Source: Actinokineospora auranticolor
Lineage (GTDB): Bacteria; Actinomycetota; Actinomycetes; Mycobacteriales; Pseudonocardiaceae
Length of the DNA stretch: 64,000 nucleotides
Reading direction: 5' to 3'
Assembly: GCF_002934265.1 (NCBI RefSeq)
Contig: NZ_PTIX01000001.1
Location: forward strand, 186,001-250,000
Part shown: positions 1 to 64,000 of the stretch, piece by piece
How the letters are laid out: every line of letters begins with the position of its first letter
Numbering within the stretch: the stretch's first letter is position 1
The notes under the pieces: generated by a model
The model's input: only the letters and a program-made list of their open reading frames with translations
Databases searched by the model: none
What the model was told of the DNA's origin: nothing
Program-made: the position numbers and the translations under genes

Positions 1-529
1 TGGCCCGCTCGGTGGCCCGCACGACGCAGTACGCGCCCGCGACGAGCAGCAGGACCAGCAGCGCGTCGGGGTTGTCGAAGCGGAACATCAGCGCCGCCAC
101 CGGGGTCAGCGCCAGCCCGGCCCCGGCCAGCAGACCCGCGACCGGACCGGACCAGCGGCGCACGGTCCGGTACAGCAGCCACACCGACGCGACGCCCGCC
201 AGCGCCTGCGGCAGCAGCAGACTCCACGCCGAGAAACCGAAAACCCTTCCGGACAGCGCCATCAGCCACAGCGCGGCGGGCGGCTTGTCGACGGTGATGA
301 CGTTGCCCGCGTCCAGCGACCCGAAGAACAACGCCTTCCAGCTCTGCGTGCCCGCCTGCGCCGCGGCGGCGTAGAACTGGTTCGCGGTGCCGGACGCGCT
401 CAGGTCCCACAGGTACAGACAGGCGGTGGCGGCGAGCAGCACCAGCGCCGACGGCAGCTCCCAGCCGGGTCTCCGCGCGGCGGCGGACGCGCGCGCGGCG
501 GGCCGCTCCGGGGCGGCGACCGCGGTCAT
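1..529 (-). CDS. GT39/PMT-type membrane glycosyltransferase, N-terminal part (runs off the window)
   Basis: About 176 N-terminal residues of a polytopic glycosyltransferase of the family 39 / ArnT-YkcB type, which uses polyprenyl-phosphate sugars at the membrane outer face. A first membrane segment near residues 28-43 is followed by a loop with YAAAAQAG and VDKPPAALW, then further hydrophobic segments including ALTPVAALMFRFDNPDALL. The same blocks occur in the neighbour at 1839-3701, so the two are paralogs. The ATG at 529 overlaps the TGA of the GT2-GtrA gene (ATGA), so it is translationally coupled and last in the visible operon. The C-terminal half lies outside the window. Acceptor and sugar are unknown. 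Confidence 0.85.
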   Translation of the reverse strand, partial: MTAVAAPERPAARASAAARRPGWELPSALVLLAATACLYLWDLSASGTANQFYAAAAQAGTQSWKALFFGSLDAGNVITVDKPPAALWLMALSGRVFGFSAWSLLLPQALAGVASVWLLYRTVRRWSGPVAGLLAGAGLALTPVAALMFRFDNPDALLVLLLVAGAYCVVRATERA

Positions 530-1773
530 CGCGCGCCCTCCAGCACCGGCTCGTCGGCGCGGCGGAACACCCAGCCGCGCAGCAGCAGGAACCGCAACAC
601 GGTCGCCAGCAGGTTCGCCGCGACGAGCACCACGACCTCGGTCGTGCCGCTGGGCGCGGTCAGGCCGTGCAGCAGGGCCAGCGCGCCGCTGGTGAGACCG
701 AGGCCGAGGGCGAACACGAGCAGGCCCTGGAACTGGTGGCGGGCGGCGCCGCCCGCGCCCCGCACACCGAAGGTGAGCCGCCGATTGGCCGCGGTGTTGG
801 CGACCGCGGTCACCAGCAGCGCCACCAGGTTCGCCGCCTGCGGGCCGGTCTGGCCGCGCAGCAGCACGTACAGCAGCAGGTAGGCCAGCGTGCTGACCAC
901 GCCGACGGCGGCGAAGCGGACCAGCTGCCGCAGCAGTCCACTGGGGACGCCGGGCGGGTCGGGGGTGATGGTGCCCCGGGCCAGTTGCGCGCGCAGCTCG
1001 GTGATCGGCAGCCGTCCGGTGGCCAGGCCGCGGCCGAGCCGGGCGATGCCGCGCAGGTCGGCGACGGCGGTCGAGACGATGTCGACCCGGCTGTCCGGGT
1101 CGTCGACCCAGTCCACCGGTACCTCGTGGATGCGCGAGCCCGCGCGCTGGGCCAGGACCAGCAGCTCGGTGTCGAAGAACCAGCCGGTGTCGGCGACGTG
1201 CGGCAGCAGCGCGCGGGCCACGTCGGCGCGGATCGCCTTGAACCCGCACTGCGCGTCGGAGAACCGGACGGCGAGGGTGCCGCGCAGGATGAGGTTGTAG
1301 CAGCGGGAGATGAACTCGCGCTTGGGACCGCGCACCACCCGGGCGCCACGCGCGAGCCTGCTGCCGATCGCCACGTCCGAGTGCCCGGAGATGAGCGGGG
1401 CCACCAGCGGGGACAGGGCGTTGAGGTCGGTGGACAGGTCGACGTCCAGGTACGCCAGCACCTCGGCGTCGGAGGCCAGCCAGGTGGCGTGCAGCGCCCG
1501 GCCGCGACCCTTCTGCGCGAGCTTGACGGCCCGCACCCCCGGCAGTTCCCCGGCCAGGCCCTCGGCGACCGCCCAGGTGCCGTCGGTGCTGGCGTTGTCG
1601 GCGACGGTGATCCGGAAGCGGTAGGGGAAGTGCTCGCGCAGGTGCGCGTGCAGCCGCCGCACGCACGGCTCCAGGTCGCGCTCCTCGTTGTGCACCGGCA
1701 CGACCACGTCCAGGACGGGGGCGGGACCGGTGGTGCGCACGGGACCGCGCGGGTCGGTCTGGGTCGCTGTCAT
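526..1773 (-). CDS. Bifunctional GT2 polyprenyl-phosphate glycosyltransferase / GtrA-like membrane protein
   Basis: About 415 residues. Residues 20-240 form a GT-A domain with VVVPVHNEE, DNASTDGT and the metal-binding DVD at 110-112, as in dolichol/polyprenyl-phosphate mannose synthases. Residues from about 275 onward carry four hydrophobic segments of the GtrA type (RFAAVGVVSTLAYLLLY, then AANTAANRRLTFG). The fusion would make and possibly flip a polyprenyl-P-sugar donor for the adjacent GT39 enzymes. I chose ATG 1773 because an 11-bp-phased PhoP-like repeat and a GATCGT box lie upstream in the same geometry as at two neighbouring genes. ATG 1842, which overlaps the preceding stop as ATGA, is an in-frame alternative that adds 23 residues. 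Confidence 0.85.
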   Translation of the reverse strand: MTATQTDPRGPVRTTGPAPVLDVVVPVHNEERDLEPCVRRLHAHLREHFPYRFRITVADNASTDGTWAVAEGLAGELPGVRAVKLAQKGRGRALHATWLASDAEVLAYLDVDLSTDLNALSPLVAPLISGHSDVAIGSRLARGARVVRGPKREFISRCYNLILRGTLAVRFSDAQCGFKAIRADVARALLPHVADTGWFFDTELLVLAQRAGSRIHEVPVDWVDDPDSRVDIVSTAVADLRGIARLGRGLATGRLPITELRAQLARGTITPDPPGVPSGLLRQLVRFAAVGVVSTLAYLLLYVLLRGQTGPQAANLVALLVTAVANTAANRRLTFGVRGAGGAARHQFQGLLVFALGLGLTSGALALLHGLTAPSGTTEVVVLVAANLLATVLRFLLLRGWVFRRADEPVLEGAR

Positions 1774-1806
1774 GGTGCCGACGATCGGGGTCCGCGCTGG
1801 GTGGGT

Positions 1807-1834
1807 CGTGTGATCCGCCTGTGCGGGAGCTGTG
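1807..1834. promoter_or_regulatory. PhoP-like operator, three 11-bp-phased CTGTG repeats, upstream of GT2-GtrA
   Basis: CGTGTG at 1807, CCTGTG at 1818 and GCTGTG at 1829 are spaced exactly 11 bp. The first repeat lies 34 nt from the A of ATG 1773. A GATCGT box sits at -13 to -8. Mycobacterial PhoP is known to bind direct repeats of this type (GCTGTGA, 11-bp period). Binding here is inferred. Confidence 0.6.
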
Positions 1835-1838
1835 CGGG

Positions 1839-3701
1839 TCATCGGCTCAGGTCGTACAGGGTGACCCCGCCGACGGTGGTGGACTCGTAGTTGGCGGCGA
1901 CCCACTTGGCGATCTCCCGGGACGCGTCGCTGCCGGAGTCGCTGTTCATGAGGGTGCCGCCGATGAACCAATGCACCTTGTGGTCGGCGACGAGCTGCTG
2001 GAACCCGGCGAGGGTGGGGGCGGGGTCGGTGCCGTTGAAGCCGCCGACCGCGAAGACGGGGACGCCCGCGGCGAGCTGGTACCCGGCGGCGTTGTTGGAG
2101 CCGACGACCGCGGCGGCCCAGGTGTAGTCGTTGGCATCGGTGGCGAGAAGCGTCGAGACCTCGGCACCTGGGGTCGGGGCACCCAGGAGCCCGCCCATCC
2201 CGCCGCCCCGGCCGCCCGTGCGCGGTCCACCTTGGCCGGGACCGCCTTGGCTCGCGGGTCCGACGGACGGGAGGGCGCCGGAATGGGTTTGCGCGGCGGT
2301 GGCGACCGAGTACGCGGCGGGTGCGAGCAGCGAGATGACGACGGCGAAGGCGGCGACGTACCGACCGGCGGACCAGGGGAGTCCGGGGAGCAGCAGGATG
2401 AGCACGGCGGCGGCGAGGGCGCCGAACATGACAACCGGTCGCAGCCAGGGCAGCCAGTCGGATTCCCGGGACAGCAGGAGGGATTGCTCAACGGCCGTAG
2501 TCGCCACGGCGGCGGCCAGCAGTCCCGTGGCGGCGGGGTTCGACCGCGCGCGCCAGGCGGTGACCGCGCCGATCCCGACCAGCGCGCCGATGGCGGGGGC
2601 GAGCGCGACGGCGTAGTAGGGGTGGATGATGCCGTCCATCAGGCTGAAGGTGGCGCCGGTGACGACCAACCAGAGCCCCCACAGCAGCAGCGGTGCCCGC
2701 GTGCGGTCGGTGCGCGGGGCCCGTCGGGTCAGCCACAGGCCGGTGAGCAGGGCGAGGAGCGCGGCGGGCAGGAGCCAGGCGATCTCGCTGCCCATCTCGG
2801 AGCCGAAGAGCCGCGCCCAGCCGGACTCGCCCCACCCGGCGCCGCCGCCGACGCTGCCGACCTCGTCACCGGTCAGCCTGCCCAGACCGTTGTAGCCGAG
2901 GGCGAGTTCGAGCACGCTGTCGTTCTGCGAACCGCCGATGTAGGGCCTGCTGCCCGCCGGGACGAGCTCGACGACCAGCACCCACCACCCACCCGCGACG
3001 ACCATCGCCCCGAGCGCCGCCCCGAGGTGTGCGAGGCGCTTGCCGAGCCCGGTGGGGGCCGCGATCAGGTAGGCGAGTCCGAGCGCGGGGAGCACGAGGA
3101 AGGCTTGGAGCATCTTGGTCAGGAACCCGAAGCCGATGAACGCACCGGCCAGCACGAGCCATTTCGGACTGGCCTTTTCCAGCGCCCGCACGGTCGCGTA
3201 GGCGGCGGCGGTGAGCAGCAGGACCAGCAGCGCGTCGGGGTTGTTGAAGCGGAACATCAACGCCGCCACGGGAGTCAGCGCGAGCGTCGCCCCGGAGATC
3301 AGCCCGGCGGTGTGCCCGGACGTCCGCTTGACGGCGGCGTAGAGCAACCACACCGCGCCAACCCCCGCGAGCGCCTGCGGAACCAGCACACTCCACGAAC
3401 TGAGCCCGAAGACCCGCACCGAAAGCCCCATGACCCACACCGCCGCGGGCGTCTTGTCGACGGTGATCCCCCCGGCGCTGTCGGTCGCCCCGAAGAACCA
3501 CGCCCACCAGCTCTCCCCACCGGCCTGCGCGGCGGCGGAGTAGTAGGCGTTGGCCCAGCCGGAGGCGCCGAGGTTCCAGAGGTAGAGGGCTCCGGTGCCG
3601 AGGAGCAGGAGGGTGAGGGAGATCCGTTGGGGGCGGAACCGCCGCCCGGGAACCCGTTCCGCCACGACCACATCGGAGCCGCGCTCCGCCACAAGTGCCA
3701 T
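1839..3701 (-). CDS. GT39 / ArnT-YkcB-like polytopic mannosyltransferase
   Basis: About 620 residues with a dozen hydrophobic segments. The first loop has YYSAAAQAG and ITVDKTPAAVW, followed by TPVAALMFRFNNPDALL; a Gly/Pro-rich linker leads to a soluble C-terminal domain (residues about 500-620) with AGYQLAAGVPVFAVGGFNG. This matches actinobacterial glycosyltransferase 39 proteins that transfer a sugar from a polyprenyl carrier outside the membrane. ATG 3701 is preferred because CTGTG repeats and a GAGTGT box precede it at the same distances as at phoP and GT2-GtrA. ATG 3755, with GGGAG 7 nt upstream and 17 nt after the kinase gene, is a real alternative. The stop TGA lies at 1839-1841. Confidence 0.85.
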   Translation of the reverse strand: MALVAERGSDVVVAERVPGRRFRPQRISLTLLLLGTGALYLWNLGASGWANAYYSAAAQAGGESWWAWFFGATDSAGGITVDKTPAAVWVMGLSVRVFGLSSWSVLVPQALAGVGAVWLLYAAVKRTSGHTAGLISGATLALTPVAALMFRFNNPDALLVLLLTAAAYATVRALEKASPKWLVLAGAFIGFGFLTKMLQAFLVLPALGLAYLIAAPTGLGKRLAHLGAALGAMVVAGGWWVLVVELVPAGSRPYIGGSQNDSVLELALGYNGLGRLTGDEVGSVGGGAGWGESGWARLFGSEMGSEIAWLLPAALLALLTGLWLTRRAPRTDRTRAPLLLWGLWLVVTGATFSLMDGIIHPYYAVALAPAIGALVGIGAVTAWRARSNPAATGLLAAAVATTAVEQSLLLSRESDWLPWLRPVVMFGALAAAVLILLLPGLPWSAGRYVAAFAVVISLLAPAAYSVATAAQTHSGALPSVGPASQGGPGQGGPRTGGRGGGMGGLLGAPTPGAEVSTLLATDANDYTWAAAVVGSNNAAGYQLAAGVPVFAVGGFNGTDPAPTLAGFQQLVADHKVHWFIGGTLMNSDSGSDASREIAKWVAANYESTTVGGVTLYDLSR

Positions 3702-3734
3702 ACCGCAAACACTCGCGGCCCTGACTGGGCAGAC

Positions 3735-3762
3735 AATATGTCCACCCTGTGCCATGGCTGTG
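3735..3762. promoter_or_regulatory. PhoP-like operator upstream of GT39 gene
   Basis: CCTGTG at 3746 and GCTGTG at 3757 are 11 bp apart, with a degenerate AATATG at 3735 in phase. The first unit is 34 nt from ATG 3701, as at 1807 and 5978. It lies at the 5' end of the GT39 frame just after the kinase stop codon, so it would act as an internal operon promoter. Confidence 0.55.
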
Positions 3763-3771
3763 CTCCCGGGC

Positions 3772-5232
3772 TCAGGCCGCCGCGGGGAGGCGGACGGTGA
3801 CGACGGTGGCGCCCGGTGCGCTGTCCACTGTGACCTCACCGTGGTGGGCCTGGACCACGGCCGCCACGATCGCCAACCCCAGTCCCGTGCTGCCCTGCGC
3901 GCGCGACCGCGAACTGTCCCCGCGCGCGAAGCGTTCGAAGACTTCCGGTTGGAGTTCCTCGGGGATGCCCGGGCCGTCGTCGGCGACGGTGAGGACGGCG
4001 GTGCCCGCGTCCAAGCGCAAGGTCACCGTGATGGTCGTGCCCGGGGGAGTGTGGGTGCGGCCGTTCGCCAGGAGGTTGGCCAGGACCTGGTGCAGGCGGG
4101 CCTGGTCGCCGACCGCCTGGACCGGTTCCTCCGGCAGGTCCATGCGCCACTTGTGTTCCGGGCCCGCGACCGTGGCGTCGCTGACGGTGTCCAGCACGAG
4201 GCGGGACAGGTCGACGGTCTCGTAGAGCAGGGGGCGGCCGGAGTCGAGGCGCGCCAACAGGAGCATGTCCTCCACCAGCGTGGTCATGCGCTTGGCCTCG
4301 GACTCCACACGGGACAGCGCGTGGGCCACCTCCGGTGGCACCTCCGCGTCGCGGCGGCGGGCGAGTTCGGCGTAGCCGCGGATCGCCGCCAACGGGGTGC
4401 GCAGCTCGTGGCTGGCGTCGGCGACGAACTGGCGGACGCGGGTCTCGCTCGCGTGCCGCGCGGCCAGGGCGTTGCCGATGTGGCCCAGCATCCGGTTCAG
4501 CGCCGAGCCGACCTGACCGACCTCCGTGCGCGGATCGGTGTCCGCCTTGGGAACCCGCACCGACAGGGCGACCTCGCCGCGGTCCAGCGGCAGTTCCGCG
4601 ACCCGCCGGGCGGTCGCGGCCATGCGGTCGAGCGGGCGCAGGGTCCGGCGCACGATGAGCACACCCACGACCCCCGCCACGGTCAGACCTATCAGCGACA
4701 CGCCGCCCAGCACCAGGCCGGTGGTCCACAACGTGTCGTTGACCATGTCCAGCGGCAGACCGGCCACGACGACGGCGCCCTGGGGGGTCGGGAACGCCAT
4801 CAGCCGGTAGTCCCCGTAGTCATCGAGGCCGCGGGTGCGCGCGCCCTCGTTCACCGGCAAGGAGGTGAACGTGCCGTACAGGCTCTCCGGGATCGCTTCC
4901 TGCTCCCCGTACCTGGTCGACCGCTGCGCCAGGGTGACCTTGCCCGCGCTGATGACCACCCGGATCGCGCCGGGTGCCTGACCCGGCCCCCGGGGGGAGT
5001 CCGGACCGTTCATGCCGCCGTTGGGCGGCCGGAAGCCCTCGACGCTCCTGATCGCGCCGACGCCCGCGTCGGCCAGCTGCTGGTCCAACTGGTTCACCAG
5101 GAACGCCCGCAGACCCACGATCGTCACCACGCCGATCACCACGCACACCATGCCCAGCAGGGCGACCTGCTCGGTGATCAGTTGCGCGCGCAGCGAAAGC
5201 GGGCCGCGCTTACCCCGCCGGTTTGAGGACAT
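3772..5232 (-). CDS. PhoR-like sensor histidine kinase
   Basis: About 486 residues. A membrane segment near residues 25-45 and a second near 150-175 bracket an extracytoplasmic sensor loop; HAMP follows, then HisKA with SHELRTPLAAIRGY (phospho-acceptor His about 275) and an HATPase_c domain with NLLANGRTHTP (N box), DDGPGIP (G1) and GSTGLGLAIV (G2). It phosphorylates the response regulator encoded immediately upstream. ATG 5232 lies inside the 3' end of that gene (overlap 23 bp); a GTG at 5241 is in frame. The ligand is unknown. The name PhoR-like follows from the partner and its operators. Confidence 0.85.
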   Translation of the reverse strand: MSSNRRGKRGPLSLRAQLITEQVALLGMVCVVIGVVTIVGLRAFLVNQLDQQLADAGVGAIRSVEGFRPPNGGMNGPDSPRGPGQAPGAIRVVISAGKVTLAQRSTRYGEQEAIPESLYGTFTSLPVNEGARTRGLDDYGDYRLMAFPTPQGAVVVAGLPLDMVNDTLWTTGLVLGGVSLIGLTVAGVVGVLIVRRTLRPLDRMAATARRVAELPLDRGEVALSVRVPKADTDPRTEVGQVGSALNRMLGHIGNALAARHASETRVRQFVADASHELRTPLAAIRGYAELARRRDAEVPPEVAHALSRVESEAKRMTTLVEDMLLLARLDSGRPLLYETVDLSRLVLDTVSDATVAGPEHKWRMDLPEEPVQAVGDQARLHQVLANLLANGRTHTPPGTTITVTLRLDAGTAVLTVADDGPGIPEELQPEVFERFARGDSSRSRAQGSTGLGLAIVAAVVQAHHGEVTVDSAPGATVVTVRLPAAA

Positions 5233-5944
5233 AGCCCGCACCCCGCATGGTGTGGATCATCGGCTCCCGGCCCGCGTCGATCTTCTTGCGCAGGTACGAG
5301 ATGTACAGCTCGACGATGTTGGCCTGGCCGCCGAAGTCGTAGTTCCACACCCGGTCGAGGATCTGCGACTTGCTCAGCACGCGGCGCGGGTTGCGCATCA
5401 GGAACCGCAGCAGCTCGAACTCGGTGGCGGTCAGGGTGATCGCCTCGCCCGCGCGGAACACCTCGCGGGTGTCCTCGTCGAGGGTGAGGTCGCCGACGAC
5501 CAGGGACGCGCCCGCGCCCGCCTCGGTCACGCCGGTGCGGCGCATCAGGGCGCGCAGCCGCAGCACGACCTCCTCGACGCTGAACGGCTTGGTCACGTAG
5601 TCGTCGCCGCCCGCGGTCAGGCCCGCGATGCGGTCCTCGACGGAGTCCTTCGCGGTGAGGAACAGCACCGGCAGCGAGTCGACCTCGGCGCGCAGCTTGC
5701 GCAGCACCTCCAGCCCGTCGAAGTCGGGCAGCATCACGTCGAGCACCACGGCGTCCGGTTTGAACTCGCGCGCGGTCCGCACCGCGGTGGCGCCGTCGAG
5801 CGCGGCGCGCACCTCCCAGCCCTCGTAGCGCAGGGCGAGCGTCACCAGCTCGGCCAGCGTCGGCTCGTCGTCGACGACGAGCACGCGGACGGGCAGGCCA
5901 TCCGGCCTGCGCAGCTCGGGACGGGACGCGGCGTTCACGGTCAT
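5210..5944 (-). CDS. PhoP-like OmpR-family response regulator
   Basis: 244 residues. Receiver domain residues 18-135 with acidic DDE at 25-27, phospho-acceptor Asp69 in VVLDVMLPDFDG and Lys in VTKPFS. The winged-helix output domain ends in VWNYDFGGQANIVELYIS and HTMRGAGYVL, closely resembling Mycobacterium PhoP. ATG 5944 is supported by a CACGAT box at -13 to -8 and by three CTGTG repeats further upstream, suggesting a leaderless, autoregulated transcript. It heads an operon with the kinase and glycosyltransferases. Orthology to phoP is inferred from sequence resemblance and DNA sites, not from a database search. Confidence 0.85.
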   Translation of the reverse strand: MTVNAASRPELRRPDGLPVRVLVVDDEPTLAELVTLALRYEGWEVRAALDGATAVRTAREFKPDAVVLDVMLPDFDGLEVLRKLRAEVDSLPVLFLTAKDSVEDRIAGLTAGGDDYVTKPFSVEEVVLRLRALMRRTGVTEAGAGASLVVGDLTLDEDTREVFRAGEAITLTATEFELLRFLMRNPRRVLSKSQILDRVWNYDFGGQANIVELYISYLRKKIDAGREPMIHTMRGAGYVLKPAG

Positions 5945-5977
5945 GCCCCCGATCGTGCCGGTCGCCCGTGGGCGGTT

Positions 5978-6005
5978 GCTGTGCCGATCCTGTGTATCAC
6001 CTGTG
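5978..6005. promoter_or_regulatory. PhoP-like operator, three 11-bp-phased CTGTG repeats, upstream of the response regulator
   Basis: GCTGTG at 5978 and CCTGTG at 5989 and 6000 repeat exactly every 11 bp. They begin 34 nt from ATG 5944. This is the tandem head-to-tail arrangement used by OmpR/PhoP dimers and suggests autoregulation. Confidence 0.7.
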
Positions 6006-6055
6006 CGCCCGACCGTCCTGTCGGGTTCATGGTCATAGCCGGCGCCCAATCACCG

Positions 6056-6072
6056 CACAGGGCGCGCACAGG
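6056..6072. promoter_or_regulatory. Inverted-orientation PhoP-like repeat pair facing the DUF5666-like gene
   Basis: CACAGG at 6056 and 6067 is the reverse complement of CCTGTG with the same 11-bp period. It lies 60 nt upstream of ATG 6132 and is oriented toward that gene, so the divergent gene is a likely member of the same regulon. Confidence 0.55.
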
Positions 6073-6131
6073 GTCGGTGCCGATCGTTGGGTTACCGGCG
6101 GCACGGTGCCGCGGGGACACCAGGAGGAACG

Positions 6132-6779
6132 ATGGCCGAGCAGACGACCGGACAGCACGACGCGCCGACCGGGCAGCCGGGGGAGTCGGGTGCCTGGGGC
6201 GCGCCGGCGAGTTTCGCGCCGCCCGCGGGCAAGCCGCGGTGGACGTGGCAGAAGACGGCCGCGGCGGCGGCGATCGCGGCGGGCATCGCGGCGGCGGGCG
6301 GGTTCGCCGTGTACGCGGCCAGCGGCGCGACCGCGGACAGCTCGAACAGCCGCGGCGGGCCCGGTGGCATGGGCGGGATGGGCGGCGGCATGGGTGGCCG
6401 CGGCGGTGCGGGCGGACTGATGAACGCCCTGCACGGCGAGTACGTCGTCGCGGCCGAGGACGGCAGCTACCAGACGAAGGTCATGCAGACGGGTGAGGTC
6501 ACCGCCGTGAGCGACACCTCGGTCACCGCGAAGAGCGCCGACGGCTACACCAAGACCTACACGATCGACTCGGATACCGTGAAGTCCGCGATCGAGAACG
6601 GCGACACCGTCACGATCGTGGCTACCCCGTCGGGGGGCACGGCGAAGGCGGACTCGGTGTCCGAGCGCGGCACGGGCGGCGGGCCGGACGGCGGCATGGG
6701 CCCGGGCGGGGCGGACGGCGGACAGCAGGGCGTGATGCCGCGCCGTGACGACACCGACAGCGCTCCGCCGACCCAGTGA
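6132..6779 (+). CDS. Single-pass membrane protein with DUF5666-like extracytoplasmic domain
   Basis: 215 residues. A short cytoplasmic N-terminus rich in Gly/Pro/Thr is followed by a membrane segment (residues about 45-70, AAAAAIAAGIAAAGGFAVY), a Gly/Met-rich linker (GGMGGMGGGMGG) and a small beta-rich domain with QTGEVTAVSDTSVTAKSADG and KTYTIDSDT, typical of DUF5666. The tail is Gly/Asp-rich. AGGAGG lies 6 nt before ATG 6132. It is transcribed divergently from the PhoP-like regulator across phased operator sites. Function is unknown; an envelope role is an inference from topology and neighbours. Confidence 0.7.
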   Translation: MAEQTTGQHDAPTGQPGESGAWGAPASFAPPAGKPRWTWQKTAAAAAIAAGIAAAGGFAVYAASGATADSSNSRGGPGGMGGMGGGMGGRGGAGGLMNALHGEYVVAAEDGSYQTKVMQTGEVTAVSDTSVTAKSADGYTKTYTIDSDTVKSAIENGDTVTIVATPSGGTAKADSVSERGTGGGPDGGMGPGGADGGQQGVMPRRDDTDSAPPTQ

Positions 6780-6786
6780 CCCCGAC

Positions 6787-6819
6787 GGTGGACCCGGCTA
6801 CTTGTCGACCGGGTCCACC
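6787..6819. terminator. Bidirectional hairpin between convergent genes
   Basis: GGTGGACCCGG (6787-6797) and CCGGGTCCACC (6809-6819) form a perfect 11-bp stem with an 11-nt loop. The right arm covers the 3' end of the convergent HTH gene. There is no T tract. Confidence 0.5.
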
Positions 6820-7085
6820 ACCTTCGACGCGGCGGTGATGATCGACCACAAGGGACTGCGGGTGCGCTCGTAGTAGACGCGGCGGTTCGCGGGCTCGCGG
6901 TGCTCGGTCAACATGCCGAGGTCCACCATCCGGGTCAGCTCGACACCGCACGCGCTCTGCGCGATCACCGTCTTGGGTGGCTCGGACTGGAAGAACCGGG
7001 GCCCGGCGTGCTGGTGGATCCACAGCGCCAGCCGCAACCTGCTCGGCCGCCCGAACATCAGCCGCCCGACGTCGCCCGCGTCCAT
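6798..7085 (-). CDS. Small winged-helix DNA-binding protein, ArsR-like
   Basis: 95 residues. MFGRPSRLRLALWIHQHAG, VIAQSACGVELTRMVDLGML and RRVYYERTRSPLW fit one winged-helix domain (start helix, recognition helix, wing hairpin) of the small ArsR/MarR-like kind seen in many actinobacteria. No metal-binding Cys cluster is present; a single Cys lies in the HTH. ATG 7085 is the only good start. It converges on the DUF5666-like gene. Target genes are unknown. Confidence 0.65.
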   Translation of the reverse strand: MDAGDVGRLMFGRPSRLRLALWIHQHAGPRFFQSEPPKTVIAQSACGVELTRMVDLGMLTEHREPANRRVYYERTRSPLWSIITAASKVVDPVDK

Positions 7086-7664
7086 GGTGTGCTCCGAATG
7101 AGTCGTAGGCAGTATCCGGTATCAAGATAGCGCGGGTGGGTGGGGGAGATCAACAGGAGGTGTGGGTAGGTGTCGTCGCGCGGGTAGGAGTGGCGGCAGG
7201 AGTGGGGGTGGCAAGGGCGGGCGCGGTGGCGGGAGCAGGCGGGGCGGCGGGAGCAGGCTGGGTGGTGAGAGCGGGAGCGGGCGGGGTGGCGGGAGCGGGC
7301 GGGGTGGCGGGAGCAGGCGGGGTGGCGGGAGCAGGCGGGATGGTGGGAATGGATGTGGTGGCAAGGGGGCGTCGGCGGGAATGGATGCCGTGGCCGGGCC
7401 GCTGTCGTGGTGTGGCGCCGCCTCGTCGCGCGGCCCGCGTGGTTCAGCGGGCCGGCGTGCCGTGACCGGGCGGCGTGCCGTGGCTCGGCGCAGACCCATG
7501 CGGCGGTCGCGGCGGGAAGGGGGTGCGGCGGCAACCGACGCCGCAGTCGTGGCAGCCGAAGGGCTGCCGCTGTCGTTGTGGGGCGAGGCGTTCGGACCGG
7601 GCGTCCGCACGCGCACCTGACGGATTGTGGGCGGGCAGTCCACGTTGCCCGGAGCGCGACTTGA
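7086..7664. other. Gene-poor G-rich stretch
   Basis: The region between the HTH gene and alkB is strongly purine/pyrimidine-skewed (G-rich on the plus strand). Every reading frame gives low-complexity Gly/Ala/Arg or Pro/His/Arg text, so I call no gene. It contains the tandem repeat at 7224-7350. Confidence 0.5.
7224..7350. repeat. Imperfect G-rich tandem repeat, about 18-bp unit
   Basis: Units of the form GGTGGCGGGAGCAGGCGG (or with GCGGGCG) recur about six times, with two degenerate units in the middle. One strand is nearly free of T and the other of A, which would favour G-quadruplex or slipped structures. Confidence 0.7.
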
Positions 7665-8279
7665 CTACCTCACACCGCGCGGGCGGAACTGGGCGCTGAT
7701 GCGCGGTCCCACCGGCTTGCGGGTCTTCGGGATCGCGTGCTCCCAGGTGCGCTGGCAGGACCCGCCCATCACCAGGAGGTCGCCGTGGGACAGGGGGAAG
7801 CGCAGGGACTCGCCGCCGCCGCGCGGGCGCAGCAGCAGGGGGCGGGTCGCGCCGAGGGACAGGATCGCGACGAGGGTGTCCTCGTGGGCGCCGCGGCCGG
7901 AGTTGTCGCCGTGCCAGGCGACGCTGTCGCCGCCGTCGCGGTAGTGGCACAAACCGACCGTGGCGAACGGGATGGGGTAGTGCGCGGTCAACGCCTCCCG
8001 CGCGTTGACCAGCGCGGGGTGCGGCAGCGGCGCGCCCTCGGCGTAGAACTTCAGCAGCCGCGGGACGTCCACGACCGCGTCGTACATCGCGCGCCGTTCG
8101 GCGTACCACGGAACCTCGCGCACGAGGGTGTCGAACAGCGCGTCCGGCTCGGGCAGCCACCCGGTGAGCACGTCGACCCACGCCCCGTGCGCGAGGTCCG
8201 TGCGCGCCGCGCGCGCGAGCGGGACCGGGCCGGGCTCCGGGTCGCGGAAGTCCAGCGCGCCTTGGAAACCTGTGGTCAT
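7665..8279 (-). CDS. alkB: AlkB-family Fe(II)/2-oxoglutarate DNA/RNA dealkylase
   Basis: 204 residues, the length of bacterial AlkB2-type enzymes. Iron ligands are visible in WHGDN (H-x-D) and WEHAIPKTRK (distal His), with 2-oxoglutarate-binding Arg in PRISAQFR. Substrate-side elements CHYRDGGDSVAWH and LSLGATRPLLLR are typical. It oxidatively removes methyl or etheno groups from bases. ATG 8279 is preceded 6 nt upstream by TACCAT, suggesting a leaderless transcript. It is monocistronic and divergent from the gene at 8476. Confidence 0.9.
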   Translation of the reverse strand: MTTGFQGALDFRDPEPGPVPLARAARTDLAHGAWVDVLTGWLPEPDALFDTLVREVPWYAERRAMYDAVVDVPRLLKFYAEGAPLPHPALVNAREALTAHYPIPFATVGLCHYRDGGDSVAWHGDNSGRGAHEDTLVAILSLGATRPLLLRPRGGGESLRFPLSHGDLLVMGGSCQRTWEHAIPKTRKPVGPRISAQFRPRGVR

Positions 8280-8285
8280 GTCCAC

Positions 8286-8291
8286 ATGGTA
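8286..8291 (-). promoter_or_regulatory. -10 box of leaderless alkB transcript
   Basis: TACCAT on the minus strand is separated by 6 nt from ATG 8279, the spacing seen at many starts in this window. Confidence 0.45.
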
Positions 8292-8475
8292 CTCGAACAC
8301 CCGTTCGACGGGGTGGGGTTGTGCCGGTCTGGCAGACTGTGACCCGGCGATGGCGTGCGCCGCGAGCCCGCCGGTGTCGGTCTTGTCGTTCACCCACCGG
8401 GGTTTGTCGCCGCCGCGTTCGGGGTACCCGTTGTCGCCGCTCGAGTTTCCGCCGCCGAAGATCCGAGGTTGCCCC

Positions 8476-8862
8476 ATGGCCACATCTGTCGCGCCGACTC
8501 CCTTCCCCACCGCCTTCGACCGTCCGCGTCCCCGGCGCGCCGCCACCGCCGCGGTGCGCCCCGCCACGCCCGTGCGGATCGGCCTGCGGCTGCGGTCGGC
8601 GATCGAACGGGTGCTGCCCGCCATCACCGCGCCCACCGCGGCGGCCGAGCTGCGGGCCGGGCTCGCCTGGACGGCGGCCTCCGGGGAGACCTGCCGGATC
8701 ACTCGACCGGTCGATGAGGTGCGGTCGGCGATCACCGCGCTGCGATCGGGCGACGTCGACACCGCGCGCACCGCGCTCGACCACGCCCTGGCCGCGTTGC
8801 TGGAGGCGCCGACGCTGCCCGCACCCCGCCCGGCGACGTCGTTCGAGCGCCGTTCGATCTAA
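8476..8862 (+). CDS. Small hypothetical protein, paralog of the gene at 8976
   Basis: 128 residues, no recognised domain. After a basic Pro/Arg/Ala-rich N-terminus (to about residue 35) come two predicted alpha-helical stretches: LRLRSAIERVLPAITAPTAAAELRAGLAW and VDTARTALDHALAALLEAP, joined by a short TAASGETCRITR segment. The same order of motifs (TPPTAAAARAL, TAAAGDTC, EARASLVAARGLL) occurs in the next gene, so they look like an ancient tandem duplication. The ATG has no strong ribosome-binding site. Function is unknown. Confidence 0.6.
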   Translation: MATSVAPTPFPTAFDRPRPRRAATAAVRPATPVRIGLRLRSAIERVLPAITAPTAAAELRAGLAWTAASGETCRITRPVDEVRSAITALRSGDVDTARTALDHALAALLEAPTLPAPRPATSFERRSI

Positions 8863-8975
8863 CCGGGTTCATCCGGTCGAGTGGACCCTGCGTCTCCGAG
8901 TTCAGCCCCCGGCGCCCGAAGGGGCAATCTCAAGCGACTGGCTCAACGAAGCGCCGGACAACCAGGGAGACGTCC

Positions 8976-9281
8976 ATGACCCGACAACTCGACGCGCTGC
9001 CGTATCCCGGAATCCCCTCCCCGGGGCTGGAACTGCGGCGCGCGGTCGACTCCGCACTCGCCGCCCTGCTCACCCCGCCCACCGCCGCGGCGGCCCGCGC
9101 ACTCGCCGACGACCTGCTCGGCGCGCTCGCCCGGACCGCCGCCGCGGGCGACACCTGCCTCGTGCTCGCCGCGGCCGAGGCCGTCGGCCAGGCCCGCGCC
9201 CACCTCGTGGCCGGGCGCGGCGTCGAGGCGCGCGCGTCCCTCGTCGCCGCCCGCGGCCTGCTCGACCGCCGCGAACGGTGA
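8976..9281 (+). CDS. Small helical hypothetical protein, paralog of the gene at 8476
   Basis: 101 residues, all-helical prediction, with LRRAVDSALAALLTPPTAAAARALADDLL, TAAAGDTCLVLAAAEA and a C-terminal GVEARASLVAARGLLDRR. It aligns by motif order with the upstream protein but lacks its basic N-terminal extension. GGGAG lies 7 nt before ATG 8976. It is probably co-transcribed with the next gene at 9316. No function can be assigned. Confidence 0.6.
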   Translation: MTRQLDALPYPGIPSPGLELRRAVDSALAALLTPPTAAAARALADDLLGALARTAAAGDTCLVLAAAEAVGQARAHLVAGRGVEARASLVAARGLLDRRER

Positions 9282-9315
9282 TTGCCCGGCGGGCGAACCG
9301 GGTACTGAGGTCCCT

Positions 9316-9771
9316 GTGACGCACTCCGAACACCACCGCCCGGACGGGACCGACGACGCGACCGTCGCCGCGGTGGGCAAGCTGACCGAGGCCCTGGAAA
9401 CCGTCGAACGGGCCCGGGGTCACCTGTACTCCTTCCACCAGCTGACCGGCTCCGCCGATTTCGACCTGGGCGACGCCGCGGAACTGCTGGAAAAAGCCGG
9501 GCACCACCGGGCGGCCGACCGCGTGCGCGCGGAACTGGTCGGCCGGAACGTGCTCGAGGGCCGCTGGACTTTCCAGGTGGTCGAGGAATACGACGACGGC
9601 TACTACGGGGTCGTCAAGGCGGCGGAGCGCGACATCAGGAATGAACTGGTGGCCGGGCGCAGGCACGTGTACGAGGCGGAGCTGAAGGAAGCCCGCCGCA
9701 CGCACGGTCGACCCGGCCACGAAGCCACACCCCACCAGGCGGTGTCGAACGAAGCCACACCCCGGGAGTAA
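9316..9771 (+). CDS. Hypothetical helical protein of actinobacterial type
   Basis: 151 residues from GTG 9316. The N-terminal half has KLTEALETVERARGHLY and AAELLEKAGHHRAADRVRAEL, suggesting a helical bundle; the central WTFQVVEEYDDGYY precedes another helix (ELVAGRRHVYEAELKEARR). The tail contains a short repeat, GHEATPHQAVSNEATP. Similar proteins are familiar from actinomycetes without known function. A GC-rich hairpin follows 17 nt after the stop. Confidence 0.65.
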   Translation: MTHSEHHRPDGTDDATVAAVGKLTEALETVERARGHLYSFHQLTGSADFDLGDAAELLEKAGHHRAADRVRAELVGRNVLEGRWTFQVVEEYDDGYYGVVKAAERDIRNELVAGRRHVYEAELKEARRTHGRPGHEATPHQAVSNEATPRE

Positions 9772-9788
9772 GTCCCCACTCCGTGGAC

Positions 9789-9810
9789 GGCCCCGCCTCC
9801 GCGCGGGGCC
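9789..9810 (+). terminator. GC-rich hairpin after the gene at 9316
   Basis: GGCCCCGC (9789-9796) pairs with GCGGGGCC (9803-9810) around a 6-nt loop, followed by a C/T-rich run. Confidence 0.5.
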
Positions 9811-9849
9811 GCCCTCCTCCTGGGATTCGAGCAGGGCACGCCTCCGGCC

Positions 9850-10092
9850 CAATGCCACTAACTTACGGAGCATCGTTGCAGGTCAACGGCATCTTGAGGG
9901 TGCCGTGCGAGAGGCAGGCGGCACGTGCGACGACGCCCTGCGGCACACCATAGTTCCATGGCCCGCATTGGGGCATCGAGCGAACACGCAACCCACTGTC
10001 GCAAGTGGACTTGATCCGAGTGTTCCAGAGGTCGATCGCCAATCGCTTAGACCGATACTGGCCAGCGAAAACGCGCTAAGTTAGTGGCATTG
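9850..10092. mobile_element. MITE with 16-bp terminal inverted repeats and 11-bp target duplication
   Basis: The 243-bp element begins CAATGCCACTAACTTA (9850-9865) and ends in its exact reverse complement (10077-10092). It is flanked by a perfect 11-bp direct repeat, CGCCTCCGGCC, at 9839-9849 and 10093-10103. It encodes no protein. The duplication length and end sequence suggest mobilisation by an IS4-type transposase, which is an inference. Its lower GC and internal sequence differ from its surroundings. It sits at the 5' edge of copy A of the 76-bp repeat. Confidence 0.8.
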
Positions 10093-10093
10093 C

Positions 10094-10169
10094 GCCTCCG
10101 GCCCCCGGAATCAATTCTATCGGCGGGTGCCGACATCTACCGTCGAGTAGTGATCTTCCTGTGGACAAC
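10094..10169 (+). repeat. 76-bp dispersed element, copy A, with DnaA box
   Basis: It starts GCCTCCGGCCCCCG and ends CTGTGGACAAC. It shares length and conserved blocks with copies at 19775, 38902 and 29974/30848. TGTGGACAA (10160-10168) is a perfect DnaA box on the minus strand. The MITE at 9850 duplicated the first bases of this copy. Confidence 0.8.
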
Positions 10170-10181
10170 TCCGGGGCGGTC

Positions 10182-10218
10182 GCATACCCCGTGGCATACC
10201 CCGTCGCGGGGGTAGGCT
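10182..10218 (+). promoter_or_regulatory. Promoter of oxygenase-acdS operon with 12-bp tandem repeat
   Basis: GCATACCCCGT occurs at 10182 and 10194 (12-bp period) just upstream of a TAGGCT -10 box (10213-10218) that lies 6 nt from ATG 10225. The repeats overlap the -35 position, so they could be a regulator site. Confidence 0.5.
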
Positions 10219-10224
10219 GCGGCC

Positions 10225-11172
10225 ATGGGGAGCATCCCGGTGGTCGACATCGGTCCGCTGCGCGACGGCGACGGCCGCGCCGTCGGGGCCGCCATCGGTG
10301 CGGCGTGCCGGGAGCACGGGTTCTTCCACATCACCGGCCACGGCGTCGACGACGGTCTCCAGGCGGACCTCGAACGCCACAGCCGCGCCTTCTTCGCCCA
10401 ACCCCTCGCCACCAAGCTGCGCGTCGCCATGCCCCTCGCGGGTTCCGCCTGGCGCGGGTACTTCCCGCCCGGCGGCGAACTCACCTCCGGCGTGCCCGAC
10501 CTCAAAGAGGGCTACTACTTCGGTCAAGAACTCCCGGTCGACCCGCGTCCGCTGCATGGCCCAAACCTCTTCCCCCAAGAGCCAAGCGGACTCCGGGAAA
10601 CCGTACTGGCCTATATGGACGCTCTTACCGACTTAGGCCAGGTAGTCCTACGCGGCATAGCGCTCAGTCTTGACCTGGACGCCACCTACTTCGAAGACCG
10701 CTTCACCGCGTCTCCCTTGACCCTCTTCCGAATCTTCCACTACCCCGCGCAACCGGCGGGCACCGCCGGATGGGGAGTCGGTGAGCACACCGACTACGGG
10801 TTGCTCACCATCCTCAAGCAAGACCACAACGGCGGCCTGGAAGTTCGCGCCCCCGCAGGGTGGGTTTCCGTCGACCCGATCCCCGGCACGTTCGTCTGCA
10901 ACATCGGCGACATGCTCGACCGGCTCACTGGTGGCACCTACCGCTCCACTCCGCACCGCGTACGGTCCGGGGCGCGCGACCGGTTGTCGTGGCCCTTCTT
11001 CTTCGATCCCGCATTCGACGCGGACGTCACCCCGGTCGCCGACGCCGTCTTGGCCGACGGTCCGCGTTGGGACGGTGTGAGCCCTCACGAGTTTCGCGGC
11101 ACCTACGGCGATTACCTGCTCCACAAGGTCGGGAAAGTCTTCCCCGACCTGAACGAAGGACTTCCGGACTAG
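10225..11172 (+). CDS. Isopenicillin-N-synthase-type Fe(II)/2-oxoglutarate oxygenase
   Basis: 315 residues. The N-terminal DIOX_N region has VVDIGPLRDG and HGFFHITGHGVDD. The 2OG-FeII_Oxy core has the iron triad His188-x-Asp190 (GEHTDYG) and His244 (STPHRV), with the co-substrate motif R253-x-S255 (DRLSWPFFFDP). The superfamily also contains plant ACC oxidase and ethylene-forming enzyme, which is notable because the next gene, 14 nt downstream, is an ACC-deaminase homolog. The substrate cannot be read from sequence. ATG 10225 follows TAGGCT by 6 nt, indicating a leaderless message. Confidence 0.85.
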   Translation: MGSIPVVDIGPLRDGDGRAVGAAIGAACREHGFFHITGHGVDDGLQADLERHSRAFFAQPLATKLRVAMPLAGSAWRGYFPPGGELTSGVPDLKEGYYFGQELPVDPRPLHGPNLFPQEPSGLRETVLAYMDALTDLGQVVLRGIALSLDLDATYFEDRFTASPLTLFRIFHYPAQPAGTAGWGVGEHTDYGLLTILKQDHNGGLEVRAPAGWVSVDPIPGTFVCNIGDMLDRLTGGTYRSTPHRVRSGARDRLSWPFFFDPAFDADVTPVADAVLADGPRWDGVSPHEFRGTYGDYLLHKVGKVFPDLNEGLPD

Positions 11173-11186
11173 CGAGAGGCACACCC

Positions 11187-12191
11187 ATGGCCCTTGTCGA
11201 CCACGCGCGGATACCCCTGACCTTCGGGCCGTCCCCCGTGCACCCGCTCGCGCGGCTGAGCGAGCACCTGGGCGGGGCGGCCGTGTGGGCCAAGCGCGAG
11301 GACTGCAACTCCGGGTTGGCCTTCGGCGGCAACAAGGTGCGCAAGCTGGAGTACCTCGCCGCCGAGGCCGTCGCCACCGGCTGCGACACGCTGGTGTCCG
11401 TCGGCGGCGTGCAGTCCAACCACACCCGCGCGGTCGCCGCCGTCGCCGCGCGGCTCGGGTTGCGGTGCGTCGTGGTGCGCGAGTCCTGGGTGGACTGGCC
11501 GGACTCCGTCTACGACCGGGTCGGCAACCCGCAGCTCACGCGGCTGCTCGGGGCCGAGGCGCGGGACGTGCGCGGGGAGTTCGGGCTGGACGCCAAGGAG
11601 AGCTTCCTGCAGGTGCTCACCGAACTCGACCTGCGCGGCGGCAAGCCGTACCCGATCCCCGCGGGCGCCTCGGACCACCCGCTCGGCGGGCTCGGGTTCG
11701 CCCGCTGGGCCGAGGAGCTGGTGGCCCAGGAGCGCGAGCTCGGTGTCCGGTTCGACACGATCGTCGCCGCCACCGGGTCCGGCAGCACCCAGGCCGGGAT
11801 GGTCGCCGGGTTCGCCGCGCTGGGGGAGCGGCGGCGCGTCATCGGCGTCGACATCACCGGCAAGCCCGCCGACAGCCGCGCCGTGGTCGCCCGCGTCGCC
11901 CGGCGCACGGCCGCGCTGCTCGGCGTCGAGCGGGCGCTGGACGAGGACGAGATCGTGGTCGACGAGCGCTACCACGCGGGCGCCTACGGCGTCCCCGACG
12001 AGGAGACGCTCTCCGCCATCCGGCTCGGCGCGCGGACCGAGGCGATGATCACCGACCCGGTGTACGAGGGCAAGTCGCTGGCCGCCCTGGTCGACCTCGT
12101 CTCGACCCGTGAGATCCCGGCCGACGCCACCGTCCTGTACGTCCACCTGGGCGGACAGCCCGCGATCAACGCCTACAGCGCGGTCCTGTGA
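11187..12191 (+). CDS. acdS: 1-Aminocyclopropane-1-carboxylate deaminase-like PLP enzyme
   Basis: 334 residues. KREDCNSGLAFGGNKVRKLEYL holds the PLP-binding Lys; GGVQSNHTRAVAAVAARLG, ESWVDWPDSVYDRVGN, PAGASDHPLGGLGF, RTEAMITDPVYEGKS and HLGGQPAINAY match ACC deaminases rather than D-cysteine desulfhydrases; the Glu in RTEAM and Leu in HLGG are the discriminating positions as I recall them. The enzyme opens ACC to 2-oxobutyrate and ammonia. Start ATG 11187 has a weak GAGAG site. It forms an operon with the upstream oxygenase. D-cysteine desulfhydrase remains an alternative. Confidence 0.8.
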   Translation: MALVDHARIPLTFGPSPVHPLARLSEHLGGAAVWAKREDCNSGLAFGGNKVRKLEYLAAEAVATGCDTLVSVGGVQSNHTRAVAAVAARLGLRCVVVRESWVDWPDSVYDRVGNPQLTRLLGAEARDVRGEFGLDAKESFLQVLTELDLRGGKPYPIPAGASDHPLGGLGFARWAEELVAQERELGVRFDTIVAATGSGSTQAGMVAGFAALGERRRVIGVDITGKPADSRAVVARVARRTAALLGVERALDEDEIVVDERYHAGAYGVPDEETLSAIRLGARTEAMITDPVYEGKSLAALVDLVSTREIPADATVLYVHLGGQPAINAYSAVL

Positions 12192-12293
12192 CCAAGGCCC
12201 CCGGGCCCGCGAGTTGGTCAAGCCCGCCGACCGCGCCACGGCTACGATCTGGCGACTGAATTCCCGCCGGTGAGCGCGATGGAGCAGGTGTGC

Positions 12294-13473
12294 ATGGATG
12301 CTGTCGTGGCATCGCAGGACGTGGTGCGCGTCCTGCTGGTCGAGGACGACGCGGGTGACGCCCTGCTCGTCGAGGAGTTGCTCGCCGAGGTGTCCGCGCC
12401 GATCCAGCTGACCAGGGCGCACAGCCTGGGGGAGGCCCAGCCGCTGCTGGCCGGGCAGGACTGCGTGCTGCTCGACCTCGGCCTGCCCGACGCCTCCGGG
12501 TTGCAGGCGCTGCGCAGGCTGGAGCAGGCCGCGGGAGACGTGGCCGTGGTGGTGCTCACCGGCCTCGCCGACGAGCAGCAGGGCGTGGCCGCGGTCGCCG
12601 CGGGCGCTCAGGACTACCTGGTCAAGGGGCAGGTCGACGGCGACCTGCTGAGCCGGGTCATCCGCTACGCCGTGGAACGCGCGCGCACCGAGGAGATCCA
12701 GCGGCAGCTGCACGAGGAGCGGCTGTACGCCAAGGAGAAGGCCCGCCTCGAACGCGGCCTGCTGCCCAAACCGGTGCTCTCGGACCCGCGCCTGGCCCGC
12801 GACTTCGCCTACCAGCCCGGCAGGCAGCGGATGCTGCTCGGCGGCGACTTCTACGACCTGGTCGAGGCCGACGACGGCACCGTGCACGCGGTCATCGGCG
12901 ACGTCTGCGGCCACGGCCCCGACGAGGCCGCGCTCGGCGTCCACCTGCGCGTGGCCTGGCGCGCCATGGTGCTGGCGCAGCGCCCGGTCGAGGAGGTGCT
13001 GTTCACCATGCAGCGCATCCTCGCGCACGAACGCCACCTCGACGGCCTGTTCGCCACCGTCTGCATGCTCTCGGTCGCCCCCGACCGCCGCACCGCCCGG
13101 CTGCGGCTGGCCGGGCACCCGCCGCCGGTGCTGGTCACCGCCGACCGCGCCGCCGGGCTGCTGTCCGCGCCCGTCGGCGTGCCGCTCGGGGTCACCGGCA
13201 AGGCCGACTGGCCCGCCGCCACCGTCGAGCTCGGCGAGTCGTGGTCGGTCCTGCTCTACACCGACGGCCTGATCGAGGGCAGGCTCGACCGCTCCGCCGA
13301 GCGGCTGGGCCCGACCCGGCTCGCCGACCTGGTCGGCACCCTCGCCGGGCACCACCCCGACTGGCGCGCCACGGTCCTCGACGACCTGATCCGCGAGGTC
13401 GTCGACCTCAACGCGGGCGACCTGACCGACGACGTCGCCGCCATGCTGCTCACCCGCCTACCGGAAGGTCCGA

Positions 13474-13481
<8 letters not shown>
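12294..13481 (+). CDS. Receiver-linked PP2C (SpoIIE/RsbU-like) phosphatase
   Basis: 395 residues. The receiver domain (about 8-125) has LLVEDD, Asp in CVLLDLGLPDASG and Lys in DYLVKGQ. A short coiled linker, RTEEIQRQLHEERLYAKEKARLERGLLP, leads to a PP2C-type phosphatase with LGGDFYDLVE, VIGDVCGHG, LAGHPPPVL and YTDGLIEGR. Such proteins dephosphorylate anti-anti-sigma factors or act in light/stress responses. ATG 12294 has GGAGCAGG 8 nt upstream; GTG 12270 and ATG 12279 are in frame. It overlaps the next kinase gene by 8 bp and begins a three-gene signalling operon. Confidence 0.85.
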
Positions 13482-15059
<1,578 letters not shown>

Positions 15060-15063
<4 letters not shown>

Positions 15064-15503
15064 CCGGACCCACCGACATCAAGGTCATCGACGTCCTGCT
15101 GGTCGAGGACGACGACGGCGACGTGCTGATGACGCGGGAGGCGTTCGAGCACTACAAGATCCGCAACCAGCTGCACGTGGTGCGCGACGGCGAGCAGGCC
15201 GTGCAGTTCCTGCGCCGCGAGGGCCAGTACGCCGACGCCCCCCGCCCCGACCTGATCCTGCTCGACCTCAACCTGCCCCGCTTCGACGGCAGGCAGGTCC
15301 TGGCCGAGATCAAGGCCGACGCCGAGCTGCGGCTGATCCCGGTGGTCGTGCTGACCACCTCGGAGGCGGAGGAGGACATCCTGCGCAGCTACGAGCTGCA
15401 CGCCAACGCGTACGTGACCAAGCCGGTCGACTTCGACCGCTTCATCGAGATCATCCGCAAGATCGACGAGTTCTTCGTGACCGTGGTCAAGCTGCCCCGC
15501 TGA
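15060..15503 (+). CDS. Single-domain Rcp1-like response regulator
   Basis: 147 residues, receiver only. [18 protein letters not shown], Asp in [18 protein letters not shown], Thr in [13 protein letters not shown] and Lys in AYVTKPVDF mark the active site. No output domain is present, so it probably relays phosphate or acts by protein contact, like cyanobacterial Rcp1. Its ATG overlaps the kinase stop (ATGA). The nearby PP2C protein may be the downstream effector. Confidence 0.9.
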
Positions 15504-15598
15504 GGTTCGCCCGGACCAGGCGTGATCACCTCGGGTGACCGCGGCGTCAGCCGAGCGCGCTATTGCCCCACCCTCCTGCCGGACTACGGTCGACAGCC

Positions 15599-16231
15599 GT
15601 GCTGGAAGAACCCCGCGGAATCACCACGGACCCGCCCGACGACCGCTTCGTCGTGTCGAAGCGGCGCGGGGACGAGTGGTTCCCGGAGTTCCTGGCCCAA
15701 GAGCGGGTCGCCACGCGGATCGTCGACGGCTGCCCGCTGGTCCTGCCGAGGCTGTTGCAGACCGCCGACTACGCCCGCGCCGTGCTGACCACCAAGGACG
15801 ACCTCGACGCCTGCGTGCGGGCCAGGTTGGGGCGCCAGTCGGTGATCACCGGCGCGGACGGGCCGACGCCGTACACCGCGTACCTGTACTGGACGGTGTT
15901 CGAGCGCCCCGTCGTGCCCGCCGCCGCGATGGCCGCGCAGGCCAGGCACGTGGTCGCCCTGGCCGCGCGCGACAACATCACCATCCGGGTCCTGACCCGC
16001 GACAGCGGCTACACGCCGCTGCTCGACGGCGCGTTCACCTACCTGGAGTTCCGGGCCGCCACCCCGGTGACCCAGTTCGAGCACCTGACCTTCGGACTGG
16101 CGTCCTGGCACAGCCGGGTCATCGGGGGGATCCGGGACACCCTGGAGGCGGCCGACCGCGCCGCGCTCGACGCGGCCGCGTCGGCGGACTTCATCACCCT
16201 CGTCGCCGAGAAGTGGGACCGCCAGGCCTGA
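15599..16231 (+). CDS. DUF5753 protein lacking its usual HTH domain
   Basis: 210 residues. The whole protein corresponds to the DUF5753 module normally C-terminal to an XRE-type HTH in actinobacterial regulators: LPRLLQTADYARAVL, RLGRQSVIT, RDNITIRVLTRDSGYTP, GAFTYLEF and VTQFEHL. It has no helix-turn-helix, and none is encoded upstream. GTG 15599 is preferred because TACGGT lies 8 nt upstream; an in-frame TTG at 15563 would add 12 residues. The role without a DNA-binding domain is unknown; it may regulate a partner elsewhere. Confidence 0.75.
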   Translation: MLEEPRGITTDPPDDRFVVSKRRGDEWFPEFLAQERVATRIVDGCPLVLPRLLQTADYARAVLTTKDDLDACVRARLGRQSVITGADGPTPYTAYLYWTVFERPVVPAAAMAAQARHVVALAARDNITIRVLTRDSGYTPLLDGAFTYLEFRAATPVTQFEHLTFGLASWHSRVIGGIRDTLEAADRAALDAAASADFITLVAEKWDRQA

Positions 16232-16236
16232 GCGCG

Positions 16237-16527
16237 TCAGCGGGTCGCGCGCGGCGTGGGGGCGGTGTTGGTGGTGGGGCTGGAGCCGAAGGCGCCACGG
16301 GTGCCCAGCCTTCGCGGGCGGTGCCTGCGGTGGGGCTTGTCGTGGTCGTCGGTCGCCGTAGTGGTGGGGACGCGGGGGCGGAGGCTGGCGGCGAAGCAGG
16401 CGACCCCCACCCCGCCCAGCAGGGCGGCCATGACCGTCCACAGGGTGGCCGACATGTGGGTGGCCACGGCCGCGCACGCGGCGGCGCCCGCGATGGCGAG
16501 GAAGCCCTCCAGGAAGTACTTGCGCAC
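16237..16527 (-). CDS. Small two-segment membrane protein, hypothetical
   Basis: 96 residues from GTG 16527. FLEGFLAIAGAAACAAVATHM and WTVMAALLGGVGVACFAASL form two membrane segments; the tail is rich in His/Arg/Thr/Pro (HDKPHRRHRPRR). GGGAGG occurs 12 nt upstream of 16527 and 3 nt upstream of an alternative GTG at 16536, so the start is uncertain. It converges on the DUF5753 gene 5 nt away. No family is recognised. Confidence 0.5.
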   Translation of the reverse strand: MRKYFLEGFLAIAGAAACAAVATHMSATLWTVMAALLGGVGVACFAASLRPRVPTTTATDDHDKPHRRHRPRRLGTRGAFGSSPTTNTAPTPRATR

Positions 16528-16631
16528 GTTGACCACCGACCTCCCGCTCGTTCTCACCGGTGAGGTACCCGTTCTCGCCGACTTCACGCGCGCCCCGGCC
16601 ACCCGATCGCGGGATCCACTGTGGAGAGTGG

Positions 16632-17243
16632 TCACGCTGGCGTGTTGTTGGTCGCGCTGACGCTGATGCTCTGCGACACCCCGTGCACCCCCTTGGGCCA
16701 CACGGTGTAGGTGTGGGTGGTCTTGCCGGGCGTGGTCTCGCACGGGAACGACAGCTCCAGCTGACCCGAGGCCGGATAGTCGCTGCCGTACGAGCCGTAC
16801 ATCGACGGGCTGTCGACCGAGACCGCCGCCCCCTCGGCACCGGTCACCTTCCACGCGATCACCACCGGCGCGCCGGGCGACGAGAACGGCGCCCCCGGGC
16901 TCGCCTGGACCGGGCACGCGGGCTTCTTCACCACGGTGAGGCTCACGACCTTCGCGCCCGTGGACGCGGGCTTGGTCGTGGTCGTAGTGGTGTCCGTGTT
17001 GTTCTTGCGCGTCGTAGTAGTGGTCGTCGCCGTGGTGCGGTGCGTGGATTTGTTGCTCGCGTTGGCTTCTGCGGTGTCACCGCCCGCGGACGGTTGCGCG
17101 GTAACGGTTTCCGTCACCGTCGACGGCGATTTGGTCGTGTTCGGGTCGCCACTCGCGTCCGCGGTGCGCACCGTCGTGCAGCCGACCGCCCCCACGGCCA
17201 GAACCGCGCCCAATAACAGCCCCTTGACCACATTCGCCCGCAT
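16632..17243 (-). CDS. Thr-rich lipoprotein, hypothetical
   Basis: 203 residues. The signal peptide MRANVVKGLLLGAVLAVGAVGC ends in a lipobox (VGAVGC). A Thr/Ser-rich low-complexity linker (residues about 30-90, with several TTTT runs) precedes a C-terminal domain with two Cys, CPVQASPGAPFSSPG and LSFPCETTPGKTTHTYTVWP, that reads like an Ig-like/beta-sandwich fold. It would be anchored outside the membrane. ATG 17243 is preferred to GTG 17252. No function is recognised. Confidence 0.65.
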   Translation of the reverse strand: MRANVVKGLLLGAVLAVGAVGCTTVRTADASGDPNTTKSPSTVTETVTAQPSAGGDTAEANASNKSTHRTTATTTTTTRKNNTDTTTTTTKPASTGAKVVSLTVVKKPACPVQASPGAPFSSPGAPVVIAWKVTGAEGAAVSVDSPSMYGSYGSDYPASGQLELSFPCETTPGKTTHTYTVWPKGVHGVSQSISVSATNNTPA

Positions 17244-17331
17244 TGTCCCCACCCGTCCCCGTTAGCTGTTTCTCTCACGCACAGAGACGCGGGGCCAGGG
17301 GGAAGGTTGCTGCTTGTGGTCGTCGCCGAGA

Positions 17332-18804
17332 TCACCAGGCGGCGGGCGCGTAGTCCTTGAGGAAGCAGCCGCGGATGTCCTCACCGGCTTCGCCGCGCAC
17401 GATCGGGTCGTACACCCGCGCCGCGCCGTCGACCAGGTCCAGCGGGGCGTGGAACCCCTCGTCGGCCAACCGCATCTTCGTCGGGTGTGGACGCTCGTCG
17501 GTGATCCAGCCGGTGTCCACGGCGGTCATCAGGATGCCGTCGGCGGAGAGCATCTCCTCAGCGCTGGTGCGGGTCAGCATGTTCAGCGCGGCCTTGGCCA
17601 TGTTGGTGTGCGGGTGGCCGGGGCCCTTGTAGGCGCGGCCGAACTGGCCCTCCATCGCCGAGACGTTGACCACGTACTTGCGCCGCGCCGCGGCCGCGGC
17701 CAGCGCCGGGCGCAGCCTGCTCACCAGGATGAACGGCGCGGTCTGGTTGCAGAGCTGCACCTCCAGCAGCTCCATCGCGTCCACCTCGTGCACGCGCTGC
17801 GTCCAGCTGTTCACCGGGTGCAGGTCCGGCACCAGCCCGCCCGCGTCGATCGCCGTGTTGTCCGCGATCCGCGCCGGGCTGGCCGACCCGGCGGTCAGCG
17901 CGAGCGCCGTCAGCGGGTGCACGTCGTGCGTGTGCGCCTCCACCGCGCCCACCAGGGCAGCCGGGTGCGCGGCGCTGGCGCGGCCGAGCGTGAGCACCTC
18001 CGGCAGCGGCCCGGGCGGCAGCGGCGCCGCCTCGGCGTCGGCCAGCGGCGCGTACGCACCGGGCGACCGCCGCACGGTCTGCGCCGCGTTGTTGATCAGG
18101 ATGTCCAGCGGCCCCTGCGCGGCCACCGCGTCGGCCAGCTCCACGACCTGCGCCGGGTCGCGCAGGTCGATGCCGACGACCCGCAGCCGGTGCAGCCAGT
18201 CGGCGGAGTCGGGCATCGCGGCGAACCGGCGCACGGCGTCGCGCGGGAACCGGGTGGTGATCGTGGTGTGCGCGCCGTCGCGCAGCAGCCGCAGCGCGAT
18301 GTACATGCCGATCTTGGCCCGACCCCCGGTGAGCAGGGCGCGGCGCCCGGTCAGGTCCGTGCGCGCGTCGCGGCGGGAGCGGTTCAGCTCCGCGCACGGC
18401 GGGCAGAGCTGGTGGTAGAAGGCGTCGACGACGTGGTAGCGCTGCTTGCAGGTGTAGCAGGAGCGGGCGCGCAGCAGCGTGCCCGCGCTGGCGCCGGGGG
18501 TGGCCGAGACCAGCGGGATGCCCTGGGTCTCGTCGTCGATGCGGTTCGGCGCCCCGGTCGCGGTGGCGGCCGTGACGGCCTCGTCGGCCGCGGTGACCGC
18601 CGCCCTCTTCGCCGCCTTGCGCCGCTGCCGCACGGACTTGTAGATGCCCGCTGTGGCCCGGCGCACGGCGACGGCGTCGGGGTGCTCGGTGGGCAGGTCG
18701 TTGACCTCGGCCAACACCGCCAGACAGGCACGCATGCGCTCGGGGTCGATCCCGGGCCCGTACTCCTCGTCCTGGTCCGCCGCCGTGTCCTGAACCGCTG
18801 TCAT
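17332..18804 (-). CDS. SDR-family oxidoreductase with N-terminal zinc ribbon
   Basis: 490 residues, about twice a normal SDR. Residues 1-100 are charged and helical; CYTCKQRYHVVDAFYHQLCPPC is a C-x2-C-x14-C-x2-C zinc-binding motif. A Rossmann domain follows with TGGRAKIGMYIAL (TGxxxxIG) and NNAAQ. The active-site segment reads NVSAMEGQF then HPHTNMAKAALNML: the Lys is present but Thr replaces the Tyr expected four residues before it. A long insertion (about 310-370) separates the halves. It may bind NAD(P) without standard SDR chemistry. The substrate is unknown. The gene is monocistronic. Confidence 0.75.
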   Translation of the reverse strand: MTAVQDTAADQDEEYGPGIDPERMRACLAVLAEVNDLPTEHPDAVAVRRATAGIYKSVRQRRKAAKRAAVTAADEAVTAATATGAPNRIDDETQGIPLVSATPGASAGTLLRARSCYTCKQRYHVVDAFYHQLCPPCAELNRSRRDARTDLTGRRALLTGGRAKIGMYIALRLLRDGAHTTITTRFPRDAVRRFAAMPDSADWLHRLRVVGIDLRDPAQVVELADAVAAQGPLDILINNAAQTVRRSPGAYAPLADAEAAPLPPGPLPEVLTLGRASAAHPAALVGAVEAHTHDVHPLTALALTAGSASPARIADNTAIDAGGLVPDLHPVNSWTQRVHEVDAMELLEVQLCNQTAPFILVSRLRPALAAAAARRKYVVNVSAMEGQFGRAYKGPGHPHTNMAKAALNMLTRTSAEEMLSADGILMTAVDTGWITDERPHPTKMRLADEGFHAPLDLVDGAARVYDPIVRGEAGEDIRGCFLKDYAPAAW

Positions 18805-18893
18805 GCCGCACTGCCCCCTGGTCGGTGAAACCCCATCACTGTAGATGCCGCCGAGGTGGTACCCATGCCCCGGGACCGACGAGGGGAGTGGCC

Positions 18894-19669
18894 GTGACCG
18901 AGGTGCGGGTGGACCGGGTGGGCGGGGTGGCGGTGCTGACCGTCGACGCGCCGTCGCTGAACCTCTACACCGCCGAGCTGCACGAGGACTTCGCCCGTGC
19001 CCTCGACGCCGTCGAGGCGGACCCGCCGCGCGCGGTGCTGGTCCGGGCCGAGGGCAAGGTCGTAAGCGGCGGGGTCGACGTGGCGCTGTTCGCGGCTCGG
19101 GGTCGGTCGAGGCGGCGCGGGCGCTGTTCGACACCATGATCGAGCTGCCGAACCGGATCGCGGCGCTGGACTGCCCGACCGTGTTCGCCGCGCACGGCCT
19201 GTGCCTGACCTGGGCGTTCGAGGTGGCGCTGGCCTGCGACCTGATCCTGGCCGCCCGGCAGGCCCGGTTCGGGCTGGTGGAGCGCGTCATCGGCCTCACC
19301 CCCACGATGGGCGGCACCCAGCGGCTGGCGGCCCGGGCCGGGGTGGGGCGGGCGAAGGAACTGGTGCTGACCGGCGACAAGTACGACGCGGACACCCTGG
19401 CGGGGTGGAACGTGGTCAACGAGGTGCTGCCGGAGGACGGGTTCGCCGCGGTGGCGCTGTCGTACGCGACGCTGCTGGCCGAGGGGCCGACGCGGGCGCA
19501 CGCGGCGACCAAGCGGGTGATCCGGCACTTCGAGGCGGGCGGGGTGGGGGAGGCGAACGCGCGCGTCGCGGGGATCGCGGCTGACCTGTTCGCGACCGAG
19601 GACCTGCGGGCCGCGGTGGCCTCGTTCCTGACAGACGGACCGGGCCGGGCCACCTTCACGGGCCGCTGA
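18894..19669 (+). pseudogene. Enoyl-CoA hydratase/isomerase gene with a frameshift
   Basis: The N-terminal 65 or so codons from GTG 18894 (GGGGAG upstream) give VGGVAVLTVDAPSLNLYTAELHEDF and RAVLVRAEGKVVSGGVDVALF. From about 19100 the crotonase fold continues only in another frame: SVEAARALFDTMIELPNRIAALDCPTVFAAHGLCL, VALACDLILAA, LTPTMGGTQRLAARAGVGRAKEL. One base is missing within the stretch 19095-19110 (near GGCTCGGGGTCGG). Restoring it gives a continuous protein of about 259 residues. Codon use is normal on both sides, so this is a recent mutation or a sequencing error. Confidence 0.8.
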
Positions 19670-20198
19670 GCCGGGTTGGCGCGTCCGGCCCCGGAGCCCG
19701 GCTGTGGTGCTCGCGGATGCTGAGCCGTTCGGATCGGCGCGAGCTGCGCGGGCCGGGCGGGTTGATCTTGGCATGCCTCCGGCCCCCGAAATCGATTCTA
19801 CCGGCGGCTACCGACGATTCGGCGCGGAGATGATCAAGGCTGTGGACAACTCGGTTCCGACGGGCGCGGAGAGGGCGCGGGGCGCAGTGGCGCCTCGGAG
19901 CGGTGGGGAGTGGGCGGTGCGCGTGGGGCAGGCAGTGCTGCGGGCGCGGTCAGAGAGGGGAAGCGCGGTGGTCGGGCGACATGCGCGGTGAAGGTGGGTC
20001 AGGGGCGTTGAGGTGGTGGGCGTGCGGTGAAGGCCGTGTTCGGGGAGACGCGAAGTAGGTGAACGGGGACGGATGCGGCCGGGCGATGCCCTGAACGCCG
20101 CGTCGAAGGGCGGGCGCGAGTGGGTGCGGCAGGGGGCCGGACAGCGCGAGGGCCGCCGTCCCCGGGAGTGGGTGCGGCGGCCCCGACGCGGGTGCGGC
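19670..20198. other. Gene-free interval with copy B of the 76-bp element
   Basis: No convincing coding potential is seen on either strand. It holds the repeat at 19775-19850 and a GC-rich tail toward the convergent gene at 20199. Confidence 0.5.
19775..19850 (+). repeat. 76-bp dispersed element, copy B, with DnaA box
   Basis: GCCTCCGGCCCCCGAAATC at the left end and GATGATCAAGGCTGTGGACAAC blocks at the right end match copies A and C at equal spacing. TGTGGACAA (19841-19849) is a perfect DnaA box. Confidence 0.85.
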
Positions 20199-20621
20199 TC
20201 AGCCCTCCTGGAGCTCGGCGAGCGCCGCCTTGACCTTCGACAGCTCGGCCTCGAGCTCCTCCATCCGCGCCCGGTGCTGCTCGCGCGCGGTGTCGAGGAC
20301 GGTCTCGATGGCCTTCGAGATGTCCTCGTGCAGCTCGGCGGCGGCACGGGACACCGCGGCCGCGGGGACCGTCAGGCCCTGCAGCAGCCGCTTGCCGCCC
20401 TGGGTGAGCTCGGCCTGCCACTCGCCCTCGGCGGTGCCGGTGACGGTGAGGGTCAGCTCCACGGTGCGGGTCTTCTTCGCGGTGCTCTGGGTGCGGGGCG
20501 CCCTCGGCTTCTTGGCGGGTGGCGCGGCCTGCTCCTCGGCCGCCTCGGGCTGCCCGGCCTCGGGGACCAACGGGGCGGCCGCCGAGGTCTCCGCCTGCTC
20601 GTTCTCAGTCTCGGTGGACAA
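20199..20621 (-). CDS. Hypothetical acidic protein with C-terminal coiled coil
   Basis: 140 residues. Residues 1-50 are disordered, Glu/Ala/Pro-rich and end in a basic KKPRAPRTQSTAKKTRT patch. The middle (VELTLTVTGTAEGEWQAELTQGGKRL) looks beta-rich, and the C-terminus (AVSRAAAELHEDISKAIETVLDTAREQHRARMEELEAELSKVKAALAEL, positions about 88-137) is a coiled coil. The start is TTG 20621, supported by GGGAG 6 nt upstream. No family name can be given with certainty; a nucleoid- or envelope-associated role would be speculation. Confidence 0.65.
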   Translation of the reverse strand: MSTETENEQAETSAAAPLVPEAGQPEAAEEQAAPPAKKPRAPRTQSTAKKTRTVELTLTVTGTAEGEWQAELTQGGKRLLQGLTVPAAAVSRAAAELHEDISKAIETVLDTAREQHRARMEELEAELSKVKAALAELQEG

Positions 20622-20780
20622 GATCCACTCCCTCTCACGACGCCTGGTGAATCCGCTGAATTAGAACACTCGTTCGCCTGTTCGACGCGGCCGGGGCAGG
20701 CATAGTCGATCGTCACCTGATCGGGCGTACCTCCCGTCAGGAGCCGAACCCGCAGGTCAGCGCCGTCTGATACTCGGGGG

Positions 20781-21986
20781 GTGACCACGGTGGGATGGGA
20801 TTCGGAGATCCAGCGGCTCGCGGCGGTGCGCGCGCTGCGGCTGCTCGACACACCGCGCGAGGAGCGCTTCGACCGCATCACCCGGCTGGCGCAGAGACTG
20901 CTCGGCGTGCCCATCGCGCTGGTGAGCCTGGTCGACGTGGACCGGCAGTGGTTCAAGTCCTGCGTGGGCCTCGAGGGGGAGAGCACCCCGCGCGACGTCT
21001 CCTTCTGCACGCACGCCGTCGCTGCGGGCACCCTGCTGGAGGTGTTCGACGCCACCGAGGACCCCCGGTTCGCCGACAACCCGCACGTGCTGGGCGACCC
21101 GTACATCCGCTTCTACGCGGGCCAGCCCATCGCCGCCCCCTCCGGCCACCTGGTCGGCACGCTGTGCGTGGTCGACCGGGTGCCGCGCAAGCTCACCCCC
21201 GCCGCCCGCCAGGACCTGCGCGACCTGGCCGCCTGGGTGGAGCTGGAGTGCACGGTCGTGCAGGCCCAGCAGTGGGAGACGACCCGCAGGGACTTCGTGT
21301 CCATGGTCAGCCACGAGCTGCGCACCCCGCTGACCTCGGTGAGCAGCTCGCTGGAGATGATCCTCTCCGGCGACTTCGGCGAACTCGACCCCGACATGCG
21401 ACCCCTGGTCCAGATCGCGGCCCGCAACGCCGAGCGCCTGGTCCGGCTGTCCACCGACGTGCTCGACCTGCAGCAGATGCGCCGCGGCCAGCTGCGGCTG
21501 CGCCTCGACGACATCGCGGTCATGGACGTCATCGAGTCCACGGTCGCCGCCGTCGCGCACGCCTCGCTGGAGGCCCGGGTGCGGATCGAGGTGGTGTGCG
21601 CGGACCAGGCGTACCTGCGCGGCGACGCCGACCGGCTGGTCCAGGTGCTGACGAACCTGCTGGCCAACGCGGTGCGGGTGTCGGCGGCCGGGTCGCGCGT
21701 CGAGGTGAGCTGCGAGCTGGTGGGGCAGTGGGCCACGATCGCCGTGCGCGACTCGGGGCCGGGCGTGCCGCCGGAGCGGCTGGAGGCGATCTTCGAGCCG
21801 TTCGTGCAGTTCGACATGCCGGTGCAGCGCACGGCGGGCAGCGCGGGCCTCGGCCTGGCGATCACCCGCGGCATCGTCGAGGCGCACGGCGGCCGGATCA
21901 CCGCGTTCCCCGCGGTCGGTGGCGGCAGCGTGTTCGAGGTGATGCTGCCCGCGAACGGCCCGTCCGACGACAAGCCCTGGTGGTAG
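20781..21986 (+). CDS. GAF-domain sensor histidine kinase, cytosolic
   Basis: 401 residues, no membrane segment. A GAF domain (about 10-160) has LLDTPREERFDRITRLAQRLLGVPIALVSLVD and FCTHAV, the type seen in phytochrome-like or redox/light sensors. HisKA follows with SMVSHELRTPLTSVSSSLEM and HATPase with NLLANAVRVS, DSGPGVP and GSAGLGLAITRGIVEAHGG. The gene starts at GTG 20781 after a run of G. No response regulator is adjacent, so it is an orphan kinase here. Confidence 0.85.
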   Translation: MTTVGWDSEIQRLAAVRALRLLDTPREERFDRITRLAQRLLGVPIALVSLVDVDRQWFKSCVGLEGESTPRDVSFCTHAVAAGTLLEVFDATEDPRFADNPHVLGDPYIRFYAGQPIAAPSGHLVGTLCVVDRVPRKLTPAARQDLRDLAAWVELECTVVQAQQWETTRRDFVSMVSHELRTPLTSVSSSLEMILSGDFGELDPDMRPLVQIAARNAERLVRLSTDVLDLQQMRRGQLRLRLDDIAVMDVIESTVAAVAHASLEARVRIEVVCADQAYLRGDADRLVQVLTNLLANAVRVSAAGSRVEVSCELVGQWATIAVRDSGPGVPPERLEAIFEPFVQFDMPVQRTAGSAGLGLAITRGIVEAHGGRITAFPAVGGGSVFEVMLPANGPSDDKPWW

Positions 21987-23210
21987 CTACTCGGTGTCCC
22001 TGAGCACCGCCCGCGCGGCCCGCCTGCCGGACACCAGCGCGCCCTGGATGGACGGGGTGTCGCGGTGGTCGCCGCACACGTAGATGCCGTCGCCCAGGGC
22101 CACCGGCTTGCGCAGCGACCCGTTGGCGACCGGGAGGGCGTGCGGGACGCGGTAGGTGCGCACGTGCCGCCACGCGCTCGTGTCCTGGTGGTACAGCTTC
22201 GCCAGGTGCGCCCGGACGGCCTCCTCGCCCGGGTCGTCCGGGCCGATCGAGGTGGACGAGACCAGCACGCCCCGGGGCGCGTACTCCGGGGCGGCGTTGG
22301 TGAGCACGACGGAGTTGGCCACGGGCCCGCGCCGCTCCGCGTCCACCACCAGCGCGCCGTCGGCGACCGGCGGGAAGTCGGCCAGGTGGTAGTGCGTGAC
22401 GCAGCCGCGCGTCGGCGTGTTCGGCACCCGGTCGCCGAGCAGCGACGCCGCCACGTGCCCGCCGACGGCGACGACCACCGACCGGGCGGTGACGGTGCCG
22501 AAGTCGCCGGTGACGCGTCCGGGGGCGACCTCCCGGATCGGGTAGCTGTACTGCACCGAGTCCGCGGGCATGCCCGCCGCGAGCTGGTCGGGGATGGCCC
22601 GCATGCCACCCGCGGGCACGCCGATCTCGCCGCGCGCGAGGCTGCGCACCACGAACTCGGCGAACCGGCTCGGCACGGTCAGGTCGGGGTCGAGGAAGAC
22701 ACCGGAGAGCAGCGGCCGCACGAACCGCTCCAGCACCGGCCCGGTGATGCCGTAGTTGGCCAGGCGGACGCGGAACGGGCGGTCGTCGCGGCCGCGCAGC
22801 GTGCGGGCGGAGGCAGCGGCCAGGGCGGCGGCGTACGCGCCGAGCATGGCCTTGCGCGGCAGCGAGCCGATCGGCGCCCTGAGCGTCTCCCGGAACCGGG
22901 CGGGCAGCCTGCGCGGGTCGGCGACGATGTGCAGGCCGTCGCGGTCGCTGACCAGCACCGCGGGCAGGAACGGCCGCAGGCGCAGCGCGTCGATGTCCAG
23001 CAACTCCCGGGCGGCCGGGTAGGCGGCGTTGAAGACCTGGAAGCCGCGGTCGAGCAGCAGCCCGTCCACCCGGTCGGTGCGGACCCGCCCGCCCGGGGCC
23101 TCGTCCGCCTCGACCACGACCACCTCGCGGCCCGCGTCGAGCAACGTCCGCGCCGCGGCCAGCCCCGCCAGCCCTGCCCCCACCACGACGGTGTCGGTTT
23201 CGATCGCCAC
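21987..23210 (-). CDS. FAD-dependent amine oxidase/phytoene-desaturase-like protein
   Basis: 407 residues. The Rossmann FAD motif VVVGAGLAGLAAARTLLDAG is at the N-terminus, with EADEAPGGRVRTD next; the C-terminal FAD contact is GIYVCGDHRDTPSIQGALVSGRRAA. The central part (RFVRPLLSGVFLDPDL) resembles NAD(P)-binding amino-oxidase family members of plastid/actinobacterial type. The substrate is unknown. GTG 23210 is preceded by TACGGT at 7 nt, suggesting a leaderless transcript. It is downstream of nat but separated by a hairpin. Confidence 0.8.
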   Translation of the reverse strand: MAIETDTVVVGAGLAGLAAARTLLDAGREVVVVEADEAPGGRVRTDRVDGLLLDRGFQVFNAAYPAARELLDIDALRLRPFLPAVLVSDRDGLHIVADPRRLPARFRETLRAPIGSLPRKAMLGAYAAALAAASARTLRGRDDRPFRVRLANYGITGPVLERFVRPLLSGVFLDPDLTVPSRFAEFVVRSLARGEIGVPAGGMRAIPDQLAAGMPADSVQYSYPIREVAPGRVTGDFGTVTARSVVVAVGGHVAASLLGDRVPNTPTRGCVTHYHLADFPPVADGALVVDAERRGPVANSVVLTNAAPEYAPRGVLVSSTSIGPDDPGEEAVRAHLAKLYHQDTSAWRHVRTYRVPHALPVANGSLRKPVALGDGIYVCGDHRDTPSIQGALVSGRRAARAVLRDTE

Positions 23211-23240
23211 GGGCGCAACCGTAGTTGAGCGGTGTGGTCC

Positions 23241-23263
23241 GGGTGGCCGTCGACAGGCCACCC
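23241..23263 (-). terminator. Hairpin after nat
   Basis: GGGTGGCC (23241-23248) pairs with GGCCACCC (23256-23263) around a 7-nt loop, 9 bp beyond the nat stop on the minus strand. Confidence 0.45.
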
Positions 23264-23272
23264 GTCCGGGGC

Positions 23273-24091
23273 TCACGGCAGCGCGGCGACGATCTTCGCG
23301 GTGTCCTCGGCGGAGAGCCGCAGCCCGAAGCGCTCGCGCAGCAGGGCGGGGACCTCGGCGTCGGTGACCTCCGAGCGCTCCTCGGCGCCGTCGGGGCGCA
23401 CGAGGGTCAGGACCCGGTCGTTGAGGTTGAGCCGCCAGTCGTCGGTGATCCGCCCGAGGTAGACGCGGCCGACGAACGGCGAGCGCGGGTGCGTGGAGAT
23501 GAAGTGGTTGGCGACCACGACGTCCACCTGGTGGTGGGGCTCGTCGGTGAACCGGTAGAGCGGGAACCAGTGGTCGACGCGGTGGCGGGCGAGCAGCCAC
23601 CGGCCCGGCGCGGGTTCGCGGGTGACCCGGTAGCGGGTGCCGCTCTGCACGACCTCGGCGCCGTCGACGAGCGGGACCGGCTCGGTCGGGCCGTCGTTGC
23701 CGAAGCCGACGTCGGTCAGGTAGGTCCCGCCGTCGAGGTGGACGAGCAGGGTCATGTGGGTGCGCGGCCGGGGCCGGGGCGCGTCGAGGTCGGTGCGGGC
23801 GATCAGGCGGGTCACGGTGAACCCGAGCCGCTCCACGGCGGCGCCGTAGAGGAGGTTCTGCTCGTAGCAGTAGCCGCCGCGCCCGCCCCGGACGAGCTTG
23901 GCCTGGATCGCGTCGAGGTCGACGTCGACACCGCGGCCGAGCACGACGTCCAGGTTCTCGAACGGGAGGCTGAGCGCGTGCGCGCGGTTGACCCGCGTCA
24001 GCGTCGCAGGCGACACGGGGAGGTCCCCGGTCACCCCGATGCGCTCGAGGTACGCGTCGAGATCGAGCCGGTCACTCTGCCATTCGTCCAC
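23273..24091 (-). CDS. nat: Arylamine N-acetyltransferase
   Basis: 272 residues, normal for the family. The Cys-His-Asp triad is visible as Cys75 (RGGYCYEQN), His112 (RTHMTLLV) and Asp127 (LTDVGFG); PFENLD near 43-49 is the usual N-terminal motif. It transfers acetyl from acetyl-CoA to arylamines; homologs also work in ansamycin macrocycle closure, but no PKS is nearby. GTG 24091 is the start. It is transcribed on its own, downstream of a two-component pair. Confidence 0.92.
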   Translation of the reverse strand: MDEWQSDRLDLDAYLERIGVTGDLPVSPATLTRVNRAHALSLPFENLDVVLGRGVDVDLDAIQAKLVRGGRGGYCYEQNLLYGAAVERLGFTVTRLIARTDLDAPRPRPRTHMTLLVHLDGGTYLTDVGFGNDGPTEPVPLVDGAEVVQSGTRYRVTREPAPGRWLLARHRVDHWFPLYRFTDEPHHQVDVVVANHFISTHPRSPFVGRVYLGRITDDWRLNLNDRVLTLVRPDGAEERSEVTDAEVPALLRERFGLRLSAEDTAKIVAALP

Positions 24092-24171
24092 GTGCGTCCC
24101 CCAACCCAGTGACAACCCATACCTAAAGTAGTGATCCTGGGCCGTGGTGCCACCAATGGGCGACGCAGATC

Positions 24172-25203
24172 TCAGGTGGGCAGCGTGATCCGGATGCGGC
24201 AGCCGCGGGACGAGTCCACCACCGCGATGGTGCCGCCGTGCAGGTCCACCACCCAGCGGGCGATGGACAGGCCCAACCCCGTGCCGCCGCCCCGGGCGCG
24301 CTCGCCCCGGGTGAAGCGCTGGAAGACCAGGTCGCGCTCGGCCACCGCGATGCCCGGGCCGTCGTCGCGGACCTCCAGCAGCACCCCGGCCTGCGAGCGG
24401 GCGGCGACCAACCGGACCTCGCCGTCCGGCGGGCCGTGCCGCACGGCGTTGTCGACCAGGTTGACCAGCACCTGGTGCAGCCGCTCCCGGTCGGCCACGA
24501 CCAGCTCGGCGTTGTCCGCGACCCGGGTGCTGAACCGCGCCGAGCGGCCCGCCGCGACCGCGTTGACCTTCGCCTCGGCCACCACCTCGGTGAACAGCTG
24601 CCCGACCGCGACCGGCTCCTGGTCGAGCTGGTGGGCGCCCGCGTCGATGCGCGAGAGGTCCAGCAGTTCGGTCACCAGCCTGCCCAGCCGCTCGGTCTGC
24701 GCCAGCGCGGTGCGCATGGTCGCCGGGTCGGCCTCGCTGATGCCGTCGACCACGTTCTCCAGCACCGCCTGCAGCGCCGCGATCGGGGTGCGCAGCTCGT
24801 GCGAGACGTTGGCGATCAGCTCCCGGCGGTGCCGGTCGGCGGCGTCGAGGTCGGCGCTCATCTGGTTGAACGCCCGGCCCAGCTCGCCCACCTCGTCTCG
24901 GGCGGTCACCCGGACCCGGCGCGAGTAGTCGCCGCGGGCCATCGCGCGGGCCGCCGCGGTCATCTCGCGCAGCGGCCGGGTCATGCCGTGCGCCAGGATC
25001 TGCGAGACGACCAGCGCGCCGACGATGGCGGTGATCGAGGTGTTCGTCGGGATCCAGCCGATCATCAGCCAGAAGTAGGACAGCCCGGCGCTGCCGGAGA
25101 ACACCAGCAGGATGCCCAGCTTCAGCTTGATCGAGCGGACCGGGTCGAGGGGGCGCGGCAGCCAGTCGGCCAGGGTGCTCAGCCGCGCCCGCAACCCGCT
25201 CAC
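24172..25203 (-). CDS. Sensor histidine kinase with minimal extracytoplasmic loop
   Basis: 343 residues. Two membrane segments (about 27-50 and 58-75) are joined by a very short loop (IGWIPTNTS), so the signal is probably sensed in the membrane. HAMP follows (MTRPLREMTAAARAMARGDYSRRVRV), then HisKA with IANVSHELRTPIAALQAVLENV and HATPase with NLVDNAVRHGPP, DDGPGI and GGTGLGLSIARWVVDLHGG. Its GTG overlaps the regulator stop (GTGA), so the pair is translationally coupled. Confidence 0.88.
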   Translation of the reverse strand: MSGLRARLSTLADWLPRPLDPVRSIKLKLGILLVFSGSAGLSYFWLMIGWIPTNTSITAIVGALVVSQILAHGMTRPLREMTAAARAMARGDYSRRVRVTARDEVGELGRAFNQMSADLDAADRHRRELIANVSHELRTPIAALQAVLENVVDGISEADPATMRTALAQTERLGRLVTELLDLSRIDAGAHQLDQEPVAVGQLFTEVVAEAKVNAVAAGRSARFSTRVADNAELVVADRERLHQVLVNLVDNAVRHGPPDGEVRLVAARSQAGVLLEVRDDGPGIAVAERDLVFQRFTRGERARGGGTGLGLSIARWVVDLHGGTIAVVDSSRGCRIRITLPT

Positions 25204-25886
25204 TCCGGCACCTCCAGCGCGTAGCCGACACCGTGCACGGTGCGGATCAGGTCGGCGCCCAGCTTGCGCCGCAGCGCCTTGACGTGGCTGTCGACGGTAC
25301 GGGTGCCCGCCGCCTCGCCCCAGCCCCAGATCTCGGCCAGCAGCCGCTCGCGGGGCTGCACCGCGCGCGGCCGGGCCGCCAGGTACGCCAGCAGGTCGAA
25401 CTCGATCGGGGTCAGGTGCGCGGGCGTGCCGCCCCGGCGGACCCGGCGCTGCACCGCGTCCACCTCCAGGTCGCCGACCACCAGCGGCGCCCCGGCCGGG
25501 TCGGCGTGCGCGGCCCGGTCCACCCGGCGCATCAACGCGTGCACCCGCGCCACCAGCTCGCGCGGGGAGAACGGCTTGGTCATGTAGTCGTCGGCGCCGA
25601 CGCCCAGGCCGACCAGCAGGTCGGTCTCGTCGTCACGCGCGGTGAGCATGAGCACCGGCACCGGGCGCTGCGCCTGCACCCGGCGGCACACCTCCAGGCC
25701 GTCGAAGCCGGGCAGCATCACGTCGAGGACCACCAGGTCGGGCCGGTGCTCGGCGGCCGCGGCCACCCCCGACGGGCCGTCGTGGGCCAGGTCGACCTCG
25801 AACCCCTCCGCGCGCAACCGCGCGGCCACCGACTCGGCGATGGTCTGCTCGTCCTCGACCACCAGCACCCGACGCTTGTTCCCCAT
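25200..25886 (-). CDS. OmpR-family response regulator
   Basis: 228 residues. Receiver with VVEDEQTIAES, phospho-acceptor Asp in VVLDVMLPGFDG and Lys in YMTKPFSPREL; winged-helix domain with LTPIEFDLLAYLAARP, TVDSHVKALRRKLG and IRTVHGVGYAL. ATG 25886 is preceded by TACAGT (8 nt spacing), and four 11-bp-phased GTGTG-like units lie further upstream, consistent with autoregulation. It is divergent from hrpA. Regulon unknown. Confidence 0.88.
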   Translation of the reverse strand: MGNKRRVLVVEDEQTIAESVAARLRAEGFEVDLAHDGPSGVAAAAEHRPDLVVLDVMLPGFDGLEVCRRVQAQRPVPVLMLTARDDETDLLVGLGVGADDYMTKPFSPRELVARVHALMRRVDRAAHADPAGAPLVVGDLEVDAVQRRVRRGGTPAHLTPIEFDLLAYLAARPRAVQPRERLLAEIWGWGEAAGTRTVDSHVKALRRKLGADLIRTVHGVGYALEVPE

Positions 25887-25894
25887 GGGTGGTG

Positions 25895-25947
25895 ACTGTA
25901 AGCAATCGGTGTGCGTTTCGGTGGTGTCCGGTGTGAACGTTGTGTGG
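25895..25947 (-). promoter_or_regulatory. Promoter and phased operator of the OmpR-type regulator
   Basis: TACAGT on the minus strand (25895-25900) is the -10 candidate. GTGTGC at 25909, GGTGGT at 25920 (degenerate), GTGTGA at 25931 and GTGTGG at 25942 form an 11-bp series, the phase used by OmpR-family dimers. Confidence 0.45.
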
Positions 25948-26020
25948 AGGTGCACAGCTCACCGGGCACGGGGAAACCGGGATGAAGCGCACCGGGGGCA
26001 TTGCCTACGCTGGTAGGGAG

Positions 26021-29000
26021 ATGAGCAGCACAGACACCAGCGCGGGCCCGGCCGACCTGCGCGCCGCCCTGCCCGACTTGACGCTGCGCGACGAGCAGCG
26101 GCTCGGCCGCAGGCTCGAGGGCCTGCGCAAGACCCGCGACCCCAAGCGCAGGCAGGCGGCCCGGGAGAAGATCGCCGAGGAGATCGAGGCCGCCAAGCGG
26201 CGCGTCGACGCGCGGCGGGCTTCCGTGCCCGAGCTCAAGTACCCGGAGGAGCTGCCGGTCAGCCAGCGCCGGGAGGACATCCTCGCGGCGATCCGCGACC
26301 ACCAGGTCGTCATCGTGGCCGGTGAGACCGGCTCCGGGAAGACGACCCAGCTGCCCAAGATCTGCCTGGAGCTCGGCCGGGGGATCCGCGGCTTCATCGG
26401 GCACACCCAGCCGCGCCGGATCGCCGCGCGCACGGTGGCCGAGCGGGTCGCCGAGGAGGTCGGCACGCCGCTGGGGGAGACCGTCGGCTGGAAGGTCCGG
26501 TTCACCGACCAGGTCGGCGACCGCACCCTGGTCAAGCTGATGACCGACGGCATCCTGCTCGCCGAGATCCAGAACGACCGGCTGCTGTCGGCCTACGACA
26601 CGATCATCATCGACGAGGCGCACGAGCGCAGCCTCAACATCGACTTCCTGCTCGGCTACCTGGCCCGGCTGCTGCCCCGGCGCCCGGACCTCAAGGTCGT
26701 CATCACGTCGGCGACCATCGACCCCGAGCGGTTCTCCCGGCACTTCGGCGACGCGCCGATCGTCGAGGTCTCCGGCCGCACGTACCCGGTGGAGGTGCGC
26801 TACCGGCCGCTGGTCGACCCGGAGGACCCCGACGCCGACCCGGACCGCGACCAGACCCAGGGCATCCTCGACGCGGTCGACGAATTGTGCGCCGAGGGGC
26901 CGGGCGACGTCCTGGTGTTCCTCTCCGGCGAGCGCGAGATCCGCGACACCGCGGAGGCGTTGTCCGCGCGGAACCTGCGCGGCACCGAGATCCTGCCGCT
27001 GTACGCGCGGCTCTCCAGCGCCGAGCAGCACCGGGTCTTCCAGGCGCACAGCGGTAGACGGGTCGTGCTGGCCACCAACGTCGCCGAGACGTCGCTGACG
27101 GTGCCGGGCATCAAGTACGTCGTCGACCCCGGTACCGCGCGGATCTCCCGGTACAGCAACCGGCTCAAGGTCCAGCGGCTGCCGATCGAACCCGTCTCGC
27201 AGGCCTCGGCCAACCAGCGCAAGGGCCGCTGCGGCCGCACCTCCGACGGTATCTGCGTCCGGCTCTACAGCGAAGCGGATTTCGAGTCCCGGCCCGAGTT
27301 CACCGACCCCGAGATCCTGCGCACGAACCTGGCGTCGGTCATCCTGCAGATGAGCGCGGCCGACCTCGGCGAGATGGCGGACTTCCCGTTCATCGACCCG
27401 CCGGACCGCCGCCACATCGCCGACGGCGTGCAGCTGCTGCAGGAACTGGGCGCGCTCGACCCGGCCGAGAAGGACCCGGCCAAGCGGCTGACACCGTTGG
27501 GGCGCAAGCTGGCCCAGCTGCCGGTGGACCCCCGGCTGGCGCGCATGGTCATCGAGGCGGACCGCAACGGCTGCGTCACCGAGGTCATGGTGATCGCGGC
27601 CGCACTGTCCATCCAGGACCCGCGCGAGCGGCCGCAGGAGAAGCAGCAGGCGGCGGCGGAGAAGCACGCCCGGTTCGCCGACCCGGACTCGGACTTCCTC
27701 AGCTTCCTGAACCTGTGGGAGTACGTGCGGGAGCAGCAGAAGGAGCTGTCCGGCAACCGGTTCCGCCGCCAGTGCAAGGCGGAGTTCCTGAACTACCTGC
27801 GGATCCGCGAGTGGCAGGACATCCACTCGCAGCTGCGTCAGATCGCCAAGCAGCTCGGGATCACGCCGAACGACGTGCGGCCCGACCCGCGCAACATCCA
27901 CATCGCGCTGCTGTCGGGTCTGCTGTCGCACATCGGTTTCCGCGACCCGGCGGGCAAGGACTACTTCGGCGCGCGCAACGCCAAGTTCGCGGTGTTCCCC
28001 GGCTCGGCGCTGTTCAAGAAGCCGCCGCGCTGGGTGATGGCGGCGGAGCTGGTGGAGACCACCCGGCTGTGGGCGCGGATCGCGGCCCGGATCGAGCCGG
28101 AGTGGGTGGAGCCGCTGGCCGAGCACCTGGTGAAGCGGATCCACAGCGAGCCGCACTGGGAGGCGCGGCAGGGGTCCGTGGTGGCGACCGAGCGGGTCAC
28201 GCTCTACGGGCTGCCGATCGTCGTGGACCGCAAAGTCCACTACGGACGGATCGACCCGGAGATGTCGCGGGACCTGTTCATCCGGCACGCCCTGGTCGAG
28301 GGCGACTGGCAGACCCGGCACCACTTCTTCCGCGACAACCGAGCCCTGCTGCGCGAGGTGGAGGAGCTGGAGCACCGCGCCCGGCGGCGCGACATCATGG
28401 TCGACGACGAGACGCTGTTCCGCTTCTACGACGAGCGGATCCCGGCGGAGGTCGTGTCGGGGCGGCACTTCGACACGTGGTGGAAGAAGACCCGGCACGA
28501 GCAGCCGGAGCTGCTGAACTTCTCCAAGTCCATGCTGGTCAACGACACCGCGCGGGACATCAGCGAACAGGACTTCCCGGACACGTTGCGGCAGCAGGGG
28601 TTGTCGCTGCCGCTGAGCTACCGGTTCGAACCGGGCCGCGCCGACGACGGCGTGACGGCGCGGGTGCCGATCGCGGTGCTCAACCAGCTGTCGGGGGACG
28701 GGTTCTCGGTGCAGGTGCCGGGGCAGCGGGAGGAAGTGGTGACCGCGCTGATCCGGTCGCTGCCGAAGCCGCTGCGCCGCAACTTCGTGCCCGTACCGGA
28801 CTTCGCCAAAGCCGTTGTGGCGCGGTTGAAGGAGGCCGAGGAGTCGCTGCCGGACGCGGTCGGGCGCGAGCTGCGGGCGCTGACCGGTGTGGTGATCCCG
28901 CGGGACGCCTGGCAGCTGGAGTCCGTGCCGGACCACCTGAAGACCACGTTCCAGATCGTCGACGGCGACCGCACCCTGGCACAGGGCAAGGACCTGGGCG

Positions 29001-29929
29001 CGTTGAAGGAGCAGCTGAAGTCGCAGCTGCGGGCCTCGCTCGCCGAGGCGACGGTGGACCTGGAGCGGCGCGGCCTGACGTCGTGGACGATCGGGACGCT
29101 GCCGAAGGTCGCCCGGACGGAGCAGAACGGGTTGGTCGTCACGGCCTACCCGGCACTGGTCGACGAGGGCCAGTCGGTGGCCGTCCGGATGCTCGACACC
29201 GAACCGGACCAGCGCGCCGCGATGTGGACGGGAACCCGGCGGCTGGTGCTGCTGATGGTCCCGTCGCCGGTGAAGCACGTGGTGCGGAGCCTGTCGAACC
29301 AGGCCAAACTCGCGTTGTCGCACAACCCGCACGGCGGAGTCCCGGCCCTACTGGCCGATTGCGTCGAGGCGGCGGCGGATTTCCTGATCACGCGGGCGGG
29401 CGGGCCCGCGTGGACCGAGGCGGACTTCGACCGGCTCAAGGAAGCGGTGCGAACCCGGCTGAACGAGACGACCGTCGAGGTGCTCGACCGGGTCCGCAAG
29501 GTCGTGATCGCGTGGAACGACGTGCAGAACCGGCTTTCCCGGACGAAGGGCCCCATCTTCGTGGAGCCCTTGGCGGACATCCGCGAGCAACTGGCTGGGT
29601 TGATCTTCCCGGGATTCGTGGCGGCGACCGGTGTGCGGCGGCTGGGCGACGTGGAACGGTACCTGCGCGGTATCGAGCGGCGGTTGGACAAGTTGCCGGA
29701 GCGGCCGGATCGGGACCGGACTTGGATGCACGTGGTGCAGGACCTGGAGGACTCGTACCACGAGGCGGTGGAGCAGTTGCGGCCCAGCGCGCGGGATGCG
29801 GAGGTCACCAGGTCGGTGCGGTGGATGATCGAGGAACTGCGGATCAGCTACTTCGCGCAGACGTTGGGGACTCCGGGATCGATTTCCGACAAGCGGATCG
29901 TGAAGGCTATCCAGCAGTTGAATCCCTGA
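26021..29929 (+). CDS. hrpA: ATP-dependent DEAH RNA helicase HrpA
   Basis: 1302 residues, the usual HrpA length. Motif I GETGSGKT (about 101-108), motif II DEAH (about 197-200), motif III SATID, then the helicase C-terminal half with TNVAETSLTVPGIKYVVDPG and QRKGRCGR, followed by HA2, OB-fold and the long DUF3418 C-terminal region. It remodels or unwinds RNA; in bacteria HrpA acts in mRNA processing and rescue of stalled ribosomes. ATG 26021 is preceded by TACGCT at 9 nt. An ATG at 25982 is in frame. It is monocistronic. Confidence 0.93.
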   Translation: MSSTDTSAGPADLRAALPDLTLRDEQRLGRRLEGLRKTRDPKRRQAAREKIAEEIEAAKRRVDARRASVPELKYPEELPVSQRREDILAAIRDHQVVIVAGETGSGKTTQLPKICLELGRGIRGFIGHTQPRRIAARTVAERVAEEVGTPLGETVGWKVRFTDQVGDRTLVKLMTDGILLAEIQNDRLLSAYDTIIIDEAHERSLNIDFLLGYLARLLPRRPDLKVVITSATIDPERFSRHFGDAPIVEVSGRTYPVEVRYRPLVDPEDPDADPDRDQTQGILDAVDELCAEGPGDVLVFLSGEREIRDTAEALSARNLRGTEILPLYARLSSAEQHRVFQAHSGRRVVLATNVAETSLTVPGIKYVVDPGTARISRYSNRLKVQRLPIEPVSQASANQRKGRCGRTSDGICVRLYSEADFESRPEFTDPEILRTNLASVILQMSAADLGEMADFPFIDPPDRRHIADGVQLLQELGALDPAEKDPAKRLTPLGRKLAQLPVDPRLARMVIEADRNGCVTEVMVIAAALSIQDPRERPQEKQQAAAEKHARFADPDSDFLSFLNLWEYVREQQKELSGNRFRRQCKAEFLNYLRIREWQDIHSQLRQIAKQLGITPNDVRPDPRNIHIALLSGLLSHIGFRDPAGKDYFGARNAKFAVFPGSALFKKPPRWVMAAELVETTRLWARIAARIEPEWVEPLAEHLVKRIHSEPHWEARQGSVVATERVTLYGLPIVVDRKVHYGRIDPEMSRDLFIRHALVEGDWQTRHHFFRDNRALLREVEELEHRARRRDIMVDDETLFRFYDERIPAEVVSGRHFDTWWKKTRHEQPELLNFSKSMLVNDTARDISEQDFPDTLRQQGLSLPLSYRFEPGRADDGVTARVPIAVLNQLSGDGFSVQVPGQREEVVTALIRSLPKPLRRNFVPVPDFAKAVVARLKEAEESLPDAVGRELRALTGVVIPRDAWQLESVPDHLKTTFQIVDGDRTLAQGKDLGALKEQLKSQLRASLAEATVDLERRGLTSWTIGTLPKVARTEQNGLVVTAYPALVDEGQSVAVRMLDTEPDQRAAMWTGTRRLVLLMVPSPVKHVVRSLSNQAKLALSHNPHGGVPALLADCVEAAADFLITRAGGPAWTEADFDRLKEAVRTRLNETTVEVLDRVRKVVIAWNDVQNRLSRTKGPIFVEPLADIREQLAGLIFPGFVAATGVRRLGDVERYLRGIERRLDKLPERPDRDRTWMHVVQDLEDSYHEAVEQLRPSARDAEVTRSVRWMIEELRISYFAQTLGTPGSISDKRIVKAIQQLNP

Positions 29930-29983
29930 GGTGTGCTGGTCCTTGCCGCCTGGGAGGATTCTGTTGGTGCGGAGTTGTCCACA

Positions 29984-30844
29984 GAGGCTTATTCACGCCC
30001 CGGGATGATCACCCCGATGTAAGAGGCGGCGGCCCGTTTGAGAGAATTCAGTTACCACACATTATTCTCGAAAACGGACCGCCTCCATGTATCATGCCGC
30101 CGGCCTCACTCGGGACCGTGTCGAGGAATTATGTGCCCTGATCGGCGAAGCGACCGGGGAGTCGGTTCGCCGGTGGCCGCCGGTTCTGGGTTTGTACCGC
30201 TCCGTGGTGGTCACGTTGGCGTACTTGCGGCGGAATCGGGTTCAAGCGGAGTTGGCGGAAGCGTTCGAGGTGTCACAGCCGACGCTCGGTCGGGCGATCG
30301 CGGCGGTGACACCATTGTTGGCCGGCGTGCTCGAACAGTGCGTTCCCGCGGCCGACGATCTCGACGACCGCAACTCCCCCATAGTGGACGGGACACCGCT
30401 GCCGTGCCGGTCATGGGCTTCCCGCCCGGAGTTGTCCTCCGGGAAACACCGCACGACCGGGCTCACCGTCCAGGTCGCGTACACGCCGGACGGACGTCCG
30501 AGATGGGTGTCGGATCCTAGGCCGGGATCCCGTAACGACATCGTCGGCCTGAACGCCTCGCGGGTTCTCGACGGACGAGAGCCCAGCACCTGGCTCGGCG
30601 ACAAGGGCTACATCGGTAGCGGTATCCTGACCCCGATCAGAAAACCCAGAAACCGAGAACAACCCGACTGGGAAGTGGAGTTCAACCGACACCACAACTC
30701 CATCCGTGTCGTGGTCGAACGCGCCATCGCCCAACTCAAAAGACGGCGTGTTCTCCACACCGACTACCGGCGTCCCATCGACACTTTCACCGACACCATA
30801 TCGGCCGTTATCGCCCTCTACTTCTACGCCGCTGAATAAGCCTC
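29984..30844 (+). mobile_element. IS5-family insertion sequence, intact, 861 bp
   Basis: Perfect 12-bp terminal inverted repeats GAGGCTTATTCA (29984-29995) and TGAATAAGCCTC (30833-30844) enclose one transposase gene. ACA flanks both sides (29981-29983, 30845-30847). A 3-bp duplication would fit the ISL2-type subgroup of IS5 as I recall it. If the ends are read as AGGC/GCCT, a 5-bp CACAG duplication is equally possible. The GC content is lower than its surroundings. Confidence 0.88.
30087..30839 (+). CDS. IS5-family DDE transposase
   Basis: 250 residues, single frame, apparently complete. An N-terminal HTH (LAYLRRNRVQAELAEAFEVSQPTLGRAI) precedes a DDE_4-type catalytic core: first Asp in SPIVDGTPLP, second in STWLGDKGYIG, Glu in VVVERAIAQLKRRRVL. 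It stops at TAA 30837-30839, inside the right terminal repeat region. ATG 30087 lies about 100 bp from the left end. It catalyses transposition of the enclosing element. Confidence 0.92.
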   Translation: MYHAAGLTRDRVEELCALIGEATGESVRRWPPVLGLYRSVVVTLAYLRRNRVQAELAEAFEVSQPTLGRAIAAVTPLLAGVLEQCVPAADDLDDRNSPIVDGTPLPCRSWASRPELSSGKHRTTGLTVQVAYTPDGRPRWVSDPRPGSRNDIVGLNASRVLDGREPSTWLGDKGYIGSGILTPIRKPRNREQPDWEVEFNRHHNSIRVVVERAIAQLKRRRVLHTDYRRPIDTFTDTISAVIALYFYAAE

Positions 30845-31004
30845 ACAGGCTTGATCGTCTTCGCGCGGTTCTGTCGGTGCTCGCCGGTAGAGTGAATATC
30901 GGGGCCGGAGGCGTGCGTTGATCATCTTGTGGTCTGCGCGGTGCCGGTTGGGATCGTGGCTGGGTTGATCGGTCCGGCTGTTCGCGGAAAAAATGTGGGG
31001 CCTC

Positions 31005-31138
31005 GATTGAGTGAACTTGCTTTACGCGGGGCCCCTACGAGCCTGCGGTGGGGAAGAGCGGTGGGATGGGCAAGCCCACCCCACCCGCGGTAGAGCTTGG
31101 CAGGCTCGTCCCCCCACGCAAAGCAAGTCCACCCAATC
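31005..31138. repeat. Long imperfect inverted repeat, about 40-bp arms
   Basis: The left arm 31005-31046 (GATTGAGTGAACTTGCTTTA then CGCGGGGCCCCTACGAGCCTGC) is complementary, with a few mismatches and bulges, to 31100-31138 (GCAGGCTCGTC to CAATC). A second hairpin, GGTGGGATGGGC/GCCCACCCCACC, lies at the centre, giving a branched fold. No protein is encoded. It could be a non-autonomous element or a structured RNA. Confidence 0.65.
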
Positions 31139-31142
31139 AAGG

Positions 31143-31380
31143 CGTATAGCGGGGGCGCGTTGCGTTCGGTGGGGGAGGGGATCCTGCGGCGGTTTCGGGG
31201 TGGTTCGGAAGGAAACGAAACGGCCTGAGATGTGGTGGGGACCGTTGCGTGGGGCGGGGTTGGGTTTCTGTGGTGGTTTCGGGGTGGTTGAGGAGAAGCC
31301 GAAATGGCCGGAGGGGTAGGGGCGCGTTGCGTTCGGTTGGGGCTGGGCTCAAGCGGCGGTTTCCGGGGATGGCTTGTGAG
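31143..31380. repeat. Three diverged tandem repeats of about 80-95 bp
   Basis: GCGTTGCGTTCGGT starts the units near 31157 and 31325, and CCGTTGCGTGGGGC the one near 31239. Each continues with a GGCGGTTTCGGGG-like segment; the first two also share GAAACGAAACGGCC/GAAGCCGAAATGGCC. Confidence 0.55.
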
Positions 31381-31467
31381 GGCGGGACAGGTGGTCTGCC
31401 TGCTGCCGTGAGGGGGATGAACTCGTCGCCCGAGTGGAGATCGTGTTGTGCGGGCGGGGAAATCAGC

Positions 31468-32382
31468 TTATCGGCGGACGTGCAGGCGGACCATCGTCCC
31501 CGTGGCCGGGGTGGAGCGGATGCGCACCAGGTCGCACAGCTGGTTGGCCAGCCACACGCCCCGACCGCCCTGGACCGAGGGGAGGGGGGCGACGCGGCCG
31601 ACCATGGGGTCGGTGATGTGGCCGCTGTCGGTGATCTCGCAGACCAGGGACTCGCCCTCGGTCCACAGGCGCAGGGTGCCGCGTTCGCCGCCGTGGCAGA
31701 TGCTGTTGGTGACCATCTCGTTGGTGGCCAGCGTCAGGTCCAGCGCCCGGCCGCGCGGGAGGCCGAACTGCCTTGCCCGCACCGCCACCAGGTCCCGCAG
31801 TTCGGGCAGGTCGTCGAGGCAGAAGTGGACCATGTCGCTCACCTCGCCCGGGTCGGGCAGCGGGGTGGTGAACAGGTCCAGCGCGTACTCGGGGTCGTAC
31901 GCGCCGGGGACGTGCGCGCCGCCGAGCAGGCACGGGTGGGTGCGGCGCGCGGTCGCCATGACCGACGGGGGCACGTCCGCGTCGAAGGCGCAGCGCAGCG
32001 TCAGGTTCGCGGCGTCGGCGAAGGCCAGGTTGATCAGGGCCTCGTGCAGCGCGACCTCCGCGAACTCGTCGGCGGTGCGGCCCAGCCAGGCCGATTCGCC
32101 GATGCCGCGCACCCCGCGCCCGTCCGCCTCGGCCAGTTGCGCGCGGACCGCCGGGATGAGCCGGGCCGGGTTGCGACCGATCTCCACCACGTCGAGGAAG
32201 TGGACCTCCTCGGCCCGCGCGCCCAGCGCCTCGCGCAGCAGCTTGGCGGGGTGCGGTGGCAGCACGGCGAAAACGGACTCACCCGCCAGCAGGCCGTCGC
32301 GCACGAAAACCGCCGCGCCGTCGACGAAGGAGGACGGGTCGCGGTAGACCAGTGCCTCGTGGGCGAACCCCGGTGCGCTCAT
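31468..32382 (-). CDS. RsbA-like anti-sigma regulator: MEDS sensor plus serine-kinase-type ATPase
   Basis: 304 residues. The N-terminal MEDS/DcmR-like domain has FAHEALVYRDPSSFVDGAAVFVRDGLLAGESVFAV. The C-terminal HATPase_c_2 domain (about 175-300) has LTLATNEMVTNSICHGG (N box), CEITDSGHITDP and GGRGVWLANQLCD, as in RsbW/SpoIIAB kinases. Such proteins switch anti-sigma pathways by phosphorylating an antagonist. No sigma factor or anti-anti-sigma partner is adjacent; the receiver-PP2C protein at 12294 is a conceivable counterpart. ATG 32382 is the start. Confidence 0.8.
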   Translation of the reverse strand: MSAPGFAHEALVYRDPSSFVDGAAVFVRDGLLAGESVFAVLPPHPAKLLREALGARAEEVHFLDVVEIGRNPARLIPAVRAQLAEADGRGVRGIGESAWLGRTADEFAEVALHEALINLAFADAANLTLRCAFDADVPPSVMATARRTHPCLLGGAHVPGAYDPEYALDLFTTPLPDPGEVSDMVHFCLDDLPELRDLVAVRARQFGLPRGRALDLTLATNEMVTNSICHGGERGTLRLWTEGESLVCEITDSGHITDPMVGRVAPLPSVQGGRGVWLANQLCDLVRIRSTPATGTMVRLHVRR

Positions 32383-32601
32383 GCGGTCACGTCCTCGAAC
32401 CTGGAATGGGGGCGGTGTCCTCGCTCTCCAGGACGCGGAGGGCCCGAGCCAGTTCCGACCGCCCGCCGATGAGGCCAGTCACATACCGGGCCGAATCCTA
32501 CCCTCGCGCCACGCGCGCGGCGACCGCTCCGCCGCCACTGCCGCGTGGTGAACACCAACGGCCCAAGGGGGTTGTCGGTTAACCGGGAACCATACTCCGT
32601 C

Positions 32602-33234
32602 CTATGTGGACTGATCGATCCCGTCCACCACCAGTCGTGCGCGGTCGGGGTAGAAGCAGAGCAGTCCCGCGATCTTCTGGCTCTCCGCGAACGGGGCCGG
32701 GTAGCACCACACGAGATCGCGGTGCGTGACGCCGTTTACCACCGCGTCCAGGTACGTCGCCGTCCCCTTGTACGGGCACATCGTCGTGGTGGCCGACGGG
32801 CGCAGCAGGTCCAGCCGCGCGTCCCGCGCGGGCAGGTAGAAGCGCGGCGGCAGGCCGGTCTCGAACAGGACCCTCGGCTGCCCGCTCTCCGCCAGCCGCA
32901 CCCCGTCCAACTCGACCACGACGTGCCGCGACGAGGCCAGCACGTCGACCCGGGTGCACGGGTCGCGCGCGTGGACGTACACCGGTTCGTCCTCCTCGTA
33001 CCACTGGTCCACCGCGCCCCAGTCGACCCCGACGAGCCCCGGCAACCCGGGCGAGGTCCGCACCGCCCCCGCGGGCAGCAGGTCCGCGCGGACGTCGGCG
33101 TCGGGGAACCAGTACGCCGGGTACGGGCGGTCCACCCACACCAGCCGCACCTCGGCGGAGTCGACGACGTACGCGCCGCCGAGGGTGGCGCGCACGTGCT
33201 TGGGGGAGCGCTCCACGCGCCGCGGCTGGTCCAC
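32602..33234 (-). CDS. DUF427 protein
   Basis: 210 residues with two halves. The C-terminal half holds the DUF427 signature: VVVELDGVRLAES, RVLFETGLPPRFYLP, TTTMCPYKGTATYLD and LVWCYPAP. The N-terminal half (AEVRLVWVDRPYPAYWFP) looks like a degenerate second copy. DUF427 is a small beta-barrel family without a firm biochemical role. GTG 33234 follows TAGCGT by 6 nt (leaderless geometry). It is divergent from the membrane protein at 33295. Confidence 0.85.
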   Translation of the reverse strand: MDQPRRVERSPKHVRATLGGAYVVDSAEVRLVWVDRPYPAYWFPDADVRADLLPAGAVRTSPGLPGLVGVDWGAVDQWYEEDEPVYVHARDPCTRVDVLASSRHVVVELDGVRLAESGQPRVLFETGLPPRFYLPARDARLDLLRPSATTTMCPYKGTATYLDAVVNGVTHRDLVWCYPAPFAESQKIAGLLCFYPDRARLVVDGIDQST

Positions 33235-33294
33235 GCCCCGACGCTACCGGCCCGGCGAGTGGCCTCCGCCCCGGTGCCGTGAAAGGTTCTGCCC

Positions 33295-34083
33295 ATGGTC
33301 ATCTCCCTTGCCCCGCGGCCGCGGCACCGGGTGAGCCTGGACGACTGGCTGATGCTGGCGCTCGCGGTCGTGGCGGTCGGCCTGCTGGCCTACCGGGTGT
33401 TCTGGCACCCGCCCGCGGACACCGCCCGGCTGGTCGTCTGGCTCGACCGCGGCCTGTGCGCGGTGTTCGCCGTCGAGTTCGCCTGGCGGTGGGCGCGAAC
33501 GGGGTTCAGCCGTCGCTTCCTGTGGGTGAACTGGTACGACCTCGTCGGCCTGATCCCCCTGACCCACCTGTGGCTGCGCGCGTTCCGCCTGCTGCGGGTG
33601 GTGCGGATCGGCGTGCAGCTCGCCCGCGTCCACCGGCCCGTGGACCGGTCGGTGGGGGAGGAGTTGGCGCACCGGGCGATGGCGCGCTTCGGCGGCGTGC
33701 TGATCGACGTGATCAAGAAACCGCTGACCGTGGCCGTGCTCGAAGAGGTCGTGTCGGTGCTGCGCACCGGCCATTACGCGCGGAACATGGCCAGCGCGCT
33801 GGAGGAGAACCGGGCCGAGATCCGCGCCATGGTCCTGGAGAAGATCCGCGACGACCCCCAGGCGGGCAGGCTCCGCAGGCTGCCCTTCCACGACGAGATC
33901 GTCGGCGCCGTCACCGACACCACGCTGCGGGTGGTGCTGGAGATGCTGGCGGACCCGCGCACCGACGAGCTGATCTCGGACCTGCTGCGGGAGAACATCG
34001 ACCAGATCCGGGAGGCCGTGCGCACCGACGCGCACAAGAACCTGCCCGACCCGTCGCCGCCGGACCGACCGGCGCCCGCGTGA
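33295..34083 (+). CDS. Voltage-sensor-like membrane protein without a pore
   Basis: 262 residues. Three or four hydrophobic segments lie in residues 18-110: WLMLALAVVAVGLLAYRVFW, LCAVFAVEFAWRWA, WYDLVGLIPLTHLWL and an Arg-bearing AFRLLRVVRIGVQLARV that resembles an S4 helix. No selectivity filter or pore helices follow; instead comes a long charged helical tail (residues 115-245). This is a truncated ion-channel architecture seen in actinobacteria. A hairpin terminator follows immediately. Confidence 0.6.
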   Translation: MVISLAPRPRHRVSLDDWLMLALAVVAVGLLAYRVFWHPPADTARLVVWLDRGLCAVFAVEFAWRWARTGFSRRFLWVNWYDLVGLIPLTHLWLRAFRLLRVVRIGVQLARVHRPVDRSVGEELAHRAMARFGGVLIDVIKKPLTVAVLEEVVSVLRTGHYARNMASALEENRAEIRAMVLEKIRDDPQAGRLRRLPFHDEIVGAVTDTTLRVVLEMLADPRTDELISDLLRENIDQIREAVRTDAHKNLPDPSPPDRPAPA

Positions 34084-34084
34084 G

Positions 34085-34112
34085 CGTTCGGGCAGGTGGA
34101 TCTGCCCGAACG
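34085..34112 (+). terminator. Hairpin after the membrane protein at 33295
   Basis: CGTTCGGGCAG (34085-34095) pairs perfectly with CTGCCCGAACG (34102-34112) around a 6-nt loop. Confidence 0.55.
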
Positions 34113-34164
34113 AGCTCCACCGGATCGCGGGCCGGGTGCGTGAAATCCTGACAGAATCCCTCCG

Positions 34165-35310
34165 GTGATGATCTCCGACTTAAGCGCGGACCCCGCCTTC
34201 GACCTGGACCCCGGGGTCGTCCACCTCAACCCCGGCGCGTTCGGCGTGGTCCCGCGCGCGGTGCTCCGGGCGCGGAACGGCTACCAGCGCAGACTCGAGG
34301 CCAACCCGACGCGCTTCCACCGGGTGGAGCTGTTCGACCTGGTCAACCGGGCCCGCGCGGCCGCCGCGGGGTTCCTCGGCACCGACGGCGTGGCACTGGT
34401 GCGCAGCGCGTCGGAGGCGATCGCCACGGTGCTGGCGGCCATCCCGTTCGCCGAGGGCGACGAGATCCTCACCTCCGAGCACGCCTACCAGACCGTGCTG
34501 TTCGCCTGCCGCGAGCGCGCCCACGTGCGGGCCGCGCCGTTCCCGCTCGACGCCGGGCCGGACGAGGTCGCCGCCGCGTTCGTCGCCGGGCTGCGGCCGA
34601 CGACCCGGCTCGTGGTCGTCGACGCGATCACCTCCGCGACGGCGCTGGTGCTGCCGGTGGCGAAGGTGGCGCGCGTGTGCCGCGAGCGCGGGGTGCCGGT
34701 GTTCGTCGACGCCGCGCACGTGCCCGGCCACATCGACCAGCGGCCCGCCGACCTCGGGGTGGACTTCTGGGTCGGCAGCTTCCACAAGTGGGCCTACGCC
34801 CCGCGCGCGGTGGCGGGGCTGTACCTGGCGCCGCGGTGGCGGGAGCAGGTCAAGCCGCTGGTGCCGTCGTGGCTGCACCCGAGCGCCTTCCCCCGCTGGT
34901 TCGACCACGCGGGCGGCGACGACTACTCCGCCTGGCTCGCCCTGCCCGAGGCCATCGACTTCTGGCACGACGCGGGCGGCTGGGACGCGGTCACCCGCAG
35001 CGCCCTCCTCCTCGACCGCGGCGTCCGGCTGGTCGCCGACGCCATCGGCGTGCCCGGCCCCGTCACCCCGCGCCACGCCCCCCTGATGCGGCTGCTGCCG
35101 CTGCCCCGCCACTGGGCCCCGGACGTCGCGGGGGCCCGCGCGCTGTACGAGGAACTGAGCACCCGCCACCGCATCGAGGTCCCGGTGGTCCGCTGGCGGG
35201 ACGACCCGTACCTGCGCATCGGCGCCACCATCGTCAACCGACCGGCCGACTACCAGGCCCTCGCCTCGGCGCTGTCCCAACACCGCTCGCACCTCAGCCG
35301 AACCAGCTGA
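34165..35310 (+). CDS. Class V aminotransferase, isopenicillin-N epimerase (CefD)-like
   Basis: 381 residues. VVHLNPGAFGVVPRAVLRA begins the fold; SASEAIATVL and FVDAAHVPGH give the PLP phosphate- and ring-contact positions; the PLP Lys is in SFHKWAYAPRAVAGLYL. C-terminal YLRIGATIVNRPADYQAL is typical of CefD-type enzymes, which include epimerases and cysteine-desulfurase-like lyases. The real substrate is unknown, and there is no beta-lactam cluster here. GTG 34165 follows CAGAAT by 7 nt; ATG 34168 is the next codon. Confidence 0.8.
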   Translation: MMISDLSADPAFDLDPGVVHLNPGAFGVVPRAVLRARNGYQRRLEANPTRFHRVELFDLVNRARAAAAGFLGTDGVALVRSASEAIATVLAAIPFAEGDEILTSEHAYQTVLFACRERAHVRAAPFPLDAGPDEVAAAFVAGLRPTTRLVVVDAITSATALVLPVAKVARVCRERGVPVFVDAAHVPGHIDQRPADLGVDFWVGSFHKWAYAPRAVAGLYLAPRWREQVKPLVPSWLHPSAFPRWFDHAGGDDYSAWLALPEAIDFWHDAGGWDAVTRSALLLDRGVRLVADAIGVPGPVTPRHAPLMRLLPLPRHWAPDVAGARALYEELSTRHRIEVPVVRWRDDPYLRIGATIVNRPADYQALASALSQHRSHLSRTS

Positions 35311-35843
35311 CGCGGCCATCTCGCGACTCGGCTGCCCCGCCACCCGCCCCGGGGCGCTGCTGCCGCGAACGCGATTTCGCATGACGCCCGCCCAGCCGGT
35401 GGCCGCGAGGCCCTCCCGACCGGAATGCCACGGCCGGCGCCGAGGAACCGAGCAGAACGCGGACCTGAGGCCCGCGCGGCTGTCGTGTCCGCGCGGCAGG
35501 TGGCCACCGCGGCGTGCTTGAGGTCGAGCTCGCCCGTCGCGGTCGAGGAGCTCGGACCCTTGGTGAACCGGCGCCCGGGCCGCCCAGCCGCGGCGGCGTC
35601 GGCTCAACGCCGCCGCGAAACTCGACGGATCCAACCGGCCGCCGCCTCGTCACCCGGCCGCCGTGAACCCGTCGTCGCACGACCCGCACCCGCCCAATGC
35701 CCGGCGAGAGGTCCCCGGGACCGGAGAACCCCCTGGTCTCAATTCTCTCGCGGCGCGGCCGGTGATCGGCGGTCCTCCGGCGGGCCTGTGGACAACTTCC
35801 GGAGATGTGGACAGCGGTGTCGGAAAGCGCGTCGAAGGGCGGA
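35311..35843. other. Gene-free interval with copy E
   Basis: About 530 bp in which no reading frame yields recognisable protein; all long frames look like GC-driven noise. It contains the diverged repeat at 35721-35796 and a second near-match DnaA box at 35806-35814 (TGTGGACAG). Confidence 0.5.
35721..35796 (+). repeat. 76-bp dispersed element, diverged copy E, with DnaA box
   Basis: The right end GGGCCTGTGGACAAC, the CAATTCT block and the CCCCC run occur at the same spacing as in copies A-C, though the left 12 bp are poorly conserved. TGTGGACAA at 35787-35795 is a perfect DnaA box. Confidence 0.6.
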
Positions 35844-36083
35844 CTACTGGACCTCGCTGTCCGGTGGTGGGATGCCGAAGTCGCCGCAGGCGGGCTCGAC
35901 TTTGTCCACTCCGGACACCGCGCGCAGGGTTCGGATGGCGCCGGTGGGGGCCGAGCCGGTGATGGTGCCGATCTCCGCGAGCACGTGCTCCACCCGCAGG
36001 CCCGCCGCGGTCAGGTCCGCGACGACCTCCGGCAGGCGGGACGCGGCGTCGGCCGACACCACCACCAGGACCGGTTCGCTCAC
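35844..36083 (-). CDS. Small I9-propeptide-like protein downstream of a subtilase
   Basis: 79 residues. The pattern PVLVVVSADAASRLPEVVADLTAAGL, VEHVLAEIGTITGSAP and AIRTLRAVSGVDKVEPA suggests a beta-alpha-beta-beta-alpha-beta ferredoxin-like fold, as in peptidase inhibitor I9 (subtilisin propeptides); similar small proteins are sometimes mislabelled ketohydroxyglutarate aldolase. GTG 36083 overlaps the subtilase stop (GTGA), so both are made together. It lacks a signal peptide, like its partner. A stand-alone chaperone or inhibitor for the adjacent protease is the inference. Confidence 0.65.
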   Translation of the reverse strand: MSEPVLVVVSADAASRLPEVVADLTAAGLRVEHVLAEIGTITGSAPTGAIRTLRAVSGVDKVEPACGDFGIPPPDSEVQ

Positions 36084-37288
36084 GGGGATTGGACCAGGCC
36101 CGCGCCGACGTCCGTGCTCGGCAGGGGCAGCCTGCGGGCGGACTGGGACAGGCGGGCCCACAGCTCCCACCCGCGCGCGCCGGTCGCCTGGGCGATCAGC
36201 GCCGCGACGCCCGCGACGTGCGGGGTGGCCATGCTGGTGCCGCTGATCCGGTTGTAGTTCTTCGGCCGCGGCCACGACGAGTACACGTCCAGGCCGGGGG
36301 CCACCACGTCCACCGCGCCGATCTCGTCGACGGTGCCGCAGGAGAACCACGCCAGCGCGGACGCCACGTCGATGGCGCCGACGGCCAGGACCGACGGGCA
36401 GTTCGCCGGGTGCCCGACCGGCCAGATGACGCCGTTCTGCCGCTTCGAGTCGTTGCCCGCCGCGGCCACGATCAGCGTGCCCTGCGCCAGCGCGCGGTTG
36501 GCGACGGTCTCCCAGGTCTGCGAGTACGGCGTGCCCGGCCGCACCGTGGCGCCCAGCGACATCGACACGATCTGGCAGTTGTTCGACACCGCCCACGCGA
36601 TGCCCGCCAGGATGCCGCCGTCGGTGCCGGAGCCCTGGTTGCTGAGCACCTTGCCCGTGAAGATCTCCGCCTTGTACGCCACGCCGTACCCCGGGCCCGT
36701 GCCCGGCTCGCGCGGACCGGCGGCGCTGCCCACGCAGTGCGTGCCGTGCCCGTGGCCGTCGTCGGGGGACTCGCCGGGGACGAACGAGATCCGGGTGACC
36801 GCGCGGCCCGCGAAGTCCGGGTGCTCGACGTCGAAGCCGGTGTCGAGCACCGCGATCCGGATGCCCTCGCCGGTCGCCGCGCTCAACTGGGCGCGCACGG
36901 CCTGCAGGCCCCAGGTGAACCGCGACTCGTCGGCGCCCGCGGGGGCGGCCACCTCGGCGTCCGGGGCCTCGGTGCTGATCGCGTACACCCGGCGTTCGGC
37001 CTCCAGCGCCACGATCGGGCCGGGTTCGTCGACCGCGCGGGCCAGCGCCGCGGCCTGCTCGGTGTCGGCGTCCACCACCGCGACGCCGAGCCGGTCGTAG
37101 ACCAGGTTCTCGGCACCGGCGAAGTCGACCCCCGCGGCCTCGGCGGTGCTCGCGGTGCTGATGCCCGCGACCCGGCGCAGCTCGTGGGTACCGGCGGCCA
37201 CCGCGTCGTCGGCCAGCAGCACCAGGTACCGGCCGGTCGTCTCGGTCTCCGCCGGGGAGTCGTCTGGGGTCGTTCCTGGCTCGGACAT
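36080..37288 (-). CDS. S8 subtilisin-family serine peptidase without signal peptide
   Basis: 402 residues. Catalytic triad Asp149 (AVLDTGFD), His181 (GHGHGTHC) and Ser352 (ISGTSMATPHVAG), with oxyanion Asn279 (AAAGND). Residues 20-105 (YLVLLADDAV to VYAIS) read as an N-terminal I9-like region. There is no signal peptide or membrane segment, so it is probably cytosolic or exported by another route. The unpaired Cys at GTHC and in NNCQI, NCPS and FSCGT is unusual for a secreted enzyme. It is coupled to the small I9-like gene downstream. Start ATG 37288. Confidence 0.87.
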   Translation of the reverse strand: MSEPGTTPDDSPAETETTGRYLVLLADDAVAAGTHELRRVAGISTASTAEAAGVDFAGAENLVYDRLGVAVVDADTEQAAALARAVDEPGPIVALEAERRVYAISTEAPDAEVAAPAGADESRFTWGLQAVRAQLSAATGEGIRIAVLDTGFDVEHPDFAGRAVTRISFVPGESPDDGHGHGTHCVGSAAGPREPGTGPGYGVAYKAEIFTGKVLSNQGSGTDGGILAGIAWAVSNNCQIVSMSLGATVRPGTPYSQTWETVANRALAQGTLIVAAAGNDSKRQNGVIWPVGHPANCPSVLAVGAIDVASALAWFSCGTVDEIGAVDVVAPGLDVYSSWPRPKNYNRISGTSMATPHVAGVAALIAQATGARGWELWARLSQSARRLPLPSTDVGAGLVQSP

Positions 37289-37471
37289 CGCATCCGCCCT
37301 TCGTCGCGGCTAGCCCACCTGAAAGTGTGATCGCAACCCACGCTTGGGTGTAACGCTCATCACACTTTTGCCGTAACTGCGACCATCGGGTGACAGGGGC
37401 CGGATCTGTTCCCGGCGGTCCACCCCGTGGCACACCCCGAAGTGGTCGGCCCGTGCGTTTACTGTCGGAGC

Positions 37472-38710
37472 ATGCAGACCTGGCAATCCCACCCGGTGCC
37501 GCGGGTGGAGGGCACACCGCGCCCGCTGCGGTTGTTCGACACCGCCGCGGGCGAGGTCCGGCCTACGGCCCCCGGACCGACCGCCACGATGTACGTCTGC
37601 GGGATCACCCCGTACGACGCCACCCACCTCGGGCACGCGGCCACCTACCTGGCCTTCGACCTGGTGCACCGGCAGTGGTTGGACAACGGCCACGAGGTCC
37701 ACTACGTGCAGAACGTGACCGACATCGACGACCCGCTGCTGGAGCGGGCCGCGCGCGACCGGGACGACTGGGTGGTCCTGGGCATGCGCGAGACCGCGCT
37801 GTTCCGCGAGGACATGACCGCCCTGCGCGTGCTGCCGCCCCGGGAGTACGTCGGCGCGGTCGAGTCCATCCCGGAGATCGTCGAGGCGGTGGCGAAGCTG
37901 CTGGCGGACGGCGCCGCGTACCGCGTGGACGACCCGGAGTACCCGGACGTCTACTTCGACCACAACGCCACCGGCCGCTTCGGCGGCGAGTCCAACTACG
38001 ACGAGTCCACGATGAACCGGTTCTTCGCCGAGCGCGGCGGCGACCCGGACCGCCGGGGCAAGCGCCACCCGCTCGACGCGCTGCTGTGGCGCTCGGCCCG
38101 GCCGGGCGAGCCCAGCTGGGACAGCGAACTCGGCGCGGGCCGCCCCGGCTGGCACGTCGAGTGCAGCGTCATCGCGCTCAACCGGCTCGGCATGACCTTC
38201 GACCTGCAGGGCGGCGGGTCGGACCTGATCTTCCCGCACCACGAGTACAGCGCGGCCCACGCCGAGGCGCTGACCGGCCAGCACCCGTTCGCGCGGCACT
38301 ACACGCACGCGGCGATGATCGCCCTCGACGGCGAGAAGATGTCGAAGTCGCGCGGCAACCTGGTGTTCGTGTCGCGGCTGCGGGCCGACAAGGTCGACCC
38401 GATGGCGGTCCGGCTGGGCCTGTTCGCGGGTCACTACCGCACCGACCGGGCGTGGACCGACCAGGTCCTGGCGGACGCCCAGACCCGACTGGCCACGTGG
38501 CGGGCGGCCGTGGTTGCACCGGCGGCGGCCGACGCCCGACCGCTGGTCGCGGCCCTGCGCGACCACCTCGCGAACGACTTGGACACCCCGAAGGCGCTGG
38601 CCACGGTCGACGCCTGGGCCGCCCGCACCCTCGCGGGCGGCGAATCGGACGCGGAGGCCCCGGCCTTGGCCCGCGACGCGATCGACGCCCTGCTCGGCAT
38701 CGCGCTCTGA
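37472..38710 (+). CDS. mshC: Cysteine:1-D-myo-inositol 2-amino-2-deoxy-alpha-D-glucopyranoside ligase (mycothiol synthesis)
   Basis: 412 residues. It is a CysRS paralog: [16 protein letters not shown] carries the zinc Cys and HIGH-like motif, [11 protein letters not shown] the further zinc ligands, and [10 protein letters not shown] the KMSKS loop; the tRNA-binding C-terminal part of CysRS is missing. It joins Cys to GlcN-Ins in the third step of mycothiol synthesis. ATG 37472 follows TACTGT by 6 nt, a leaderless start. A long hairpin follows the stop. It is monocistronic. Confidence 0.96.
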
Positions 38711-38716
38711 CGCGGG

Positions 38717-38757
38717 CGGTGGTGGCGGTGCCTCGGGCGGAGGTGCCGCCACCACCG
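38717..38757 (+). terminator. Hairpin terminator after mshC
   Basis: CGGTGGTGGCGG (38717-38728) and CCGCCACCACCG (38746-38757) form a perfect 12-bp stem with a 17-nt loop that can itself pair (CCTC/GAGG). It begins 7 nt after the stop. Confidence 0.6.
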
Positions 38758-38901
38758 ACGAAGTGGCGATGCCTGCCGAGCGGGCGCTGTGGATCGACGC
38801 TGTCGCGTGGACGGTCGTTGGCTCGTGGCCATCACGCGGGTGGGCGGGGCATCGGCCTTGGCATTCCCCCGACCGGCGCGACCCGATGGCGCGGCGCGCG
38901 T

Positions 38902-38977
38902 GCCTCCGGCCCCCGATATCCATGCTACCGGCCGGGGCCGACAGTGCTCGGCGGAGATGATCATGCCTGTGGACAAC
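38902..38977 (+). repeat. 76-bp dispersed element, copy C, with DnaA box
   Basis: It begins GCCTCCGGCCCCCGATATC and ends GCCTGTGGACAAC. The perfect DnaA box TGTGGACAA (38968-38976) is followed by GTGTCCACA (one mismatch, 38986-38994) in inverted orientation, so CCTGTGGACA and TGTCCACAGG (38966-38996) form a 10-bp inverted repeat. Confidence 0.85.
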
Positions 38978-39030
38978 CGCCGGGGGTGTCCACAGGGGAG
39001 TGGTCCGGGGGAGTGGTCCGGAGGGGAGGG

Positions 39031-40179
39031 CTACGGCCCTTCGGGGGCCGGATCCGGTTTGCGGGGGCGGTGCAGGGCGAGGGTCAGCGGGGCGTTGACC
39101 GCGACCAGGGCCGCCGGGATCAAGAAACCCAGGGCCGGTTCCGCTTGGTACAGCGGCGTGAAGGCCAGCGGGGACACCGCCGCGCCGGTGAAGCGGAGGG
39201 ATTGCACCACCGATACCGCGCCCGCGCGGTTCGGGCCCTCCCCGCCGAGCACCAAAGCGTTGACGCCCACCAGGACCAGTTGGGCGGTGATGCCCGTCAG
39301 TGCCCAGAGGACGGTCACCGCCGGCAGCCACGGCAGGGTGCCCACCAGCGCGATCGGCACGGCGCCGACCACCGAGCCGATGAGGACCGCCCGGCGCGCG
39401 CCGATGCGGTCGATGGACCTGCCCACGTACCTCGCGCTCAGCAACCCCACCACGCCGAAACCGGTCAGCACCAGGCCCCTGGACGCCGCGCTCAGGTTGA
39501 AGACCTCTTCGGCGCGCAAGGCCAGCAGGACCGACATGCCGCCCAGGCACGCCCAGCCGACCAGGGCCAGCCAGCCCGCGCGCAGGACCGAGGGGCGCCA
39601 GGCCGAGCGCAGGGTGGCGGTGGTGCGCTGCCGTTCGCGCATCTGCTCCGGCAGGCCCGCCATGGCCAGCGCCAGGGACACGACCGCGACGCCGACGAAG
39701 GCGACGCGCCAGTTCACCTCCGCCGCCACGCCGCCCAGCAGTGGGGCGCTGGTCTGGCCCGCCGCCTGCAGCGAGGCGAACAGGCCGAGGGTGCGGCCCA
39801 GGCGCTCCGGCGGCGTGATGGTGGCTATCGCGGCCAGCAGCAGGGGCGTGGTGAACGCGTTCGCCCCGCCCTGGACGGCGCGGGCCGCGAGGAACAGCGG
39901 GTAGTCACCCGCCACGGCGCACAGCAGCGACGCCGCGACGTACACCAGGTACGCGACGCGCACGCTGCGGGACGCGCCCCAGCGCGCGCCCAGGGTGCCC
40001 GAGAACAGCATGAGGGCCGCGAACGGCACCAGGTACGCCGTCAGCGAGTACGACGCCACCTGCGGTGACACGTCGAAGTCCCGGCCGAGCTCGGGCAGCA
40101 TGGCGGTGGTGATCCCGCCCGCGAACGGACCGAGGAAACCACCCGCGTAGAGCGCGGCCAGGGTGAGGCGGGGGTTCAC
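39031..40179 (-). CDS. MFS transporter, drug-exporter type
   Basis: 382 residues, about 12 hydrophobic segments. The first half has ALYAGGFLGPFAGGITTAMLPELG and, at the loop 2-3 position, FSGTLGARWGASRSVRVAY; segment 5 has AGQTSAPLLGG. It fits the Bcr/EmrD-like exporters of small molecules by proton antiport. The substrate is unknown. Its GTG overlaps the PAC2 stop (GTGA), so it depends on PAC2 translation; the functional link, if any, is unclear. Confidence 0.8.
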   Translation of the reverse strand: MNPRLTLAALYAGGFLGPFAGGITTAMLPELGRDFDVSPQVASYSLTAYLVPFAALMLFSGTLGARWGASRSVRVAYLVYVAASLLCAVAGDYPLFLAARAVQGGANAFTTPLLLAAIATITPPERLGRTLGLFASLQAAGQTSAPLLGGVAAEVNWRVAFVGVAVVSLALAMAGLPEQMRERQRTTATLRSAWRPSVLRAGWLALVGWACLGGMSVLLALRAEEVFNLSAASRGLVLTGFGVVGLLSARYVGRSIDRIGARRAVLIGSVVGAVPIALVGTLPWLPAVTVLWALTGITAQLVLVGVNALVLGGEGPNRAGAVSVVQSLRFTGAAVSPLAFTPLYQAEPALGFLIPAALVAVNAPLTLALHRPRKPDPAPEGP

Positions 40180-41093
40180 ACCCCGGTCGGGCCGGGACCC
40201 GGGCCACCGCGGCCCGGGCGGCGCCTGCGCAGGTAGCGCTCGAACTCCGCGGCGATGGCGTCACCGCTGGTCTCGTTGAGGGTGTTCTCCGCGTCGCCGC
40301 GCTCCTCCAAGGCGCGCACGTAGTTGCGCACGTCCTCGTCCTCCTCGGCCATCTCGCTGACCGTCTGCTGCCACTCGTCGGCCTGGTCGGGCAGCGTGCC
40401 CAGCGGCACCTCCACGTCCAGCACCTCCTCCACCCGGTGCAGCAGCGCCAGCGTGGCCTTCGGCGACGGCGGCTGCGACACGTAGTGCGGCACCGCGGCC
40501 CAGATCGAGATCGCGGGCACGCCCGCGCGCACGCACGCGTCCTGCAGCACCCCGACGATGCCCGTCGGCCCCTCGTACCGGGAGCGCTCCAGGCCGAAGC
40601 GGGCCGCGGAGGTGGCGTCGTAGGCCGTGCCGGTCACCGGGACCGGGCGGGTGTGCGGGGTGTCGGCCAGCAGCGCGCCCAGGGTGACCACCGTGGTGAT
40701 GTTCAGGTCCTCGATGTGGCCCAGCAGATCGGCGCAGAACCGGCGCCAGCGCATGTTCGGCTCGATGCCGTGCACCAGCACGACGTCCCGGTTGGACCCC
40801 GGCGGCCTGCACAGGTAGAGCCGCGTGGTCGGCCACTCGACCCTCCGGCTGACACCGTCCACCATGCGCACCGTCGGGCGGGTGACCTGGAAGTCGTAGT
40901 AGTCGTCCGGGTCGATCTCCAGCAGCGGGCTGGCGTCCCAGGTGAGTTGCAGGTGCTCGATCGCGGTGCTGGCCGCGTCCCCGGCGTCGTTCCATCCCTC
41001 GAACGCGGCCACCATGACGGGGTCGACGAGGTGTCTGGGCTCCGGAGCGGGCTCGTCCAGAGGTGTCGGCTCGGGGGTGGGCAGGTCGGTCAC
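40176..41093 (-). CDS. PAC2-family protein (proteasome assembly chaperone-like fold)
   Basis: 305 residues. VDPVMVAAFEGWNDAGDAASTAIEHL, YYDFQVTRPTVR, LVHGIEPNMRWRRF, TLGALLADTPHTRPVPVTG and GPTGIVGVLQDACVRAGVPAISIWAAVPHYV match the actinobacterial PAC2 family. The fold is shared with eukaryotic 20S assembly chaperones, and the proteasome genes lie 8-22 kb away, but a role in bacterial proteasome assembly is not established. GTG 41093 follows TAGGCT (41100-41105) by 6 nt, a leaderless start. Confidence 0.88.
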   Translation of the reverse strand: MTDLPTPEPTPLDEPAPEPRHLVDPVMVAAFEGWNDAGDAASTAIEHLQLTWDASPLLEIDPDDYYDFQVTRPTVRMVDGVSRRVEWPTTRLYLCRPPGSNRDVVLVHGIEPNMRWRRFCADLLGHIEDLNITTVVTLGALLADTPHTRPVPVTGTAYDATSAARFGLERSRYEGPTGIVGVLQDACVRAGVPAISIWAAVPHYVSQPPSPKATLALLHRVEEVLDVEVPLGTLPDQADEWQQTVSEMAEEDEDVRNYVRALEERGDAENTLNETSGDAIAAEFERYLRRRRPGRGGPGPGPTGV

Positions 41094-41099
41094 CGGGTT

Positions 41100-41105
41100 A
41101 GCCTA
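41100..41105 (-). promoter_or_regulatory. -10 box of leaderless PAC2 transcript
   Basis: TAGGCT on the minus strand lies 6 nt from GTG 41093. A second TAGGCT on the plus strand near 41134 may serve the divergent HAD gene. Confidence 0.5.
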
Positions 41106-41215
41106 CGGCCCGGCTCGGACAGGCGGAGATCGTAGGCTGGGGACAGGCCGGTGCGGCCCGCTACGCCGATGGCGAACCGGGCAAATCGGGTGAACGCGAA
41201 ACCTGGGGGAACACC

Positions 41216-41953
41216 TTGACCGGACCGTCCACTGCGGATGGCCTGCCCGCCGCCGTGCTCTGGGACATGGATGGCACGCTGACCGACTCCGAGAAGCTGT
41301 GGGACATCCCGCTCTCGGAGTACTCGCTCAAGCTGGGCACACCGCTGGGTGACGACACCCGCACCGCGATGATCGGCTCCAACATCCCCACCAGCATGGC
41401 GCTGCTGTTCGGCCAGGTCGGCCGGGTGCCGACCCCGGACGACATCGACGAGGCCATGGGCTGGATCAACGAGCGCATGGTCGAGCTGTTCCGCACCCGC
41501 CTCGTCATGCGGCCCGGCGCCCGGGAGGCGCTGCGGCTGGTCCGCGACACCGGCGTGCCCACGGCCCTGGTCACCTCCACCGAACGGCACCTGACCGAGG
41601 TGGCGCTGGACACCATCGGCCGCGAGTTCTTCGACGTCACGGTCTGCGGCGACGAGGTCGACGGCCGCAACAAGCCCCTGCCCGAGCCCTACCTCAAGGC
41701 CGCCCGCCTGCTCGGCGTCGAGCCGACCCGCTGCCTGGCCATCGAGGACTCGCCCACCGGCACCGCCGCCGCCGAGGCCGCGGGCTGCGCCGTGCTGGTG
41801 GTGCCCTGCGAGGTCGCGGTGCCGGAGGGTCCGGCCCGGGTGCTGCGGTCCTCGCTGGTCGGCTTGGACGAGGCCCTGCTGCGCGAACTGGTGGCGGTGT
41901 CGGCGAGCGCGGGCGCGGGTGGGAGGATCGGTGCTCGTGAAGACCTTCGATGA
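41216..41953 (+). CDS. HAD-superfamily phosphatase
   Basis: 245 residues. Motif [12 protein letters not shown], motif [12 protein letters not shown], motif III Lys in [10 protein letters not shown] and motif [18 protein letters not shown] mark a beta-phosphoglucomutase-like HAD phosphatase. The helical cap spans about 35-95. The substrate is unknown; the position immediately before hisE (overlap 17 bp) is conserved in actinobacteria as far as I recall, but this does not prove a role in histidine synthesis. The start is TTG 41216, with GGGGGA upstream. Confidence 0.85.
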
Positions 41954-42200
41954 GCTGTTCGCCGAGCTCACTGACCGCGCCAAGAACCGGCCCGAGGGGT
42001 CGGGCACCGTCGCCGCCCTGGACGCGGGGGTGCACGCGCAGGGCAAGAAGGTCCTGGAGGAGGCGGGCGAGGTGTGGATCGCCGCCGAGTACCAGAGCGA
42101 CGCCGAGCTGTCCGAGGAGATCTCCCAGCTGCTGTACCGGGTGCAGGTCCTGATGCTCGGCCGCGGCCTCACCCTCGACGACGTCTACAAGTATCTGTGA
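41937..42200 (+). CDS. hisE: Phosphoribosyl-ATP diphosphatase
   Basis: 87 residues. [72 protein letters not shown] (within positions 25-85) is the full MazG-like HisE sequence with its metal-binding Glu residues (EEAGE, EE). It hydrolyses PR-ATP to PR-AMP in the second step of histidine synthesis. hisG is not adjacent. GTG 41937 is chosen to match the usual N-terminus; GGGAGG at 41921 would also fit GTG 41931. Confidence 0.94.
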
Positions 42201-42989
42201 CTAGCCCTTCTCGGGCTCCCGCTTCCGGACCATGAGTGCTTGGGCGCCGCGCGCCGCGGCGCCCTGTTCGTCGTGCAGGGTGGATAGCGCGAGACCGGTC
42301 CCGGAGGGGCCGAGGATCGAGTGCGCGTCCAGGCCGATCCATTCGCCGACCGGGTGCCGGGTGAGGTGGACCGTCAATTCCGTGTTGATGAACCACCATT
42401 CCCGGGGGTCCAGCGAACCCGACGCGCCGCTGCCCGAATCGGCGACCGTGAGCAGCCGCTGGAGACCGGTCGGCGTTTCCCCGGGCACGAGCGGCACCAG
42501 TTGCCGCGCCCATATGGTGGCCGGGCCGGGCTCGCCGAGCGAGCCCTTGAGCGAACGCCATTCCAGCGCGTCCAGGTAACCGGGTCCCCACCCCTCCGGC
42601 CGCGAAATCGGCGTCCCGGATTCCGGCGGGGCCAGCGGCGGGACGTCGTCCCCGGTGGCGACCGCCGAGGTGTCCGCCGTCGCGACCCGCCAAGCCGCCG
42701 CGCGGGCGGCCACCCGGTCGTTCGCCCGCAGTTCGGCGCGCAGCAACTCCACCGACCGCCCCGGCCGCTCGATGGCGGCCGTGACCTCCACGTCGGCGAC
42801 CGGCACCGGACCCAGGATCTCCACCGTGACCCGGGTGATCAGCGTCGGCACCGCTGACGGCAGCGCCTCCAGCGCCCGGGCCAGCAGCGCCGACGGCGGC
42901 CCCAGGTGCTGGCTGCGCGCCGTCCACGGACCCGCCGTGTGGGTCGTGGACCAGTACCGGTCGCCCCCAAGGGGCTCGTAGAACGACAC
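42201..42989 (-). CDS. Thioesterase-family (double-hotdog, TesB-like) protein
   Basis: 262 residues from GTG 42989, which has GGAGGA 9 nt upstream and begins SFYEPLGGDRYWSTTHTAGPW, the usual N-terminus of this actinobacterial family. The N-terminal hotdog has HLGPPSALLARALEALP and VTVEILGPVPVADVEVTAAI; the C-terminal one has WWFINTELTVHLTRHPVGEWIGLDA. It probably hydrolyses acyl-CoA or acyl-carrier thioesters. A longer TTG start at 43076, 3 nt after the RecB-type stop, would add 29 residues of unconserved look. Confidence 0.75.
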   Translation of the reverse strand: MSFYEPLGGDRYWSTTHTAGPWTARSQHLGPPSALLARALEALPSAVPTLITRVTVEILGPVPVADVEVTAAIERPGRSVELLRAELRANDRVAARAAAWRVATADTSAVATGDDVPPLAPPESGTPISRPEGWGPGYLDALEWRSLKGSLGEPGPATIWARQLVPLVPGETPTGLQRLLTVADSGSGASGSLDPREWWFINTELTVHLTRHPVGEWIGLDAHSILGPSGTGLALSTLHDEQGAAARGAQALMVRKREPEKG

Positions 42990-43079
42990 TGCGACATCTC
43001 CTCCCACCACCCACCCCCGCTTCCCCGCCCGGCTCGGCAGGTCCGGGGCGCCCACGCCGGTGGGCGACTCGGTCAACGG

Positions 43080-44033
43080 TCAGTCGGCCCGGTCCAGTGC
43101 GCTCTCCTCGCCGGGGTCCGGTTCCGGCCAGCCCGGGTACTCCGGGGGCGTGCCGCCGAACTCCGGACAGTGTTGCTGGTACGAGCACCAGTCGCAGAGC
43201 CTGCCGCGGTTCGGGCGGAAGTCGCCGGTGCGGCCCGCGCGCAGGATGGCCTCCCAGATGGCCTCCAAGGTGCGCTCGAACCGGGCCAGCTCGGCCTCGT
43301 CCGGGGTGTAGGCCAGCGACTGCCGGTCCGCCAGGTACATCAGCCGCAGCTGCCGGGGCACCTCGCCGCGCAGCCGCCACACGGCCAGCGCGTAGAACTT
43401 CATCTGGAACAGCGCCTTGGCCTCGCCGATCTCGCGCGGCGCGGCGCCGGTCTTGTAGTCCACGACCCGGATCTCGCCGGTCGGGGCGACGTCGAGGCGG
43501 TCGATGTAGCCGCGCAGCAGCACCCCCGACGGCAGCTCCGTCTCCACCAGCAGCTCGCAGGCCTGCGGCTGCAGCCGCCGCGGGTCCTCCAGCTCGAAGT
43601 AGCCGTCGATCAGCTTCGACGCCGACGCCAGCCACTCGCCGGGGTCCTCGCCCTCGGCGAAGATCTGCCCGAACTCCGGCCGCTCGGCCAGCAGCGCGTC
43701 CCAGGTGGGGGACAGCAGGTCGTGCGCGACCGCGGGCACCCGCTCGCCCGCGGGCAGGCCGAACAGCCGCTCCAGCACCGCGTGCACGACCGTGCCCCGC
43801 ACCTGCGCCTTCGTCGGAGTCTCGGGCAGCCGGTCGACGGCGCGCAGCCGGTACAGCAGCGGGCACTGCTTGAAGTCCCCGGCCCGCGACGGCGACAGCG
43901 CGGGCCGCCGCCGCGCCTGCCTGGGGGCGGTGGCCTGGTCGGTGCCTGCCTGGTCGGTGCCTGCCGGATCGGTGCCGGACTCGGCCGTGGTGGTGTCGGT
44001 GCTGGTCGGGGCGGTACCGGGAACGGGGACCAT
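43080..44033 (-). CDS. RecB-like PD-(D/E)XK nuclease with Fe-S cysteines (Cas4/AddB type)
   Basis: 317 residues. A Thr/Asp/Gln-rich N-terminus with AGTDQ repeats precedes SPSRAGDFKQCPLLYRLR, GTVVHAVLERLF, the nuclease motif VVDYKTG and QMKFYALAVWRL. Four Cys, one in KQCPLLY and three in CDWCSYQQHC, fit a [4Fe-4S] cluster as in AddB/Cas4 nucleases. It probably degrades or processes DNA ends. ATG 44033 follows TACTGT by 7 nt, a leaderless start. No CRISPR or AddA/RecB helicase gene is nearby. Confidence 0.88.
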   Translation of the reverse strand: MVPVPGTAPTSTDTTTAESGTDPAGTDQAGTDQATAPRQARRRPALSPSRAGDFKQCPLLYRLRAVDRLPETPTKAQVRGTVVHAVLERLFGLPAGERVPAVAHDLLSPTWDALLAERPEFGQIFAEGEDPGEWLASASKLIDGYFELEDPRRLQPQACELLVETELPSGVLLRGYIDRLDVAPTGEIRVVDYKTGAAPREIGEAKALFQMKFYALAVWRLRGEVPRQLRLMYLADRQSLAYTPDEAELARFERTLEAIWEAILRAGRTGDFRPNRGRLCDWCSYQQHCPEFGGTPPEYPGWPEPDPGEESALDRAD

Positions 44034-44040
44034 GGTCAGC

Positions 44041-44164
44041 ACAGTAGTGACCACCACCGACACTCCCGCCCGGGACACGGTCACGCCCCGTGCCGGACCC
44101 GTGCTACCACCCGACCGGCCTGCCAGGCAGGATCACCCGAACCCCACAGCGACACCGTTACGCT
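44041..44164. promoter_or_regulatory. Divergent leaderless promoters of the RecB-like and M50 genes
   Basis: TACTGT (minus strand, 44041-44046) is 7 nt from ATG 44033. TACGCT (plus strand, 44159-44164) is 7 nt from GTG 44172. Confidence 0.5.
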
Positions 44165-44171
44165 GTGCGAG

Positions 44172-46210
<2,039 letters not shown>

Positions 46211-46216
46211 ACGCAC

Positions 46217-46251
46217 GGCGCCCGGGTGACCACACGGGTCACCCGGGCGCC
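46217..46251. terminator. Bidirectional hairpin between trmI and the convergent gene
   Basis: GGCGCCCGGGTGACC (46217-46231) and GGTCACCCGGGCGCC (46237-46251) form a perfect 15-bp stem with a 5-nt loop. Confidence 0.7.
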
Positions 46252-46280
46252 GGGCACGTCAGGTCAGCGGGAACACCAGG

Positions 46281-47075
46281 TCAGAGGGTGACGCACCAGC
46301 CCTTGGACCCCTTCTGGAACACCACCGGGAAGCTGATCGGGTCGGTCCCGCCGAAGGTCACGTTCAGCGGCACCTGCCCGGTCGCGTTGTCGGCGTAGAC
46401 CGTCGGCTCACCGGCCACGGTCACCTCGCCGCCGTTGGGCGCCACGCTCGTGTAGAGGATGCCGGGGTCGGTGCCGTCGCAGGTCAGGCCCTTGGCCGCG
46501 GCCTCGTCCTTGGCGTTGACCGCGTCCGCGTACGCCTTGCCCGCCGCCTTCAGGTCGGCGCCGCCGCCACCCGAGCCGCTCGAACTGCTCGGCTCCTCGG
46601 AGGGCTCCTCCGACGGCTCCGACTTCTTCGTCGTCCGCGTCGACTTCTTCGTGGTGGTGGTCGGTTCCTCGCTGCTGCTCTCGCCGCCGCCCGCACCGCC
46701 GCCGGGGTTCGCCGAGGTGGAGCCGCTGTCGCGGGTCATGAAGTAGATGCCGACGCTGGCGCCGCCCAGGACCAGCACGACGATGGCCACGATCGCCACG
46801 ATCTTGCCGACGTTGCGCTGCGGCGGCTCGCCGCCGGGGCCGCCGAACCCGCCCTGGTAGTAGGGCTGCGGCTGGCCGTAGGGGTCCTGGCCGTAGGGCT
46901 GCTGGGGCTGCTGCCCGTAGCCCTGGTACGGCTGCTGCTGCTGCTGGCCGTACGGGTCGGGCTGCTGCTGGTAGGGGTCAGGCTGCTGGTACGGCTGCTG
47001 CTGGCCGTAGGGGTTGGGCTGCTGACCGTACGGGTCCTGCCCGTAGGGCCCCGGCTGGTTCGGTGGTTGGGTCAT
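46281..47075 (-). CDS. Single-pass membrane protein with Pro/Gln/Tyr-rich cytoplasmic tail, paralog 1
   Basis: 264 residues. Residues 1-88 are a PYGQQ-type low-complexity tail (many PYGQ/QQP/DPYQ units), then a membrane segment KIVAIVAIVVLVLGGASVGIYF (about 90-111), a Ser/Glu/Thr/Lys linker and a C-terminal domain with ADLKAAGKAYADAVNAKDEAAAKGLTC and WCVTL, typical of DUF4878/NTF2-like folds with a Cys pair. The domain lies outside the membrane. The role is unknown; the tail may mediate condensation or partner binding. Two related genes follow at 47266 and 47925. Confidence 0.75.
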   Translation of the reverse strand: MTQPPNQPGPYGQDPYGQQPNPYGQQQPYQQPDPYQQQPDPYGQQQQQPYQGYGQQPQQPYGQDPYGQPQPYYQGGFGGPGGEPPQRNVGKIVAIVAIVVLVLGGASVGIYFMTRDSGSTSANPGGGAGGGESSSEEPTTTTKKSTRTTKKSEPSEEPSEEPSSSSGSGGGGADLKAAGKAYADAVNAKDEAAAKGLTCDGTDPGILYTSVAPNGGEVTVAGEPTVYADNATGQVPLNVTFGGTDPISFPVVFQKGSKGWCVTL

Positions 47076-47265
47076 TGCTCCCAGGCTCCCCTGACTCCTC
47101 AACGTGTCCCCGGTCGGTTTCCCACCCGGGACTCCTGTACCCGACGGGCCGCCCCGACGCGGTGACCCGGTCAGGCCGACGCGGCGTGGACATCCGGGGA
47201 GGATACGCGGCCCCCACCGGCCCCTTTGGGGGTGTGACCCGCGGACCGCCCGCGCGCGGGGCCGC

Positions 47266-47778
47266 TCAGCGCGGCTGCTCCCCGCAGAACCGCCAGCGGC
47301 CGTCCTCCTTGACCATCTTGATCTCGATGTGCGCGTTCTTGGTGCGACCGCCCTGGTCCAGCACGAGCGCGATGCGCGCGGTGGCCTTCTCGCCGTCCAC
47401 CTTGGGCTCGCCGTCCGCGCGGGCCGTGACGTCGTAATCGGCCAAGCCGCGCTCGAGCTCCTCGGCGGTGGTGCCGAACCTGGTGCGGTACGCCTCGCAC
47501 GCCTCGGCCAGCACGTCGTCGAAGTGCTTGGCCTCGTAGGCACCCATGTACATGTCCCGGACGGTCTCCGGGCCGCTCGCGCGCTCCGGCTCGGGTGGGG
47601 CGCCCCGGTCGCGGCTGAGGTAGTAGACGCCCACCCCCGCGCCGACCACGAGCACCAGCGCGACGGCCGCGATCAGCAGGACCCGGAGAGCGCTCCGGCG
47701 GCGCGGTGGGGGTGTGGCACCCGGGTACCGCGGGTCGCCATCGATCGGCGGGGTGGGGGGCTGCGGGGGGTGCGTCAT
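47266..47778 (-). CDS. Single-pass membrane protein with NTF2-like domain, paralog 2
   Basis: 170 residues. The Pro-rich N-terminus (MTHPPQPPTPPIDGDPRYPG) is much shorter than in its neighbours. A membrane segment, ALRVLLIAAVALVLVVGAGVGVYYL (about 29-53), leads to an extracytoplasmic domain with VRDMYMGAYEAKHFDDVLAEACEAY, ARIALVLDQGG and DGRWRFCGE; the two Cys match those of the paralogs. The domain resembles DUF4878/NTF2-like. Function unknown. ATG 47778. Confidence 0.72.
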   Translation of the reverse strand: MTHPPQPPTPPIDGDPRYPGATPPPRRRSALRVLLIAAVALVLVVGAGVGVYYLSRDRGAPPEPERASGPETVRDMYMGAYEAKHFDDVLAEACEAYRTRFGTTAEELERGLADYDVTARADGEPKVDGEKATARIALVLDQGGRTKNAHIEIKMVKEDGRWRFCGEQPR

Positions 47779-47886
47779 GTGGCCTCGGCTCCCTCGCTCG
47801 GGTCGTCCGGCGGGCCGCCCGCCGCCGCACTGTTCTGGCGCCCGCCCATCCTATTGGCCCAGGTACCCGCCGCCGCGTCCGACCAC

Positions 47887-47917
47887 GGGTCCGGTGGCGG
47901 GCACCGCCACCGGACCC
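47887..47917 (-). terminator. Hairpin after the gene at 47925
   Basis: GGGTCCGGTGGCG (47887-47899) pairs with CGCCACCGGACCC (47905-47917) with a 5-nt loop, 8 bp beyond the minus-strand stop. Confidence 0.6.
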
Positions 47918-47924
47918 GACCGGC

Positions 47925-48719
47925 TCAGATCCCGATCCGCTCCACGCACCAGGTGTCGCCGGACTTCTTCAGCCGGGCCCGGGCGGTCTGCTCCTTGTCC
48001 TCGACCGTGATCTTGATCTCCGCGATCGCGCTGTCGCCGTTCTCGGTGACCTTGTCCACGTGCACGTTGGTGAACTTGGGGGTCTTCTCGGAGTCCACCT
48101 GCTGCTGCGTGACCTGGTCTTCCTTGTCGCACAGCAGCTTGTTGTAGGCGTCCGCGTCCTTGTCGCCCAGCGCCGAGGCCACCAGCTCCGCCGTGCCCTG
48201 GGCCGAACTCGTGCTCCCGCCGCCGGTCAGCACCAGGATCAGCGTCACCACCACGGCGATGACCACCAGGCCGCCGCCCGCGAGCAGCAGCGGCTTGCGG
48301 TTGGTGCGCGGCGGCTGCGGGTAGGGCTGGCCGTAGGGGCCGTAGCCCGGCCCCGGGGGCTGGCCCTGGCCGTACTGGCCGGGCTGCTGGGGGTAACCCG
48401 GTTGGCCGTAGGGCTGCTGCCCGTACGGCTGGCCGCCCTGCGGGGGCTGCTGGCCGAACTGTCCGGATGGTGGGAACTGGTCGGCCGGGGGGACCTGGCC
48501 CGCGGCGGGGTCCGGCGCGCCCGGCTGGGGCTGGGGCGGCAGCTGCGGGTACGGCGCGAACTGCGTCGGGTCCTGGCTGCCACCGGGCTGCGGCTGCCCG
48601 AACGGCCCCGTGCCGGGTGCCTGCCCCGGCTGCGCGGGGTATCCGCCCTGGTCGGGGTGGGGGCCGGGCTGCCCGGGCTGCTGCCCGTACGGGTCCGGTT
48701 GCTGCGGTGGCTGGGTCAT
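47925..48719 (-). CDS. Single-pass membrane protein with Pro/Gln-rich cytoplasmic tail, paralog 3
   Basis: 264 residues. A long Pro/Gln/Gly/Tyr-rich tail (residues 1-138, repeated QPYGQ, QPGQ, PYGQP) precedes the membrane segment PLLLAGGGLVVIAVVVTLILVL (about 143-164) and an extracytoplasmic DUF4878-like domain with AELVASALGDKDADAYNKLLC and GDTWCVERIG. The paired Cys agree with paralogs 1 and 2. ATG 48719. It is divergent from arc/mpa. Function unknown. Confidence 0.75.
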   Translation of the reverse strand: MTQPPQQPDPYGQQPGQPGPHPDQGGYPAQPGQAPGTGPFGQPQPGGSQDPTQFAPYPQLPPQPQPGAPDPAAGQVPPADQFPPSGQFGQQPPQGGQPYGQQPYGQPGYPQQPGQYGQGQPPGPGYGPYGQPYPQPPRTNRKPLLLAGGGLVVIAVVVTLILVLTGGGSTSSAQGTAELVASALGDKDADAYNKLLCDKEDQVTQQQVDSEKTPKFTNVHVDKVTENGDSAIAEIKITVEDKEQTARARLKKSGDTWCVERIGI

Positions 48720-48908
48720 CGTCCCCCGGCTTTCTGGCTGCGGTGGGTGGCTTGAGGGGTACTGCTGGGCGCGCGCGGTCGGCCTAGTACACGGACGCAC
48801 CGTAATGGCCGGCCGGTTCCCGCCGGCACCGGGATGGCCCATTCGGTGCCGCCGTTCCGGTGTTGCACTTCGGTGACACGCGGGTTCCTGGCCGTTCATG
48901 CTCTGTCC

Positions 48909-48936
48909 TTGTCGGTGATCGCCGGTACCGTAGGGG
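48909..48936 (+). promoter_or_regulatory. Promoter of arc/mpa
   Basis: TTGTCG (48909-48914) and TAGGGG (48931-48936) are separated by 16 bp. A strong GGAGGAGG ribosome-binding site precedes GTG 48962. Confidence 0.45.
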
Positions 48937-48961
48937 TACGAGTTCGGGAGGAGGTGCCGAC

Positions 48962-50782
48962 GTGCAGCACGATCGTCCCGGCAGTCGGCCGGAAAACGCC
49001 GACGGTGAGCACGGAGGCTCGGCGGACCAGGGGCGCGAGCGCCCGGATCGGTCCGATGCCGCGCAGATCCGTTTCCTCGAAGAGGAAGTCGCTCTGCTTC
49101 GCCGGAAACTGACGGAATCACCACGGCATTCGCGACTGCTGGAGCAGCGGCTGGCGGAGGCGTCCGAGCGGGTGAGCCAACTCACCGAGCGGAACGCCAA
49201 GCTGGTCGACACGCTCCGGGAGGCGCGGGGCCAGCTCCTCGCCCTGCGCGAGGAGGTCGACCGCCTCGCCCAGCCGCCCAGCGGCTACGGCGTGTTCCTC
49301 GAAGGACACGAGGACGGCACGGTCGACGTGTTCACCGCGGGACGCCGCATGCGGGTCTCGGTGTCGCCCGCGGTGGAGGGCGAGAGCCTGCGCCGCGGCC
49401 AGTCGGTGCGCCTCAACGAAGCCCTGACGGTGGTCGAGGGCGGCGGCTTCGAGCGCACGGGTGAAGTGTCCACACTGCGCGAGCTGCTGGTCGGTGAAGG
49501 CGAGGAGGTGGCGAGCCGGGCGCTGGTCGTCGGGCACGCCGACGAGGAGCGCGTGGTCTGGCTGGCCGACCCGCTGACCGCCGCGCCGCTCAAGCCCGGC
49601 GACTCGCTGCTGGTCGACGCCAAGTCCGGCTACGCCTACGAGCGGGTGCCCAAGGCCGAGGTCGAGGACCTGGTGCTGGAGGAGGTGCCCGACGTCGACT
49701 ACGCCGACATCGGCGGCCTGTTCCGGCAGATCGAGCAGATCCGCGACGCCGTGGAGCTGCCGTTCCTGCACAAGGACCTGTTCGCCGAGTACGAGCTGCG
49801 CCCGCCCAAGGGCGTGCTGCTCTACGGCCCTCCCGGCTGCGGCAAGACGCTCATCGCCAAGGCGGTGGCCAACTCGCTGGCGAAGAAGGTGGCGGCGGCG
49901 CGCGGCGACCAGGCCCCGAAGGACGCCAAGTCCTACTTCCTCAACATCAAGGGCCCCGAGCTGCTCAACAAGTTCGTCGGCGAGACCGAGCGGCACATCC
50001 GGCTCATCTTCCAGCGGGCCAGGGAGAAGGCCTCCGAGGGCACCCCGGTGATCGTGTTCTTCGACGAGATGGACTCGATCTTCCGCACCCGCGGCAGCGG
50101 CGTCTCCTCCGATGTGGAGACCACCATCGTCCCGCAGCTGCTGAGCGAGATCGACGGTGTCGAGGGCCTCGAGAACGTCATCGTCATCGGCGCGTCCAAC
50201 CGCGAGGACATGATCGACCCGGCGATCCTGCGGCCGGGCAGGCTCGACGTGAAGATCAAGATCGAGCGGCCGGACGCGGAGGCGGCGCGGGACATCTTCT
50301 CCAAGTACCTCACCCGCAACCTGCCGATCCACGCGGACGACCTCGCCGAGTTCGGCGGCGACAAGTCCACCTGCATCGACGCGATGATCCAGCACACGGT
50401 CGAGCGCATGTACGAGGAGACCGAGGAGAACCGGTTCCTCGAGGTCACCTACGCCAACGGGGACAAGGAGGTCCTGTACTTCCGGGACTTCAACTCCGGC
50501 GCGATGATCCAGAACATCGTGGACCGGGCCAAGAAGGCGGCCATCAAGTCCGTGCTGGAGACCCAGCAGCCCGGTCTGCGCGTGCAGCACCTGCTGGACG
50601 CGATCGTCGACGAGTTCGCCGAGAACGAGGACCTGCCCAACACCACCAACCCGGACGACTGGGCGCGGATCTCGGGCAAGAAGGGCGAGCGGATCGTCTA
50701 CATCCGGACACTGGTCACGGGCAAGAACCAGGAGTCCGGCCGGGCGATCGATACGGCCACCAACACCGGCCAATACCTCTGA
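48962..50782 (+). CDS. arc: Proteasomal AAA+ ATPase ARC/Mpa
   Basis: 606 residues. An N-terminal coiled coil (about 40-90, [15 protein letters not shown] and [19 protein letters not shown]) that captures Pup is followed by two OB folds and one AAA module: Walker A GPPGCGKT (about 289-296), Walker [11 protein letters not shown], sensor region [21 protein letters not shown]. The protein ends in GQYL, the tail that docks on and opens the 20S core. GTG 48962 is set by GGAGGAGG 7 nt upstream. A 15-bp-stem terminator follows. Length matches M. tuberculosis Mpa (609). Confidence 0.97.
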
Positions 50783-50826
50783 GTGCCCCACCCCGTCCCG
50801 CGCGGACGGGCGGAATGGACAGTGCA

Positions 50827-50860
50827 CAGTGGCCCCCGACCGACCGGTCGGGGGCCACTG
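50827..50860 (+). terminator. Terminator after arc/mpa
   Basis: CAGTGGCCCCCGACC (50827-50841) and GGTCGGGGGCCACTG (50846-50860) form a perfect 15-bp stem with a 4-nt loop; a short T-rich run follows near 50874. Confidence 0.7.
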
Positions 50861-51062
50861 GCCGTTCGGTCGGTTCTTTTCCCCCGCTTCCCCTTCGCAC
50901 ATTTCTTTCGGGCGGGGAAATGACGGAGTGCGCGGGAAATCGGTCGGCGGAACCGGTTTCGGAGAGTGACCGCGGCTGGGCGAGCCCCCGGAGCGGGGAG
51001 GGGCGCGGTCACCGGTACGGTCCGAGTCGATCACCCGGAAGAGTCGAGACGAAGGACGACCG

Positions 51063-51782
51063 TTGCGACGCGTCCACGCCGCCGCCATAGCCGCCATTCT
51101 CCCCGCCACCCTGGTCGCGGCCTGCTCCAACCGCCCCAACGACCTCTACACCTACTACGACGACCCCACCGCCACGACGACCACCGCGGACGCGCCCCAG
51201 CCCGCCGCCATCGCCTCCACCCCGGCCGCGGCCCCGACCTCGACCGCGTCGAGCTCGGAGGGCCTGGTCGCCGCCGCCGCGCTGACCCCGGCGGACCTGG
51301 CGGAGGAAGAGGTCACCGCCGCGCCGGACCAGCCGGTGGAGTCGTGGGAGCTGCCGTGCGCGGTCACCGTCGGCGCGGGCCGCGACGCGGGGACCGCGAC
51401 GGCGTGGCGGTACGCCAGCGGCGCGGAACTCGTCCAGTACGTCGCGCACACCCGCGAGGCCGTCTCGGCGACGGCGGCCATCAAGGTGGACAAGGCGCGG
51501 TGCGAGCGGCGGCCGTCGACCTCCTCGGCACCGACCTCGACCCCGGCTGCCCCGTCCGGCTACCGCCTCGACCAGCCCGCCGCGCTGCCCGAGTTCCCCG
51601 GCGTGGACGCCAAGGCGACCTGGTGCGCGGGCACGGCGAACCGGGCCACCTGCGCCGTTGTGCTGGCCAGTGGCGAGGTCGTCTCGGCCGTCGCCGTGAC
51701 CGCGTCCAGCGCGAGCCGCGCCCGCACCGCGCTGACCCGCGTGTCGGCGAAGGCGTACGCGGCGCTCACCCGCGACGCCTGA
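51063..51782 (+). CDS. Ala/Thr-rich lipoprotein, hypothetical
   Basis: 239 residues. MRRVHAAAIAAILPATLVAAC is a signal peptide with lipobox LVAAC. A low-complexity Thr/Ala/Ser linker precedes a domain with four Cys (ELPCAVTVG, ARCERRP, WCAGTANRATC), probably two disulfides. Some paired spacing suggests a DUF3558-like or sensor-type lipoprotein, but I cannot assign it. TTG 51063 is the start (GGACG upstream). Its 3' end overlaps the convergent NUDIX gene by 17 bp. Confidence 0.6.
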   Translation: MRRVHAAAIAAILPATLVAACSNRPNDLYTYYDDPTATTTTADAPQPAAIASTPAAAPTSTASSSEGLVAAAALTPADLAEEEVTAAPDQPVESWELPCAVTVGAGRDAGTATAWRYASGAELVQYVAHTREAVSATAAIKVDKARCERRPSTSSAPTSTPAAPSGYRLDQPAALPEFPGVDAKATWCAGTANRATCAVVLASGEVVSAVAVTASSASRARTALTRVSAKAYAALTRDA

Positions 51783-52272
51783 ACCACTCCTCGACCGCCA
51801 GCCGCCCGTCCGGCACGAAACCCCACGACGGGTCCGCCAGCCGGGCCCGCAGCTCGGTGAGCGTCAGCCACCAGCCGTCGGCGACCTCGGACTCCTGGTG
51901 GGTGATCGGGCCGTCCCAGCGGGCCTCGTAGGCCCACAGGTGCTCCCGCACGGGCGGGTCGGCCAGTTCCATCGGAAGGGTGAACAACGGCGTCAGCGGC
52001 ACGCCCGAGATCCCCAGTTCCTCGGCCAGTTCCCGCTGCGCGCACACCTCGACCGGCTCGTCGGCGGCCACCACGCCACCGGCCCAGCAGTCGTGCAGGC
52101 CGGGGTAGACGTCCTTGCTCTCGGTGCGCCGGTGCACGTAAACCCGCTGGCCGTCGCCGGAGAGCACGAGCACCGACGCGCACGCGTGCCACAGGCCCTC
52201 CGCCCGCATCCGGTCCCGGGGCACCGCGCCGATCCGCGCGCCCGCCGCGTCGTAGAGCGCCACTTGTTCCAC
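51766..52272 (-). CDS. NUDIX hydrolase
   Basis: 168 residues. The NUDIX box GGVVAADEPVEVCAQRELAEELG is intact (G-x5-E-x7-REUxEE-type), preceded by VYVHRRTESKDVYPGLHDCWAGG, which resembles the YfcD/IDI-like branch. It probably hydrolyses a nucleoside diphosphate derivative. GTG 52272 follows TAACGT by 7 nt. It is divergent from dop with a short shared promoter region. The substrate is unknown. Confidence 0.88.
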   Translation of the reverse strand: MEQVALYDAAGARIGAVPRDRMRAEGLWHACASVLVLSGDGQRVYVHRRTESKDVYPGLHDCWAGGVVAADEPVEVCAQRELAEELGISGVPLTPLFTLPMELADPPVREHLWAYEARWDGPITHQESEVADGWWLTLTELRARLADPSWGFVPDGRLAVEEWFRRRG

Positions 52273-52279
52273 GCCCGCC

Positions 52280-52341
52280 ACGTTAGCCCCCGGTGAGCGG
52301 TACGTGTCCCGGCGAACCGGACGGTTCCCGCCCCGTAGGCT
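52280..52341. promoter_or_regulatory. Divergent leaderless promoters of NUDIX gene and dop
   Basis: TAACGT (minus, 52280-52285) lies 7 nt from GTG 52272. TAGGCT (plus, 52336-52341) lies 6 nt from ATG 52348. Confidence 0.55.
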
Positions 52342-52347
52342 GGGCGC

Positions 52348-53856
52348 ATGCGGCGGATCATGGGAACCGAGGTCGAGTACGGCATCGCGGTGCCGGGCGA
52401 CGCGACGGCCAACCCGGTGTTGACATCGACCCAGGTCGTGCTGGCCTACGCGGCGGCGGCGGACATCCCCCGCGCCCGCCGGGCCAGGTGGGACTACGAG
52501 GTGGAGTCGCCGCTGCGCGACGCGCGCGGCTTCGACCTCGGGGTGCCCGGCATGGCGCCCACCGACCCCGACGTCGAGGACCTGGGCGCGGCCAACGTCA
52601 TCCTCACCAACGGCGCCCGCCTCTACGTCGACCACGCGCACCCCGAGTACTCCGCGCCCGAGGTCACCAACGCCCGCGACGCGGTCATCTGGGACAAGGC
52701 GGGGGAGCGGGTGATGGAGGAGGCCGCGCTGCGCGCCGCCACCGTGCCCGGCCAGCCCCGGCTCCAGCTGTACAAGAACAACGTCGACGGCAAGGGCGCC
52801 AGCTACGGCACCCACGAGAACTACCTGATGGCCCGCAGCACCCCGTTCGTGTCCGTGATCGGCGGCCTGACCCCGTTCTTCGTCTCCCGCCAGGTGGTCT
52901 GCGGCTCCGGCCGGGTCGGGCTCGGCGCCTCCGGCGAGCACGCGGGCTTCCAGCTCTCCCAGCGCGCCGACTACATCGAGGTCGAGGTCGGCCTGGAGAC
53001 CACGCTCAAGCGCGGCATCATCAACACCCGCGACGAGCCGCACGCCGACGCCGACAAGTACCGCAGGCTGCACGTCATCATCGGCGACGCGAACCTGGCC
53101 GAGACCAGCACCTACCTCAAGGTCGGCACCACGGCGCTGGTCCTGGACATGATCGAGAGCGGGGTGCGCTTCGACCACCTCAAGCTCGCTGACCCGGTGC
53201 GCGCGGTGCACGTGCTCAGCCACGACCCGACGCTCAAGGCCACCGTGGAGCTGTCCAACGGCCGCAAGTTCACCGGCCTGGACATCCAGCACGCCTACCA
53301 CGAGATGATCGCCGAGCACCTGGACCGGGTGGACGTCGACCGGGTCCAGCTCGACGTGCTCAGCACCTGGGGCGAGATCCTCGACGCGCTGCGCCGCGAC
53401 CCCATGGAGTGCGCCGACCGGCTGGACTGGCCCGCGAAGCTGCGGCTGCTGGAGGGCTTCCGGGCCCGCGACGGCCTGGCCTGGTCCTCGCCCCGGCTGC
53501 AACTGGTCGACCTGCAGTACTCGGACGTGCGGCTGGACAAGGGCCTCTACAACCGGCTGGTGGCCCGCGGCTCGATGAAGCGCCTGGTCACCGAGGAGGA
53601 GGTGCGCGCCGCGGTCACCAACCCGCCGCTGGACACCCGCGCCTACTTCCGCGGCCGCTGCCTGGAGCGCTACCCGAACGCCATCGCCGCGGCGTCCTGG
53701 GACTCGGTCATCTTCGACCTGGGCCGCGAGTCGCTGGTGCGCATCCCCACCCTGGAGCCGCTGCGCGGGACCAAGTCGCACGTCGGGGCCCTGCTGGACG
53801 CGGCGAACACGGCCGAGGAACTGGTCGACGCGCTGACCGGCGCCGCCCGTCGCTGA
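52348..53856 (+). CDS. dop: Deamidase/depupylase of Pup
   Basis: 502 residues. It has a glutamine-synthetase-like fold with [12 protein letters not shown] (catalytic Glu of the GTEVEYG motif), [31 protein letters not shown] and [21 protein letters not shown]. The insertion near 38-80 ([18 protein letters not shown]) is the Dop-loop region absent from PafA. It deamidates the C-terminal Gln of Pup and removes Pup from substrates. The transcript is leaderless. Order dop-pup-prcB-prcA is canonical. Confidence 0.97.
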
Positions 53857-53968
53857 GCGCGACGCCCGACGGGCGGAGATTCGATCTTGTCCCCGGCGCG
53901 GCCCGCGACGAACAGGGGTTCGGCTGGGTAGTGTTCGTGGCAGGGCCAAGCCAACACCGGGAGGCGAC

Positions 53969-54163
53969 ATGTCCCAGGAGCAGACGCAGCGGCAGGGCGG
54001 CGGCGACGGCGACGACGGCGTCGAGGACAGCACCGCGGCCGGGCAGGAGCGCCGGGAGAAGCTCGGCGACGACACCGACGCCATCCTCGACGAGATCGAC
54101 GACGTCCTCGAGGAGAACGCGGAGGACTTCGTCCGCGCGTACGTGCAGAAGGGCGGCCAGTAG
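53969..54163 (+). CDS. pup: Prokaryotic ubiquitin-like protein Pup
   Basis: 64 residues. Disordered Gln/Gly/Asp-rich N-terminus, then KLGDDTDAILDEIDDVLEENAEDFVRAYVQKGGQ (positions about 31-64), the segment that pairs with the ARC coiled coil. The C-terminus is GGQ, so Dop must deamidate it to GGE before PafA can ligate it. GGGAGG lies 5 nt before ATG 53969. The neighbours dop and prcB leave no doubt. Confidence 0.98.
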   Translation: MSQEQTQRQGGGDGDDGVEDSTAAGQERREKLGDDTDAILDEIDDVLEENAEDFVRAYVQKGGQ

Positions 54164-54226
54164 GCGCCCCGCGCCACACCGGTCGAAGATCGCGTCCGCC
54201 ACCGACAGGCAGGATTGACAGCAGGT

Positions 54227-55105
54227 ATGGAAAACACCCCGTCCCGCGGGCAGTGGGCGCCCGGGCTCCCGGCCGCCTACCTGACGGCGGGCACCTCGTC
54301 GTTCACCGACTTCCTGCGCGCCCAGGCCCCCGAGCTGCTGCCCGGGGGTCGCGGCGCGGGTGACCAGCGGCCGGTGGTCGCTGGCCAGCGCTCGGCGGTG
54401 GACGCGGTCCCGCACGGAACGACGATCGTCGCGCTCACCTTCCCGGGCGGCGTGCTGATCGCGGGCGACCGGCGGGCCACCTCCGGCAACGTGATCGCCC
54501 AGCGCGACATCGAGAAGGTGTTCGTCACCGACGACTACTCGTCGGTGGGCATCGCGGGCACCGCGGGCCTGGCCGTGGAGATGGTCCGGCTGTACGCGGT
54601 CGACCTGGAGCACTACGAGAAGATCGAGGGCGTCGGGCTGTCCCTGGACGGCAAGACCAACAAGCTGGCCAGCCTGGTGCGCGGCAGCCTCGACATGGCG
54701 ATGGCAGGCCTGGCCGTGCTGCCCCTGTTCGTCGGCTACGACCTGCACGCCGAGGACCCGGACAGCGCGGGCCGGATCGTCAGCTTCGACGTCACCGGCG
54801 GCCGCTACGAGGAGCGCGCCGGGTACCACGCGATCGGCTCCGGTTCGGTGTTCGCCAAGTCCGCGCTGAAGAAGCTCTACCGCCCCGACGCCGACCGCGA
54901 GACCGCGCTGCGGGTGGCCGTCGAGGCGCTCTACGACGCCGCCGACGACGACTCGGCGACCGGCGGACCGGACCTGGCGCGCCGCATCTACCCCAGCATC
55001 GTCACCATCACCGGTGCCGAGGGCGCGGTGCGGGTGTCCGAGGACGAGGCCGCCGCCGTGGCCGCCGCCGTCGTCGCGGCCCGCGCCGAGCACCCGCGCG
55101 GCTGA
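54227..55105 (+). CDS. prcB: Proteasome beta subunit
   Basis: 292 residues. A propeptide of 64 residues ends at HG; Thr65 (HGTTIVAL) becomes the N-terminal nucleophile after autocleavage. Asp and Lys of the active site follow in [14 protein letters not shown] and [10 protein letters not shown] (the Lys); [14 protein letters not shown] is the conserved late block. It provides all proteolytic sites of the 20S core. ATG 54227 follows pup by 63 nt and is probably in one operon with it. Confidence 0.97.
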
Positions 55106-55170
55106 GCCGTGCCCCCCGAAGCCCCGTCGCCAGACCCGAATGAGCCTGCCGTGAGTGAGGAGCCCGCCCC

Positions 55171-55929
55171 GTGACGATGCCGTTGTACGCCTCGCCCGAG
55201 CAGTTGATGCGCGACCGCTCGGAGTACGCCCGAAAGGGCATCGCCCGGGGCCGCAGCGTCGTCGCGCTCAAGTACGCCGACGGCGTGGTGTTCGTCGCGG
55301 AGAACCCGTCGGCGACGCTGCACAAGGTCTCCGAGATCCACGACCGGATCGGCTTCGCCGCCGCGGGCCGCTACAGCGAGTACGAGAGCCTGCGCCGCGG
55401 CGGCATCCGGCACGTCGACCTGTGGGGCTACTCCTACGACCGCCGCGACGTCTCCGCCCGGCAGCTGGCGAACGTGTACGCCCAGACCCTGGGCACCATC
55501 TTCACCGAGCAGGTCAAGCCGATGGAGGTGGAGCTGTGCGTGGCCGAGGTCGGCGCCACGCCCGCCCAGGACCAGCTCTACCGGCTCACCTACGACGGCT
55601 CGATCGTCGAGGAGACGCAGTTCCTGGTGATGGGCGGGCAGACCGACCCGATCGTCGCCTCGCTCAAGGACAGCTACGCCGACGCGCTCGCGCTGACCGA
55701 CGCCATCCGGGTCGCGGTGAAGGCGTTGGGCGCGGGCGCGCCCAACGGTGCCGCGGACGGCCCGGCGCTGGACAAGCTGGAGGTCGCGGTGCTGGAGCGC
55801 ACGCGCCCCCGCCGCGCGTTCCGGCGGATCCAGGGTGCCGCGCTGACCGCGCTGCTGCCCCCGGTCGACGCCGAGCCCGCGAAGCCGGTCGAGGACGTCG
55901 AGCTGCCCCCGGACGGCGCGGGGGGCTGA
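55171..55929 (+). CDS. prcA: Proteasome alpha subunit
   Basis: 252 residues. [40 protein letters not shown] is the gate-forming N-terminus and first strands; [11 protein letters not shown] and [14 protein letters not shown] are typical. There is no catalytic Thr, as expected. It forms the outer rings that dock ARC. GTG 55171 has GGAG upstream. A proper intrinsic terminator follows, closing the dop-pup-prcBA unit. Confidence 0.97.
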
Positions 55930-55949
55930 GCTGCCAGGAAACCCCCGAG

Positions 55950-55990
55950 AAATCCACTGTGGACTTGGTCTCGTCCGCAGTGGATTTTTT
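55950..55990 (+). terminator. Intrinsic terminator after prcA
   Basis: AAATCCACTG (55950-55959) pairs perfectly with CAGTGGATTT (55978-55987), followed by a T run (55985-55990). It is the clearest rho-independent terminator in the window. Confidence 0.85.
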
Positions 55991-56154
55991 CGTCTACGGG
56001 TGCATTCTTGGTTTACCGGGATGACCCGCCCACTCGTGGTGATCATCCGTCTACGCCTGGTGGCCGACCCGGGCGCGGAGGCGCTACCCGCCGGTTCCAC
56101 ACGCCGCGTGGCGAAAATGTGCCTTTCTTCCCAGCGGGGTCCGCGGGGTTTGCA

Positions 56155-56167
56155 TAACGTGGCGTTA
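56155..56167. promoter_or_regulatory. LysR-type operator upstream of the LysR gene
   Basis: TAACG-TGG-CGTTA is a perfect palindrome of T-N11-A form, 18 nt from GTG 56185. GCATAAC is repeated at 56152 and 56172. Autoregulation is likely. Confidence 0.55.
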
Positions 56168-56184
56168 GCGGGCATAACTCAGAT

Positions 56185-57147
56185 GTGAGTGAGTTGGAAC
56201 TCCGTCATCTGCGCGTCATCCGCGCGGTCGCCGACGCGGGCAGCCTCTCCAAGGCCGCCGTGCGGCTGGGGGTCTCCCAACCGGCGCTGACCGCGCAGCT
56301 GCAACGCCTGGAGCGGCGCATCGGCGGCCTGCTGTTCGCCCGCACCGGCACCGGCGTGGTGCCCACCGACCTGGGCGACTACGTGCTGGCCGCCGCCCGC
56401 GTGCTGCTCGACGAGGTGGACGAGCTGATGGCGGGCGTCCGGGCCAGGACCCAGGCCGCCACGCTCAGCGGGCAGGTCCGGGTGGGCGGTCCGCCGGGGC
56501 CGATCGTGCCGCTGCTGGCCACCGCCATCGCCGACCGGCTCGGCGGTGCCGAGGCGTCCATCGACATCGACATGCACCCGGCGGAGCTGGTCCGCAAGGT
56601 GCTCGACCGCAAGGTGGACTTCGCGTTCCTGGAGGAGAACCCCGGGTTCCGCACCCCGCTGCCACCGGGCTTGCTCAGCCGCGTCGTGCTGCGCGTCCCG
56701 CTGTTCGTGGCCATCGCCGAGGACCACGAGTTCGCGGGCAGGCGGGAGATCGCCCTGGCCGAGCTGGCCGGGGCCAACTGGGTGATGCCGCCGGTCGCCG
56801 AGGGCACGGAACAGCTGGCGTTCACCCGGGCCTGCGCCGCCGCCGGGTTCACCCCGACGATCAAGCACCAGCTGTCGGACTCGACCACCATCCGCACCCT
56901 GGTCCAGAACGGCTCGGTCACCCTGGCCAAACCCGTGGCCAGGGAGAACGGCGGCGTGGTGATCCGGGCCCTGGAGGGCGCCCCGCTGCGCCAGGAGATG
57001 GTCCTGGTCTGGCACGAGGAGAGCGCCTTCACCGGCGCCGCCGACCACGGCCCCGACGCGCTGCTGCACGCCTTCGGCCAACTGACCGACACCAACCCGC
57101 TGTTCGCGCGGTGGTGGGCGGAGTTCGGCCCACCCGAGTCCCGCTGA
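56185..57147 (+). CDS. LysR-family transcriptional regulator
   Basis: 320 residues. HTH in LRHLRVIRAVADAGSLSKAAVRLGVSQPALTAQLQRLERRIGG (positions 6-48), then a periplasmic-binding-like effector domain with VRVGGPPGPIVPLLATAI and FAFLEENPGF. The effector is unknown. GTG 56185 lies just after a T-N11-A palindrome. It converges with the CadD-like gene 4 nt away. It interrupts the proteasome locus between prcA and pafA together with two minus-strand genes. Confidence 0.9.
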   Translation: MSELELRHLRVIRAVADAGSLSKAAVRLGVSQPALTAQLQRLERRIGGLLFARTGTGVVPTDLGDYVLAAARVLLDEVDELMAGVRARTQAATLSGQVRVGGPPGPIVPLLATAIADRLGGAEASIDIDMHPAELVRKVLDRKVDFAFLEENPGFRTPLPPGLLSRVVLRVPLFVAIAEDHEFAGRREIALAELAGANWVMPPVAEGTEQLAFTRACAAAGFTPTIKHQLSDSTTIRTLVQNGSVTLAKPVARENGGVVIRALEGAPLRQEMVLVWHEESAFTGAADHGPDALLHAFGQLTDTNPLFARWWAEFGPPESR

Positions 57148-57151
57148 GCGG

Positions 57152-57733
57152 TCACACCCCTACGAAGATCAGCGTGCCGATCGAGATGAGCGCGACCGGC
57201 AGCGCGAAGCGGCCCCAGCGGGCCAGCGCCCGCGCCACCGGCGGCCTGCTCGCCAGGAACCAGCCGAGCGCGCACCAGACGGCGGTACCCGCCAGGAAGA
57301 CGGCCGAGTAGCCCGCCATCCCGCCGATCCCGGTGACGGCGAACACCGGCACGTACACGCTGATGTTGTCGCCACCGTTGGCGAAGGTCACCGCGGCCAC
57401 CGCGAGAGCACCCGCGCCGCGGTCGGGTTCCTCCTCCTCGACGTGGGGCCTGCCGCGATCGCACCACAGTTGCCAGGCCGCGCGTCCGCCGATCATGAGC
57501 GGCAGCAGGCCCAGGACGGGAAAGACCGACTCCGGCAGCAAGCCCGCACCCAGCGCGCCGACGATCGACACGGCCAGTATCGCGCCCATGCCCAGGAACT
57601 GACCGACCACCACCCGCCACCCGGCCGCGCGGTCACCGCCCGCGCGGCCGAAGTACAGCGCGAGCAGCAGCAGGTCGTCCACGTTGGTCACGACGAACAT
57701 GCCCGCCGCCTTGCCGAGCAAAGCCAGGTCCAC
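57152..57733 (-). CDS. CadD-like cadmium-resistance / LysE-superfamily transporter
   Basis: 193 residues with about five hydrophobic segments. MFVVTNVDDLLLLALYFGRA and TFANGGDNISVYVPVFA carry the paired acidic NxDD/GGDN motifs of the cadmium resistance transporter family. It probably exports a divalent cation or other small substrate. GTG 57733; no metal regulator is adjacent. The neighbouring LysR gene is convergent, so a regulatory link is not implied. Confidence 0.78.
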   Translation of the reverse strand: MDLALLGKAAGMFVVTNVDDLLLLALYFGRAGGDRAAGWRVVVGQFLGMGAILAVSIVGALGAGLLPESVFPVLGLLPLMIGGRAAWQLWCDRGRPHVEEEEPDRGAGALAVAAVTFANGGDNISVYVPVFAVTGIGGMAGYSAVFLAGTAVWCALGWFLASRPPVARALARWGRFALPVALISIGTLIFVGV

Positions 57734-57754
57734 GGCGGCGGACCCTACCGGCCA

Positions 57755-59242
57755 CTACCCCCGGTAGATCGACAGGGCGCCCGGCTCCGCGCGGAATTCG
57801 AAGCGGTTGCCGAGGGGGCCCACCTCGCCGTCGGTGGCGATGCGGCGGTTGCCGTCCAGCAGCCGCACGTCCAGCGAGCGCACGTCCCGCTGCCGGTACA
57901 CGTGGCTGGTGGACAGGGTCCTGGTCAGGGTGCCGATGACGAACCGGGCCCGCGAGTACGGCACGTCCGCGCGCAGGTAGCGGACGTCGAGCAGGCCGCT
58001 GTCCAGGGCCGGGCGCCGGGTCGGCGCGAAGCCCTTGGGGGTGTAGGTGCCGTTGCCCACGAACAGCATCCACACCAGGTGCGGCTTGCCGTTGAGCGCC
58101 AGCCGGATCGGCTGGGCCGAGCGCAGGCTGCGGATCAGCGCCACCGCGCCCGCGGGCCACTTGGGCCACCCGAGCGACCCCAGCTTCTCCCGCATCCGCA
58201 CCATCTCCGGGTAGCCGCCCAGGCTGGCGGTGTTGACGAACCACCGGTGCTCGGTGCCGTCCGCGCCGGTGATGGTCACCCCGCCCAGGTCGATGCGCTG
58301 CCCGGTGCCCTCGTCCACCGCGGCGACCGACTCGCCGACGGACTCCACGCCGACGTCGCGGGCGAAGTGGTTGAGCGTGCCCGCCGGGATGAGCACCAGC
58401 GGCAGCTTGAACTCCGCCGCGACCGTGGCCACCGCCGCCACCGTCCCGTCGCCACCGGCGACCCCGACCGCGCGCACGTCGTTGGGCGGTGCGCTCAGCT
58501 CCTCGGTGAGCTGCGCCACCAGGTCGCGGCCCGGTTCGGAGTAGACGACCGTCGCCTTCGGCCAGTGCGCGCGGATCTCGTCGCCGGGGTCCACTCCCGA
58601 CACGCCCGAGTTCGGGTTCACCAGCACGAGCAGCCCGTCGCCGCCCTCCAGCGCGGGCAGCGCGGCGCCCTGGGCGGTGTGCGCGGGCCCGTCCACGGTG
58701 CGCGGCCACCAGTGCCGGGTGGCGTACGCCGCGCCCGCGCCGATGGCCGCGCCCGCCGCGATGTCGGTGGGCCAGTGCACACCGGTGTGCATCCGGGAGT
58801 ACGCCACGGCCGCCGCCAAGGGGGCCAGAGCGATGGCCGCAGCCGGTGACTCCATGGCCACCGCCGCGGTGAACGCCACCGCGGAGGCCGAGTGCCCGGA
58901 CGGGAACGACGAGCTGGTCGGCCGCTTGGTCAGCCTGCGGTGCTCCGGCAGCAGCTCGGCGGCCGGTCGCCTGCGCGGGAACAGGTTCTTGCCGACCAGG
59001 TTCGCCGAGGTGCTGGCGAACCCGATGGCCGCGACACCGCGCAGCGCGGCCCGCCGGTTGCGGCCCTTCACGCTGGCCAGCGCCGCCGCGACGCCGAACC
59101 ACAGCAGGCCCTTGTTGGCTGAGCGCGACAGCTTCTTGAGGGCCTCGTCCGCGCCCGTGCGCGGCAAGGCCGCCGAACGCCGCATCAGCTCCTGGTCGAA
59201 CCGGCCCACCTGGCGGCCGGTTCGCCGGACATGTCCGAACAT
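57755..59242 (-). CDS. PAP2 phosphatase / diacylglycerol-kinase-like fusion
   Basis: 495 residues. The N-terminal PAP2 domain has KRPTSSSFPSGHSASAVAF and SRMHTGVHWPTDI (the SGH and SRxxxxxHxxxD motifs) among hydrophobic helices. From about residue 195 a DAGKc domain follows: LLVLVNPNSGVSG, GVAGGDGTVAAVATVA, LIPAGTLNHFARDVG. The pair could dephosphorylate and phosphorylate lipids such as phosphatidate, diacylglycerol or polyprenyl-P. ATG 59242 is assumed. It is divergent from pafA. Confidence 0.88.
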   Translation of the reverse strand: MFGHVRRTGRQVGRFDQELMRRSAALPRTGADEALKKLSRSANKGLLWFGVAAALASVKGRNRRAALRGVAAIGFASTSANLVGKNLFPRRRPAAELLPEHRRLTKRPTSSSFPSGHSASAVAFTAAVAMESPAAAIALAPLAAAVAYSRMHTGVHWPTDIAAGAAIGAGAAYATRHWWPRTVDGPAHTAQGAALPALEGGDGLLVLVNPNSGVSGVDPGDEIRAHWPKATVVYSEPGRDLVAQLTEELSAPPNDVRAVGVAGGDGTVAAVATVAAEFKLPLVLIPAGTLNHFARDVGVESVGESVAAVDEGTGQRIDLGGVTITGADGTEHRWFVNTASLGGYPEMVRMREKLGSLGWPKWPAGAVALIRSLRSAQPIRLALNGKPHLVWMLFVGNGTYTPKGFAPTRRPALDSGLLDVRYLRADVPYSRARFVIGTLTRTLSTSHVYRQRDVRSLDVRLLDGNRRIATDGEVGPLGNRFEFRAEPGALSIYRG

Positions 59243-59375
59243 GATCGTAGATTCAACCCGAAACCCGACCCGTCCGCCGCGCGGGCCGTCCCTGGTGAAC
59301 GCCCGGTTACCGTCCGCTCGATAACGGAATGTGGACCACCCCGAACGGCGCACGGTCCTGGGAGCGCTTTGCGCC

Positions 59376-59381
59376 TACGCT
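59376..59381 (+). promoter_or_regulatory. -10 box of leaderless pafA transcript
   Basis: TACGCT, 6 nt upstream of ATG 59388. Confidence 0.5.
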
Positions 59382-59387
59382 GAGAGG

Positions 59388-60746
59388 ATGCAGCGGCGGA
59401 TCTTCGGCATCGAGACCGAGTTCGGCGTGACCTGTACGTTCCACGGACAGCGGCGGCTGTCGCCGGACGAGGTCGCGCGGTACCTGTTCCGGCGGGTGGT
59501 TTCGTGGGGGCGTTCCTCGAACGTGTTCCTGCGCAACGGTTCACGCCTCTACCTGGACGTCGGATCGCACCCGGAGTACGCGACCGCGGAATGCGACGAC
59601 CTCGTGCAACTGGTCACCCACGACAAGGCGGGGGAGCGGATCCTGGAGGACCTGCTCGTCGACGCCGAGCGCAGGCTGGCCGACGAGGGCATCGGCGGTG
59701 ACATCTTCCTCTTCAAGAACAACACCGACTCGGCGGGCAACTCCTACGGGTGCCACGAGAACTTCCTGGTCACCCGGGCAGGCGAGTTCTCCAGGATCGC
59801 CGACGTGCTGTTGCCGTTCCTGGTCACCCGGCAGCTCATCTGCGGGGCGGGCAAGGTCCTGCAGACCCCGCGCGGGGCGGTGTACTGCCTCTCGCAGCGC
59901 GCCGAGCACATCTGGGAGGGCGTCTCCAGCGCCACCACCCGGTCCCGGCCGATCATCAACACCCGCGACGAGCCGCACGCCGACGCCGAGCGCTACCGGC
60001 GGCTGCACGTCATCGTGGGCGACTCGAACATGTCCGAGAGCACCACGCTGCTCAAGGTCGGCACCGCGAACCTGGTGCTGGAGATGATCGAGGACGGGGT
60101 GCAGTTCCGGGACTTCAGCCTGGACAACCCCATCCGCGCCATCCGCGAGATCAGCCACGACCTCACCGGCCGCAAGCCGGTGCGGCTGGCGGGCGGGCGC
60201 GAGGCCTCGGCGCTCGACATCCAGCGCGAGTACCACGCCAAGGCCGTCGAGCACGTCGCCCGGCGGTCCCCGGACCCGATGGGCACGCGGGTCGTGGAGA
60301 TGTGGGGCAAGGTGCTGGACGCGGTGGAGGCCCAGGACCTGTCCCGGATCGACCGCGAGATCGACTGGGCGATCAAGCACCGGCTGGTGGAGCGGTACCG
60401 GGCCAAGCACGACCTGGACCTGTCCAGCCCGCGGATCGCGCAGCTCGACCTCGCCTACCACGACATCCGCCGCGGCCGGGGCATCTTCGACCTGCTCCAG
60501 CGCAAGGACCTGGTCGAGCGGGTCACCGACGACGGCGAGATCGAGGCCGCGAAGGACACCCCGCCGCAGACCACCCGGGCCAAGCTGCGCGGCGACTTCA
60601 TCGCGGCGGCCCAGCAGGCCGGGCGGGACTTCACCGTGGACTGGGTCCACTTGAAGCTCAACGACCAGGCCCAGCGGACCGTGCTGTGCAAGGACCCGTT
60701 CCGGGCCGTGGACGAGCGCGTGGAGCGGCTCATCGCGTCGCTGTAA
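59388..60746 (+). CDS. pafA: Pup-protein ligase PafA
   Basis: 452 residues. [14 protein letters not shown] (catalytic Glu in the GIETEFG motif), [34 protein letters not shown] and [21 protein letters not shown] parallel the Dop sequence, showing common descent; the Dop-loop insertion is absent. It ligates deamidated Pup to substrate lysines using ATP. It has its own leaderless promoter, separate from dop-pup-prcBA. Confidence 0.97.
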
Positions 60747-60787
60747 ACCTGTTGCTCGCGGGCGGGCCGGGTCGGGACCATCCCGGC

Positions 60788-61375
60788 ATGGCCCGCCCGC
60801 TCTTCACGCCCGCGACCCGTCCCCCCGAACTGCTGGTGGGGGAGGGCTTCGAGCTGCGGCGCAAGACCCCGGACTCGGCCGCGGACCTGGTCCGGGTCGT
60901 CGCGGAGGCGCGCGAGCACCTGCGGCCGTGGATGGCGTGGGCGCAGGGGGACTACGACCTCGGCGCGGCCCGCGAGTACCTGGCCGCGATGTCGCGGTCG
61001 TGGGAGGCGGGGTCGGAGTTCGAGTACAGCCTGTTCGTCGGCGGGGAGCTGGCGGGCGGGTGCAGCCTGATGGCCCGGATCGGCCCCGGCGGCTTGGAGG
61101 TCGGCTACTGGCTGCACCCGGCCCACGTGGGCGCGGGCCTGGCCACCCGCGCCGCGGCGACCCTGGTCGAGACGGCGTTCGCCATGCCGGACGTCGACCG
61201 GGTCGAGATCCTGCACGACACGGCGAACGAGCGCAGCAGACGAATCCCGCGGCGCCTCGGCTTCCGCGAGGTGGCCCGCGAGCCGCAGACCACGGAGCCG
61301 CTGAGCCCCGGCGAGGACGGCATCGACATCCGCTGGCGCGTGACCCGGTCGGAGTGGCGCGCCCGCACGGCCTGA
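60788..61375 (+). CDS. GNAT acetyltransferase, RimJ/RimL-like
   Basis: 195 residues. FELRRKTPDSAADLVRVVAEAREHLRPWMAWA, GGCSLMARIGPGGLEVGYWLHPAHVGAGLATRAAATLVETAF and RRIPRRLGFREVAR are the RimJ/RimL-type GNAT blocks with the acetyl-CoA loop HVGAGLATRA. It is inserted between pafA and pafB. It might acetylate ribosomal or other proteins; the substrate is unknown. ATG 60788. Confidence 0.88.
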   Translation: MARPLFTPATRPPELLVGEGFELRRKTPDSAADLVRVVAEAREHLRPWMAWAQGDYDLGAAREYLAAMSRSWEAGSEFEYSLFVGGELAGGCSLMARIGPGGLEVGYWLHPAHVGAGLATRAAATLVETAFAMPDVDRVEILHDTANERSRRIPRRLGFREVAREPQTTEPLSPGEDGIDIRWRVTRSEWRARTA

Positions 61376-61691
61376 CGTCCTGATCACCTCCCCTGGGTCG
61401 TCATGCTCAGTGAGCCATGTAAGCAAAATCAATTATCGGCTATCCAGATAATGGGTATGGGTGGAGGTGAGGAGGAGTGGTCGGGTGGGGGCGGTGGTGG
61501 GTAGACGGCGGTGTGCTGTCGGAGGAGGTGTTGTGGCGGTTGGGTGGGTGGTGACTGCAAAGCGCCATGAAGACGGGGATTTGACTACTCGGCGTCACTT
61601 GAACCCCACCCTTCGAAGTTGTCAGGATTTCGCACGTGTGTTCGGGTGTGGCGGGTGTCGGTCGCGGGAGCTGGGGCGTTATGGTGCGCGG
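61376..61691. other. Intergenic region before pafB
   Basis: No gene seen. An AT-richer segment at 61420-61455 contains ATTATC (61434) inverted to GATAAT (61449) around 9 nt. A TATGGT box (61680-61685) lies 6 nt from the pafB GTG 61692. Confidence 0.5.
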
Positions 61692-62675
61692 GTGTCCGTC
61701 GCACGCGCCGAGCGCCTTGTGAATCTGGTGCTGTGCCTGCTGTCCACGCGCCAGTACCTCAGTGCCGAGCGGATCCGGGGCATCGTGCCCGGGTACGCCG
61801 ACGCCCCGACCGACGAGGCCTTCTTCCGGACCTTCGAGCGGGACAAGACCGAGCTGCGGGAGCTGGGGATCCCGCTCGAGGTCGGCCGCACCTCGGCGTT
61901 CGACGCCGTGGACGGGTACCGGATCGCCCGCCGGGACTACGAGCTCGGGGAGATCGACCTGGAGCCCGACGAGGCCGCCGCCGTGGCGCTGGCCGTCCGG
62001 CTCTGGGACTCCCCGGAGCTGACCGGCGCCGCCCACGGCGCCCTGCTCAAGCTCCGCGCGGCCGGGGTCGACGTCGACCAGGCCGCCCCCACCGTGGTCG
62101 AGTCCAAGGTCCGCACCACCGAACCCGCCTTCGGCCCGCTGCTCGCCGCCGTCCAGGCTGGGCAGGCCGTCGCCTTCGACTACCGCCGCCCCTCGCCCGC
62201 CGAACTGCGCGAACGGGTCCTCGAACCCTGGGGCGTCGTGTCGTGGCGCGGTCGCTGGTACGTCGTCGGCCACGACCGCGACCGCCGCGCGCCCCGCTGC
62301 TTCCGCCTCTCCCGCGTCGTCGGCGAGGTGCGCAAGCTCGGCAAGCCCGGGGTGGTCCGCAGACCGGACGACGTCGACCTGATGGCCTTCGTCGCGAACA
62401 CCAACACCGTCGGCGGTGAGCCGCCGCAGGCCGCGCCCGCGCTGCTCTGGGTGGCCGACGGCCGCGCCGCCGGGTTGCGCAGGCGCGCGAAGGTCGTCGG
62501 GGTCCGCGAGGTCGACGGCGTCCAGGGCGACCTGATCGAGATCGACCTGCTCTACCCGGACAGCGCCGCGACCTGGATCGCGGGCTACGGCGCGGACGCG
62601 CTGGTGCTGGAGCCGGAGATCCTGGCCAAGTCGGTGCGCGAGCGGCTGATCGCCGCGGCGGAGGGGGCGTTGTGA
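61692..62675 (+). CDS. pafB: WYL-domain regulator PafB
   Basis: 327 residues. An N-terminal winged helix (LVNLVLCLLSTRQYLSAERIRGIVPGY, FERDKTELRELGIPLEV) is followed by a WYL domain with VLEPWGVVSWRGRWYVVGHDRDR and a WCX region. With PafC it forms the regulator known in mycobacteria to activate DNA-damage genes independently of LexA/RecA. GTG 61692 follows TATGGT by 6 nt. It overlaps pafC (GTGA). Confidence 0.95.
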   Translation: MSVARAERLVNLVLCLLSTRQYLSAERIRGIVPGYADAPTDEAFFRTFERDKTELRELGIPLEVGRTSAFDAVDGYRIARRDYELGEIDLEPDEAAAVALAVRLWDSPELTGAAHGALLKLRAAGVDVDQAAPTVVESKVRTTEPAFGPLLAAVQAGQAVAFDYRRPSPAELRERVLEPWGVVSWRGRWYVVGHDRDRRAPRCFRLSRVVGEVRKLGKPGVVRRPDDVDLMAFVANTNTVGGEPPQAAPALLWVADGRAAGLRRRAKVVGVREVDGVQGDLIEIDLLYPDSAATWIAGYGADALVLEPEILAKSVRERLIAAAEGAL

Positions 62676-63646
62676 CCGCGGCGCAGGAGCGGCTGCCGAG
62701 GCTGCTGGCACTTGTGCCCTACCTGCTCGCCCACCCGGGCGTGCGGATCGACGACGCCGCCGATGACTTCGGGGTGCCCGCCAAGCAGCTGCGCAAGGAC
62801 CTCGAGCTGCTGTGGATGTGCGGTCTGCCCGGCTACGGCCCCGGCGACCTCATCGACATCTCCTTCGACGAGGACACCGTCACCGTCGCCTTCGACGCGG
62901 GCCTGCGCAAGCCGCTGCGGCTCACCGGCGCCGAGGCCACGGCCCTGCTCGTGGCGCTGCGCGCGCTGCTCGACGCCCCCGGCGTGGCCGACGCGGACGC
63001 CATCCGCCGCGCCGTGGCCAAGATCGAGGCCGCCGCGGGCCAAGCGCGCCCCGGCGGCGTCGCGGTCGGCCTGGGCGTGCGGGAGGGCGAGAGCGCGGCG
63101 CGGGTGCGCGGGGTCGCGCAGTCCGCGTTGCAGTCGCGCAAGGCGCTGCGCATCACTTACTACACCGTCTCCAAGGACGAGGTCACCGACCGCGTGGTCG
63201 ACCCGATGCGGGTGCTGATCGTGCAGGGCCGGGCCTACCTGGAGGCGTGGTGCCGCCGGGCCGAGGCGGTGCGGCTGTTCCGGCTCGACCGCGTGGACGA
63301 GGTGGAGGTGCTCGACGAGCCCGCCGCCCCGCCGCCGTACGCGCGGCCCATCGACACCACCGACGGCCTCTTCCAGGCCACCCCCGACCAGCGCTCGGCG
63401 GTCCTGGTGCTGCACCCGGACGCCCGCTGGGTCGCCGAGTACTACCCCGTCGAGGACGTCGAGGAACTGCCCGGGGGCAGGCTCCGGGTCCGGATGCGCT
63501 ACTCGGACACCTCGTGGATCGTGCGGTTGCTGCTCGGCATGGGCGGTGACGTGCGGGTTGACGAGCCCGCGGAGCTCGCGGCGACCCTCCGCGAGCAGGC
63601 TGCGGCGGCGGTGCGGCGGATCGACCGCCACCTCGCGGACATCTGA
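62672..63646 (+). CDS. pafC: WYL-domain regulator PafC
   Basis: 324 residues, paralog of PafB. N-terminal HTH LPRLLALVPYLLAHPGVRIDDAADDFGVPAKQLRKDLELLWMCGL (positions 9-53); WYL domain with LRITYYTVSKDEVTDRVVDPMRVLIVQGRAYLEAWCRRAEAVRLFRLDRVDEV. Its GTG overlaps the pafB stop (GTGA), ensuring stoichiometric production of the PafBC heterodimer. Confidence 0.95.
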   Translation: MTAAQERLPRLLALVPYLLAHPGVRIDDAADDFGVPAKQLRKDLELLWMCGLPGYGPGDLIDISFDEDTVTVAFDAGLRKPLRLTGAEATALLVALRALLDAPGVADADAIRRAVAKIEAAAGQARPGGVAVGLGVREGESAARVRGVAQSALQSRKALRITYYTVSKDEVTDRVVDPMRVLIVQGRAYLEAWCRRAEAVRLFRLDRVDEVEVLDEPAAPPPYARPIDTTDGLFQATPDQRSAVLVLHPDARWVAEYYPVEDVEELPGGRLRVRMRYSDTSWIVRLLLGMGGDVRVDEPAELAATLREQAAAAVRRIDRHLADI

Positions 63647-63709
63647 ACACCACTTTTCCCATGCCCGTGGCTCTGTGCCCGGTTACCCACCGGGAGGTAG
63701 AGTCCGCTC

Positions 63710-63955
63710 GTGCCTTACCTGCCGAGTGCGGCGCTGCTCCTGATCGGGTTCGCGCTGCTGGGGTTCTTCCTGGCGCGCACCGCGCGTGGGCTGGGCCGTA
63801 CCCGTGCCGTCCTCGCGGCAGCGAAGGGCGCGTTCGGTGCCGAAACAGGGCTGCTGCGTGCGCGTTCCGCCGCCGTGCGGATAGCGGTGGCTGATCGAAT
63901 GCCCGCGCGTCGCGTAGAATCGGCGGCGCGAGGCGAGACTGGAGGACGGTCGTGA
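63710..63955 (+). CDS. Small membrane protein upstream of tatA, hypothetical
   Basis: 81 residues. One membrane segment LPSAALLLIGFALLGFFLARTA (positions 4-25) followed by a basic, Ala-rich cytoplasmic tail. GTG 63710 follows TAGAGT by 6 nt. Its stop overlaps the tatA start (GTGA), so tatA translation is coupled to it. I do not recognise a family. Its position between pafC and tatA could be lineage-specific. Confidence 0.6.
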   Translation: MPYLPSAALLLIGFALLGFFLARTARGLGRTRAVLAAAKGAFGAETGLLRARSAAVRIAVADRMPARRVESAARGETGGRS

Positions 63956-64000
63956 ACCTGGGTCCATGGGAAATCCTGATCATCGCGGTGGTGGTCGTGC
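63952..64000 (+). CDS. tatA: Sec-independent protein translocase TatA, N-terminus (cut by the window edge)
   Basis: Sixteen codons are visible: MNLGPWEILIIAVVVV, the usual TatA N-terminus with its short membrane helix. GTG 63952 overlaps the upstream stop and has GGAGG 6 nt before it. Genes pafBC-tatA-tatC are a standard actinobacterial order, so tatC should follow. Confidence 0.9.
   Translation, partial: MNLGPWEILIIAVVVV

Follow-up and report, generated by a model that had tools for sequence, protein, structure and literature searches.

A dispersed promoter-like repeat of Actinokineospora, built like the host's recA DNA-damage promoter, suggests a possible connection of replication control with the DNA-damage response

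The DNA analysed here is a 64-kb window of the 8.4-Mb draft genome of an Actinokineospora species, and it contains five copies of a short element that ends in the 9-mer TTGTCCACA, which we take to be the exact actinobacterial DnaA box. The consensus 9-mer bound by DnaA is TTRTCCACA, and the box of the element fits it. Three copies, designated family A, are 76 bp long and lie on the minus strand: 10094–10169 (box 10160–10168; PafBC-type −26 motif TGTCGGC 10129–10135; −10 TAGAAT 10114–10119), 19775–19850 (box 19841–19849; CGTCGGT 19810–19816; −10 TAGAAT 19795–19800), and 38902–38977 (box 38968–38976; TGTCGGC 38937–38943; −10 TAGCAT 38922–38927). Their length and internal blocks are as the first-pass annotation had described them. 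A fourth family A copy, on the plus strand, is indeed broken by an insertion sequence: its putative DnaA box TTGTCCACA lies at 29975–29983 and the rest at 30848–30912, comprising the 24-bp spacer, TGTCGGT (30872–30878), a gap of 9 bp, the −10 TAGAGT (30888–30893), and CGGGGCCGGAGGC. The insertion sequence at the box end is IS5-like (29984–30844, plus strand), with ends GAGGCTTATTC and GAATAAGCCTC, a 3-bp duplication ACA whose second copy occupies 30845–30847, and a DDE transposase (30087–30839) that matches Pfam DDE_Tnp_4 above the cut-off and NCBIfam IS5-family models below theirs. The fifth copy (35721–35796, minus strand) had been regarded as diverged; it does keep the box (35787–35795) and the length, but it belongs to a sister family, B, with a degenerate −10 (GAGAAT, 35742–35747), a GC-rich hairpin at about 35704–35734, and no TGTCGGT block.

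Exactly five perfect TTGTCCACA boxes occur in the window, each within a copy, against 0.22 expected, and none of 100 shuffles reached five; the claim that the 64 kb holds no further perfect box therefore stands, and the form TTATCCACA is absent from the window. All five copies fall outside called genes, as had been proposed, and four of the five lie between convergent genes by the analysis's own gene calls. The window also encodes pafC (62672–63646, plus strand; HTH_PafC, WYL, and WCX domains) and a probable pafB (61719–62675, plus strand; WYL and WCX domains), so named because of its place between pafA, identified by NCBIfam, and pafC. Neither of the two has an NCBIfam match of its own. PafB and PafC are thus present in the genome, and the probable PafB is the predicted regulator of the promoter half of the element. 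At 48910–48931 (plus strand) there is a PafBC-type promoter motif that lacks a DnaA box; the proteasome ATPase gene (49172–50782) has its called start 241 bp further downstream.

Read on the box strand, family A has the layout TTGTCCACA-N24-TGTCGGT-N9-TAnnnT, in which the box, CCGACA, ATTCTA, and CCTCCGGCCCCC are strongly conserved and the spacers variable. The family A consensus and many copies fit the PafBC-type motif TGTCGGT-N9-TAnnnT, which equals the published tTGTCRgtg-8nt-TannnT, as given in the available part of PMC5656591. The first-pass annotation had read the element as a DnaA box within a dispersed repeat; the box at one end and the signs of mobility bear this out, but the remainder has the build of a PafBC-type (RecA-independent) DNA-damage promoter, which had been overlooked. 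In a 2.0-Mb sample of the same genome, TAnnnT starts 39–41 bp past the box for 33 of the 69 boxes outside called genes (exactly 40 bp for 26), 58 bp past it for six, and at other offsets for eight; TGTCRG starts 24–25 bp past the box for 18 of the 69, and the box was found in the opposite orientation 0 times against 14. In family B the box is retained, as is the −10 distance in most cases, but TGTCGGT is absent, and with it the PafBC −26 motif.

Genome-wide, TTGTCCACA occurs 287 times, against 25 for the reversed word, and a search with the element recovers a dispersed, mostly intergenic family of at least 149 copies, which is therefore neither small nor confined to the window. Among the 133 copies of the matches listed, 36 neighbouring copies lie less than 600 bp apart (1.4 expected), clusters reach at most four copies, and each copy has one or two boxes; the regular spacing of 9–10 kb seen at first is local to the window and not general in this set. 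By the gene calls of a simple caller made for the analysis, 21 of 38 intergenic copies lie in convergent regions, which account for 20% of intergenic bases. This preference argues against the copies driving a neighbouring gene, and the dispersed copies have no downstream gene in common. The box is a perfect TTGTCCACA in 26 of 39 copies scored and TTATCCACA in one; 18 of the 39 were seeds picked from perfect-box sites, and eight of the remaining 21 are perfect.

The box-PafBC layout also stands upstream of recA, ligA, uvrC, YgjP-like, and DUF222 genes (some RecA, LigA, and YgjP-like names were read by eye from translations), and its presence ahead of recA and some other genes suggests that it is a true regulatory design. 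Each of the 16 Actinokineospora recA upstream regions examined has the box at the same place: 13 have TTGTCCACA, one has TTATCCACA, and two have a box with one mismatch. The PafBC-type motif is found at repair genes of the lineage (recA, ligA, uvrC, and uvrD); in the host genome, no DnaA box accompanies the PafBC-type sites of uvrD, the proteasome ATPase gene, or a WGR gene. DUF222/HNH (13E12) genes of actinobacteria have promoters similar to the element, and some (Williamsia L196, L251, and L265) carry the box-PafBC promoter itself; these genes start about 7 nt past the −10, whereas the dispersed copies have no common start codon there. Such genes occur in 33 of 61 genomes searched, and only a few of 26 upstream regions listed have a box, in some cases reversed. 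An origin of the element as a promoter relic of DUF222/HNH genes was rejected, with 0 DUF222 genes in the host genome.

Work on PafBC has so far been mainly in mycobacteria, whose PafBC-dependent (RecA-NDp) promoters resemble the element in the TGTCRGt −26 motif, the exact TAnnnT spacing, the recA and repair genes that they precede, and the presence of PafBC, but differ in that most copies described here stand without a gene. A DnaA box at a fixed distance upstream of PafBC promoters is not mentioned in the available parts of PMC5656591, PMC6789036, and PMC11804915. Initiator sites at DNA-damage promoters do have precedents, as far as the available part of PMC8203912 describes them, in E. coli SOS genes co-regulated by DnaA and LexA (uvrB and recN) and in a stress response of B. 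subtilis that is linked to DnaA and independent of RecA; the present case differs in having PafBC instead of LexA, in belonging to another phylum, and in its fixed spacing and genome-wide amplification.

The spacing recurs in other genomes. Among the matches listed for the family, 143 places in 52 of 200 genomes, the gap from box to motif is 22–25 bp in 75, 33–35 bp in 12, and 41–44 bp in 54, together 141 of the 143, with other values in two. The reversed pattern was found in 0 of the 200 family genomes and 0 of 394 class genomes. The exact pattern occurs in only 26 of the 394 class genomes, where, outside Actinokineospora, the gap is 23–25 bp in 25 of 29 places and 29, 32, 33, and 35 bp in the other four. 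A search with the element profile gave 30 loci, picked by sequence similarity to boxed copies, with 28 motifs, 24 forward boxes (gaps of 23–26 bp in 19 and 42 bp in five), and one reversed box. Orientation is not absolute, as the box is reversed in some units of relatives (e.g. L211 and L302) and a reversed TTATCCACA lies near the motif of one DUF222 gene (L170). Copies are related by descent and orthologues recur, and thus these counts are not independent. Exact-pattern searches also miss diverged sites such as Actinokineospora recA (CGTCGGT), and the strict motif TGTCGGT-N9-TAGAATGG was found in only 3 of 61 genomes. Subfamilies in congeners retain the layout, and all 15 congeners examined have an excess of TTGTCCACA boxes, with totals from 66 to 573. 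In a collection of genome contigs, a long family A pattern had no match and a shorter one matched nine stretches.

The sequence itself shows the layout with its fixed spacing, the genes that follow it, the number of copies, and their variable presence, and on these grounds we propose, with a probability of about 0.68, that family A is an amplified, gene-less DnaA/PafBC composite promoter of which each element is an orphan copy. On the box strand, the order would be a DnaA box centred at about −57, 24 bp, the TGTCGGT −26 motif, 9 bp, the TAnnnT −10, and then, in family A, a start region rich in G, in many cases CGGGGGCCGGAGGC. The PafBC/RNA polymerase complex would form as single-stranded DNA accumulates, and DnaA, on one helix face at about −57, −67, or −76, would be placed to contact or modulate it. 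The gene-less module would have multiplied in the form of a short, non-autonomous repeat, settling mainly between convergent genes, both in Actinokineospora and in genus g54, probably Actinophytocola. DnaA would accordingly be predicted to bind at the box and the copies to fire in a PafBC-dependent manner, and rather than being inert, they may yield short non-coding or antisense RNA. More tentatively still, DnaA might be a dedicated co-regulator of the PafBC response in many Actinomycetes, through helically phased boxes (about −57, −67, and −76) at recA and other promoters, with more than 100 gene-less Actinokineospora copies firing non-coding transcription under replication stress and drawing DnaA from oriC chromosome-wide; this wider proposal is speculative.

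The alternative that survives best, though we consider it doubtful, is a selfish non-autonomous repeat whose promoter and box derive from an autonomous parent or are cis-sequences required for movement, with no host benefit or regulatory role. Its copy number, clustering, and variable presence are consistent with this. Of 15 congeners, nine aligned usably on both sides of the 38902 site; six of these have 0–19 bp between extrapolated gene ends (the remainder after extrapolating partial gene alignments), two have 319–434 bp with no perfect box, and three related units are present in G012. G012 is also the only one of the 15 in which the element profile matches the site, although diverged units may escape the profile. 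Among the congeners with usable alignments, neither an exact empty site nor a duplicated target, as might be sought for a MITE, was found for the element itself. Longer units ending at the box point the same way (one pair shares 94% identity across about 500 bp, and the members of a further group 83%–91% across about 370–460 bp), as do two diverged copies in-frame inside a gene whose sequence reads as polyketide-synthase-like. The sample contains three IS copies, all at TCCACAGG sites and two of them within family A copies. The word GATGATCAA is directly repeated in many copies of the element. Against mobility alone, no terminal inverted repeats were recognised by eye, no parent transposase was recognised, and in several families single occurrences of the layout precede recA and other genes, which argues against a purely mobile origin. 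REP/BIME repeats are likewise short, dispersed, intergenic, and often paired in opposite orientation, but family A has promoter motifs and no supported hairpin; a REP/RAYT system was rejected, as the cognate Y1 transposase (PF01797) has 0 matches in the genome and family A has no conserved hairpin. No phage, plasmid, or viral source was found in searches that used either a single copy of family A or the exact pattern.

DnaA titration, in which hundreds of dispersed boxes would act as a buffer for free DnaA and fix when initiation occurs, is unlikely. The genome-wide excess over the reversed word, its recurrence in 15 of 15 congeners, and the good conservation of the boxes, with the seed-picked copies borne in mind, speak for it. 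Yet box totals range from 66 to 573 among congeners, and the fixed distance to the PafBC promoter is left unexplained. The box, moreover, is among the most conserved blocks of family A but not above CCTCCGGCCCCC, so a pure titration by boxes is not favoured. The DnaA-control loci datA and DARS also have DnaA boxes outside oriC, but the element has one or two boxes per copy, more than 100 copies, and a coupled promoter; a dense, datA-like box cluster was not found, clusters not exceeding four copies among the matches listed.

Equally improbable is that TTGTCCACA is the upstream recognition site of an activator other than DnaA at PafBC promoters. Its place relative to the promoter is fixed, and its assignment to DnaA is made from the sequence; it is nonetheless presumably the exact actinobacterial box, perfect boxes are also found up to 1.4 kb downstream of the DnaA-domain match in the host genome, and one recA promoter has the other consensus form, TTATCCACA. 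In addition, the available part of PMC11804915 assigns PafB to the −26 motif and PafC to sigma domain 4. Bidirectional terminators or structured RNA elements between convergent genes are very improbable: the preference for convergent regions and the strong hairpin of family B would suit them, but family A has no supported structure (three predicted pairs, no compensatory change), the window has no Rfam match at gathering thresholds, and the promoter spacing is left unexplained.

Returning to the composite promoter, if the phasing does reflect binding, the replication initiator would, in a major group of bacteria, be directly tied to the RecA-independent response to DNA damage. The question then raised is why more than 100 orphan damage promoters are kept, mostly where two genes converge, and the role of DnaA at recA becomes directly testable.

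The five perfect TTGTCCACA sites, each a putative DnaA box, and the 76-bp copies that the first-pass annotation had placed in the window (C1:186001-250000 of an 8.43-Mb genome in 61 contigs) are all present at their positions; 0.22 such boxes were expected in these 64 kb, and none of 100 shuffles contained five or more. Across the whole genome, TTGTCCACA occurs 287 times and the reversed word 25 times, an excess shared by 15 of 15 congeners (other Actinokineospora genomes; from 66 versus 17 in G001 to 573 versus 31 in G015). The genome-wide copy search proposed in that annotation, made with a profile of 34 copies, returned at least 149 elements—a lower bound because 149 of 150 scored candidates matched—and the same profile gave 1 to 150 matches among the candidates scored in congeners. 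In a 2.0-Mb sample of the genome (two pieces of C4, part of C6, and the greater part of C1, C2, and C3), 39 copies were recovered by a profile that left out the box. Of the 39, 26 carry a perfect box and 18 had been picked among boxed sites as seeds; the 21 non-seed copies include eight with a perfect box, one with TTATCCACA, the other consensus form, and two split by an insertion sequence (IS).

Conserved blocks among the columns of 35 copies are GCCTCCGGCCCCCG, ATCCATTCTA, CCGACA, and GATCAAGCCTGTGGACAAC, separated by spacers of variable sequence and nearly constant length. Read on the opposite strand, this element (family A) runs TTGTCCACA, 24 bp, TGTCGGT, 9 bp, TAGAAT. The published PafBC motif is tTGTCRgtg-8nt-TannnT (PMC5656591) and, judged by sequence, the TGTCGGT-N9-TAnnnT of family A is this motif. 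Among the 69 sampled boxes outside called genes, on which the offset counts rest, the start of TAnnnT lies 39-41 bp past the box in 33 (exactly 40 in 26) and at 58 bp in six, with eight others scattered; TGTCRG starts at 24-25 bp in 18, and a second TCCACA lies 13 bp beyond the box in seven. The sister family B, with 11 matches in the sample (window 35721-35796 and ten other places), mostly keeps the box (one or two, in most matches) and the -10 distance, and carries a GC hairpin, GGGGTCCCC...GGGGAACCCC, followed by a TAGAAT-like hexamer; the PafBC -26 motif TGTCGGT is absent from these matches.

Genomes with the pattern TTGTCCACA-N15-45-TGTCGGT-N9-TAnnnT number 52 of 200 in the taxonomic family and 26 of 394 in the class; its reversed form occurs in 0 of 200 and 0 of 394, respectively. 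Gaps among 143 listed family places are 22-25 in 75, 33-35 in 12, 41-44 in 54, and 39 or 40 in two, and 25 of 29 class places outside the genus have gaps of 23-25 (29, 32, 33, and 35 once each). The sample holds 14 forward and no reversed boxes relative to the motif, and the 30 loci that the element profile picked up contain 28 motifs, 24 forward boxes at gaps of 23-26 (19) or 42 (five), and one reversed box at gap 21; reversed boxes are also present in some relatives (L211, L302, L170). The gap steps of around 9-10 bp suggest placement on one face of the helix, and, on the assumption of a transcription start 7 nt past the -10, box centres would lie near -57, -67, and -76. A stricter motif, TGTCGGT-N9-TAGAATGG, occurs in three of the 61 genomes searched, at 20 places in G000, three in G012, and two in G004.

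The same layout precedes recA in families f1 (L215, L217-L220), f34 (L255, L256, L258, L260, L262, L263), and f41 (L266-L268), ligA (L201, L205), uvrC (L273), a YgjP-like metallopeptidase gene (L204, L207, L209, L212, and L309 at C4:3617 of this genome), and DUF222 genes (L251, L265, and Williamsia L196). Pfam matches for ten layout-associated proteins were to RecA, LigA, YgjP-like, UvrC, a helicase (L264), and three DUF222 proteins, with none at E 1e-6 for those of L197 and L271. The exact pattern misses Actinokineospora recA, in which the motif begins with C: each of the 16 upstream regions carries a box at 22-23 bp from CGTCRGn-N9-TAGCGT (13 TTGTCCACA, one TTATCCACA, two with one mismatch), and the four with a box at gap 42 have a second at around 23. 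In the rest of the order, recA sites differ: some have both parts (G039, G037, and G044) and others, for example G042, G043, G016, and G018, the motif without a box (at up to one mismatch); the uvrD, proteasome-ATPase, and WGR-gene sites of this genome likewise have the motif and no box. Window 49172-63646 encodes the proteasome ATPase, Pup, PafA, and probable PafB and PafC, of which the last two are predicted to regulate the promoter half of the element. Recurrence at fixed spacing before unrelated repair genes in several families makes common descent from one repeat hard to invoke, and the layout, a box joined to a putative PafBC-type promoter, is well supported.

The 39 sampled copies lie in convergent (21), tandem (13), or divergent (four) gene contexts, with one intragenic; convergent regions make up 57,514 of the 286,794 bases between genes (P 2e-6 for the excess by a binomial test, clustering ignored), and no ORF common to the downstream sides was seen. 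Among 133 listed copies, 36 neighbours fall within 600 bp versus 1.4 expected, with boxes pointing toward each other in 15 pairs, away from each other in three, and in the same direction in 18 (P 0.008 for 15 versus three). Units at C2:451376 and C3:205601 are 94% identical over around 500 bp and end at the DnaA box. At the window 38902 site, nine congeners gave usable alignments: six have almost nothing between the genes, the interval is 319 bp in G014 and 434 bp in G010, neither containing a perfect box, and three related units occupy it in G012, the only congener with element-profile matches there. Congeners and Actinophytocola (L200; same place in G182, genus g54) have subfamilies of their own that share the box, motif, -10, and often a G-run but differ in the remaining sequence. 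In a polyketide-synthase-like gene (C1:693934-710301, plus strand), diverged copies are read in-frame within two ACP-to-ketosynthase linkers (one near 700670, the other near 705264 and weak, E 0.0015), and a third linker has none.

The three IS copies with an IS5-like DDE transposase in the 2.0-Mb sample (window 29984-30844, C1:607443-608304, C3:270799-271659) all sit at one identical position within a TCCACAGG site, with ACA duplicated, and two of these sites are family A elements; the IS seems to target DnaA-box-like sites. A separate repeat of around 190 bp adjoins some family A copies (L048:6930-7075; similar sites on C1, C2, and C3) and is a long inverted repeat whose core is conserved and whose outer arms differ between copies yet, by eye, appear to remain complementary. 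G-rich direct repeats, mostly spaced at 18 bp, form an array at window 7157-7366.

DnaA is reported to regulate damage genes in E. coli and is linked to them in B. subtilis (PMC8203912), and an initial search reported in PMC9380542 suggested that S. venezuelae has not conserved the PafBC motif of M. smegmatis; titles and abstract openings of open-licence literature yielded nothing joining PafBC with DnaA. The dispersed copies, for their part, behave as an amplified repeat that retained the promoter layout.
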